Source of the DNA: a virus
Length of the DNA stretch: 33,538 nucleotides
Strand: one strand, 5' to 3'
IMG/VR virus record: IMGVR_UViG_3300046328_000149
Coordinates: 1 to 33,538 of that record
Part shown: positions 1 to 33,538 of the stretch, piece after piece
Position numbering within the stretch: position 1 is the stretch's first letter
Layout: every line of letters starts with the position of its first letter
Notes under the pieces: generated by a model
Database searches by the model: none
What the model was told of the DNA's origin: nothing
Seen by the model: only the letters and a program-made list of their open reading frames with translations
Position numbers and translations under genes: made by a program

Positions 1-210
1 ATTAATGATATTAAAATATTTTTTATTGATTATGAAATTATTTATATAAATAGTACAATTCAATATAATCATATTGGTTTATATATTGCAAGATATTTAC
101 CATATTATTTTACTAGTTATGGTGGTGATGTGGGTAATGATGTTGATAGAAGTAGAATTATTATGGTAATAAAAAATTATTTACCAAATCATAAATATTA
201 TCATTATTAA
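1..210 (+). CDS. 3' end of an unidentified gene (partial)
   Basis: Reading frame 1 is open from the first base to a TAA at 208-210, giving 69 codons of an incoming gene whose start lies outside the window. The peptide is rich in Ile, Tyr and Asn and contains IYINSTIQYNHIGLYIARYL and a GGDVGNDVDRSR stretch. I do not recognise a family. It is followed after 4 nt by the ORF at 215, on the same strand, so the two are probably co-transcribed. Codon use (AT-rich third positions) matches the real genes around it. It could be the tail of another member of the small-ORF family described at 215, but the diagnostic N-terminal motif would be outside the window. Confidence 0.5.
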   Translation: MNDIKIFFIDYEIIYINSTIQYNHIGLYIARYLPYYFTSYGGDVGNDVDRSRIIMVIKNYLPNHKYYHY

Positions 211-214
211 AATA

Positions 215-397
215 ATGCAACAACAAATCCAATGTTCCATTTATGTTTTTGATATAATTAAAAATCATATCGAACCAAATACTATTTACGATTTAGTTAG
301 ATTTGAAAATAATAATACAAATACAATTATTGGATTTGAGATTTATGTTTTTGAAAAGGAACTATATAAATATAGTAGTTACAGAGTTTTTTTATAA
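215..397 (+). CDS. Small protein, C-x-Y-[IV]-x-D-I family
   Basis: A 60-residue ORF with an ATG start 4 nt after the preceding stop. Near the N-terminus it reads QCSIYVFDIIKNHI, which fits the motif C-x(1-2)-Y-[IV]-x-[DE]-I found in about a dozen small plus-strand ORFs in this window (14008, 14693, 20974, 21413, 21535, 21730, 29572, 30766, 33274 and others). The C-terminal half (IIGFEIYVFEKELYK) resembles the equivalent part of the partial ORF at 33274. It overlaps the convergent gene at 392-787 by 6 nt. No function is known or suggested by the sequence. It has no signal peptide or membrane segment. Assignment to the family rests on the motif only. Confidence 0.5.
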   Translation: MQQQIQCSIYVFDIIKNHIEPNTIYDLVRFENNNTNTIIGFEIYVFEKELYKYSSYRVFL

Positions 398-787
398 AAC
401 AACATTCAGTTTTACTATTCTAGTTTCATCAATATTTAAGGTTGGATTATGAATAGTTAATGTAATTTCATCACCATTAATTATTGCATTGGTTACTGTG
501 AGATTAACATCAGTTAATTGAATTTTAGATTTAAAATATTCTTTATGTGAATCTAAATTAATTGTAACAGTAATTTCTTTAACTAAGATTTTTTCAGATT
601 GCTTTCTACCCCTCTTAGGTAATCTACCAACCCAATTACCATTTCTTACTGTAGGTACATCAATTTCAATAATTTCTTCCGAAATTTGAATAGTATAATA
701 ACCTAAACCATCAGTAACAAAATAATTATTTGTATTTGATGTTAATAGGCCATTTGTAGCAATTGAGTATGGATCAACATTGTTCAT
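392..787 (-). CDS. Unknown protein at the 3' end of the tail-fibre operon
   Basis: 131 residues, last gene of the minus-strand appendage operon that begins at 7709. Its ATG lies only 3 nt from the stop of the upstream fibre gene (791-2008), so translational coupling is likely. The sequence is polar and beta-rich, with alternating Thr/Ile/Val strands (EITVTINLDSHKEYF, NAIINGDEITLTIHNP) and one basic patch (RLPKRGRKQSEK). There are no cysteines, signal peptide or membrane helices. I recognise no family. Position suggests a small virion appendage or fibre-tip/assembly protein, which is inference from context only. Confidence 0.55.
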   Translation of the reverse strand: MNNVDPYSIATNGLLTSNTNNYFVTDGLGYYTIQISEEIIEIDVPTVRNGNWVGRLPKRGRKQSEKILVKEITVTINLDSHKEYFKSKIQLTDVNLTVTNAIINGDEITLTIHNPTLNIDETRIVKLNVVL

Positions 788-790
788 TTT

Positions 791-2008
791 TTAAACTCTA
801 GTTACTGTTACGACATCAGCAACATTACCTAATGTTTGTGTTATATTACCAGCAGTTCTACTTGTTCTAGAAACAACCATTGGATTTGCAGCATCCAATC
901 CATGTATTTGGTGTATATCTTCAACCTTTTCTGGAATCAAGAAACCACGTCTATTCATTACGATATTAACACCGCTATTATCTTCTAATGTCCCTAAACC
1001 TCTTAATATAATTGTTCCATCAGTACAAGTTGAATCCAATCTAATATTTCCACTAATTAATTCAATATTTGCAAATGAATTAACAGTATCACAATTAATA
1101 ATATTTAAATCACCTGAATGATTTTTGATTTGAAGGCTTGTTGTATTTGATAAATTCATATTAATGATTGGAGATAATACAACAGAGTTTAATCTAGTCG
1201 AATATGAATCTGCAATTACTAAATTATCATCTATTTTAATAACACCCTTTAATTGTGAACTATTAATAGTGCCATTCATATTTAATGAATTAATAATTGT
1301 CGAATTTTTAATAATTATTTCACTATTAATAAAATCTGAATCAATAATAAAGTTATCAAATAATACATTATTAAATAATATATTATTATAATGTGTTAAT
1401 TGAATATTTGGATTTTGCCCAATAAAATTAATATTACTTATCGTTGTATTTGATATTCCAGAAAAACCAATATTTGTTAATACTTTTATTGTATTAAATC
1501 CATAATAATTGGCCAATGTTAACGCACCAGCAACATTATTTATTGGATTTGAAATTGTTCCGTTTGGATATATAGCACTTGAATATATTGATGATTCATC
1601 TAAAAATATTGAACCTAAGTATTCAATTTTTTCATTACTTTCAGTTGTAACACTTTTTATCTCAACGATATTGGATACGTTTTGTCTAATTACAATAGTA
1701 TAACCAGTAGTTGTTAAATATGGATTACCACCACCTTCTTGATATAAGTTACCAACAATGTCCAAGACGTGATTACCTTCATATGGTTTAAACTTCCATC
1801 CATTAATAATGAAATAGGTAACACCTAAACTATCTAATCCAACAGTCGGGTCACCACCCACAAATCTAAAAGCAGCTTCATATTGTGGATAATCAAATAC
1901 CCAATCTTTCCATCTAGAGTAAATTTCATCAACGGTTATATTAATATCACCAGTATCTGTTACTGTAATTGTTTTATTAACTCCATCGAATGAAACTACT
2001 GCTGCCAT
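791..2008 (-). CDS. Tail-fibre/virion appendage protein with beta-helix body
   Basis: 405 residues. The N-terminus has a module seen in many phage virion proteins: a short beta segment (TITVTDTGDINITVDEIYSR), then WKDW, an Ala/Phe-rich stretch, FVGGDP and YFIINGWKFKPYEGNH. A related pattern (LYSFLKEEW ... FEFVGG) occurs in the neighbouring 548-residue protein at 5480-7126. Residues about 150-330 are a run of short Asn/Ile/Ser-rich strands (NTTISNINFIG, NNVLFDNFIIDSDFINS) typical of a right-handed beta-helix. The C-terminus contains IHGLDAANPMVVS and repeated Thr/Val strands. It probably acts as a distal fibre or spike protein, with the N-terminal module attaching it to the virion. Exact position in the particle cannot be read from sequence. 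Confidence 0.65.
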   Translation of the reverse strand: MAAVVSFDGVNKTITVTDTGDINITVDEIYSRWKDWVFDYPQYEAAFRFVGGDPTVGLDSLGVTYFIINGWKFKPYEGNHVLDIVGNLYQEGGGNPYLTTTGYTIVIRQNVSNIVEIKSVTTESNEKIEYLGSIFLDESSIYSSAIYPNGTISNPINNVAGALTLANYYGFNTIKVLTNIGFSGISNTTISNINFIGQNPNIQLTHYNNILFNNVLFDNFIIDSDFINSEIIIKNSTIINSLNMNGTINSSQLKGVIKIDDNLVIADSYSTRLNSVVLSPIINMNLSNTTSLQIKNHSGDLNIINCDTVNSFANIELISGNIRLDSTCTDGTIILRGLGTLEDNSGVNIVMNRRGFLIPEKVEDIHQIHGLDAANPMVVSRTSRTAGNITQTLGNVADVVTVTRV

Positions 2009-2031
2009 TTATATATGTTTAATCAACAAAG

Positions 2032-5000
2032 TTATGGATTTAAATACTGTCTGTCAACTATTTGTTGGATTGGTATTGTGGCATCACTTGTTGCATTGTA
2101 ATTTTTTAATCTTAGATTTTGATAAGCTAATGATAATATACTAATATCAATTAAGCTACCACTAGCGACTTCAAAACTAAATTCACCACTAGTAATTGTT
2201 TCTTGACCAGCTAATTCAGTTGTTGTTGATGCACTAAATACCCTAACCTCTGTTGGATTAACCAATCCAGTAAGTGTTATTGTTAATTGTGGATCTAATT
2301 GATATTGATATGCTCTAGATGTATTATCACTATATGTTGGAATATATAATGCGGATATTGCATTAGTATTTCCAGATATTGTGGTAATTCTAATTTTCAT
2401 TTTAGCACCAGACGCACCAATATTGGATTCGAATGGTAAACGATTAAATCTTAATAATCCAGATACCACACCAATATTTGGTTTATTAACAACAAATGTT
2501 GTTGTATTTGTAATTCCAGTAACATATGCATTTGGTGCAATGTTTGATCCAAATACATAATCACCAACTGTAATACCTGATGTTGACCGAACTATTACGT
2601 TTGTTGAACCATTTGATCCAGTATTAGCACTTACATTATAATATAAATTATAAAAAGAGCTAAAACCATTACCATCATTTCTATCTAATGCATATAATAC
2701 ATGATGATTATTTAATAAACCACCAATAATAAATGGTTCAGCAATCGGAAATGATTTATGTCCAAGTATATATTCTGGTGATGTAAATGTAATTTGTTGA
2801 CTAACGGTGGGCATAAATAACGAACCAGCCGATGTAAATGCTGGTGTACCATTATCAATTGTATATTGATCAACTGTTTCAGTTGTTGATTCATTCATAA
2901 CAAGACCAATTCTACCATTATGTGGTATAAATGATAATGTACCACTAGTAGCACCAGCATTTAAACAAGTAAATGTAAATGTTTCACCACTTAATACTGT
3001 TAATGTTTTATTACCTAATATAATTGTAGATTCAGATGATGATGTTATTACATTTATTAAATCACCAGTAACCAAACCATGTTTGGGTGATGTAATAGTT
3101 GCGGTTGTTGTAACTCTTGACCAAGTAACAGTTGTTGCTGATAGTGTTGGTGGCGCAATATAATAATCAAGCCAGTGTGTACCATAAACAGATGTTTGTG
3201 CAGCTAATGAATATCTACCACCAATACCATTTTGTGATCCATTTAATTGTGGTGTTAATGGTACGTTAATATTATAATCACCAAAGACATTTTTAAGTTC
3301 GATATTTTTACTAGAGTTATCTGCTGTATATATGTTTGTTCTTGTATGTGGTGTATAACATCTTTTAAGTTCAACAGTATTAGCTGCTGCACCAGCAGCT
3401 AATGCAAACAATAATGCTGACATTGTTGGATAATATGATAAACTACCATTAATTGCACCACCATTTGTCACTGCAAATGTAAATATATTATTTGTTGGTG
3501 CAGATGCAATAGTTTTAGCACCAACTGCAATCGCTGATACGTCAGTGGTGTTGGTTACATATATAATATCGTTAACTTTTAAATTGTGTGATGTTGCTGA
3601 TATTGTTCCAACAGTTGTAACTCTTGACCACGCAACATTATCAATTCTTGGCGCACCTAAATCCAAAGGTTGACTATATGTTCCTAAATTTCTTAATTTA
3701 ATATTTGTACAACCAGCAGCACCTATGTTTAATATACCACTATATGGTTGTGTTAATGTTAATCCACTAAATGAAATACCATCCATTTTAATATCAACAC
3801 AACTACTCGCTAAATCAAATATGTACATTGGATTGGCTGTTGCAGTTGTTGTTGCTGGATGATCATAATAAATTGTATTATTAAAATCAACATTTGTACA
3901 TGTTGTCATAAAAGCACGACCATCACCCAATACTGTATTATTAAAAACTGTATTATTAACCCTTGTTAATGTCATAGCACCAGTTGTAGCATTACCTCTA
4001 GCGACCATTCCTAAAAATTCTGTATTATTAAATGTAAAACCATCCAAATCAGAAAATGTACCAATATATCTACCAGATCCAGCTAATGTTGCTGATGTAA
4101 ATCTACTATTAGAAATTGTTCCACCAGCAAAACATGTTGCCATTGATAGTCCAAATTGTGCGTTTGCAGCTTCTTGTCCAACACCAATATTATTCCAAGT
4201 TAATGGTGCTGCAATTTCTGATACTAATAATTGTGTTGCAATACTAGTATTTGAAATATTAACAGAATATGGCTGTGCAAATGATGGATACCAGTTTAAT
4301 GCAGCTTTATCTATTTCAATTACACCACCACCAGTAGTTAAAAAATCATATCTAGTCGCTAATGTAACACTAGGTAATACATTTATATTTTTAAATCCAA
4401 TAACACAATTTTGTGTTATAATATTTGGTATTCTAATTCTTAAACCTGTTGGTGGTATATAACCACCAGTACTGTTCGTACCATCGTGTCCAAATCTTAA
4501 ATGGCCACCATTGGCAGTTATCCAACAAAATTTACCACGAAGTCTATCTGTCGCAATATTTGCGACAAGTGCTGTTAATGTACCAGCACATGGATAAAAT
4601 TCATAACTACCTGATGCAACATCTGTTTCAACCCAAACACCTGGTAAATACATTAAACTACCACTTGTTGGTAATTGATATATTGTTGCTCTAGTTCCAT
4701 TTGTTGTACCGACACTAAACCATTCACCACGCATTCTAAACGTATTTAAACGGTTTACTGTTGCAACACCAAATTCATTACCGACAATTTCAATCCAACC
4801 AGCAGTATCACCACTTATGGCACTAGCTGTAATATTGGATAATGCACCAATCGTAAAAGGTACACCATTCCATTCTTTAATTTTTATTAATCCACTTGCT
4901 GGTATTGTTGCACCACTTACTGTAGCACCTGATGCAATATTACTCCATACACCAATCAATTTACCAGTTGCTAAATTATTTGTTCCACCAGATATAATAG

Positions 5001-5469
5001 TATTTAATGCTGGTAATGTACCACTTCCAGCGTTATAAGGTATTAATCTAACATTTCTCGCATCAATTTCAACACTACCACCCAATGTTGCAGATAGTGT
5101 TATATTATTATATGTTGAACCAACATCTTGATTTAATCCATATCTACTATCTTGATCAATTGTTAATGTACCACCATTTATATTATAATTATCGGTTGCA
5201 GTAAATGTAATTGTACCAGATACTGCACCAGCATTTAAACATGTAAATGTGAATCCAGTTACGTTTAATAGTGTAACTGTTTTAGCACTTAGTGTTATAG
5301 CAGTTACATCTGATGTTGCAGTTACAAATATAACATCACTGGTTATCATACCATGATTAACCAATGTTACTGTTGCTGTTGTAGTTGATCTAGTCCATGC
5401 TGCTGTTTTTGTACCTAATTTGGTAATACTATCAATATTAACTGGACTAGTAATTGTAAATGTTGACAT
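2032..5469 (-). CDS. Large tail-fibre/adhesin-like protein with three repeated FCCH-like domains
   Basis: 1145 residues, the largest gene in the window, in the minus-strand appendage operon. Three copies of a ~70-residue domain are visible at about residues 25-92, 608-678 and 778-846. Each begins W-[ST]-R-x-T-T, has a H-[GN]-[LM] turn and a GD/ND strand, and ends with FTFTCLNAGA-SGT or a degenerate form of it. This pattern resembles the FCCH-like repeats found in phage fibre proteins. The intervening regions are Ser/Thr/Asn/Gly-rich beta-helix-like sequence (SNITASAISGDTAGWIEIVG). The C-terminus (about 870-1145) has different composition, including TLTGLVNPTEVRVFSAS, and may be the host-binding or trimerisation end. 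The low-complexity beta composition and operon context support a fibre; receptor and sub-location are unknown. Confidence 0.7.
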   Translation of the reverse strand: MSTFTITSPVNIDSITKLGTKTAAWTRSTTTATVTLVNHGMITSDVIFVTATSDVTAITLSAKTVTLLNVTGFTFTCLNAGAVSGTITFTATDNYNINGGTLTIDQDSRYGLNQDVGSTYNNITLSATLGGSVEIDARNVRLIPYNAGSGTLPALNTIISGGTNNLATGKLIGVWSNIASGATVSGATIPASGLIKIKEWNGVPFTIGALSNITASAISGDTAGWIEIVGNEFGVATVNRLNTFRMRGEWFSVGTTNGTRATIYQLPTSGSLMYLPGVWVETDVASGSYEFYPCAGTLTALVANIATDRLRGKFCWITANGGHLRFGHDGTNSTGGYIPPTGLRIRIPNIITQNCVIGFKNINVLPSVTLATRYDFLTTGGGVIEIDKAALNWYPSFAQPYSVNISNTSIATQLLVSEIAAPLTWNNIGVGQEAANAQFGLSMATCFAGGTISNSRFTSATLAGSGRYIGTFSDLDGFTFNNTEFLGMVARGNATTGAMTLTRVNNTVFNNTVLGDGRAFMTTCTNVDFNNTIYYDHPATTTATANPMYIFDLASSCVDIKMDGISFSGLTLTQPYSGILNIGAAGCTNIKLRNLGTYSQPLDLGAPRIDNVAWSRVTTVGTISATSHNLKVNDIIYVTNTTDVSAIAVGAKTIASAPTNNIFTFAVTNGGAINGSLSYYPTMSALLFALAAGAAANTVELKRCYTPHTRTNIYTADNSSKNIELKNVFGDYNINVPLTPQLNGSQNGIGGRYSLAAQTSVYGTHWLDYYIAPPTLSATTVTWSRVTTTATITSPKHGLVTGDLINVITSSSESTIILGNKTLTVLSGETFTFTCLNAGATSGTLSFIPHNGRIGLVMNESTTETVDQYTIDNGTPAFTSAGSLFMPTVSQQITFTSPEYILGHKSFPIAEPFIIGGLLNNHHVLYALDRNDGNGFSSFYNLYYNVSANTGSNGSTNVIVRSTSGITVGDYVFGSNIAPNAYVTGITNTTTFVVNKPNIGVVSGLLRFNRLPFESNIGASGAKMKIRITTISGNTNAISALYIPTYSDNTSRAYQYQLDPQLTITLTGLVNPTEVRVFSASTTTELAGQETITSGEFSFEVASGSLIDISILSLAYQNLRLKNYNATSDATIPIQQIVDRQYLNP

Positions 5470-5479
5470 TAATTATTTT

Positions 5480-7126
5480 TTATACGTTTTGATAATTTCT
5501 TTCCAAAGCTGCAACCAATGATATACTATTTGTTGTACTTCTACCAATTGTACCAGTTGCTTTTACATATTGGCCAGTACTTAATCCAATACCCACAACT
5601 GTAATTGCTGCATCAGTAGCTGGTGTTCTACCACCTTGAACGTTACCATCATAGTTAAATGTATGTTCAATTGTTGCTTGACCTGAAATATTACCAGTAA
5701 TATCTGCACCAGCGTTATCATCAACTAATAATGCACCAGCTTCGTTAAAATCATTACCAGCACCAGGTAATGTGGTAAAATAAACCCAATATTTTGCACT
5801 CGCATCGGAAACTAAGTTTGATCCAAAATTCAATGTTAAAACGGCAACAAATGGATATGTACGAGTAATACCACTATTATCATAAAATTGAATTCTGTTT
5901 GTATCAGAAGATTGGAAACCTTCAATTATAACACCAGAACCACCACCATTTGGATTGGTTGGAATACTTGAACCACAAACCAATGTATCACCAACGAAAT
6001 TAAGTAATTCGTCAGCAGTTTTACCAATAACGGATTGGTCAGTTGCATCAATATCGGCATTTAATCTTAATTGATATTGAACTTTTTCATATATTTGTTC
6101 AGCAGTTGCAATAACACCAGTTGCTCTTTGTAGAGTAAATGATTGATTTGTATTTGCACTTATAAATGCAGTTGTAATAGTGATAATATTTGATGTTGGT
6201 GTACCACTTATGGTATATATACCAGCGTTTGCACCTTCATGTATTGTTAATGTACCACCAGTATATAATAAACCAGTAATTCCAGCTTCTGCTGTTGTTA
6301 ATGTTCTACCATTTATTGATGCTGAACCATCAACACCAGAGTGTGTTCCAACGTCAATAACAATTCCAAAATTTCTATCGGTTGATGAATCAACATCACG
6401 AGTATATGCTTGGTCAAAATATTTAATATTAATTTGATTATATGGTGTTGAACCAGTTATTGTTGCATCAGTTTCATCAATTTTTAGATCGGTTGATGTA
6501 TTTAACGCAAATGCAAATACCTTTGGTGCTAATAAATCAGTTGCACCAATTGCATCAATTGATGATTGTGAATATACTTGACCTTGTTCACGCAAGAATA
6601 TTTGGAATGTTGTTGATCTATCATAACCATCACCATAAGCACCATCACCATTTGGATCTGATATAATTTGTACAACTTCATTAACAGGGCCTAAATAAAC
6701 AAAATCATCAGCACCATTTCCTTGATTAAAATAAACTTGGTCATTTGTTTCAACTGTACCGATAGTTTTAATACCAGTAAAGTGTGATGTTAAATTTCCC
6801 GATGTATTTCTAACAAGGAATCCACCATCTCTAACTAATTGAATGGCTGCACTATTAAGTAGTGACCATCCACCAACGAATTCAAAAAATTCATCAGTAA
6901 TTGGATTCATTGGAAAATCAAACGCAGCCAAATTTTTAGTTTGGGGGTCAACTCTCCATTCTTCTTTTAAAAATGAATATAATGATTTAATGGTTAAACC
7001 ATCTGATGATAAGTTTCCAATTTCTGTTAATTTAACCGTTTTGGCTGTAGTATCAATAAAAACTTCCGTTGTATTATTATCAACGCTATTATCATTTAAT
7101 AAATCGGGATCTGTAATTTTTGCCAT
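5480..7126 (-). CDS. Virion appendage/tail-fibre structural protein
   Basis: 548 residues, second gene of the minus-strand appendage operon, 4 nt downstream of the 7131-7709 gene. The N-terminal ~120 residues carry a pattern I know from T4-like marine phage virion proteins: EVFIDTTAKTVKLTEIGNLS, GLTIKSLYSFLKEEW, then FEFVGGWSLLN and RDGGFLVRN. The rest is beta-rich, Asp/Gly/Thr-rich sequence without cysteines, with a Gly/Ser-rich patch (NPNGGGSGVIIEG) near residue 400. The related N-terminal pattern in the 791-2008 protein suggests a shared attachment domain. Role in the tail fibre or baseplate periphery is inferred. Start codon is ATG preceded by an A/T leader without Shine-Dalgarno sequence. 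Confidence 0.65.
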   Translation of the reverse strand: MAKITDPDLLNDNSVDNNTTEVFIDTTAKTVKLTEIGNLSSDGLTIKSLYSFLKEEWRVDPQTKNLAAFDFPMNPITDEFFEFVGGWSLLNSAAIQLVRDGGFLVRNTSGNLTSHFTGIKTIGTVETNDQVYFNQGNGADDFVYLGPVNEVVQIISDPNGDGAYGDGYDRSTTFQIFLREQGQVYSQSSIDAIGATDLLAPKVFAFALNTSTDLKIDETDATITGSTPYNQINIKYFDQAYTRDVDSSTDRNFGIVIDVGTHSGVDGSASINGRTLTTAEAGITGLLYTGGTLTIHEGANAGIYTISGTPTSNIITITTAFISANTNQSFTLQRATGVIATAEQIYEKVQYQLRLNADIDATDQSVIGKTADELLNFVGDTLVCGSSIPTNPNGGGSGVIIEGFQSSDTNRIQFYDNSGITRTYPFVAVLTLNFGSNLVSDASAKYWVYFTTLPGAGNDFNEAGALLVDDNAGADITGNISGQATIEHTFNYDGNVQGGRTPATDAAITVVGIGLSTGQYVKATGTIGRSTTNSISLVAALERNYQNV

Positions 7127-7130
7127 TTAT

Positions 7131-7709
7131 TTAAAAATTGTGTTTTGCTATTAAAATATTTTTTATTTTTTTCATTTCAGTCTCAGATAATAATTTTTTC
7201 TCCTTAATTATATCACTATAATATTCGAATATTTGATTAAATTTCTTACCGTCCTTTATATTTTTTGTAATTATTTGTCTTTCTAAAATTTCAATTTGCT
7301 TATTTACTTTATCAGTATTTTCAAATATTAAATCATCAGATAAATCATCATCTTCAACTATAACACTAACCTTTTTGGTAGTGTTAACAAAACTATCATT
7401 ATCAACCATTTCGGTAATTTTAACAGTTTTTTGCTGTTCAACAACAAATTTACTTTCCCACGCAGTAAAAAATTGTTTATCAGCAATTACCTCTAATTTT
7501 AATTTACCCTTGGTGTTTTCTGGTAATAAATCCTTCAATTTATCAATCTCCACTTCACATAAACCATTGCTATCAATTTTACCATAATATAATAGATTAA
7601 CACTATTAGTTTCTAACACTAATCTAGCCTCACACTCTTTTAATGAAGCACCAGTTATATCAATATTGCAAGTAAATTTTTTGGATTTGTCAGAATATAA
7701 TTTGTACAT
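7131..7709 (-). CDS. Conserved phage protein heading the appendage operon, function unknown
   Basis: 192 residues, the promoter-proximal gene of the minus-strand operon running to 392. The N-terminal ~90 residues look like a beta-sandwich (KKFTCNIDITGASLKECEAR, VNLLYYGKIDSNGLCEVEID, GKLKLEVIADKQFFTAWESK). The C-terminal third is charged and helical (KQIEILERQIITKNIKDGKK) and may be a coiled-coil or hinge. I recall similar proteins next to virion genes in T4-like marine phages, but cannot name a characterised homologue. A late-promoter candidate lies 14 nt upstream of the ATG (7724-7737). It could be a capsid decoration, fibre-attachment or scaffold protein; sequence alone does not decide. Confidence 0.6.
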   Translation of the reverse strand: MYKLYSDKSKKFTCNIDITGASLKECEARLVLETNSVNLLYYGKIDSNGLCEVEIDKLKDLLPENTKGKLKLEVIADKQFFTAWESKFVVEQQKTVKITEMVDNDSFVNTTKKVSVIVEDDDLSDDLIFENTDKVNKQIEILERQIITKNIKDGKKFNQIFEYYSDIIKEKKLLSETEMKKIKNILIAKHNF

Positions 7710-7723
7710 AATTCAACTATTAT

Positions 7724-7737
7724 TATACATAAATAGT
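7724..7737 (-). promoter_or_regulatory. Candidate late promoter upstream of the fibre operon
   Basis: Read on the minus strand the site is ACTATTTATGTATA and ends 14 nt before the ATG at 7709. Near-identical sites precede the first genes of other virion operons in the window. None occurs directly before the downstream genes of this operon, as expected for a unit promoter. Confidence 0.5.
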
Positions 7738-7765
7738 GATTAAAACATATTATGATATGCCATTT

Positions 7766-7797
7766 ATTTAATTTAAATAGAACATTTTAAATTAAAT
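7766..7797. repeat. Perfect 12-bp AT-only inverted repeat in the divergent intergenic region
   Basis: ATTTAATTTAAA (7766-7777) and TTTAAATTAAAT (7786-7797) are exact reverse complements separated by 8 nt. The site lies in the 190-nt gap between the minus-strand fibre operon and the plus-strand PhoH operon. It contains no G or C in the arms, so it is more plausibly a protein-binding or melting site than a terminator. Chance inverted repeats are common in AT-rich DNA. Confidence 0.35.
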
Positions 7798-7899
7798 TAA
7801 AAATAAATGAATATTTTTTATACTTAACCCCCTTAAATTTCGTAATATATAGTAGAGGGTGTTACTTTTAAAATTATAAAATTTCTTTAAAATATATAA

Positions 7900-8676
7900 A
7901 TGGCTGTTAAACAACTTAGGACTAGTAAACAAAAAAAAGAAGAGTATTTTGAAATATCAAAGGATGCAACAATTGCAAATGATAAAGATAGAATCAAGAA
8001 AATTCTTGGTAGGGAGTTAAAATTAAAAGCGAAGAATGATTCTCAAATTGATTTAATAAGATTAATCAAATCCAATGAGATTAGTTTTGTTTCTGGGAAA
8101 CCTGGATGTGGTAAAACATTTGTTGCACTGGCTGAAGCATTAGACTTACTTATATCATCTGGAAATAAGTATACAAAAATTTATTTAGTTAAATCCATTA
8201 TCATGTTGAAAAATGAAGAGATGGGTTTTTTACCTGGGGATATGAAAGAAAAGTTATATCCACATATGATGAGTTTTTTTATAACACTCGATAAATTGAT
8301 TGGTGAAAATAGAACAACCGATCTAATCGAATCCAATATAATCAAAATGCAGCCTCTTGCATATATTCGTGGAGCAACATTGGATAACTGTATTATTATA
8401 TTGGACGAAACACAAAATGTTACACTTGACAATTTAAGAACATTACTTACCAGAATTGGTGAAGATTCTAAGATTGTTTGTTTAGGTGATGAAAATCAGA
8501 TTGATTTAAAACAAAAGGGTGATAGTTCACTTCAAGTGGCTATGAAACTATTTTCAAATAATCCAAAATTTGGAACATTAAAAATGGATGATGGTGTTAA
8601 CGTTAGAAATCCAATTATTGATGATATTGAAACTATTTTCCAAAATTATACTAAAACATTAAAAGAACCAAAATAA
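7900..8676 (+). CDS. phoH: PhoH-like ATPase
   Basis: 258 residues. P-loop NTPase of the PhoH family (related to the N-terminal part of superfamily 1 helicases). Visible motifs are Walker A SGKPGCGKT (65-73), Walker B CIIILDETQN (164-173) and the downstream GDENQIDL motif (196-203). Length fits the core PhoH domain. PhoH is one of the commonest phage auxiliary genes; ATP binding is well supported, while its cellular role (RNA metabolism, phosphate stress) is unsettled. It is the first gene of the plus-strand operon to 14015, and its stop abuts the next ATG at 8676. The leader is A/T-only, without Shine-Dalgarno sequence and without the late-promoter motif, so early or middle expression is likely. 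Confidence 0.92.
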   Translation: MAVKQLRTSKQKKEEYFEISKDATIANDKDRIKKILGRELKLKAKNDSQIDLIRLIKSNEISFVSGKPGCGKTFVALAEALDLLISSGNKYTKIYLVKSIIMLKNEEMGFLPGDMKEKLYPHMMSFFITLDKLIGENRTTDLIESNIIKMQPLAYIRGATLDNCIIILDETQNVTLDNLRTLLTRIGEDSKIVCLGDENQIDLKQKGDSSLQVAMKLFSNNPKFGTLKMDDGVNVRNPIIDDIETIFQNYTKTLKEPK

Positions 8677-9449
8677 TGGATAAGGTAAAATATTTGGAAT
8701 TGCAAGATAAAATGAAGAATGATAAATCATTTTTCAAAAAATATAATAAATTAAAAGATGATTTAGAGAAACATCTAGGTACATCAATTGAAATACAAAT
8801 GTCATATACACCAGAAGATCAAAAAGGTGATGAAATGATGCCATCTGAAATGGAATCTAATGAATTTTGGAATCAATATAGTGTAGCATTAAAAGAATTA
8901 TTGGAACATAGAATTGATGTTGGTGATAAAACGATTCACTTATCATCTGATATTGATGATTTATCGCTATCAGAAATGGATACAAAAATAAGAATAATTG
9001 AAAAGTTATCTCCAGAATATGAAGAAGATAAAATATCACCATTAAATATTGTTGTAACATCTTATGGTGGTGATGCTTATACAACACTTGGAATTGTTGA
9101 TCTGTTGAATGAAAAACCATATCCAATACATGGTACAGGTCGTGGACAGATAATGTCTGGTGGTGCGTTTATTTTGATTGCATGTGATTATAGAAAAATG
9201 TCCAAGAACTCATGGATGATGATTCACCAAACCAATGGAGGATTTTTTGGAGCATTTAAAGATATGGCCATCAATTATGAACATTTGAAGAAATTAAACA
9301 ATTGTGTTTTAGATTTATTGGTTTCAAAATCAAATAAATCTAAAGTATGGTGGGAAAATAAGTTGAAAGAAGGTGATTATTATTTAAGTGCTGATGAAGC
9401 AAAAGAACTTGAATTAATTGACGAAGTGATTGATTATGCAACTAAATAA
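8676..9449 (+). CDS. ClpP-like serine protease
   Basis: 257 residues. The core (about 85-250) has the ClpP/crotonase fold signature: IVVTSYGGDAYTTLGIVDLL, then GQIMSGGAF with the nucleophile Ser161, then MMIHQTNGG with His184. The C-terminal GDYYLSADEAKELELIDE matches the ClpP end. The Asp of the triad is not at the obvious ClpP position; Asp234 in GDYYLS is the nearest candidate. The N-terminal ~85 residues are an extra charged helical region absent from bacterial ClpP. In phages, ClpP-type proteases commonly process capsid proteins, but this one sits with PhoH and enzymes rather than head genes, so it could act on host or phage regulators. It is immediately downstream of PhoH and overlaps the next gene by 14 nt. 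Confidence 0.82.
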   Translation: MDKVKYLELQDKMKNDKSFFKKYNKLKDDLEKHLGTSIEIQMSYTPEDQKGDEMMPSEMESNEFWNQYSVALKELLEHRIDVGDKTIHLSSDIDDLSLSEMDTKIRIIEKLSPEYEEDKISPLNIVVTSYGGDAYTTLGIVDLLNEKPYPIHGTGRGQIMSGGAFILIACDYRKMSKNSWMMIHQTNGGFFGAFKDMAINYEHLKKLNNCVLDLLVSKSNKSKVWWENKLKEGDYYLSADEAKELELIDEVIDYATK

Positions 9450-10257
9450 ATACAACGGAACTGGTACTAAAAGAATATTAGTAATTGCTGGTGTTCATGG
9501 AAATGAATTAACACCAGTGATGTCAGCATCTATATTGGAAAGATATTTAACACAAGATTCACCAAATTATAGTGAATTAACTGTTATAAACTTTGTAAAT
9601 GAACAAGGTATTAGAGATAATACCAGAGAGATGCCAATCCAAAATGATTTGAATAGAATGTTTAAATCCGATAATGTTGACATTTTTGAAACATTAAAAG
9701 AAAATATCGATAATTCAGATGTTGTTATAGATATACATTCATCACCATTGTGTACTGATTTTGTATTAATCAATAGAGATAAATTTTGTAATTCATATGT
9801 TAATTTTTGTAGAAGTAGTGATATTTATTATGTTATTAGAAATAGTAGTAATGATACAATAAAAAAATATTGCTTGGACAATGATAAGATTGGATTTACC
9901 ATTGAATTAAATAAACTTGATATTGTTGATATAAACTCTGCAAAAAATGGTGCAAGAATTATATTAAAATTAATATCAAATGTTAGCACATTAACAATTG
10001 AATCTTTAAATCCAATATACTCACACTATATTGAATTTAATAGCAGTAGTGAAGGAATATTTATTCCAAGCAATAAAAAACTTGGGGATATCGTGACAAA
10101 CGGAGATTTGATTGGTGATTTAATATTATTCAATGGACAATCAGAAGAAATAAAATATAATGGATTGGATGCTAGGATTATGTTTGGATCGGGTAGATCT
10201 TATGTGGCACAGGGTGAATGTATTTACGGCTTACAACCAATCGAAAATAGTTTTTAA
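9436..10257 (+). CDS. M14-type zinc hydrolase, succinylglutamate desuccinylase/aspartoacylase-like
   Basis: 273 residues from the ATG at 9436; a TTG two codons earlier is possible but less likely. Zinc-site motifs of the AstE/AspA branch of M14 are all present: GVHGNE (His21, Glu24), the substrate-binding NDLNR (70-74), DIHSS (His101, third zinc ligand) and TIELN (Glu157, candidate general base). The C-terminal part (EGIFIPSNKKLGDIVTNGD and following) resembles the beta-domain of this family. Family members hydrolyse N-acyl amino acids or related amide bonds. In this phage the substrate is unknown; a role in cell-envelope or metabolite turnover, or capping of a glutamyl/aspartyl polymer, is possible. 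It overlaps the ClpP-like gene by 14 nt and is followed 2 nt later by the gene at 10260. Confidence 0.82.
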   Translation: MQLNKYNGTGTKRILVIAGVHGNELTPVMSASILERYLTQDSPNYSELTVINFVNEQGIRDNTREMPIQNDLNRMFKSDNVDIFETLKENIDNSDVVIDIHSSPLCTDFVLINRDKFCNSYVNFCRSSDIYYVIRNSSNDTIKKYCLDNDKIGFTIELNKLDIVDINSAKNGARIILKLISNVSTLTIESLNPIYSHYIEFNSSSEGIFIPSNKKLGDIVTNGDLIGDLILFNGQSEEIKYNGLDARIMFGSGRSYVAQGECIYGLQPIENSF

Positions 10258-10259
10258 TT

Positions 10260-10955
10260 ATGGCAAAAAGAAAAAAAATAATTGGTATTGACATTAATGA
10301 AGTTTTAAGAGCTTATTTATATGCTATTGAAAATTCATATATGAAAGAGTTTGGAGATAATGCTATTATAACTAAACCAATCAATACGACCAATCTATTA
10401 AATCATTATAAATTTGAAGATAAGATTAGAAAAGTAACTTATTTATTGGATGATGAAAATGGTTGGATATCAAATGAGGCTAAATTTGATGAAGTTCAAG
10501 AACTTATAACAAAAGATTTGGCATTAAAATTCTTTTTATTTGAAGATTATACTTTTGAAGTATTCTCATCAACTGGCAAGATATATACCAATGTATTTGT
10601 TCATTTAAATGAATTATATAGGGATTATAGAGATGATTTTGAATTTGTTATTTTAGCCAAAGAGAATAATTTAACAATACCTTTTACATTATTCTTTTTA
10701 AGTAAAAATAGTACAAAACTTAGAAACTATAAATTTGTATCAACAAATAAAGAAATTTGGGACAATTGTGATATTTATATCACCACATATCCAGAGACAT
10801 TGGATATAATTCCAAAAGGTAAAAAATCAATAAAGGTGAAAATGCCATATAATGTTAATTCCAAATCCAATTTTGAAATTTCAAAGTTGGAAGAATTAAA
10901 AGATGGAAAAATATTAAACAAACTATTAAATAAAACATTAAAATTAAATGGATAG
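10260..10955 (+). CDS. Putative HAD-like protein
   Basis: 231 residues. The N-terminus KKIIGIDINEVLRAYL places an Asp after a hydrophobic strand, as in HAD-superfamily motif I (D-x-D/N), and the C-terminal CDIYITTYPETLDIIPKGKK is like the late strands of phage HAD-like 5'-nucleotidase proteins. The typical second motif Asp is replaced (D-I-N), and a clear motif IV acidic pair is not visible, so it may be inactive or only distantly related. It starts 2 nt after the M14 gene and overlaps the next gene by 8 nt, so it belongs to the PhoH operon. Treat the family assignment as tentative; the gene call is firm. Confidence 0.5.
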   Translation: MAKRKKIIGIDINEVLRAYLYAIENSYMKEFGDNAIITKPINTTNLLNHYKFEDKIRKVTYLLDDENGWISNEAKFDEVQELITKDLALKFFLFEDYTFEVFSSTGKIYTNVFVHLNELYRDYRDDFEFVILAKENNLTIPFTLFFLSKNSTKLRNYKFVSTNKEIWDNCDIYITTYPETLDIIPKGKKSIKVKMPYNVNSKSNFEISKLEELKDGKILNKLLNKTLKLNG

Positions 10956-11223
10956 AATCATATTAGTTTTCTATGTGGATATTGGTAATATCTCACCAGA
11001 AGATTGTCAAACATATCTTAGTAGAGTAAATGATAGTGTTTTAATCCCTGACGATAATATTATTCAATATATTATTCCAATAAGGGGTGAAAATTCTAGA
11101 ATAGAATGTTTAAATCCAAAATTAGTTACAGAACAGGAATATATATCAGTTAAAACAATTTTAGATAAAACAACTGAAATATTAAATAATTATACAAACG
11201 AATTAAAAAACATAAACAAATAA
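10948..11223 (+). CDS. Small conserved phage protein, function unknown
   Basis: 91 residues, overlapping the upstream gene by 8 nt (ATG inside its last codons) and ending 1 nt before the next ATG. It contains ILVFYVDIGNISPEDCQTYL, IIPIRGENSRIECLNPK and a helical C-terminus. I recall similar short proteins in T4-like phages next to structural or DNA-metabolism genes, but none with a known role. No membrane segment or signal peptide. Tight packing between the HAD-like protein and the glycosyltransferase supports it being real. Confidence 0.6.
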   Translation: MDRIILVFYVDIGNISPEDCQTYLSRVNDSVLIPDDNIIQYIIPIRGENSRIECLNPKLVTEQEYISVKTILDKTTEILNNYTNELKNINK

Positions 11224-11224
11224 A

Positions 11225-12277
11225 ATGGAAGATAAATTCTTAAAAATCAAGGAAACATACGATAATCTCGTAAATAAAAAATCAAAATTTATATTCTTCT
11301 TACCAAATATACAAGTGCCATCAGCAATTGTATATGAAATGTATTTTCAAGCGAATGTCTTGAAAGAAGATGGATATGATGTACAAATGATGTTGGAAAA
11401 TATGCAATGTGAAAAACCAACTTGGTTTGAGGCCACATTGACAGATATTCCACATATTTTTGCGGATAGTCATAAATTAACAATCAGACCAGAAGATTTT
11501 CTATTGATTCCAGATATTTATACAAATATTATGGAACAAGTTAAGCAAATATCTTGTGAAAAAATTGTATTATCATTCTCACATGATTATGCACTAAACG
11601 CACTAGTTCCAGCCATGCATTGGAAAGATTTGGGACTAACCAAAGTTCTAACAACAAGTGATAAATTAAAATCAATTGCTGCTGAATCATTCGGTATGGG
11701 TACTGAAATTCAAAAATATTCTATTGGTATTCCTGATTATTTTAAATCATCAAATAAACCAAAGAAACTAACTATTTCATTCTTAACCAGAAATGGTAAT
11801 GATCTAACAAAAGTAGTTAAAATGTTTTATTACAAATATCCACAATATAGATTTATTTCATTTGAAGATTTGTCTGGATTGCCAAGAGAACAATTCGCAC
11901 AAAAACTTGGTGAATCATTTGCATCTCTTTGGATTGATAGAATCGCATCTTTTGGAACATTTGCAATTGAAGCAATGAAATCTGGAAATATTGTCGTTGG
12001 ATTAGTTCCAGATATTCAACCAGATTATCTAACTGAAACAAATGCCCTTTGGACATATGATTTATATAATTTGCCAGATGTTCTTGCACAAGCAGTTAAT
12101 ACACACTTGCAAGATTTGCCAGCACTAGACGTGCTTAAAACAGCTATGGATGAAACTGTGTCAAAATATACAGTTGAAGAATCTAAAAAGCAATTAAAAG
12201 AAATCTATGGTAAATATATCCAAGATAGAATAAAATTATTTGAAAACGCATTATCTAGCAATCTAATTGAACAATAA
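11225..12277 (+). CDS. Glycosyltransferase, GT-B type (family 4-like)
   Basis: 350 residues. The N-terminal half starts with a Rossmann-like strand (KFIFFLPNIQVPSAIVYEMY). The C-terminal half carries a nucleotide-sugar binding region: SFLTRNGND, then FASLWIDRIASFGTFAIEAM and KSGNIVVGLVPDI. This resembles the family 4/GT-B pattern in which an acidic residue before the EAM helix binds the sugar donor. The classical E-x7-E spacing is not exact, so donor and acceptor cannot be predicted. It is directly followed (1 nt) by a GT-A enzyme, so the two may act in sequence on phage DNA bases, virion proteins or host surface glycans. Confidence 0.65.
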   Translation: MEDKFLKIKETYDNLVNKKSKFIFFLPNIQVPSAIVYEMYFQANVLKEDGYDVQMMLENMQCEKPTWFEATLTDIPHIFADSHKLTIRPEDFLLIPDIYTNIMEQVKQISCEKIVLSFSHDYALNALVPAMHWKDLGLTKVLTTSDKLKSIAAESFGMGTEIQKYSIGIPDYFKSSNKPKKLTISFLTRNGNDLTKVVKMFYYKYPQYRFISFEDLSGLPREQFAQKLGESFASLWIDRIASFGTFAIEAMKSGNIVVGLVPDIQPDYLTETNALWTYDLYNLPDVLAQAVNTHLQDLPALDVLKTAMDETVSKYTVEESKKQLKEIYGKYIQDRIKLFENALSSNLIEQ

Positions 12278-12278
12278 T

Positions 12279-13085
12279 ATGAAAAAGACATTAACAGTTA
12301 TTATACCAATCCATAAATTTTCTGAAGAAATAAAAGGTTATTTGGTTAAAGCAATAACATCGGTAACAAATCAACGAGATAAAAAACAAATTCCAACACT
12401 ATTGTTGGTTTATCATTCAGATATTAAAAATGAATTAACTGAATATATTCAAGCATCTGATTTTGGAATTAAAATCGAGCTATTGGAAAATGAACAAAAA
12501 AATGATTATTGTTCACAAGTAAATTATGCTGTTGATAATATTAAAACTGAATATTTTACAATATTGGAGTTTGATGATCAACTTTCTGATGCCTATACAA
12601 AGAATTTACATGAATATATTAAAGCATATCCAGATGCATCGGTATTCTTGCCATTGACTGTTGAAGTGACTGATAAAAACGAATTTATTAGATACTCAAA
12701 TGATGGTGCATGGTCTAAAAGCATTATTCAGATTGGTGAACTTGGTGTATTATCACTTCAGACATTAACAGAATACACATATTTCTTGGTTACTGGTGGA
12801 GCATTTAAAACAAAAGATTTTATTGAGGTTGGTAAATATAAAACCAATATTAAATTAACTTTTAATTATGAACTACTATTAAGATATGCCTTTAACAATA
12901 TGGATATTATGGTAATGTCAAAATTGTTATATCTACATACAACAAATAGAGTTGATTCATTGTTTCATCAATATCAAATGACATTAATTCAAAAAGAAAT
13001 TCATCATTGGTTTGAAATTGCCAAAAGAGAGTATTATTTCAAAACAGAACGTGAAACTAAAGAATTTTTTCTAATCGAACAATAA
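12279..13085 (+). CDS. Glycosyltransferase family 2 (GT-A fold)
   Basis: 268 residues from the ATG at 12279, 1 nt after the upstream stop; a TTG 12 nt earlier would overlap that gene and is less likely. N-terminus LTVIIPIHKFSEEIKGYLVK is the characteristic GT2 start. About residues 85-105 read DNIKTEYFTILEFDDQLS, where FDD stands for the metal-binding D-x-D region. A GGAF motif and a hydrophobic helix (LLLRYAFNNMDIMVMSKLLY) follow. It lacks membrane helices, so it is cytosolic. Together with the GT-B gene upstream it forms a glycosylation pair in the middle of the PhoH-sigma operon. Substrate unknown. Confidence 0.75.
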   Translation: MKKTLTVIIPIHKFSEEIKGYLVKAITSVTNQRDKKQIPTLLLVYHSDIKNELTEYIQASDFGIKIELLENEQKNDYCSQVNYAVDNIKTEYFTILEFDDQLSDAYTKNLHEYIKAYPDASVFLPLTVEVTDKNEFIRYSNDGAWSKSIIQIGELGVLSLQTLTEYTYFLVTGGAFKTKDFIEVGKYKTNIKLTFNYELLLRYAFNNMDIMVMSKLLYLHTTNRVDSLFHQYQMTLIQKEIHHWFEIAKREYYFKTERETKEFFLIEQ

Positions 13086-13130
13086 TTTCTTCAACCTAAA
13101 ATAATATAATATAGATGTACTAAAATTTAA

Positions 13131-14015
13131 ATGGGTAGGAAGAAAGGTGTCAAACTAAAAGAACCGTATTTTGGAGAAAGAGAAGAACAAGCAGTAATGG
13201 ATTATTTATTGGGTGATTCGGAAACGAAAAATCAAATATATAATCTAATACTTAAAAAAGCATTTAAAAAGATGATTCCATCTATTTTGAAGCGATATAG
13301 AAATTATATTGGCAATCATGATATTGTGGAACTTGAAATGGATGGATTATCCTTTTTAATTGAAAATATGCATAAGTATAATAAATTTCTGATTGAATAT
13401 AGAAGAATAAATTCAGAAGATGATTGGGAAAAGCATAAACATTTTAAGTATAAAACTGAACTTGAACAATTAAAGAAATTAAACGAAATCCAAGGTTCGA
13501 TTGAATTTGAATATAGAACCTGTATAGCCAGTGCCTATTCTTACTATGGAACTATTGTTAGAAATTATTTTAGACATAGATCAAAAGATGCAAGAAAAGA
13601 AGTAATTGAAAATCTTGATTTTGAAGTGTTTATTGATGAAGTTGAAACTAGATATGATTATGCTTATGAAATGGATACATCAGATCAACAAGAAGAAGAT
13701 GAAAATAAATTCTTTAATTCAGTAGTTGATCAGATTAGATTGGAAATTAAAACCAATACCCTTCTAAAGAAAAATGAAATTATTGTCGGTGAAGCTATTA
13801 TAAGTATTTTATTTAACTGGAAAACATTATTCAATGAAGAAATTACAGAAGATAATGATGGTAAACAATCTACATCCAACTTTAGAAAGAATAAAATGTT
13901 GTTGCTCTTAAAAGAACAAACAAGATTAACAACAAAAGATATTCGTGATTCAATTAAAAATTATAAATCAATTTATTATCTTACTAAAAAAATGATAAAT
14001 ATGGATAATGAATAA
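13131..14015 (+). CDS. gp55-like late-transcription sigma factor
   Basis: 294 residues. The pattern matches T4 gp55-type sigma factors: an N-terminal GVKLKEPYFGEREEQAVMDY, a helix with IYNLILKKAFKKMIPSILKR, and a region-2-like segment LIENMHKYN ... CIASAYSYYGTIVRNYFRHR. The 'Y-x-E' start and 'AYSYY/AYSYF-x-x-[IV]-x-x-NY' core are the features I rely on. T4 gp55 is about 185 residues, so this protein has a longer C-terminal part including the acidic MDTSDQQEEDENKF and NDGKQSTSNFRKNK. It would bind host RNA polymerase core and direct it to late promoters. The conserved ACTATTTATRTA sites upstream of virion operons are the natural candidates. A 45-nt A/T leader separates it from the glycosyltransferase; the next gene overlaps by 8 nt. 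Confidence 0.72.
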   Translation: MGRKKGVKLKEPYFGEREEQAVMDYLLGDSETKNQIYNLILKKAFKKMIPSILKRYRNYIGNHDIVELEMDGLSFLIENMHKYNKFLIEYRRINSEDDWEKHKHFKYKTELEQLKKLNEIQGSIEFEYRTCIASAYSYYGTIVRNYFRHRSKDARKEVIENLDFEVFIDEVETRYDYAYEMDTSDQQEEDENKFFNSVVDQIRLEIKTNTLLKKNEIIVGEAIISILFNWKTLFNEEITEDNDGKQSTSNFRKNKMLLLLKEQTRLTTKDIRDSIKNYKSIYYLTKKMINMDNE

Positions 14016-14703
14016 TTTAGTTTGTAAATATATTGAAGATATTGTAAATCATATAAACATTCATTTATTACCAGAAGAATATGATTATCATAATATAGCA
14101 TATGCTGCTAAGAGAAATGAATTTCTTCTAAATCTAAGTAGTAAAGAAACGTGGAGATATGAAAAATTACCAATCCAATATAATTCAACATGTTTATATA
14201 TTGAAGATATTATGTTTTTAATAAAAAAAGATTTATTACATGATGAATTCAATATGTTACATGATTCATTGGATTGGAAAAATATGTGGTTGGATTATAA
14301 TAGAAGAAAGTTATTATCAAAAATTCGACCTAATTATCATAATAATAGTAGTATTAATATTGTAAAAAATCACCACTATTATATCACACATTCTTATAAA
14401 TTAAATACACCATCTAATAAAATAGAATTAGAATATGATGTTAATAAATGTTATAATAATCATCATTTAGCTTGTAAATATGTTGAAGATATTCTTGTTA
14501 TAATTAATAAAAATTTATTATCGAATGAATTAATTTGTGTATTTGGCTCAACCTTTGAAACAATAATGTGGCAAATTGAAGAAGCACATAGAATAAAAAC
14601 AATGTCCAACATAAAAAATAAATACAAAGAATTAAAGGATATAATACCAAATGATGTTGATTTAACAAAAACAAATTTTATTTTTGAAAGGGATGAAGAA
14701 TAA
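14008..14703 (+). CDS. Three-repeat C-x-Y-[IV]-E-D-I protein
   Basis: 231 residues overlapping the sigma factor gene by 8 nt. It contains three tandem copies of a ~50-90-residue unit: LVCKYIEDIVNHINIHLL (Cys6), STCLYIEDIMFLIKKDLL (Cys62) and LACKYVEDILVIINKNLL (Cys156). Each is followed by [HPS]-[DNE]-E and then a Trp-containing helix (KETW, KNMW, IMWQIEE). The units are clearly repeats of one domain, and single-domain versions occur at many other sites in this window. The pattern predicts an amphipathic helix after the cysteine. No known family is recognised. Overlap with the sigma gene suggests co-expression, but the repeat origin of the gene means that position may be incidental. Confidence 0.68.
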   Translation: MNNLVCKYIEDIVNHINIHLLPEEYDYHNIAYAAKRNEFLLNLSSKETWRYEKLPIQYNSTCLYIEDIMFLIKKDLLHDEFNMLHDSLDWKNMWLDYNRRKLLSKIRPNYHNNSSINIVKNHHYYITHSYKLNTPSNKIELEYDVNKCYNNHHLACKYVEDILVIINKNLLSNELICVFGSTFETIMWQIEEAHRIKTMSNIKNKYKELKDIIPNDVDLTKTNFIFERDEE

Positions 14704-14899
14704 TTACAAAATAGAAACAAATCCAAAAATTGTTTTCTGCAAATATGTTGAAGAGATATTATTGGATTTGTTTCAAAATCATTTATTGCATGATGAAATA
14801 AATAAAATTAGTTACATTAGTAAGTATGATGATGGATATCTCGTTAGATTATTTTATAATTTAAGAATAAAAAATATTTTTAGACAAATTCGAATATAA
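14693..14899 (+). CDS. Small protein, C-x-Y-[IV]-x-E-I family (fourth tandem copy)
   Basis: 68 residues from the ATG at 14693 (a TTG at 14684 would add three residues). It overlaps the three-repeat gene by 11 nt. It carries FCKYVEEILLDLFQNHLLHD with the cysteine at residue 16, followed by E-I-N, which matches the repeats just upstream and in particular repeat 2 (LLHDE). It then has a basic, aromatic C-terminus (YLVRLFYNLRIKNIFRQ). It looks like a fourth repeat separated from the upstream protein by a frame change. No function is apparent. Confidence 0.6.
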   Translation: MKNNYKIETNPKIVFCKYVEEILLDLFQNHLLHDEINKISYISKYDDGYLVRLFYNLRIKNIFRQIRI

Positions 14900-14918
14900 T
14901 GCAAATATTAAAATCATA

Positions 14919-14932
14919 ACTATTTATATATA
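14919..14932 (+). promoter_or_regulatory. Candidate late promoter upstream of the baseplate operon
   Basis: ACTATTTATATATA ends 12 nt before the ATG at 14945 and is in the same orientation as the gene. It matches the sites found on the minus strand before the tube, sheath and fibre operons. Confidence 0.5.
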
Positions 14933-14944
14933 AACTAAATAGCT

Positions 14945-15322
14945 ATGTCACGCATAACAAAGAAAAAATTAGATTTTACAAAAGAATCCATGTTGGAGAT
15001 TTTGCAAGAATGTTATAACGAAACTCACAACATTCGTACTGATACTATTTTATTGTTAAATAAATGGAAACCAAAGGCGAGTGAAATTGGTGATATTGCA
15101 ATGATTGGTAAACAGATTATAGATTTGATTGATAAAAGAGAAAAGATTTTAGGTAAAAAGGTTGAGGTTGTTAAAATAATGAAAGATATTATATATAACG
15201 ACATTAAATTGATTGGCAAAGCCGAGAAAAAAGATTCAGATGGTGAAAACACGGATTTGTATTCATTTGCTGAAGAACTAAAACAAACAATAAAAGATAG
15301 TAAATTAAAAGGATTGGACTAA
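14945..15322 (+). CDS. Small helical protein opening the baseplate/structural operon
   Basis: 125 residues, first gene after a late-promoter candidate. It is almost entirely helical and charged: FTKESMLEILQECYNETHNI, then MIGKQIIDLIDKREKILGKK and VEVVKIMKDIIYND. The size and helical layout recall phage small terminase (gp16-like) subunits, which are also short helical proteins with a central NREI/KRE-type helix. However, no large terminase follows; the next genes look like tail/baseplate proteins. I therefore leave the function open, with small terminase as a weak alternative. The gap to the next gene is 9 nt. Confidence 0.5.
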   Translation: MSRITKKKLDFTKESMLEILQECYNETHNIRTDTILLLNKWKPKASEIGDIAMIGKQIIDLIDKREKILGKKVEVVKIMKDIIYNDIKLIGKAEKKDSDGENTDLYSFAEELKQTIKDSKLKGLD

Positions 15323-15331
15323 GAATAAAAT

Positions 15332-16612
15332 ATGGGAATTATAAAGGATAAACTAGATGTAGTGAATGAAATATCTGTTTTTTCTTCCATATCTGAATTT
15401 GGTTCAAAAATAAAAAAGACATCTAATTCACTACCATCATTAAATAATAAAAACGAACCAATTCCGTTTATGTTGGATTTATTAACAACATTAATTGGAA
15501 GTGGTTCGCTTGATTTTGTACTTGGGAAGTTTTTTACTGAATTTGCAGATACTATTGAACCAGATATTAAAACATCTGTACAATCACAAAGTGTTGTTGT
15601 AAATTCAGACCAAGTTATCCCATCATATTTCTCAAATGGATTTACAATTCCAGCAAAGAATGTTGATCCAAACGGAAAATTTAAAACAAATCCAAATAGT
15701 GCATTGGGTGAAACAATTTATGTATCAGGAAGTTTTGATTTGGCCTCATATAATGCGATTTCAGCCCCTAATTCAGATGTGACCTATGGAAACCTTTATA
15801 TAAAGTATAATGATGCAACAGACAGCTTTATTTATACCCCTATCAATACTTCACAGACCAATGGTGAGTTCATTACAAGCTTTATATCCAATCTAAAAAT
15901 CATTAATAAAAAAGAGTTTACAACAGAGATGTTGAATGAGGTTTTTAATATTAAAACAAAAACTCAAAACAAATCTCTAAAACAAATCGAAAATGAGCAA
16001 CGATTGAATATGTTATTGGATAAAATGTCCAAAGATGAGGATTTAACATTATCGGCAGATGATATTAATAATATTAATCAAAAGTTGCAAGATATTAAAT
16101 CTGGAAAGAACTATATAGATTTGGGTTGTGGATTAATGGAGAATAGTATTACAGTATCCAATCTATCTGAAATAGCAGCAAGCATTAGTGGAAATACACA
16201 ACAAATATCATTAAAATTTAATTCATTATTTGATACAAGCTTTGTTAATGAAGATTCAACATTGGATAATAAGAATGTTGCTAAAGATAATTTCTTTAAG
16301 AGATTATTAAAAGCTATTGAAAATTTCTTATTGAAATGTGTATCATTATCCCCACAAATGTTATTTTTATTATTCTTGGTTGAAGCATTAAATAATAATG
16401 GAACTGTTGATACATCACAAACACCAGAACAACAAATTGCTAGAAATAAAAAACTAATTAAATGTTTTTCAGAAACCGTTAAAGAAATGTTTGGCGAATT
16501 TATATTTAATATCGTTAAAACAGAATTAATGAAAATAATCAAACCAGCAATTATTTTATTGATTAGAGAAAAAATCAATAATTATTTAAACGTTTTAAGA
16601 GGATTGGTATAA
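15332..16612 (+). CDS. Probable virion structural protein, unrecognised
   Basis: 426 residues in the plus-strand operon 14945-18403. The N-terminal half is Ser/Asn-rich and mixed alpha/beta (LTTLIGSGSLDFVLGKFF; IYVSGSFDLASYNAI). Residues about 200-265 are a charged helical region (KSLKQIENEQRLNMLLDKMS). The C-terminal third has a long hydrophobic helix, LLKCVSLSPQMLFLLFLVEA, and a second hydrophobic stretch near the end (IIKPAIILLIREKI), so it may contact membrane or form a coiled core. Position upstream of the gp5-like protein suggests a baseplate or tail component, possibly of the central hub. No family recognised. Confidence 0.55.
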   Translation: MGIIKDKLDVVNEISVFSSISEFGSKIKKTSNSLPSLNNKNEPIPFMLDLLTTLIGSGSLDFVLGKFFTEFADTIEPDIKTSVQSQSVVVNSDQVIPSYFSNGFTIPAKNVDPNGKFKTNPNSALGETIYVSGSFDLASYNAISAPNSDVTYGNLYIKYNDATDSFIYTPINTSQTNGEFITSFISNLKIINKKEFTTEMLNEVFNIKTKTQNKSLKQIENEQRLNMLLDKMSKDEDLTLSADDINNINQKLQDIKSGKNYIDLGCGLMENSITVSNLSEIAASISGNTQQISLKFNSLFDTSFVNEDSTLDNKNVAKDNFFKRLLKAIENFLLKCVSLSPQMLFLLFLVEALNNNGTVDTSQTPEQQIARNKKLIKCFSETVKEMFGEFIFNIVKTELMKIIKPAIILLIREKINNYLNVLRGLV

Positions 16613-16617
16613 TTCAT

Positions 16618-16884
16618 ATGGGTAGGAGATTTAGAACCAATTATTTTTATAATTTAAAATATGCAAATCCAAACAATATTAGATTTAAATATGGTGGTGT
16701 GGTATGTTGTTCGGAAGTATCAAAAATTTTAACAAAAATATTTATGGATAATATGATGTACAGCGAGATATCAATATTATATCCTGACAGTGATATATTT
16801 AATATTCATTCAATTAACTCATTTGATAATAATATATTTGCCAGAGTTAATTTTCCACCAGATTCTATTTATAAGAAACAATAA
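16618..16884 (+). CDS. Small protein, divergent member of the C-motif family
   Basis: 88 residues inserted between two structural genes of the operon, 5 nt after the upstream stop and 2 nt before the next ATG. It contains VVCCSEVSKILTKIFMDNMM, where C-x-x-[EV]-x-x-I-L aligns loosely with C-x-Y-[IV]-x-[DE]-I-L, followed by SEISILYPDSDIF. The match is weaker than for the other members (no Tyr at the third position), so membership is tentative. The N-terminus is basic and aromatic (MGRRFRTNYFYNLKYANPNN). No function assigned. Confidence 0.5.
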   Translation: MGRRFRTNYFYNLKYANPNNIRFKYGGVVCCSEVSKILTKIFMDNMMYSEISILYPDSDIFNIHSINSFDNNIFARVNFPPDSIYKKQ

Positions 16885-16886
16885 CA

Positions 16887-17285
16887 ATGGCATTTACTTC
16901 GATAAAAGATATAACATCAGGTTTTTTAAAGTTATTTAAAATTCAAGGTGGTGTAACTCCACCAGTTCCACCTTCATTAATTTTGTTTGGTGTTCCCTCA
17001 AGACCAGGATTATCTGCACAAAAAATAGCATCAAGTGTTATAAGAAGAAAAGCTGAAGCTGGATTATCAGTTGGTGATTTACCATCTGGTGAAGTTAGTC
17101 CAGATGAATTAATGGAAAGAATTAGAATAGAAGAAATTATAAAAGCAATCCAATCCGATATGATTATAACAGTTGCGTTACCCCCTGGGATTACTGTTGT
17201 ATCTGCTGGCGCATCACCAGCAGGGCCTGTTACAACTGTTGGCGCATCAACTATTATAACTATTGGATATGCAGTGGCGCAATAA
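16887..17285 (+). CDS. Conserved small phage tail/baseplate-region protein
   Basis: 132 residues. Distinctive conserved-looking segments are PSRPGLSAQKIASSVIRRKA, EAGLSVGDLPSGEVSPDEL, MERIRIEEIIKAIQSDMIIT and a Gly/Ala-rich tail with VALPPGITVVSAGASPAGP. I recall similar short proteins next to baseplate genes of T4-like marine phages, but with no characterised role. It sits in the operon leading to the gp5-like protein. Absence of cysteines and the Pro-rich N-terminus (GGVTPPVPPS) suit a virion or assembly protein. Confidence 0.55.
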   Translation: MAFTSIKDITSGFLKLFKIQGGVTPPVPPSLILFGVPSRPGLSAQKIASSVIRRKAEAGLSVGDLPSGEVSPDELMERIRIEEIIKAIQSDMIITVALPPGITVVSAGASPAGPVTTVGASTIITIGYAVAQ

Positions 17286-17296
17286 TACTTATTAAT

Positions 17297-17515
17297 ATGG
17301 AAAATTTAATACAAGAAAACGAAAGAACTGTTGTGGATATATCTGGAAATAGATATAAATCCAAAACCAATGTTCAATTACTTAAAATGTCAAAAGATTT
17401 ACAAGATAGACATGAGAAGATAAAGGAACTTTTGATTAAAAAAGTTGATGAAATGGAAGAAATTGAAACAGAGTATAAATTAATAATGGAAATATTCCTT
17501 TGGAGAAAATCATAA
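17297..17515 (+). CDS. Small coiled-coil protein
   Basis: 72 residues, predicted almost entirely alpha-helical, with a heptad-like charged region LLKMSKDLQDRHEKIKELLI and KKVDEMEEIETEYKLIMEIF. It ends exactly one base before the ATG of the gp5-like gene, so it is translationally linked to it. It may be a chaperone or a structural spacer for that protein, but this is inference from position. Confidence 0.5.
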   Translation: MENLIQENERTVVDISGNRYKSKTNVQLLKMSKDLQDRHEKIKELLIKKVDEMEEIETEYKLIMEIFLWRKS

Positions 17516-18403
17516 ATGTCGCACGATAAAAAATATTTACAGCAAAGCACTAATGTATTTAGTAAGAACGAATCAAAAATTGAAAAAGTTGATATTTTTT
17601 CACAAGGTGTTGTTGTTGATATAACTGATGAATTTGATGGGATGCGAATTAGGGTTAGAATTCCAAATATTGATAATAAGATTGAGAATGCTGATTTACC
17701 ATATGTATTTCCGATGCTTCCAAAATTCTTCTATATTTTACCAAAAATTGGTGAATCTGTAAATGTATTTATTCCAAATCCAAATAAACCTTATAATAAT
17801 AGATATTGGATGGGATCAATAATTTCACAATTTCAAACATTATCAAATGACCCATATTATTTTAGTGCATTATCATTAACAGATAATAGAATAAGTAATC
17901 CGAAAGAAGGTGTAAAGAAAATACCATCCGCCAAAGGTTTATATCCAACAGATCCAAATATTATTGCAATATTGGGGAGAGATAACACTGATATGGTCTT
18001 AAAGCCTAGAGATTTGACGTTGAGGGCTGGCAAACACGATATTGATAACAATCTATCACTTAATACAAAAAATCCAGCATACCTCAAATTAAGGATGTCT
18101 GATAATGGCCAAGATACATATTCAACATTATATGGTGATAATGTATATCTACTATCACATAAAGGTGTTAATAGAGTTAAATCAATACTTGAATCTGATG
18201 ATGATTTTCTTAAACTTGTTGAAAAAACACATCCATTAACAAAAGGTGATAAAGTTGTTGAATTCTTTACATTATTAAAAAATGCTGTATTAACACATGT
18301 TCATGGTTATGCTGGCAAAAATGCTGATGATAGTAATTTTATTACAAAACTAAAAGAATTCGATATTAATAGTATTCTATCTAATAATATTAGAATTAAC
18401 TAA
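17516..18403 (+). CDS. gp5-like OB-fold baseplate hub/spike protein
   Basis: 295 residues. Residues about 25-110 read as the OB-fold found at the N-terminus of T4 gp5 and VgrG-type spikes: VDIFSQGVVVDITDEFDGMR, IRVRIPNID, then LPYVFPMLPKFFYILPKIGE and SVNVFIPN. The conserved PK-GE-V and strand pattern is good. The middle contains PTDPNIIAILGRDNTDMVLK and YSTLYGDNVYLLSHKG; the C-terminus has AVLTHVHGYAG. T4 gp5 also has a lysozyme domain and a beta-helix; neither is visible here, so this is a reduced hub/spike form. It would plug the tail tube at the baseplate. The last gene of the operon, it overlaps the convergent gene at 18396 by 8 nt. Confidence 0.7.
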   Translation: MSHDKKYLQQSTNVFSKNESKIEKVDIFSQGVVVDITDEFDGMRIRVRIPNIDNKIENADLPYVFPMLPKFFYILPKIGESVNVFIPNPNKPYNNRYWMGSIISQFQTLSNDPYYFSALSLTDNRISNPKEGVKKIPSAKGLYPTDPNIIAILGRDNTDMVLKPRDLTLRAGKHDIDNNLSLNTKNPAYLKLRMSDNGQDTYSTLYGDNVYLLSHKGVNRVKSILESDDDFLKLVEKTHPLTKGDKVVEFFTLLKNAVLTHVHGYAGKNADDSNFITKLKEFDINSILSNNIRIN

Positions 18404-18698
18404 ATTCATCAATAGTTAATAATATCGATAATCCTATATATATTATATAATAAAAAATGGATAATTGGATTAGATTGGATATAATAAAAAAGTAAATAAA
18501 GTTATAAAACCAAAATCCGAAACAAATCAAACATCCGCCCAACACTTTAAATAGTTTTGGATATTTATCCTCCAATCCTAAAATCAATTTATAATACCAA
18601 TCCAATACATTTCCTTCATTAAAAGAAAAATCAATTAACTTGATAAATCCAAAAGAGGATATTGATAATATAATTAAAATAAATATTGAATTAATCAC
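18396..18698 (-). CDS. Small membrane protein with C-x-x-C-x-x-F-W motif
   Basis: 100 residues starting with GTG at 18698. The N-terminus is a hydrophobic helix (INSIFILIILSISSFGFIKL), and the C-terminal half has a GGCLICFGFWFYNF motif followed by further hydrophobic sequence (IYFFIISNLIQLSIFYYIIY), giving three likely membrane segments. C-x-x-C-x-x-F-W in a short membrane protein is a pattern I know from phages of Bacteroidetes and others, without a settled function. Its GTG overlaps the stop of a 19-codon ORF just upstream. It is the only gene on this strand between the gp5-like gene and TnpB. Confidence 0.55.
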   Translation of the reverse strand: MINSIFILIILSISSFGFIKLIDFSFNEGNVLDWYYKLILGLEDKYPKLFKVLGGCLICFGFWFYNFIYFFIISNLIQLSIFYYIIYIGLSILLTIDEFS

Positions 18699-18754
18699 TT
18701 AATCCTTGGTCTTTTTTTTCCACCACACTTACAGTATGAAATATCAAATATCAT
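18695..18754 (-). CDS. 19-residue Cys-containing micro-ORF
   Basis: ATG at 18754 leads through 19 codons (MIFDISYCKCGGKKRPRIK) to a TGA that overlaps the GTG of the membrane protein gene. C-x-C-G-G-K-K looks like half of a zinc ribbon. It starts 15 nt after the TnpB stop, so it may instead be part of the TnpB guide-RNA region or a gene remnant. Confidence 0.2.
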   Translation of the reverse strand: MIFDISYCKCGGKKRPRIK

Positions 18755-18768
18755 TTTATAATCCTTAT

Positions 18769-20136
18769 TTACTTATGTAATTTTCGCATTACTGGATATA
18801 CTGCTATACCCTCTGTCCCATTAGCAAATGCATTTGGGAATACTTTTCTTATGCTATTATAACTTCCGTTAACGTCAGCATTAATACGCTTCTTCCTACC
18901 TTTTAATTTATAACTGCCACGATGTTCTCTATAACCACTAAATATATATTTCTTTTTATTACCTTTTGTATCGATTACATCTATAATAGTGGATTCATTA
19001 TCTATATCAATTAACTCAGTTATTTCATTAATTGAATTAGGTTTTTGATATACAGGCATTTCATCTAAGTCTAAAAAACTAGCTCTAGATGTATAAGACT
19101 CTTCTGTTAATATAACATCAATACCTATCATCTTACCTTTATATTGTAACTGATGAATTAAATCATTAAATGGTATATCAACAAAATTTTGATTATTAAC
19201 TTTAGACATGTTAATATTATTCTTCCAACCATCATTTTTACCAATTACTATTGTTCCTATATCATTTCTGATACAATCATCGATAATATGTTTACTAGCT
19301 TTATGGATGTAATTATCAACTTTACAATTACGTTTATGCGTTAATTGTTTAATTTTATTAGATGTTTTACCTTGTTTGTTTTGTGCTAATTGTTCTTGTA
19401 ATATAGAGCGTTGTTTATTATAGTATTGATTATATGATTTTAGCGGTCTTCCGTTAATAATTTGTGGGATATAACCCACTTTATTTGATGTTAAAGTAGC
19501 TAAATTGTTTACACCTAAATCAATACCTATAATATTGTTTTTATTTAAATTTAAATTTGTTTCTTGTTTTTCATATATAATATTTATTATGTATTTATTG
19601 TTTGCAGAAGGAATAATTCTACATAATTTTAATTTAACACCTTCTTTATTATGATTAATAAATGGTATTTTAACATTTGTACCTGATAATTTAATAAAAC
19701 CAGACCTCAATTCCTTAACAGATATAGCACCAAGTTCATATTCGGCAACAAATCTACCCTTTGTTTTAGGTAGATATTTTGGAATATTGGGTTTATTTTT
19801 ATGATTTTCTGGGTTTCCTTTCCAATCTTTAATAGACGCAAAGAAGGAACGCCAGTTCCAATCCAAAGCCATTAAAGTATGGTTTGATACTTTAATTGGT
19901 AGAGCATAAAAATCAATATTTTTCACATCTGTAAATAACCTATTCATATATGTAAAGCCCAAATATATCGCATTATCTAAAACACCCTCTTCTTTTAGTT
20001 TACGTGTTTTTAAAAATTCTTGTCTTATAATATAATTAGCAGCGTTATATAAATTTTTAGATAAAAAACATATATTATCAATCTCTTTATATAATGGATT
20101 TGATTTGTTTATAATATGTTTCTCAGTTAGTATCAT
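18769..20136 (-). CDS. tnpB: TnpB RNA-guided nuclease (IS200/IS605 OrfB), lone, rearranged-site type
   Basis: 455 residues, full length. RuvC-I is IIGIDLGVNNLATL with Asp206. The usual RuvC-II Glu position (IVIED in ordinary TnpB) reads IVIGKNDGWK, with Gly299. A second candidate Glu is in LTEESYTSRASFLD (345-346). RuvC-III is RINADVNGSYNSIRKV with Asp421. This EESYTS subgroup is one I know as having a rearranged catalytic Glu. The C-x-x-C zinc finger of ordinary TnpB is missing (SFLDLDEMP and FSGYREHRGSYK in its place). TnpB cuts DNA guided by an RNA that normally overlaps the gene's 3' end, which would put the guide near 18690-18770. No TnpA is visible. It sits between a membrane protein gene and the divergent nuclease gene at 20213. 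It appears intact rather than dead. Confidence 0.88.
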   Translation of the reverse strand: MILTEKHIINKSNPLYKEIDNICFLSKNLYNAANYIIRQEFLKTRKLKEEGVLDNAIYLGFTYMNRLFTDVKNIDFYALPIKVSNHTLMALDWNWRSFFASIKDWKGNPENHKNKPNIPKYLPKTKGRFVAEYELGAISVKELRSGFIKLSGTNVKIPFINHNKEGVKLKLCRIIPSANNKYIINIIYEKQETNLNLNKNNIIGIDLGVNNLATLTSNKVGYIPQIINGRPLKSYNQYYNKQRSILQEQLAQNKQGKTSNKIKQLTHKRNCKVDNYIHKASKHIIDDCIRNDIGTIVIGKNDGWKNNINMSKVNNQNFVDIPFNDLIHQLQYKGKMIGIDVILTEESYTSRASFLDLDEMPVYQKPNSINEITELIDIDNESTIIDVIDTKGNKKKYIFSGYREHRGSYKLKGRKKRINADVNGSYNSIRKVFPNAFANGTEGIAVYPVMRKLHK

Positions 20137-20150
20137 TATATATAAATAGT
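20137..20150 (-). promoter_or_regulatory. Late-promoter-like site abutting the TnpB start
   Basis: On the minus strand ACTATTTATATATA runs directly into the ATG of tnpB. If used as a promoter, transcription would begin within the gene's first codons, so it may be displaced, or a transcript from it may start translation at a later codon. The sequence is otherwise identical to the sites before late operons. Confidence 0.3.
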
Positions 20151-20184
20151 ATTAAATATATTTTTAATTTAGAAAAAATAATAT

Positions 20185-20192
20185 TATATTTG
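20185..20192 (+). promoter_or_regulatory. Bacteroidetes-type -7 element before the nuclease gene
   Basis: TATATTTG fits TAnnTTTG, the -7 consensus of Bacteroidetes housekeeping promoters, and ends 20 nt before the ATG at 20213. No convincing -33 TTTG is seen. Confidence 0.35.
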
Positions 20193-20212
20193 TTTAGTAT
20201 ATTAAACAATAA

Positions 20213-20977
20213 ATGATTGACTTTATAAAACTCTTTTCCACATTTAATAATGTAAAGTATTATGATGTGCCTCACAAGTACTATGTTAATGATGTGCAGT
20301 TCACATCTGTAACTACATTATTGCATAAATTCACCAATCCATTTGATGAAGATTATTGGAGTGAATATAAAGCAAAAGAATATGGAAAGACCAAACAAGA
20401 GGTATTGGATATGTGGAAGCTTGAAAATAAAATATCCACAGTTAAGGGTTCTCTTGTTCATAAATACGCTGAAGACTATATCGCAAATAAAGTATTCGAT
20501 TATCCACAAGAAACAGTTATAAAGGAATTTGGATCTGATATAATAAAAGGTTCTTATGACGTATCAATCAAACAATTTGAATCTTTTTATAATGCAGCCT
20601 TTGGAAAACTAATACCAATCAAATCTGAATTTATTGTATATGATTTGGAATATAAAATATCAGGAATGCTTGATCAGTTATTTTATAATGTTAAAATGAA
20701 TTGCTTGGATATATATGATTGGAAAACAAACAAAGAAATAAAAACTGTAAATCAGTATCAAAAAATGTTATTGCCAGTGAATCATTTAGATGATTGTAAT
20801 TATTGGGAATATTCATTACAGTTAAATCTATATAAATGGATTATTGAAAAGAACACTGGTATTAAGATTGGGAATATGTGTGTAATATGGCTAAACCAAA
20901 ACAATTCGGATTTTCAACTATTTAAAATAAGCGATATGCAAAACGAAATACAAGCAATATTAAAATATTTGAAATGA
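20213..20977 (+). CDS. PD-(D/E)XK-family nuclease (RecB-like exonuclease)
   Basis: 254 residues. The order of motifs is that of the RecB/AddB-like PD-(D/E)XK fold: KGSLVHKYAEDYI (about 78-90; helix with conserved His and Glu), a strand with KSEFIVYDLEYKISGMLDQL giving the metal-binding G-x-x-D, then IYDWKTNKE giving D-x-K (the PD...DxK core), and YSLQLNLYKWIIE, the Q-x-x-x-Y helix. The protein is therefore likely an active Mg-dependent nuclease, perhaps acting on DNA ends in recombination or host DNA degradation. It begins a plus-strand unit with a TAnnTTTG-type -7 element; its last codons overlap the next ATG (ATGA). Confidence 0.82.
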   Translation: MIDFIKLFSTFNNVKYYDVPHKYYVNDVQFTSVTTLLHKFTNPFDEDYWSEYKAKEYGKTKQEVLDMWKLENKISTVKGSLVHKYAEDYIANKVFDYPQETVIKEFGSDIIKGSYDVSIKQFESFYNAAFGKLIPIKSEFIVYDLEYKISGMLDQLFYNVKMNCLDIYDWKTNKEIKTVNQYQKMLLPVNHLDDCNYWEYSLQLNLYKWIIEKNTGIKIGNMCVIWLNQNNSDFQLFKISDMQNEIQAILKYLK

Positions 20978-21420
20978 ATCTAAACAATAGAAATCAAGAA
21001 TTGGATGAAAATGATTGGATTGGTTATTGTAGTTATATATTAATAATTAAACAAATGATAATTAGTGCTAGTAATCCACCACCAAAATTTAATCCAGAAC
21101 GTGAGTTATCAATTAATATTAATAATTTTGAACATAATTGTTATTATGTTAATAATATTATAAATATGATGTTAAAATCAATAGCTAGATTTGAAATTGG
21201 TGAAACATTATTTTATAAAAATGGTTATTATCAAACATCTAATAGTAATGATGTTAGTATAAAATTATCCAATATATTAACATATTGTATTGATAGAAAT
21301 TCCTATGTTGAATATAATGAAAATAATAAAACTCATTATAATGAGCGTAATATATTTCCAGTTAAAATGGTAGAAGAACTTGAAGATGGAATAACCTTAT
21401 TTGAATTAACTGATGATTAA
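20974..21420 (+). CDS. Small protein, C-motif family, first of a micro-gene cascade
   Basis: 148 residues, starting at an ATGA overlap with the nuclease gene. There are two motif-like segments: DWIGYCSYILIIKQMIIS near the N-terminus and HNCYYVNNIINMMLKSIARF, with C-x-Y-V-x-[ND]-I, in the middle (about residues 50-70). The C-terminus is acidic (KMVEELEDGITLFELTDD). No other family is recognised. It is followed by an overlapping ATG (21413) of the next micro-gene, so the run 20974-21797 is tightly coupled. Confidence 0.6.
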   Translation: MNLNNRNQELDENDWIGYCSYILIIKQMIISASNPPPKFNPERELSININNFEHNCYYVNNIINMMLKSIARFEIGETLFYKNGYYQTSNSNDVSIKLSNILTYCIDRNSYVEYNENNKTHYNERNIFPVKMVEELEDGITLFELTDD

Positions 21421-21538
21421 TAATTGTAAATATATAAGAGAAATAATTGATATTATTGTTGAACATATTCCAATATCGGAGATTTTATCTGAGCCAAAAT
21501 TATCACATATAATATTATACTGCATTGTGAGAGAATGA
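21413..21538 (+). CDS. 41-residue C-motif micro-protein
   Basis: The ATG lies inside the last codons of the upstream gene (8-nt overlap). The peptide begins MINNCKYIREIIDIIVEHIP, an excellent match to C-x-Y-[IV]-x-[DE]-I, then PISEILSEPKLSHIILYCIV. It ends in a TGA that overlaps the following ATG (ATGA). Its motif, coupling and codon use support a real gene, though it is only 41 residues. Confidence 0.55.
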   Translation: MINNCKYIREIIDIIVEHIPISEILSEPKLSHIILYCIVRE

Positions 21539-21675
21539 ACATTAATTGTAAATATATTGATATGATATTAAATGATGTTATAGATTCATTCACTGATGAA
21601 GAAATATTCACGCAACCAATAACATCAATAGTTGTCTATTGTTTAACTAGATTTAATGGAAAAAACATAAAATGA
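21535..21675 (+). CDS. 46-residue C-motif micro-protein
   Basis: Starts at the ATGA overlap with the previous micro-gene and ends in an ATGA overlap with the next. The N-terminus is MNINCKYIDMILNDVIDSFT, followed by DEEIFTQPITSIVVYCLTRF. It is very similar in layout to the 21413 product (INxCKYI ... EI ... [IV]x-YC), so the two are likely tandem duplicates. Function unknown. Confidence 0.55.
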   Translation: MNINCKYIDMILNDVIDSFTDEEIFTQPITSIVVYCLTRFNGKNIK

Positions 21676-21797
21676 AAATATGTGATCACGCTGACGAAAT
21701 AATAAAGTTATTGCTTAAAAACTTAACTTATGGAGAAAAATTTAGGATATTACCAATCCTATACTACATTTATGGACACGAATATTGGATTGATTAA
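21672..21797 (+). CDS. 41-residue micro-protein, third of the ATGA cascade
   Basis: Begins at the ATGA overlap with 21535-21675. The peptide is MKICDHADEIIKLLLKNLTY then GEKFRILPILYYIYGHEYWI. C-x-H-[AV]-x-[DE]-I fits the family motif with His in place of Tyr, and the LP-ILYYIY end matches the hydrophobic C-terminal strand of the two upstream micro-proteins. The next ORF (21730) overlaps it in another frame. Confidence 0.5.
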   Translation: MKICDHADEIIKLLLKNLTYGEKFRILPILYYIYGHEYWID

Positions 21798-21942
21798 AAA
21801 TAATTTTAACATAGAAAAATATAATAATAATATTAATAATTTTGATGTTATAAGAGATAACTGTCAATATATTAAGGATATTTTATATTTAATTATTGTA
21901 CATCATTTATCGGATGATGAAATAATTTATTTATACAGATAA
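21730..21942 (+). CDS. Small protein, C-x-Y-I-x-D-I family
   Basis: 70 residues from the ATG at 21730, or 56 from an in-frame ATG at 21772, which leaves only a 26-nt overlap with the preceding micro-gene and is the more likely start. The C-terminal part reads NCQYIKDILYLIIVHHLSDD, then EIIYLYR, an excellent family match (C-x-Y-I-x-D-I-L ... LSDDE). Here the motif is C-terminal rather than N-terminal. An Asn-rich linker (NNNINNFDVIRDN) precedes it. Confidence 0.55.
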   Translation: MEKNLGYYQSYTTFMDTNIGLIKNNFNIEKYNNNINNFDVIRDNCQYIKDILYLIIVHHLSDDEIIYLYR

Positions 21943-21947
21943 AAGAT

Positions 21948-22160
21948 ATGTTTAAAATAGTCTACTTTCCACATTCACATTATTTAATAGATGCTTATAA
22001 TCAAATATTAAGTAGTTTAACAATAATTGAGGTTGCTAGATTTTCGGATAAAACAGTAAATAATCAATGTTTTTCAGTTATATCGAATATAAAAATCAAT
22101 CTAATAATTGAAGGTAGGATTGATAATATAGATAAAAATCCACCTCAAATCTTTTTATAA
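21948..22160 (+). CDS. Small unidentified protein, possible divergent family member
   Basis: 70 residues, 5 nt after the previous stop. It begins MFKIVYFPHSHYLIDAYNQI, with Y-L-I-D-A in place of the usual Y-I-x-D-I, and no cysteine at the motif position. Its start resembles MFNIHLSKEYCSYIKDIL at 33274, which makes distant relation plausible. It ends the plus-strand cascade, and its 3' flank carries a 16-bp string shared with the 3' flank of the family gene at 29572. Confidence 0.45.
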   Translation: MFKIVYFPHSHYLIDAYNQILSSLTIIEVARFSDKTVNNQCFSVISNIKINLIIEGRIDNIDKNPPQIFL

Positions 22161-22161
22161 G

Positions 22162-22177
22162 AAATAAGGTAGATTAA
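22162..22177 (+). repeat. 16-bp string shared with the 29977-30006 palindrome
   Basis: AAATAAGGTAGATTAA occurs here just after the 21948-22160 gene, and again exactly at 29978-29993 just after the 29572-29973 gene. Here it is not followed by its complement, so only half of the palindrome is present. It lies in the 38-nt convergent gap before the tail tube gene. Confidence 0.4.
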
Positions 22178-22198
22178 ATATATGTAAACTATATTAGA

Positions 22199-22687
22199 TT
22201 AATATGTTAAGATACAATCAGTTGGTTGAACGTTTAACGTAACCATCTTAACAGCATCAGAGCCATAATCATAGCTACCAAAACCTGCTGATACAATTTG
22301 GCATTCTCTAAGAATCCATTTTTGTACGTCAACACCTGTTGGATCTGAACCTTTAAGTATTAAATCTTTTTTATAACCAGCAGCGTAACCTTGTCTACCA
22401 GTTAATGATTCGTGGTGCAATCTAACCCACTCCATTAATTGTGTGGTTGTAGATGGGCCGATTGTATCAACCAATGTCATATCGATTTGCGCCCATGTGC
22501 CACGTCCAATCAAATAATTCATTACATTGAAGAACGGAAGTTCAACAACGTTTAATGTTAGTTCTGGAAGCTTAATTGTTTGTACCTTCCAACTTTCAAT
22601 TCCTAGTTCGGTTGGAAATTCCAATGTAAACCTATTTTCTCTTAACGGTTCATATTGGATTGGAATGGATCTTAATGTTTCTGCCAT
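22199..22687 (-). CDS. Tail tube protein (gp19-like)
   Basis: 162 residues, close to the T4 gp19 length (163). It has the expected tube fold pattern: an N-terminal strand RFTLEFPTELGIESWKVQTI, KLPELTLNVVELPFFNVMNY, a GTWAQIDMTLVDTIGPSTT strand, and a C-terminal RECQIVSAGFGSYDYGSDAV with MVTLNVQPTDCIL. Subunits would stack in hexameric rings inside the sheath to form the DNA channel. It is the downstream gene of the sheath-endonuclease-tube group on the minus strand, but it has its own late-promoter candidate at 22725-22738, so it can be expressed separately. Confidence 0.85.
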   Translation of the reverse strand: MAETLRSIPIQYEPLRENRFTLEFPTELGIESWKVQTIKLPELTLNVVELPFFNVMNYLIGRGTWAQIDMTLVDTIGPSTTTQLMEWVRLHHESLTGRQGYAAGYKKDLILKGSDPTGVDVQKWILRECQIVSAGFGSYDYGSDAVKMVTLNVQPTDCILTY

Positions 22688-22724
22688 TTTATTATAATAT
22701 TTTTTGTTTTACTATTTTCTTATT

Positions 22725-22738
22725 TTAATATAAATAGT
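22725..22738 (-). promoter_or_regulatory. Candidate late promoter for the tail tube gene
   Basis: Read on the minus strand the site is ACTATTTATATTAA, ending 37 nt before the ATG at 22687. It is the longest leader among the eight sites. Confidence 0.5.
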
Positions 22739-22802
22739 ATGGTAGAAAAAAAATAATTATATTAATTTGCTTTTTGAGAAAAAATTGTTATAAAATAATC
22801 TA

Positions 22803-24662
22803 TTATTGAATATATTCAAAAACCTCAGAACCACAATCATATATTCCATCCATTTGGTTTTCATCACTAATATAGTAAACTATATTATTATAAATCATTT
22901 TTAATAGCGCATCGTTTATTCTTCTTGCTCTGTGATAGTAATCAACTTTATTGATAAAGTATTTGTTTGGTTTTGTAATGCTTATAGATTTGAATTTATT
23001 ATCTAAGTAACCTAATCCATTTAATCTTATATTGGAAATATATTTTAATCTATTAACATCGTGTGTTTCTAATATATGATTGATTATAAGATTGAATCCA
23101 TTGATAATATTATAATTTAATTTTGTAATCTCATTCACTATTGTAAAATTATTATTAGAATCAACCCTGATACATACCATATATATTATATCATCGCCAT
23201 TACTTAAAACAATATCAAAATCTGATTTAATATAATCATATAATGAATTTTCTTTAATAAAGTTAATTCTAACATCGACATCTATATTAATGTTTATATC
23301 TAAGTCTTGGGGATATTGGATTAGTTTGGATTTACCTAATGTTCTATCAATAAATGATTTTAAAACTCTACCATTATATTCAACCTCATCTTCAAATATA
23401 TGAATCATTCTAATTCCCTTATCATGAGCCAGTTTTGTCTTCATAATATGATAATCAGTTTCTTTACCACCAAATCCAGTAGAATGAAAATAATTACCGT
23501 CCATTTCAAAACCAATCTGATATTCTGATAAAAATATATCAATTTCGTAAGGTCTAATCAAAGATCTATTATTGGTCAACATCTCACCATCATATATTGA
23601 TTTAATATAGTCTTGAGCGAAAAGATTTATTGATGAATATTTTGAACTTGGAAAACATTTTCTGCAAATGGGTTTTTCGTTATTTTTTATAAGTGTTGTA
23701 TGCATAATGTTATTACACTTTTTGCATTGTATTTTTAAATAACGTGTTTTACTAAAAGTTATAAATTTATTACTCTCTAACCACGTAAATCCAAATCTAT
23801 CTAATCGTTCATCAATAACTTTGGATTGGGATTTGTTCTTTATGATTGTAAATTCTTCACTATTTTGATACCATGTACCACCATATTTTGTTAAATGTGC
23901 AGATTCTGCTTTTTTGTGATTCTCTTTTATGGCAAGTACACCAGTAACACCATACTTTTCCATAAATGTATTTTTATATCTTTCTTTATACTCTGGTAAC
24001 CTTAAATGATAATCTCCATATCTTTCAATAATAGTTTCCATAAACTTTGGTCTATTATTATAGTTCTCATCACCATATTTAGCTAGACACGTTATCTTTC
24101 TTTTGTTTATATCTCGATAATTCTCATCACCATATTTCTCAAATTTAGTTTGCTTGGCTTTAGAAACCATTTGTTGGATTTGTTCAGGAGTTTTATTATT
24201 ATGTGTCTCCCTATTTTTTATAAAGAATTCTGGCACATGCATAATGCTTTCAAAACCATATCTTTCTAATAATGTTTTCTTTTGTTTTATAATTTTATTA
24301 GTGTCAATAGTTTCTTTATTATTTAAATAATGTGTTCGTCTACATTCTGGTGAGCAATATATTCTTTCATATTTAATTCTTATCTTAAATTCGGTTGTAC
24401 ATATTGGGCATGATCTAATTTCCCACGCATCTTCTATAATTTTACCTGTTAAATTATTAGTTCGTAATTTACTATTACACACTTTTGAACATGTTTTAGT
24501 GCTTGTTTTTCTTTTTTCATAAAAAATATTATCACATATTACACAAGTCTTTTTATTTTGTTCTTGAAAAAAATTGTATTTACATTCTTTACTACAAAAA
24601 CTAACATTATCGGATTTATATTGTTTTTTACAATGTTTACAAGTTTTAATTGGTTTTTTCAT
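22803..24662 (-). CDS. Free-standing homing endonuclease, EDxHD (Vsr-like) type with zinc fingers
   Basis: 619 residues. Three N-terminal treble-clef-like zinc fingers have C-x2-C ... C-x3-C spacing (Cys8/11/23/27, 40/43/58/62, 85/88/103/107). A fourth pair is near residues 313-336. Between them are repeated [KR]YG units (about 134, 177, 196, 214, 237, 260), seen in phage homing endonucleases as DNA-reading repeats. The nuclease core is PYEIDIFLSEYQIGFEMDGN with YFHS and then IRMIHIFEDE (about 371-426), fitting the EDxHD family typified by I-Bth0305I. It probably cuts a related phage's tube-sheath junction to promote its own spread. It lies between sheath and tube genes in the same orientation, with its own promoter-like site 16 nt upstream. 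Confidence 0.85.
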   Translation of the reverse strand: MKKPIKTCKHCKKQYKSDNVSFCSKECKYNFFQEQNKKTCVICDNIFYEKRKTSTKTCSKVCNSKLRTNNLTGKIIEDAWEIRSCPICTTEFKIRIKYERIYCSPECRRTHYLNNKETIDTNKIIKQKKTLLERYGFESIMHVPEFFIKNRETHNNKTPEQIQQMVSKAKQTKFEKYGDENYRDINKRKITCLAKYGDENYNNRPKFMETIIERYGDYHLRLPEYKERYKNTFMEKYGVTGVLAIKENHKKAESAHLTKYGGTWYQNSEEFTIIKNKSQSKVIDERLDRFGFTWLESNKFITFSKTRYLKIQCKKCNNIMHTTLIKNNEKPICRKCFPSSKYSSINLFAQDYIKSIYDGEMLTNNRSLIRPYEIDIFLSEYQIGFEMDGNYFHSTGFGGKETDYHIMKTKLAHDKGIRMIHIFEDEVEYNGRVLKSFIDRTLGKSKLIQYPQDLDININIDVDVRINFIKENSLYDYIKSDFDIVLSNGDDIIYMVCIRVDSNNNFTIVNEITKLNYNIINGFNLIINHILETHDVNRLKYISNIRLNGLGYLDNKFKSISITKPNKYFINKVDYYHRARRINDALLKMIYNNIVYYISDENQMDGIYDCGSEVFEYIQ

Positions 24663-24678
24663 GTTTATTGGATTGGTT

Positions 24679-24689
24679 TATATAAATAA
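24679..24689 (-). promoter_or_regulatory. Late-promoter-like site before the homing endonuclease
   Basis: On the minus strand TTATTTATATA ends 16 nt before the ATG at 24662. It has T instead of C at the position before TATTTATA. It overlaps the foot of the hairpin at 24686-24721. Confidence 0.4.
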
Positions 24690-24721
24690 ATCCTAACACA
24701 AATTAATATGTTAGGATTTAT
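24686..24721 (-). terminator. 13-bp stem-loop downstream of the tail sheath gene
   Basis: ATAAATCCTAACA (24686-24698) pairs perfectly with TGTTAGGATTTAT (24709-24721) around a 10-nt loop. Read on the minus strand it starts 18 nt past the sheath stop, so it likely terminates the sheath message before the endonuclease gene. There is no long U tract, so an mRNA-stabilising role is possible. Confidence 0.55.
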
Positions 24722-24739
24722 AATGATTATTTTAAAAAT

Positions 24740-27412
24740 TTATACGTTTTCGAAACTAGCACCTTCTGGTGTAAGCGTAAACATTACGGATATTTGTTCA
24801 AGTGAATTCGTAGGCTTAATGGAAATTGAAGCTGATAAGCGGTTTCTATCCTCAGATTCAGGTGATACTTCATCAACTTTAATCCTAAAATCGTTTAATC
24901 CTCTTTCACGTTTAATGTTATCCAATACTGGATTGATTTTGGCCAAGAATTCATCTCTAACAGTCTGATCATTTTGTTCGAACAATAATCTAACTGAAAT
25001 GTTTGCAATAAGTTTTCTCATTTGCAATAACAATCTTCTAACGTTAATCCTATCCAATGCCGATTCTCTAGATTGTAATGTCTTTTGTCCAAAGATTGAT
25101 ACACCAGAATCTGCAAAAGTTGCCATCGGATTAATTCTACCAGCGTACAATGTATCACGTTCAGCAAGAGATAATTTTCTTCTAGCTCTAAGTGCAGATG
25201 TAACACCTCTATTTAAACCTGCTGGTGCAAACCAAGGGAATGCAACATTATCGGTTAAGGCAATTGATTTAACAACTTCCAAAGTAGGTGGTAAGAACAC
25301 GTTCACACCATTTACATCATCTCTAACTTCAATCCAAGGAGCGTATGTTGCAGAATAGTTACTATCTATTTCAGTTGTATCCAATAAATCAACAATATCT
25401 TCAGCATATGTTGTACTTGATGCTAGATCAGGTGCATCCATAATATAGATACTATCAAGTCTTTCAGTTTCAATCATATCAATGGTTTCATTAACCAAAG
25501 CCAAGTTGTCTGACCAGTTTATATTTGGTGTTGCGAATACGTTAATAATAACTTCTTCTGGATTTGCGAATGTTCTAATACCAGCTAAATAAGCTTCATA
25601 ATCAGAACCTGTAAATTCAAGCAAACCACCAGTTTTAAATAAATCTGTATTTGTTCTTGAAGTTCTATGTTCATCCCATCCATCAAAACCACCATAAGGT
25701 ACTAATGTAAATTTACGTTTGTTTTTATCAGCATATGGATTGCTTGCATTAAGAACGTCAGTAGATATTCTAATAATACCAGCACCAACTTCAAATTCAC
25801 CAATTGTAATATCACCTTCAACAAATGTTCCAGTAGCACCAGAGTCCAAGTGGAAGCCTTTTGACTTATTAATTGAAGCTTCAGTTGCAACAGTACCGTA
25901 GTAGTTGAACATGTTTTGATTTATTCCTTTACCAGTTAGATTAGATCCATCGTATGCTTTTTCTGAAATACCCAAGTAAGTTCTACCAACTTTATCAGTT
26001 GAAGCATATGTTTGCTTATAGAAAATAGCTGGTGTTGTTGCACCACTAGTTCCAGTATTAGCAGCAGTATAACTTCTAAAGTTATATCCTTCAAATCCAC
26101 AAGGTATTGACAAAGGTGCAGCATCTTCATTTAGTTCAAGCATTACGAATGAACTTCTTAAAGTGAATTTACCATCTGCCGTACCGATTCTATTACCTAC
26201 GTAGTTATTTACTGTTGGATTCATTGAACATCTTGTGAATGATTCAAGAATCGATATTGTTGCATCTGTATCATTAAAATCTCTAATCAAAACATCGAAT
26301 TCTCTATTAATAGGATCGACATTTATAATTGAAATTTTAATTTCTTTATTTGCAGATGTACCATCAGATATTGAAATACATTTAAATAATCTTTCAACCT
26401 TATTACCTTTTAGTTCTGAAACTATCCAAGGTGTTTCTGGTGTTTGATATTGTGCTTCATAATCTGTAAATGTATTAGTTATTAGTTTATTAACAGTTGA
26501 TCTAACACCTGATGCATATCCATCAGCATCCAATTTTTTGATTAGATCTGGATAAACAGCTTCTGCATAAATTTTTGTATTTTTATCGATTGGTTTTGTA
26601 CCTAAAACACTACCAATATAATTCGAGTTTGAATTATTCAATGATACTGTATAGGTTTCAGTCCCAAAAGAACCAGCAGCAGTTAATGTAAAATCACCTA
26701 ATAGATCATTTACGGCATCAGCACTAATTGTTAAACCAGTTGTTGTAAATACTAGTGTATTATCTCCACCTGGATATGTAGCTCTTGATCTAATCAATGC
26801 AACAACCATATCTTCATATTCAGTATATGATGAACCAGTTACCACAACACTATTAAATGATGTTGTACCACTACCAACTAAACTATTAAGTGATATTAGT
26901 GTATAACTTGTTCTAATACCAGCATATTGATTTGTTGATTGATTTTTTGTAAATGTTGGAGCAATAGTTGTGGTTGTACCAGTAGAACTTGGAACAGTAC
27001 TTCCTGAGAATGTAAAGTTTGTAAAGGTTGTTATACCAGATGATGATACACTTAAACCAGATGTTGAATAATTTAATCCAGCACTTGCTTTAATTGCCCA
27101 TCCTTCACCAGCATCATAACCAGATAAACCCAATATTCTAGTTACATATAATTGGTTTGATTCTTGTAAATAAGAACCAGCCACATATGGAAGTTGGAAT
27201 TTTAGATTACTACCGATTTTTTCAGTTGATTTTGTACCAAATCTTAATCTAAATTGATCAAAATCTTGTACAAAGATTGGTTCAAATGCTGGCCCTTTTG
27301 TGGTTTCACCAGCTAATCCTAATGTGGTAACTCCCACGTTTCTTACCGTAAATGTTAAGTCCCTTTCAGCGAATTTTACCGATGGGGATATGAAAACAAA
27401 GTCTTGTGCCAT
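24740..27412 (-). CDS. Tail sheath protein (gp18-like)
   Basis: 890 residues, longer than T4 gp18 (659) because of extra beta-rich insertions. The N-terminus is MAQDFVFISPSVKFAERDLT, then NVGVTTLGLAGETTKGPAFE and VQDFDQFRLRFG, the typical sheath start. The conserved C-terminal domain is clear: SIYIMDAPD region, APWIEVRDD, VAFPWFAPAGLNRG, RINPMATFADSGVSIFGQKT, NVRRLLLQMRKLIANISVRL, LFEQNDQTVRDEFLAKINPV and the final strand SVMFTLTPEGASFENV. The insertion is around residues 130-260 (Thr/Ser-rich). Sheath subunits contract around the tube during infection. A late-promoter candidate precedes it at 27438-27449 and a hairpin follows its stop. Confidence 0.92.
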   Translation of the reverse strand: MAQDFVFISPSVKFAERDLTFTVRNVGVTTLGLAGETTKGPAFEPIFVQDFDQFRLRFGTKSTEKIGSNLKFQLPYVAGSYLQESNQLYVTRILGLSGYDAGEGWAIKASAGLNYSTSGLSVSSSGITTFTNFTFSGSTVPSSTGTTTTIAPTFTKNQSTNQYAGIRTSYTLISLNSLVGSGTTSFNSVVVTGSSYTEYEDMVVALIRSRATYPGGDNTLVFTTTGLTISADAVNDLLGDFTLTAAGSFGTETYTVSLNNSNSNYIGSVLGTKPIDKNTKIYAEAVYPDLIKKLDADGYASGVRSTVNKLITNTFTDYEAQYQTPETPWIVSELKGNKVERLFKCISISDGTSANKEIKISIINVDPINREFDVLIRDFNDTDATISILESFTRCSMNPTVNNYVGNRIGTADGKFTLRSSFVMLELNEDAAPLSIPCGFEGYNFRSYTAANTGTSGATTPAIFYKQTYASTDKVGRTYLGISEKAYDGSNLTGKGINQNMFNYYGTVATEASINKSKGFHLDSGATGTFVEGDITIGEFEVGAGIIRISTDVLNASNPYADKNKRKFTLVPYGGFDGWDEHRTSRTNTDLFKTGGLLEFTGSDYEAYLAGIRTFANPEEVIINVFATPNINWSDNLALVNETIDMIETERLDSIYIMDAPDLASSTTYAEDIVDLLDTTEIDSNYSATYAPWIEVRDDVNGVNVFLPPTLEVVKSIALTDNVAFPWFAPAGLNRGVTSALRARRKLSLAERDTLYAGRINPMATFADSGVSIFGQKTLQSRESALDRINVRRLLLQMRKLIANISVRLLFEQNDQTVRDEFLAKINPVLDNIKRERGLNDFRIKVDEVSPESEDRNRLSASISIKPTNSLEQISVMFTLTPEGASFENV

Positions 27413-27437
27413 ATTTTTTTCTTTTATCTAATTTTTT

Positions 27438-27449
27438 TATATAAATAGT
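27438..27449 (-). promoter_or_regulatory. Candidate late promoter for the tail sheath gene
   Basis: Read on the minus strand the site is ACTATTTATATA, ending 25 nt before the ATG at 27412. Confidence 0.5.
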
Positions 27450-27494
27450 TACTAGAATCGAAGAAAATTATAATGGTAAAAGTTTTTTATTTTT

Positions 27495-27508
27495 AGATAT
27501 TTATGTGT
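27495..27508 (+). promoter_or_regulatory. Candidate late promoter for the 678-residue virion protein
   Basis: AGATATTTATGTGT on the plus strand ends 22 nt before the ATG at 27531. It keeps TATTTATGT of the fibre-operon site but differs at the first bases. Confidence 0.4.
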
Positions 27509-27530
27509 AACGACCTTTTAATAAATATTG

Positions 27531-29567
27531 ATGGAAAATAAAAGAATAAAAATAAAATTCAATAGTGAATTTGAAGAAGATAAATATCTAACAATTAAGC
27601 TTGAGCAATCTTTTGATATGTTGGAGGTATTATCTCTTAAATTAACCCAAACCGATATATATAGAGATTTTAATGCTAATTATGGTGTATTGGTGGGGAG
27701 GGTTATTGCCAATGAGGGTATTGGTGTTCCAAATGCAAAAATATCTATTTTTATACCTATCGATGAAGAAGATAAAACAAATTCAGATATATTGGCAATA
27801 TATCCATTTGAATCACCAACCGATACTGATATAAATAATATTAAATATAATTTACTACCTAGAGTATCACAACTTAATCCATTTAATGATATTGATATAA
27901 ATGATTTGGGTGTTGGTTATACACCAGCTACTCCAGTTGGTACTTTTCCCACCAAATATGAAATTCTTGCCAATGAAACACAATTGGAAGTTTATAAAAA
28001 ATATTATAAGTTTACCACTGTAACAAATCAATTTGGTGATTATATGTTATTTGGTGTGCCTGTTGGATTATATACAGTTCACATGTCTGTTGATATAACA
28101 GATATTGGTAGATTCTCAATGTCTGTTCCAAGCATGATAACAAATCTTGGTTATTCTGAAAATTTGTTTATTGAAAATGGAACAAAAATAAAAACATCAA
28201 AAGATTTAGATATTTTACCCAACATACAATTGCAGAATGTTTCAGTTAATATAAGACCTTTTTGGGGCGATACCGAAAACTTTGAAATTGGTATAACAAG
28301 ACAAGATTTTAAGATTAGAGCTAAATTAACAACAACATTTACGATATTTGGTGGTGTATTTACTGATGGCCCACAATCATTTTGGGGTACTGGATTTGCT
28401 GATGCTGCATATACTAGAGCAGATCAAATGGATAGAATAACAGATCCAGGTGGTAGTAACGTCTCTTTATCAACTAAACGAATTGGATTACCCACAATAA
28501 CAATTGTTTATATTCCAAATACAATATCTGATGAAGATGCTGCAAATGGTAATTATGATCCAATAAGTGATTGTTTAGTTTTGGATAAAACACAATATAG
28601 TGAATTTTTGGATGATGGTATGTTTTGTTTGATTATTCCATGTAATAGAAGAAAAATTATATTTGATGAGGTTGGTAATCAAATGGAAATATCATCAGAT
28701 GATAATAGGGGTATATTTACAGAATTTAGGGGATTTATAACAATAAAATATGATGATGAGAGACTTAACATGGTGGCATCAATGGAAAAATTAGTTGATA
28801 ATGGTGCACCACCATTTGACACACAAGAAAATACTGGTCGCCCAGATAGAACCGCAATAAAATTTCCACAATCTGCAACAACAGATCAATCATTTAATAA
28901 AGATGAAACTGGTGCAGAATTAACGTATAATGATAATTGGAGAAAACAACATAAAAAATTTGAATATGGTAAATTTTATAGCATAGCCAAATTTCACGCA
29001 TTATCTTGTCAACGTCAAAATACTGTAAATGAATTAGATGAAGAAGCATTTTCAAACTCTGGTGTTATTGTCGATTATCCTGTTGTTAATACAGATACTG
29101 ATTTTCCTTGGAATGGTGTTGATAGTTATGGTAATGATGGATTTGGTGCGGAGTGGTTAAATTTTACGCTACACTTGCCACAATACTCAACATATTTTCA
29201 AGATACTGGTGATCCAACAAGTGCAGCAATGAGCTTAAATGTTAGTCAAAACCATGATTCAACATTTTATAGAGATGATAATACACAAGAAATTGGTGCT
29301 GGTTTGAGAAACACAAGAATGTTTTTAAGATCGGATAGACACCCAACTGATTTTGTTGAAGTTCCTAAAAATGATATTGCGCTAATATTAGCGTTTGTCA
29401 CTAAAGGATTTTCTAAACTTGATATACCAGATTTGGAGGGTAATTATAAAGTTAGTGGAAAGGTTGGTGGTGTTTCAGCAGGTGCTAATAATACTGATCC
29501 ATATTTTTATAAAGGATTTGGTACTTCGGATTGTATTCAATATCTTAGAACATTAAATATAATATAA
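27531..29567 (+). CDS. Large virion protein with carboxypeptidase-regulatory-like domain
   Basis: 678 residues from the ATG at 27531; a TTG one codon upstream is less likely. Residues about 45-190 have a transthyretin/carboxypeptidase-regulatory-like pattern: NYGVLVGRVIANEGIGVPNA, KISIFIP, then TVTNQFGDYMLFGVPVGLYT and VHMSVDITDIG. The long remainder is beta-rich with an RITDPGGSNVS segment, VYIPNTISDEDAANGNYDP and an aromatic C-terminal region (FPWNGVDSYGNDGFGAEWLN). It lies head-to-head with the sheath gene and has a late-promoter-like site, so it is most likely a tail, baseplate or neck component. I cannot place it more precisely. Confidence 0.65.
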   Translation: MENKRIKIKFNSEFEEDKYLTIKLEQSFDMLEVLSLKLTQTDIYRDFNANYGVLVGRVIANEGIGVPNAKISIFIPIDEEDKTNSDILAIYPFESPTDTDINNIKYNLLPRVSQLNPFNDIDINDLGVGYTPATPVGTFPTKYEILANETQLEVYKKYYKFTTVTNQFGDYMLFGVPVGLYTVHMSVDITDIGRFSMSVPSMITNLGYSENLFIENGTKIKTSKDLDILPNIQLQNVSVNIRPFWGDTENFEIGITRQDFKIRAKLTTTFTIFGGVFTDGPQSFWGTGFADAAYTRADQMDRITDPGGSNVSLSTKRIGLPTITIVYIPNTISDEDAANGNYDPISDCLVLDKTQYSEFLDDGMFCLIIPCNRRKIIFDEVGNQMEISSDDNRGIFTEFRGFITIKYDDERLNMVASMEKLVDNGAPPFDTQENTGRPDRTAIKFPQSATTDQSFNKDETGAELTYNDNWRKQHKKFEYGKFYSIAKFHALSCQRQNTVNELDEEAFSNSGVIVDYPVVNTDTDFPWNGVDSYGNDGFGAEWLNFTLHLPQYSTYFQDTGDPTSAAMSLNVSQNHDSTFYRDDNTQEIGAGLRNTRMFLRSDRHPTDFVEVPKNDIALILAFVTKGFSKLDIPDLEGNYKVSGKVGGVSAGANNTDPYFYKGFGTSDCIQYLRTLNII

Positions 29568-29571
29568 AATT

Positions 29572-29973
29572 ATGCTTTGCAACTACTTAAATGATATTTA
29601 TGATAAACATATCCACATTGGATTGGATAATGTAGAACGTTCCATATTCTCTCGAAGAATTATGAACGACACACTTAATTTACTATATTCAATAGATACT
29701 GAAATAACTAATATGAGTGGTTCAATATTCTTTATAAAAAATAATAAAATATTATTTGAACTATGTAATAGTGATAAAAAACGATTTATAATTTGTCATT
29801 ATAATAAAACTTGGCGTGTTTTATATAAAAAACATCATCTAAAATATGATGATGTTAAATATTTATTAAGTATGGCTGTCGAAAATTGTTTAGAATTAGG
29901 ATTAATAGAAGTACAACCATCCAATAAACATAATCAACATAGATGGAATCTATTTGAACGAATCTGGTTATAA
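29572..29973 (+). CDS. C-motif family protein, long form (paralogue of 30766)
   Basis: 133 residues, 4 nt after the virion gene. It begins MLCNYLNDIYDKHIHIGLDN with the motif C-x-Y-[LI]-x-D-I at residues 3-9. It is a full-length paralogue of the 30766 product: shared segments are the first ten residues MLCNYLNDIY, LFEL, FI-C-[HN]-Y-[NA]-K-[TV]-W, KYDD and VEN-x-L-x-LG. These define a second, C-terminal half of the long form absent from the micro-proteins. Function is unknown. The stop is 4 nt before a 30-bp perfect palindrome that probably terminates transcription. Confidence 0.68.
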   Translation: MLCNYLNDIYDKHIHIGLDNVERSIFSRRIMNDTLNLLYSIDTEITNMSGSIFFIKNNKILFELCNSDKKRFIICHYNKTWRVLYKKHHLKYDDVKYLLSMAVENCLELGLIEVQPSNKHNQHRWNLFERIWL

Positions 29974-29976
29974 AAA

Positions 29977-30006
29977 TAAATAAGGTAGATTAATCTACCT
30001 TATTTA
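29977..30006. terminator. 30-bp perfect palindrome between convergent genes (bidirectional terminator)
   Basis: Positions 29977-29991 and 29992-30006 are exact reverse complements (core GGTAGATTAATCTACC). It lies between the plus-strand family gene (stop at 29973) and the minus-strand lipoprotein gene, whose stop codon is inside it. The A-rich and T-rich flanks suit termination in both directions. Confidence 0.7.
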
Positions 30007-30457
30007 AATAAAATTTTGTCTTATATGGATTTATACCATGATCACTCTTAGTTAATTCTAATTGGATTTGATTATCATCATTTGAGATAATTGTTAGTGT
30101 ATAAAATACATTAACACCATATTTAATTGTATATATATCATTATCAATATACGAAATATCTCTTTGTTTACTCCCTAATTCACAAGGTTGTGAAAAATAC
30201 TCGTTATTAACAAACTCAAATGAAAATTCATTTATCCAAGGAATATACTGTTCTGGCGTGTTTCCACCATCACACATTTGTTCTCTACTCCAAGTTTTAC
30301 CATCATTGGTCTGGACATATTCCATAACCCACCTACCAGTCAATTTTGCTTTGATTTCAGCAAATTCATCTACTGGTTTAACATCTTCTTTACCATCACA
30401 TGATGCAATAAACATCATTACAAATACCGATAAAATCATCAAATTAATCTTTTTCAT
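29990..30457 (-). CDS. Putative surface lipoprotein, lipocalin-like
   Basis: 155 residues from the ATG at 30457; the upstream ATG at 30490 would add 11 residues ahead of the signal and is unlikely. The N-terminus is a type II signal peptide: MKKINLMILSVFVMMF then lipobox IASC, with the acylated Cys followed by DGKEDVKP. K-E-D after the Cys fits the K-(D/E)2 export signal reported for surface lipoproteins of Bacteroidetes. The mature part has LTGRWVMEYVQTNDGKTW, the start of many lipocalin-like beta-barrel proteins, then alternating beta strands (YTIKYGVNVFYTLTIISND). A phage-coded outer-membrane lipoprotein could block superinfection, as the T5 Llp protein does; this is inference. It lies alone on the minus strand between two family genes. 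Confidence 0.75.
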   Translation of the reverse strand: MKKINLMILSVFVMMFIASCDGKEDVKPVDEFAEIKAKLTGRWVMEYVQTNDGKTWSREQMCDGGNTPEQYIPWINEFSFEFVNNEYFSQPCELGSKQRDISYIDNDIYTIKYGVNVFYTLTIISNDDNQIQLELTKSDHGINPYKTKFYLNKVD

Positions 30458-30593
30458 TGTTTTAAAATTTAAATTGTTTAATACTTTCAATCATATAAAC
30501 GCAAATCAATCCAAAAAGGTTTTGCTTTTTGTGAAAACAGTTTAAAGAATTTCATAGTGAATAAAATAAATTATATTTAACATTAAAATAATT

Positions 30594-30646
30594 ATGTTTT
30601 ATAGTTGAATAGTCAGTTTTAAGCTGACAATGATGATATAAAACAT
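30594..30646. other. Two-level stem-loop, possible structured RNA or operator
   Basis: ATGTTTTATA (30594-30603) is complementary to TATAAAACAT (30637-30646). Inside the enclosed 33 nt, GTCAG (30612-30616) pairs with CTGAC (30624-30628) around a 7-nt loop. The nested arrangement is unusual for this gene-dense region and may be a small RNA, leader structure or binding site. Confidence 0.35.
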
Positions 30647-30736
30647 CAGATTTAATTAACCCAATTCAATATCCATAGTTTTATTTGTTTAGATTGTAAA
30701 TATCTTACTAATAAATAGGAAATCAAAATAAAATAT

Positions 30737-30744
30737 TATCTTTG
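30737..30744 (+). promoter_or_regulatory. Bacteroidetes-type -7 element before the 30766 gene
   Basis: TATCTTTG fits TAnnTTTG and lies 21 nt upstream of the ATG at 30766. No clear -33 TTTG is seen. Confidence 0.35.
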
Positions 30745-30765
30745 TTGATAAAAATAACCAAAACT

Positions 30766-31191
30766 ATGCTCTGCAACTATTTAAACGATATTTATCTCAA
30801 TCATATATATAAGTCATTATCTAATGATGAATATGTTTATTCACAAGAAGTAGAAGAAATCTTTTTGGATTTGTGGTTCTCCTGTAATAACGCCAAAACA
30901 TATCTAGAACATCCAGATAGTACTTTTTATTGTATAAATGAAGATATATTATTTGAATTGTATATTAAACAGGATTTAAAAAAACAATTTATATACTGCA
31001 ATTATGCTAAGGTTTGGTCTGTTTTCGAATCTAAATATTATATGAAATATGATGATATTCAACAGCTTATAAAGAACGTGGTGGAGAATACGCTCAAATT
31101 AGGGTCAACAACACCACGTGATTTAAATTGGAAAGTATTAAAGATGAAAAATACGCTCAAATTAGGGTCAATAACACCCCTTTATTTTTGA
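30766..31191 (+). CDS. C-motif family protein, long form with C-terminal repeat expansion
   Basis: 141 residues from the ATG at 30766, chosen because the product then starts MLCNYLNDIY exactly like the 29572 protein; a TTG at 30742 is the only alternative. Paralogous segments include LFEL, FIYCNYAKVW, KYDDIQQLIK and VENTLKLG. After VENTLKLGSTTP the sequence repeats as KNTLKLGSITP, because the DNA carries a 63-bp in-frame tandem duplication with a third decayed copy beyond the stop. Function unknown. It is preceded by a -7 element of host type rather than the late-promoter motif. Confidence 0.65.
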   Translation: MLCNYLNDIYLNHIYKSLSNDEYVYSQEVEEIFLDLWFSCNNAKTYLEHPDSTFYCINEDILFELYIKQDLKKQFIYCNYAKVWSVFESKYYMKYDDIQQLIKNVVENTLKLGSTTPRDLNWKVLKMKNTLKLGSITPLYF

Positions 31192-31230
31192 TACCACCTC
31201 AATTAATTGTGGAGAACACCCTCAAATTCA
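31081..31230 (+). repeat. Degenerate tandem repeat, period 63-65 bp
   Basis: AATACGCTCAAATTAGGGTC starts at 31087 and again at 31150 (exact for 22 bases, 63 bp apart, in frame). A third copy, GTGGAGAACACCCTCAAATT at 31209, matches GTGGAGAATACGCTCAAATT of copy 1 at 18 of 20 positions. The first two copies encode NTLKLGS; the third is past the stop codon. Confidence 0.75.
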
Positions 31231-31253
31231 CATATTGTAAATCATTTAACAGA

Positions 31254-32036
31254 TTAAATATACGTTCCACTAGCTGTAAAAGTAGTTCCAGTTGGAAATA
31301 CAAGTGATTTGAGTTGGATATTATCGAATCTATTATTAATATTGGTGGTGTAGCCAGTATTTGAGAATTCTTTAAATGAATCTAAAAACCCAATATTCAT
31401 TGCATATGTCCTACCAGTGATATTAAGTTGTGTTAATTTATAAAATATTGTTTCACCACTTTTAGGTATAAATAAGTTATCGAAAAATGGTATTATTTTG
31501 CCAGTTTTTGCGTTATAGAAAGAAAATTTAATATACACATTAACAGATGTGCCAGTTTGTTGAGCAATAAATGTTTTGGGTATTAATATTTTTGTTTGTT
31601 CATCAGTTGTTAAAAATCTAATATTTGTTGAACCAGTATATCGATTTGATGTTATTGGTTTAATATATGTTGTGGATAATAAATTTTGTATTTTGCTATT
31701 AACAGAATCATATACTTCCATAGCATAGAAGCTATTAATAAACGAAGTTTGGTTTTGATTTAATTCTGTTTGTGTGAAACCAGCATGTTTATATGTTGTA
31801 TTAAATGATAATGTATTTCCTGATCTAAAACTAAATGAAAGTAATAAATTTGGTGTAGGTTGTTCAAATTTAAATCTAATCTTCTCACTATCTAGATATG
31901 GATTAATTCTTTCTTCTTCTTTGGTTTGGGCAATTAAAGAAATATCAGATTCATCAAAATACACATCAAATCCATTTTTTAGATTTAATTTAATATTTTT
32001 ATCTAAATTATCATTTAAAAATTTTTCACTTAACAT
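31254..32036 (-). CDS. Probable virion structural protein
   Basis: 260 residues, second gene of a two-gene minus-strand unit; its ATG is 1 nt past the stop of the upstream gene. It is beta-rich with a Phe/Asn/Thr bias (LLLSFSFRSGNTLSFNTTYK, KIIPFFDNLFIPKSGETIFY), and a C-terminal TTFTASGTYI strand, as in tail or fibre-related proteins. The N-terminal segment (KNGFDVYFDESDISLIAQTK) is more soluble. No cysteines and no membrane helices. No family recognised; its pairing with the 385-residue gene suggests both belong to one virion sub-structure. Confidence 0.5.
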   Translation of the reverse strand: MLSEKFLNDNLDKNIKLNLKNGFDVYFDESDISLIAQTKEEERINPYLDSEKIRFKFEQPTPNLLLSFSFRSGNTLSFNTTYKHAGFTQTELNQNQTSFINSFYAMEVYDSVNSKIQNLLSTTYIKPITSNRYTGSTNIRFLTTDEQTKILIPKTFIAQQTGTSVNVYIKFSFYNAKTGKIIPFFDNLFIPKSGETIFYKLTQLNITGRTYAMNIGFLDSFKEFSNTGYTTNINNRFDNIQLKSLVFPTGTTFTASGTYI

Positions 32037-32037
32037 A

Positions 32038-33195
32038 TTAACATGGTGCGTTTAATTTTTCAAAATTATTTGATAACGAGTTTGCAATATTGGTTGAACC
32101 TGTTTGATAGATTGATCTAAACAATGTTAATGTATCAGCATCGGTTAAATCTGGTTTCATATCTAATATTAGATTATTATATACGTAATGTCTTCCATTA
32201 ACAAATGGATAATCAACCCCATTTAACGACTCTGGTTCAATAAAACCATAATCTAGTATATCTCTCCATAAATAGTTTTGGGTTGATTCTAGAAGCACCT
32301 TATGGTCTGGAATGATGGCATTTGTAACACCACTATAAACCAATTCGGAGTTTTCTGAAAAATCTCTTAATTTTATTTTATGAAATGGTTTATATTTTAA
32401 TATTATAGTTTTATTAACTAAACTCACATTTTTGTAATTACCATTAATATAATATTCTTGTTCTTGAACTATCTCTTCAATAAAGTTTTCTTTTGTATAT
32501 TCAATCAAATTTCCATATACTGTACTTGCCGTTGTTGGTAAAGTTAAAACAGGATATGAATAGCTTGTTGGCTCTTCTCCATCACCATATTCAGTATATC
32601 TTACAAATTCCGATTGTGGTGCAGTTGTGGTTGGTATGTACTCAAAGTATATGTATAAGTCCATTAATGGCTTATTAAACCTATCAACAATGTTATTCAC
32701 ATCAATATCCACATCAAAATTGTATAGATTCTTTTTTTCATTAAATAAATTAACACTATACCCACAACTATAGGTATCAAAATCTGTTAATTGTGTTAAT
32801 TTATCAAAATATTGGATATATCTATCATTATTTAATGTAGTTCCACTACTATAAGATACCTTGCATAGATATGTTTTAAAGCTATTTGAAAAATTTTTTA
32901 ATAAATTATTATTAATTTCAGATTGAACTGGTGGCCTAAAGAAATCAGTAGTGCCACTATATTGGATTGGAATGTTATTAAATAAAGAAAAATATTCAAT
33001 ATTCCCATATATCCTAAATTTGGTTGATTGCTGCCTCTCATAATCAAATCTTTCAGATAATGATAGATACCTATTAACAATATCTTCATTAATTTGCTTT
33101 CTTTCAGCCTTTAATTCAACATTGAGATAAATGTCTTGGTTGACACTATCTGTATTCTTAAACTGATTTAATTGGATTTGAGTCGATTCTTGCAA
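32038..33195 (-). CDS. Probable virion structural protein with TTG start
   Basis: 385 residues. The frame has an in-frame TAA 9 nt before the TTG at 33195 and no other start until far inside, so TTG initiation is likely. The N-terminus QIQLNQFKNTDSVNQDIYLN is followed by a helical KAERKQINEDIVNRYLSLSE; the rest is aromatic and beta-rich (YFEYIPTTTAPQSEFVRYTE; LLESTQNYLWRDILDYGFIE). I recognise no family, but the composition and the presence of a late-promoter-like site 10 nt upstream place it with virion proteins such as baseplate or neck components. It is the first gene of the unit ending at 31254. Confidence 0.55.
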   Translation of the reverse strand: MQESTQIQLNQFKNTDSVNQDIYLNVELKAERKQINEDIVNRYLSLSERFDYERQQSTKFRIYGNIEYFSLFNNIPIQYSGTTDFFRPPVQSEINNNLLKNFSNSFKTYLCKVSYSSGTTLNNDRYIQYFDKLTQLTDFDTYSCGYSVNLFNEKKNLYNFDVDIDVNNIVDRFNKPLMDLYIYFEYIPTTTAPQSEFVRYTEYGDGEEPTSYSYPVLTLPTTASTVYGNLIEYTKENFIEEIVQEQEYYINGNYKNVSLVNKTIILKYKPFHKIKLRDFSENSELVYSGVTNAIIPDHKVLLESTQNYLWRDILDYGFIEPESLNGVDYPFVNGRHYVYNNLILDMKPDLTDADTLTLFRSIYQTGSTNIANSLSNNFEKLNAPC

Positions 33196-33205
33196 GATTT
33201 CTTTT

Positions 33206-33217
33206 TACATAAATATT
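33206..33217 (-). promoter_or_regulatory. Candidate late promoter for the 31254-33195 unit
   Basis: On the minus strand AATATTTATGTA ends 10 nt before the TTG at 33195. It keeps the TATTTATGTA core of the fibre-operon site and differs at the 5' bases. Confidence 0.35.
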
Positions 33218-33273
33218 TGGAAAATAATTTCTTTTATGAGATATTTGAGTTTTTAACAATAAACAGTTATTAA

Positions 33274-33538
33274 ATGTTTAATATCCATCTCTCAAAAGAA
33301 TATTGCTCTTATATTAAAGATATACTCTATCGGATTGGTGATAGTTTGGATAATAGTGAATTTGTCATTATATATAATAGTTTTTGTTTACCAAATATTA
33401 AATTAATTGCTGTAGAATTAACAGATTTAAATATTCAAATATTTAAAAATCCATATAATGATAGTGTTAATACATATCAGGTAGTATTTAAAGTCGAAGA
33501 TAATAATTATGTTTATGGTGAAAGATTTAGATTAATAG
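33274..33538 (+). CDS. C-x-Y-I-x-D-I family protein (partial)
   Basis: ATG at 33274 opens a frame that runs off the window end after 88 codons. The N-terminus MFNIHLSKEYCSYIKDILYR carries the family motif with the cysteine at residue 11. Then DSLDNSEFVIIYNSF parallels the LLxDE segment of other members, and a beta-rich part follows (IKLIAVELTDLNIQIFKNPY). The C-terminal half resembles the 215-397 ORF. It is on the plus strand like all the other members. The true end lies outside the window. Confidence 0.6.
   Translation, partial: MFNIHLSKEYCSYIKDILYRIGDSLDNSEFVIIYNSFCLPNIKLIAVELTDLNIQIFKNPYNDSVNTYQVVFKVEDNNYVYGERFRLI

Follow-up and report, generated by a model that had tools for sequence, protein, structure and literature searches.

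The window analyzed here is a 33,538-nucleotide stretch of viral DNA (IMG/VR record IMGVR_UViG_3300046328_000149, positions 1 to 33,538), and it carries a paralogous family of small proteins built on a unit of ~20-40 residues with the motif C-x-Y-[IV]-x-[DE]-I. About nine copies of the unit are present, in single, triple and tandem-string forms; they are sited in inter-gene gaps and, in the data that we compared, are private to this phage lineage. The largest member is a 231-aa ORF (14008..14703) with three copies (Cys codons 14023, 14191 and 14473), whose start overlaps the end of the gene at 13131 by 8 bases. It is followed by an ORF of 71 aa (14684..14899; 68 aa from the ATG at 14693) with one copy (Cys 14738). 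A string of short frames holds a 41-aa ORF (21413..21538; Cys 21425) that overlaps the preceding ORF by 8 bases, a 46-aa ORF (21535..21675; Cys 21547) and a 70-aa ORF (21730..21942, inner ATG 21772; Cys 21862), and a further copy (Cys 33304) lies in an ORF cut by the record end, of which 88 residues remain (33274..33538). Two longer ORFs are paralogues of each other (phmmer E 1e-23): one of 149 aa (30742..31191, inner ATG 30766), in which an N-terminal unit-like segment is joined to a separate domain, and one of 133 aa (29572..29973). Doubtful copies occur in a 148-aa ORF (20974..21420; internal Cys 21139), whose ATGA start lies on an exonuclease stop, in a 41-aa ORF within the string of overlapping frames (21672..21797) and in an 88-aa ORF whose copy lacks the Tyr (16618..16884). 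All of these ORFs are on the plus strand, and those named in an earlier sequence-only reading of this DNA do exist where it placed them. That reading had also described the motif as N-terminal, which does not hold generally: the 14008 ORF carries it three times over its length, 21730-21942 has it close to the C-terminal end, and in 20974 it is internal.

A pattern search of the window finds seven strict matches to the motif (Cys codons 14023, 14191, 14473, 14738, 21425, 21862 and 33304), every one on the plus strand as had been proposed, compared with a mean of 0.12 (maximum 3) in 100 order-2 Markov shuffles and a mean of 0.06 (maximum 1) in 100 order-4 shuffles. In all seven, a Glu lies 18 or 19 residues past the Cys, a position that played no part in finding them. 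No strict match occurs in 204 other loci, which total 2.81 Mb and come almost entirely from related phages. It is true that the motif is short and the genome AT-rich, and that a looser pattern, C.Y[IVL]..I, occurs 13 times in the window against 3.8 expected, so that part of the loose matches must be noise. Nevertheless, it is extremely improbable that the motif is a chance product of AT-rich sequence, because the strict matches number seven against about 0.1 expected, the constant Glu lies outside the motif that was searched for, and the compared loci contain none; the shuffles, together with the held-out profiles described below, already argue against such an origin.

Membership was tested at 14 positions with leave-one-out profiles, scored against 5724 ORFs from 18 of 124 related loci and against 10820 shuffled window ORFs. 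No background ORF from either set outscores the positions at 14023, 14191, 14473, 14738, 21425, 21862 (E 1.1e-7), 30772 and 33304. These eight are among the 11 positions that the sequence-only reading had called clear; the other three fare worse. Background ORFs score as high as 21139 in 16 of 5724 and 27 of 10820 cases, and 29578, with its paralogue removed, is outscored by 204 of 5724 and 415 of 10820, so both fail. The position at 21547 is weak by the same measure (2 of 5724 related-locus and 2 of 10820 shuffled ORFs outscore it), yet it is supported by its likeness to the neighboring copy at 21425 outside the motif (P=0.001). The weaker copies suggested earlier were not recovered: when the full 11-copy profile was run over all 541 window ORFs, those at 215, 16618, 21672 and 21948 were absent at E 3 or better (0 of 4). 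Leave-one-out profiles likewise missed positions 21681, 16705 and 230. The 16618 ORF has a single pairwise phmmer link to a family member (E 7e-4 in a 26-ORF set) and remains doubtful.

The ORFs at 29572 and 30742 had been counted as plain members, an assignment that we revise because both belong mainly to another family. Their C-terminal domain is homologous to ORFs on two other phage contigs, L020 (18355-18798; 43% identity to 30742 over 74 aa) and L043 (5854-6285; 29% over residues 57-146), and among window members this homology is confined to these two. Unlike 29572 and 30742, the family on L020 and L043 has N-termini without the C-x-Y unit. The two ORFs may not be members at all but part of a wider and distinct phage family that has come to resemble the unit at its N-terminus by convergence, in which case the family as described lumps two families together. 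We give this nearly, if not quite, even chances: the failure of 29578 without its paralogue, the matches to two proteins that lack the N-terminal motif, and a model of 30742 with two N-terminal helices followed by strands and two C-terminal helices (pLDDT 46) speak for it, whereas 30772 is still recognized by a held-out profile from which its paralogue was removed (E 5e-4; exceeded by 0 of 5724 and 0 of 10820 background ORFs), which makes a fused unit possible.

The codon pattern of the 11 copies reflects selection at the protein level. Where two copies share a residue, their synonymous codons are identical at a frequency of 0.649 against 0.657 expected, which is the random level, while mismatches at second codon positions occur at 0.33 versus 0.70; with second positions kept and synonymous choice randomized, the duplications must be old and the protein under selection. 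Beyond the motif, the copies most alike form three pairs, each neighboring or within one ORF; they include 21425 and 21547, while 14191 and 14473 are alike in the stretch after the hairpin described below (P=0.019, uncorrected for 55 pairs). Codon-usage scores near zero mean that expression of 21413, 21672 and 29572 is not assured. Such scores for 21413 and 21672, the adjoining tandem frames of 41, 46, 41 and 70 aa, and the fact that two of the four string copies are weak or not found in the held-out test could suggest that the string at 21413-21942 is a decaying multi-unit gene split into short frames rather than a set of working genes. We consider this unlikely, because 21413, 21535 and 21672 each start at the preceding frame's stop via short overlaps, the selection pattern extends over the 11 copies, and 21425 and 21547 remain similar beyond the motif.

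The proposal that the family spread by duplication into gaps is borne out in part: the most similar copies are neighbors or share an ORF and some of the gaps are enlarged, but the duplications are old and no mechanism of dispersal was seen. In a comparison that excluded gene pairs more than 6000 bp apart and counted loci of equal gap length and relative orientation once, the gap between 13131 and 14945 measures 932 bp, whereas 31 distinct values from relatives have a median of 97, and that between 20213 and 22199 measures 1224, with a median of 661 among 53; because the ends of tblastn matches define these lengths, they are apt to be overestimates. Enlargement is not special to the family, however, because the gap at 27528-32038 is matched or surpassed in 20 of 63 relatives' values, that at 15332-16887 measures only 277 against 201 in relatives, and two other enlarged gaps in the window (17516-20213 and 22199-24740) hold TnpB and an endonuclease-like ORF with the family absent. 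The equivalent gaps of relatives are shorter or hold other cargo, including ORFs that were recognized by eye as GIY-YIG-like or otherwise endonuclease-like. One relative, G009 (IMGVR_UViG_3300003316_000244), which shares blocks of gene order with the window, has a private five-member family of its own, likewise composed of small ORFs dispersed in inter-gene gaps but differing in length (about 103-122 aa) and sequence. One of its members lies between the homologues of 15332 and 16887, a place that in the window is taken by the doubtful 16618 ORF. In the sole profile comparison, the G009 family showed no significant similarity to the family of 29572 and 30742 (hhalign E 0.054, probability 1%).

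As far as the compared data go, searches agree with the earlier suggestion of a lineage-specific expansion outside any described family: the 204 loci are free of strict matches, and nothing in PHROGs, Pfam, NCBIfam or PADLOC significantly matches the ORFs scanned. The best values were E 0.015 in PHROGs v4 (30742; others 0.03 or worse) and 0.061 in NCBIfam (scanned with 14008, 29572, 30742 and 33274 only); Pfam-A gave no match for members, with 215 and 21948 at E 0.05-0.08, below the cut-off. A PADLOC scan of 10 ORFs gave no match, and hence none linking the family to defense, and the unit profile reached a nonsignificant E of 0.73 in the PDB. A tblastn search with the 14008 ORF against 50,697 phage records, from which very near records may be missing, returned nothing at E 10, and none came up at E 10 either when 10 related records were searched by profile, without a positive control. 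In the viral_contigs set, from which very near records may also be missing, neither the 13131 protein nor the 14008 ORF found relatives, a family alignment search gave 119 pattern matches of which 0 were confirmed, and PhoH and the sheath had best matches of 50% and 55%, none of them close. In the same set, the tail tube alignment reached 62% at best among the best 80 of 192 matches, none close, and nothing close to 27528 appeared among the best 80 of 528. The 11-copy profile produced weak matches in relatives, the best at one place in G009 (E 9.4e-4), one place in L021 (1.1e-3) and in L194 (1.5e-3), with E values calculated at Z = 500 though the searches covered as many as 48,155 ORFs; these are stop-to-stop frames of 29-34 codons, which we took as chance and rejected as members. 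In genome_contigs, the tail tube is found in three loci, labeled Bacteroidota, Bacteroidales and Desulfofervidaceae, and a host in Bacteroidota is only a guess. The motif is unnamed in the parts of the literature that we searched, and it may nonetheless be in print.

Structural modeling suggests, with moderate confidence, that the unit is a helical hairpin. In the model of the 14684 protein, the sole usable one (pLDDT about 80, pTM 0.37), a helix that starts just past the Cys leads through a short turn into a second one, which opens at about the constant Glu; the first helix appears amphipathic by eye. Two members were modeled in all, and this hairpin at pLDDT about 80 compares with a pLDDT of 46 for 30742. 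Foldseek and fold searches with the models gave no matches. We moderately favor an explanation in which the private family is gap cargo of a large T4-like phage and the hairpin docks on a partner. That the ORFs are accessory cargo genes, some of them slightly overlapping the preceding core gene, is probable. The amphipathic helix may dock on a single partner protein or on several, with host proteins the likeliest candidates, although we rate docking on a host protein as less likely than not; it would serve host takeover or counter-defense, and the repeats and strings could supply several specificities or avidity.

Other functions seem considerably less plausible. The unit could act as a head-packaging signal that the prohead protease cleaves after the constant Glu, which would make the family a set of injected proteins. 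In the published account (PMC9026906), the T4 internal proteins with their capsid targeting sequence are likewise variable accessory proteins that have a short segment with an invariant Glu in common, and the T4 and phiKZ proteases are described as cleaving after Glu; the window itself encodes a ClpP-like head maturation protease at 8676. Unlike in the T4 proteins, however, the segment is not always N-terminal, being repeated internally in 14008 and placed near the C-terminus in 21730. Of the 11 copies, 2 fit the T4 site L/I-x-E when counted by eye (21425, and 14023 through the first of its Glu residues) and 1 fits the phiKZ site S/A-x-E (14473), and the Glu is equally well explained as a helix start, given the 14684 model and an S/T/D-x-x-E in 5 of 11 copies, counted by eye. 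We regard a packaging role as improbable, and hardly less so the idea that the units are small regulators that bind DNA or RNA polymerase. The latter draws on a basic stretch that follows the hairpin in 14191, 14473 and 14738 (by eye, in the alignment) and in which 14191 and 14473 resemble each other, but this stretch is not evident in the short members of the string and there is no match to a Pfam family.

The family is new, whereas the phenomenon, a private phage protein family, is already of a known kind. A zinc ribbon requires several Cys or His ligands. Bacillus phage G encodes a zinc-ribbon protein about 35 times over, described as a lineage-specific expansion in a jumbo phage (PMC7824862); that expansion resembles ours in that a single small protein has many paralogues within the same large phage, but the C-x-Y unit, unlike the phage G protein, has one constant Cys and no match to a zinc-ribbon family. 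What the window adds is a statistically supported private family of small proteins that occupies gaps of a large phage, with a relative whose own gaps hold another family. This makes a testable set for asking whether gap families are counter-defense arsenals and how a small module evolves in its fused, split and tandem forms. If the proposed binding to host proteins is true, family members would be new tools; if it is not, the family still shows rapid turnover of gap cargo while much of the core gene order persists. More speculatively, the window may be a piece of a genome that runs to several hundred kilobases; relatives of the tail tube occur on contigs of up to 371,504 bp. If the density of about nine per 33.5 kb holds, such a genome would contain dozens of private hairpin modules in single, fused and overlapping forms, and there is, in our estimation, a small likelihood that they form a library of docking modules made by the phage, each for a different host or defense protein, while sister lineages grow unrelated libraries in similar gaps.

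The sequence-only reading had proposed that small plus-strand ORFs share the pattern C-x-Y-[IV]-x-[DE]-I, and this much holds well: the window, which is the whole 33,538-base virus record and the stretch to which all copy counts refer, contains seven strict matches in six frames, all on the plus strand, against means of 0.12 (maximum 3) and 0.06 (maximum 1) in 100 order-2 and 100 order-4 shuffles. In every strict match a Glu follows the Cys 18 or 19 residues later, a position that played no part in the search. The looser pattern C.Y[IVL]..I occurs 13 times with 3.8 expected, so loose matches by themselves carry less weight. No frame of at least 25 codons contains the strict motif in 204 loci (2.81 Mb, partly redundant), almost all of which come from related phages; one shuffle of the first 121 loci gave it twice.

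That a dozen ORFs carry this one motif proved too generous. When each of 14 positions, named here by the Cys codon, was scored with a profile of the remaining clear copies against 5724 ORFs from 18 of 124 related loci and 10820 shuffled window ORFs, eight outscored every background ORF (14023, 14191 and 14473 in ORF 14008; 14738 in the 71-aa ORF 14684; 21425, 21862, 30772 and 33304), a test partly non-independent of selection because the motif picked the positions. Position 21547 is weak alone and aligns with its neighbour 21425 outside the motif (P=0.001, 1000 shuffles). The remainder fared worse: 21139 scores at noise level, 29578 fails once its paralogue is taken out of the profile, and no profile recovered 21681, 16705 or 230.

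Copies at 29572 and 30766 had also been called clear. The segment at 30772 does score as a copy in its own right, and ORF 30742 may thus be a fused unit, but ORFs 29572 and 30742 are paralogues over their full length (E 1e-23) in which ~60-74 residues of the C-terminal part match a protein encoded by a distant relative, locus L020 (E 3e-11 for 30742, 3e-6 for 29572), and also one of a 52.8-kb contig, L043; the C-x-Y segment is absent from both matching proteins. There are two families here, not one, and neither 29572 nor 30742 is to be treated as a plain member. An imperfect ~35 bp DNA repeat at 31080-31230 (two copies and a partial third, missed by the tandem repeat finder) gives 30742 a repeated C-terminal tail, and its homologue L043:5854-6285 likewise ends in one. 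Between the paralogues sits a 166-aa ORF (29990-30490, minus strand) with no match in PHROGs and a putative lipoprotein-like signal.

Across 1155 codon pairs from 11 copies, mismatch at codon positions 1, 2 and 3 is 0.51, 0.33 and 0.54; random coding codons give 0.71, 0.70 and 0.64. The residue-based alignment favours positions 1 and 2; independently of that bias, copies sharing a residue use the same codon at a rate of 0.649, where codon usage alone predicts 0.657. Synonymous sites thus look saturated and the protein kept, which points to old duplications under purifying selection rather than a recent burst. The family is new to the libraries searched, because the ORFs scanned gave no significant match in PHROGs, Pfam, NCBIfam, PADLOC or PDB. 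A fold model built from the 71-aa ORF and nine more rows from the window predicts helices at residues 20-32 and 36-48, with block pLDDT of 80, 81 and 72 over residues 21-50 (overall mean pLDDT 64.5, pTM 0.37). On this model the constant Cys (residue 19) directly precedes helix 1 and the constant Glu (38) falls early in helix 2; Foldseek returned no match to it. For 30742 the model is of low quality (mean pLDDT 46).

Placement between gene modules, also proposed earlier, stands in that the copies lie in cargo gaps. ORF 14008 begins inside the 13131 gene, sharing its last 8 bases, and from the exonuclease gene onwards ORFs 20974, 21413, 21535 and 21672 follow in a chain, every start lying on the preceding frame's stop (ATGA three times, 8 bases once). 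Counting distinct gap lengths, the window's gap is 932 bp at 13131-14945 (relatives' median 97 over 31, two as large), 1224 bp at 20213-22199 (661 over 53, six as large), 277 bp at 15332-16887, which holds the doubtful ORF 16618 (201 over 44, three as large), and 2473 bp at 27528-32038 (1061 over 63, 20 as large), where the window's opposed orientation is common to none of the 63 relatives' values. Gaps without family-type ORFs vary both ways: 24740-27528, 14945-15332, 12267-13131 and 11225-12267 are below the relatives' median, 16887-17516 equals it, and 17516-20213 (1812 bp; 55 over 33) and 22199-24740 (2052 bp; 548 over 64) are enlarged by TnpB and an endonuclease-like ORF, respectively. 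By eye, among 73 ORFs listed from three gaps, the relatives' exonuclease-tail tube gap holds several GIY-YIG-like and other homing endonuclease-like or ClpP-like protease ORFs. Given these gap sizes and the endonuclease-like ORFs of relatives, the copies occupy cargo spots of this phage group. The TnpB-type RNA-guided endonuclease ORF (18769-20136, minus strand; NF040570, E 1e-47) lies in the 1812-bp gap. The 619-aa ORF in the tail tube-sheath gap (22803-24662, minus strand) is Cys-rich and homing-endonuclease-like by eye, has no NCBIfam match, and has ~27% identical relatives at the equivalent spot in two related loci, L021 and L028.

Related record G009 (IMGVR_UViG_3300003316_000244) fills gaps with its own small ORFs (L028:5237-9446 and 12965-13503; L029:7370-7732), five of which, over ~20 kb, form a private family (best phmmer links 6e-12, 3e-6, 3e-10, 8e-13 and 8e-13); neither the window nor loci of other records yielded a member of it. 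In another record, G001 (210 kb), there is a single family with three members, and of 15 single loci tested for small-ORF links, ten had none, four one pair and one two pairs. Families private to one phage and set in its gaps thus recur without being general. Lineage-specific expansion of small proteins in a large phage is a phenomenon already described (PMC7824862).

As small, private proteins encoded in gaps and modelled with a hairpin, the unit proteins fit the picture of accessory factors that would dock on partners. A role in counter-defence or host takeover is our best guess, though a doubtful one; family ORFs matched none of the PADLOC models, which says little about counter-defence. 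That the unit might act as a packaging signal is made less probable by its position and the missing L/I-x-E site.

The window carries genes for PhoH (7900), exonuclease (20213), tail tube (22199) and tail sheath (24740), together with a ClpP-like head maturation protease (8676; match below the curated cut-off). Its sheath is ~30% identical over 76-94% of length to the best phage-collection matches, Microcystis phage Mel-JY01 and an uncultured 484-kb phage, and 51-58% identical to the closest IMG/VR relatives; tail tube identity to IMG/VR relatives reaches 62% among the best 80 of 192 matches, which lie on contigs as long as 371,504 bp. Amid the structural genes lies an aspartoacylase/succinylglutamate desuccinylase-like ORF (9430-10257, plus strand; NF002601, E 6e-11, below the curated cut-off).

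The word CTATTTATA occurs exactly six times, at 53(-), 14920(+), 16865(+), 20149(-), 22737(-) and 27448(-), five of them preceding a start codon by at most 50 bp (14945, 16887, TnpB 20136, tail tube 22687 and sheath 27412), and is likely a late promoter of this phage. From composition alone, ~0.15 copies of CCAATCCAA and ~0.4 of CAAATCCAA would be expected across the window, which holds 14 and 16. Counted in 25 coding genes only, CCAATCCAA is found eight times against 0.7 (maximum 3) in 100 synonymous-codon shuffles, and ATCCAA 90 times against 42 (maximum 54).

What the first reader, a model, noticed from the sequence alone, without database searches (positions are those of the whole stretch)
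18769..20136. Intact lone TnpB with a moved catalytic glutamate and no zinc finger
Seen: Asp206 (GIDLG) and Asp421 (NADVNGS) are present, the usual RuvC-II Glu is replaced (IVIGKN), and Glu345/346 lie in EESYTS. The C-x-x-C zinc finger is missing. Known: some TnpB and Fanzor nucleases have a rearranged catalytic Glu at an alternative position. No TnpA and no obvious IS ends were seen. Inference: a domesticated RNA-guided nuclease that may protect its locus, cut competitors, or home.
Basis: partly seen in the sequence, partly recalled or inferred. Interest (0 to 1): 0.62.

Follow-up and report, generated by a model that had tools for sequence, protein, structure and literature searches.

The report
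TnpA-less phage TnpB RNA-guided nuclease
A large bacterial virus carries an apparently working RNA-guided DNA-cutting gene of an already known rearranged type, whose own guide RNA can be read from its tail end, and it most likely survives by cutting copies of its landing site that lack it.

Summary
The 455-aa ORF at 18769-20136(-) is an intact TnpB with D206, E346 and D421, a Gly where the usual Glu sits, no zinc finger and no TnpA in the window. These are not oddities of this copy. All 86 viral and all 75 cellular sequences examined have E346 and lack the canonical Glu, and no cellular one has paired CxxC. Published TnpB surveys already list RuvC-II-rearranged clades, one member of which cuts DNA. 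The window copy is sister to an IS607 TnpB that still has its serine recombinase. It is absent from 61 syntenic relatives, so it is probably a recent insertion, not a domesticated gene. New here is a covariation-supported guide RNA: a hairpin inside the end of the gene pairs by pseudoknot with bases just before the guide. This held in two sets (30/74 vs 8.4 expected; 30/55 vs 5.2). It places the guide at about 18730-18711(-). The probable function is selfish retention or homing by cutting empty sites; Staphylococcus phages with a related TnpB have siblings with matching empty targets. Cleavage, guide RNA and this copy's TAM remain untested. New member of a known kind, modest interest.

The parts
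18769..20136 (-). tnpB, 455 aa, RuvC D206 / E346 / D421, canonical RuvC-II Glu replaced by G299, no zinc finger
18794..18819 (-). omega-RNA scaffold motif and hairpin inside the 3' end of tnpB: GGGACAGA-GGGTA-TAGCAGTA-TATCC (5-bp stem 18811-18807 / 18798-18794, 8-nt loop 18806-18799)
   Evidence: motif conserved also in another reading frame in relatives; stem arms covary
18799..18803 (-). 5' strand of the pseudoknot, CAGTA (last five loop bases)
18732..18736 (-). 3' strand of the pseudoknot, TACTG, end of the scaffold (one conserved T at 18731 follows)
   Evidence: boundary supported by L119/L120/L121 and by the Nodularia and Staphylococcus occupied/empty pairs
18711..18730 (-). predicted 20-nt guide AAGTGTGGTGGAAAAAAAAG (could start one base earlier, at T18731)
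   Evidence: inferred from the scaffold boundary
20137..20185 (-). region holding the left end and tnpB promoter; exact left end and TAM not determined
   Evidence: inference only
18396..18698 (-). 100-aa small membrane-like ORF directly downstream of the predicted guide; no family match
17516..18403 (+). left neighbour: baseplate hub/lysozyme-like gene
20213..20977 (+). right neighbour: exonuclease gene; in 61 relatives it follows the hub gene after 25-448 nt with no TnpB between

Best explanation
This is an IS607-derived TnpB of the RuvC-II-rearranged class that has lost (or never brought) its TnpA and sits as a selfish insertion between two genes of a large phage. Its transcript carries an omega-RNA whose 3' part is a hairpin inside the end of the ORF plus a pseudoknot to the bases just before the guide; the guide is copied from the flank at the landing site. 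TnpB with this guide should cut copies of the site that lack the element (TAM next to the guide sequence) and leave the occupied copy alone because the insert separates TAM from target; repair or selection then favours the occupied copy, as in homing. Shown by sequence: intact protein and triad, clade membership, fold, omega-RNA covariation, absence of the insertion in relatives, absence of TnpA, matching empty targets in siblings of a relative's phage. Inferred: expression, cleavage, TAM, homing during coinfection, mobilisation in trans.
For: Family and fold; AF2 pLDDT 89, pTM 0.84, ISDra2 TnpB Z 20.0, ISFba1 TnpB Z 19.7, AsCas12f Z 20.5. Active site: D206/E346/D421 kept in 86/86 of the viral alignment and in 74-75 of 75 cellular relatives found with patterns that do not include the E346 region. 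Omega-RNA: perfect 5-bp pseudoknot followed by T in 30/74 viral loci against 8.4 when pairings are shuffled (max 17 of 2000), and 30/55 against 5.2 (max 14) in the separate cellular set, over many base combinations; hairpin 4.24 of 5 pairs against 3.40 shuffled (max 3.68). Window has the stem, CAGTA/TACTG and T. IS607 origin: sister L092 with adjacent serine recombinase, support 100/89; TnpA adjacent in 24/86. Insertion: absent in 61 relatives. Empty-site logic: Staphylococcus phages Quidividi and BE04 occupied, 18 sibling records empty; of three empty sites read, two match the sequence after the scaffold exactly and one has a single mismatch; Nodularia homology resumes at the scaffold/guide boundary. 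Literature: one RII-r5 ortholog cleaves guided dsDNA (PMC10278001); TnpB gene drive in plasmids (PMC11870625).
Against: No near-identical phage with an empty site was found for the window, so its left end and TAM are unknown and target cutting cannot be judged. That E346 serves as the catalytic Glu rests on conservation; distances in the model were not measured. The published active RII-r5 ortholog was not compared with this clade. The ancestral hub-exonuclease gap of this phage may already have held the small ORF at 18396-18698. Absence of TnpA is only shown for a 33.5-kb fragment.
Confidence: 0.7

Rival explanations
1. Domesticated phage nuclease: the phage keeps it to cut competing phages or host elements with a fixed guide, and mobility is over.
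For: No TnpA in the record; many phage copies (62/86) are without adjacent TnpA; ORF and omega-RNA are intact.
Against: Absent at the locus in 61 relatives; the family is sporadic in related phages (3/43); near-identical TnpA-less copies L119-L121 sit at different places with different guides, which is mobility and not fixation; the guide 20-mer has one exact match in IMG/VR, in a contig of no evident kinship.
Confidence: 0.12
2. Non-autonomous IS607 copy moved in trans by a serine recombinase elsewhere in the phage or host; TnpB only prevents loss of the element after excision (peel-and-paste retention), and there is no homing by repair.
For: Closest relatives carry IS607 TnpA; L119-L121 show new sites without TnpA.
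Against: No TnpA within the record; ends for TnpA recognition not identified. It is not exclusive of the best explanation.
Confidence: 0.35
3. Catalytically dead, TldR-like RNA-guided repressor.
For: Canonical RuvC-II Glu is lost; phage-borne TldRs exist (PMC13418256).
Against: D206, E346 and D421 are kept in nearly all of 161 sequences; a rearranged-Glu ortholog is active (PMC10278001).
Confidence: 0.04
4. Decaying relic.
For: No TnpA, unclear ends.
Against: Full-length ORF with all invariant residues, pLDDT 89 model, intact pseudoknot.
Confidence: 0.05

Closest known systems
TnpB clades with rearranged RuvC-II (RII-r3, RII-r5) of Nety et al. 2023 (PMC10278001)
   Same: Missing canonical RuvC-II Glu; omega-RNA at the 3' end of the gene; one RII-r5 ortholog shown to cut guided dsDNA.
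IS607 TnpB-TnpA elements (e.g. ISFba1, PMC11061315)
   Same: TnpB fold (Z 19.7 to 8iaz); sister L092 has the IS607 serine recombinase directly upstream; pseudoknotted guide RNA.
   Different: No TnpA here; RAGATH-18 RNA not found; ISFba1 has the triad D194/E290/D371 and a large reRNA downstream of the gene.
Fanzor2 / pro-Fanzor (E-alt) nucleases (PMC10711439)
   Same: Glu in the alternative place, six residues before the first zinc-finger position.
   Different: RuvC-I is DLG, not DPG; no CxxC zinc finger; phage-borne, not eukaryotic or cyanobacterial.
Free-standing phage homing endonucleases (DUF7487 / phrog_3339 gene at 22803-24662 in this same window)
   Same: Single nuclease gene in an intergenic gap of the phage structural region, sporadic among relatives.
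   Different: Protein-defined instead of RNA-defined target.
TnpB gene drive of IS200/605 in plasmids (PMC11870625)
   Same: Guide records the insertion site and element-free copies are cut.
   Different: Plasmids and IS200/605 elements; here a phage and an IS607-derived TnpA-less copy, not tested by experiment.

Membership tests
TnpB (RNA-guided endonuclease) | Family profile and TnpB/Cas12f fold | tested here: met
   NF040570 163 bits, cut-off 100; 8h1j Z 20.0, 8iaz Z 19.7
TnpB (RNA-guided endonuclease) | RuvC acidic triad present | tested here: met
   D206, D421 and rearranged E346 conserved
TnpB (RNA-guided endonuclease) | Omega-RNA at the 3' end of the gene with a sharp scaffold/guide boundary | tested here: met
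   hairpin and pseudoknot covariation in two sets, boundary from copies with different flanks; RNA itself not observed
TnpB (RNA-guided endonuclease) | Guided dsDNA cleavage | not testable with these tools
   needs bench work
RuvC-II-rearranged TnpB class | Canonical RuvC-II Glu lost, Glu conserved at another place | tested here: met
   G299 86/86 and 75/75; E346 86/86 and 75/75
RuvC-II-rearranged TnpB class | Placement in a published sub-clade (RII-r3 or RII-r5) | not tested
   reference sequences not held
Fanzor / pro-Fanzor | DPG in RuvC-I, E-alt six residues before a CxxC zinc finger | tested here: not met
   DLG; no CxxC at all; only the E-alt spacing fits
Complete IS607 element | Adjacent serine-recombinase TnpA | tested here: not met
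Complete IS607 element | Recognisable element ends | tested here: inconclusive
   right end placed at 18731/18732; left end not determined
IS200/IS605 element | Y1 (HUH) TnpA | tested here: not met
TldR (nuclease-dead TnpB) | RuvC catalytic residues lost | tested here: not met
   triad kept
Type V CRISPR effector (Cas12f) | Adjacent CRISPR array | tested here: not met
   no array-like repeats (whole window; 18300-20400)

The most novel reading that the evidence does not exclude
TnpA-less TnpBs of this clade act in phages as free-standing, RNA-programmed homing endonucleases: during coinfection they cut the empty site of a sibling phage and are copied in by repair, changing guide with each new site, thus filling the niche of protein homing endonucleases such as the one in the same window.
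Probability: 0.3. Interest if true: 0.6.

Novelty: new member of a known kind. Interest (0 to 1): 0.36.

Why it matters
It turns a vague 'odd TnpB' into a precise, testable object: exact active-site Glu (E346), scaffold pseudoknot and guide coordinates. It also shows that occupied and empty sibling phages described from isolates (Staphylococcus phages Quidividi and BE04 against BE25, SEP1 and others) would let one test whether phage TnpBs home. If they do, RNA-guided and protein-guided homing share the same niche in phages.

Tried and rejected
DNA relatives of the window in the phage collection: none. Hub protein relatives by tblastn or pattern: none; solved through the tail tube alignment. 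Rfam, including RAGATH-18, in the TnpB region: no match above threshold. Predicted empty junction of L119 in IMG/VR: not found. Guide 17-mer in IMG/VR: 9 contigs, one with all 20 nt (L182), flanks unrelated, taken as chance because the stretch is A-rich and codes a CGGK zinc-ribbon-like string elsewhere. CRISPR array: none. A zinc-ribbon gene interrupted by the insertion (KCGGKKRPRIK after the scaffold): no matching N-terminal half on the other flank, dropped. The conservation of EESYTS in the viral set is partly circular because that string was one of the scan patterns; the cellular set removes this.

Full report
WHAT IS THERE. The ORF at 18769-20136 on the minus strand is open for 455 codons, has a strong TnpB profile match (NCBIfam guided_TnpB 163 bits, cut-off 100) and an AlphaFold2 model of high confidence (pLDDT 89, pTM 0.84). 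That model aligns with AsCas12f (Z 20.5), ISDra2 TnpB (Z 20.0, 349 residues, rmsd 4.9), the IS607 TnpB ISFba1 (Z 19.7) and mimivirus Fanzor2 (Z 17.1). The record is a 33.5-kb virus fragment with tail tube, tail sheath, hub and exonuclease genes of a large myovirus-like phage. Its relatives include contigs of 300-370 kb.

THE MOVED GLUTAMATE. In Cas12f alignments the canonical RuvC-II Glu lines up with G299. Among 86 aligned TnpBs (the window, its viral relatives and five phage or earlier records, some of them duplicates), D206, G299, N301, E346 and D421 are invariant, while E345 is kept in 75. One of the viral scan patterns contained EESYTS, so I repeated the test on 75 cellular relatives found with three patterns from other parts of the protein. 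There E346, G299 and N301 are 75/75, D206 and D421 each 74/75, E345 only 65/75, and no protein has a paired CxxC. E346 lies seven positions before residue 353, where the first zinc-finger Cys would be, which is the E-alt spacing described for Fanzors (PMC10711439). In the model E346 follows strand 340-344; the canonical Glu position ends strand 293-299; distances were not measured. Rearranged RuvC-II clades and one active RII-r5 member are published (PMC10278001). The protein feature is therefore real, clade-wide and already known in kind.

THE GUIDE RNA. The last 75 nt of the relatives' ORFs carry the string GATAGAGG in 71 of 73 non-redundant loci (6 of 8 letters or better; shuffled mean 22.7, max 35). 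In eight of them the string is in a different reading frame, so that GIEG becomes DRG, NRG or the like (a ninth minor-frame hit, L004, is a mis-registered match). This points to selection on RNA, not protein. The string is followed by a 5-bp stem with a 7-8-nt loop (4.24 of 5 pairs against 3.40 when 3' arms are dealt anew, maximum 3.68 in 2000). The last five loop bases pair with five bases lying about 10 to 60 nt after the stop codon, usually followed by T. A perfect match followed by T is found in 30 of 74 viral loci against 8.4 by shuffling (max 17), with combinations such as CAGTA/TACTG, TAGTT/AACTA, GAGTA/TACTC, CTGCT/AGCAG, CTGTT/AACAG and CCGTT/AACGG. In the separate cellular set it is 30 of 55 against 5.2 (max 14), with further combinations GGTTA/TAACC, GGCTA/TAGCC, CGTTA/TAACG and CAGTC/GACTG. 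The shuffles keep base composition but not relatedness, so the many different pair types, and not the ratio alone, carry the argument. The window has GGGTA-TAGCAGTA-TATCC (18811-18794) and TACTG at 18736-18732 followed by T. Copies L119, L120 and L121, 94.6-99.2% identical, diverge right after this point, so the guide starts at T18731 or A18730: AAGTGTGGTGGAAAAAAAAG (18730-18711, minus). Pseudoknots in TnpB guide RNAs are known from ISFba1 (PMC11061315), so the principle is not new. This clade's version was not found in the held papers or in Rfam.

HOW IT GOT THERE. The tail-tube alignment brought in 80 related loci. In all 61 that hold both hub and exonuclease, these genes are 25-448 nt apart (median 53) and no TnpB lies between. 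Of 43 related phage records only three have this TnpB family, each with an adjacent IS607 serine recombinase. In the TnpB tree the window is sister to L092 (support 100/89), which has an IS607 TnpA directly upstream; TnpA is adjacent in 24 of 86 loci, scattered over the tree. The window itself has neither IS607 TnpA nor Y1 TnpA. This is best read as repeated loss of TnpA from IS607 elements. L119-L121 show that TnpA-less copies still reach new sites; joining the flanks of L119 and L120 gives continuous reading frames and suggests a GTATT TAM for that trio.

WHAT IT PROBABLY DOES. TnpB with a guide taken from the flank cuts the unoccupied site. Two cases with known empty siblings fit this. Quidividi and BE04 carry the element where 18 sibling records (16 distinct genomes) are empty. 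The sequence after the AACTG scaffold end, AATAATGTTGTATCAAG, is found intact behind GGTGGAAA in the empty sites of BE25 and SEP1, and with one mismatch in phiIPLA-C1C; the run of A at the junction leaves the exact boundary open by a few bases. In Nodularia phage kac68, homology with kac65 and 2AV2 resumes at the scaffold/guide boundary, although there the guide and the siblings' sequence differ at several bases. Plasmid gene drive by TnpB is shown by others (PMC11870625). In the window this remains inference: no near sibling is available, the left end and TAM are unknown, and no activity was measured.

CONTEXT. The same region is a hot spot for protein homing endonucleases. The window has a DUF7487/phrog_3339 gene between tube and sheath, and relatives carry such genes in the sheath-tube and tube-exonuclease gaps. 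That the TnpB sits in the same kind of niche supports, but does not prove, a homing role.

VERDICT. Observation confirmed; the 'domesticated' reading is not supported. It is a new member of a known class, of modest interest. The useful additions are the resolved E346, the omega-RNA with its predicted guide, and ready-made occupied/empty phage pairs for a homing test.

Noticed in passing
window 22803-24662 (-): 619-aa DUF7487 / homing-endonuclease-like gene inserted between tail tube and tail sheath genes; related phages have relatives of it in other gaps of the same region (e.g. L018, L023, L088 with two or three copies).
   Followed up: partly
window 29572-29973 and 30742-31191 (+): Two paralogous small ORFs of unknown function (43% identical over 114 aa) that share the stretch MLCNYLNDIY.
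   Followed up: partly
L119, L120, L121: Near-identical TnpA-less tnpB copies at three different sites, two of them inside reading frames that join when the flanks are put together; shared 5' flank GTATT suggests the TAM.
   Followed up: partly
L006 around 3690-3760 (Nodularia phage kac68): tnpB inserted at the 3' end of the terminase large subunit gene, overlapping it; the region differs from kac65/2AV2 by replacement of about 200 nt, not by a clean insertion.
   Followed up: no
L094 (1843-2430 minus): IS607 TnpA in opposite orientation about 570 nt upstream of tnpB, unlike the usual head-to-tail order.
   Followed up: no
L182 (IMGVR_UViG_3300008221_000024): Exact 20-nt match to the window's predicted guide in a contig with no evident kinship; probably chance (A-rich).
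   Followed up: partly
window 9343-9362 (+): 17/20 match to the predicted guide inside a ClpP-like gene of the same phage; none expected in shuffles; not interpreted.
   Followed up: no
L060 11189-11566 and L061 3464-3811: A second, diverged tail-tube-like gene (about 31% identity) between the hub gene and the next structural gene in some related phages.
   Followed up: no
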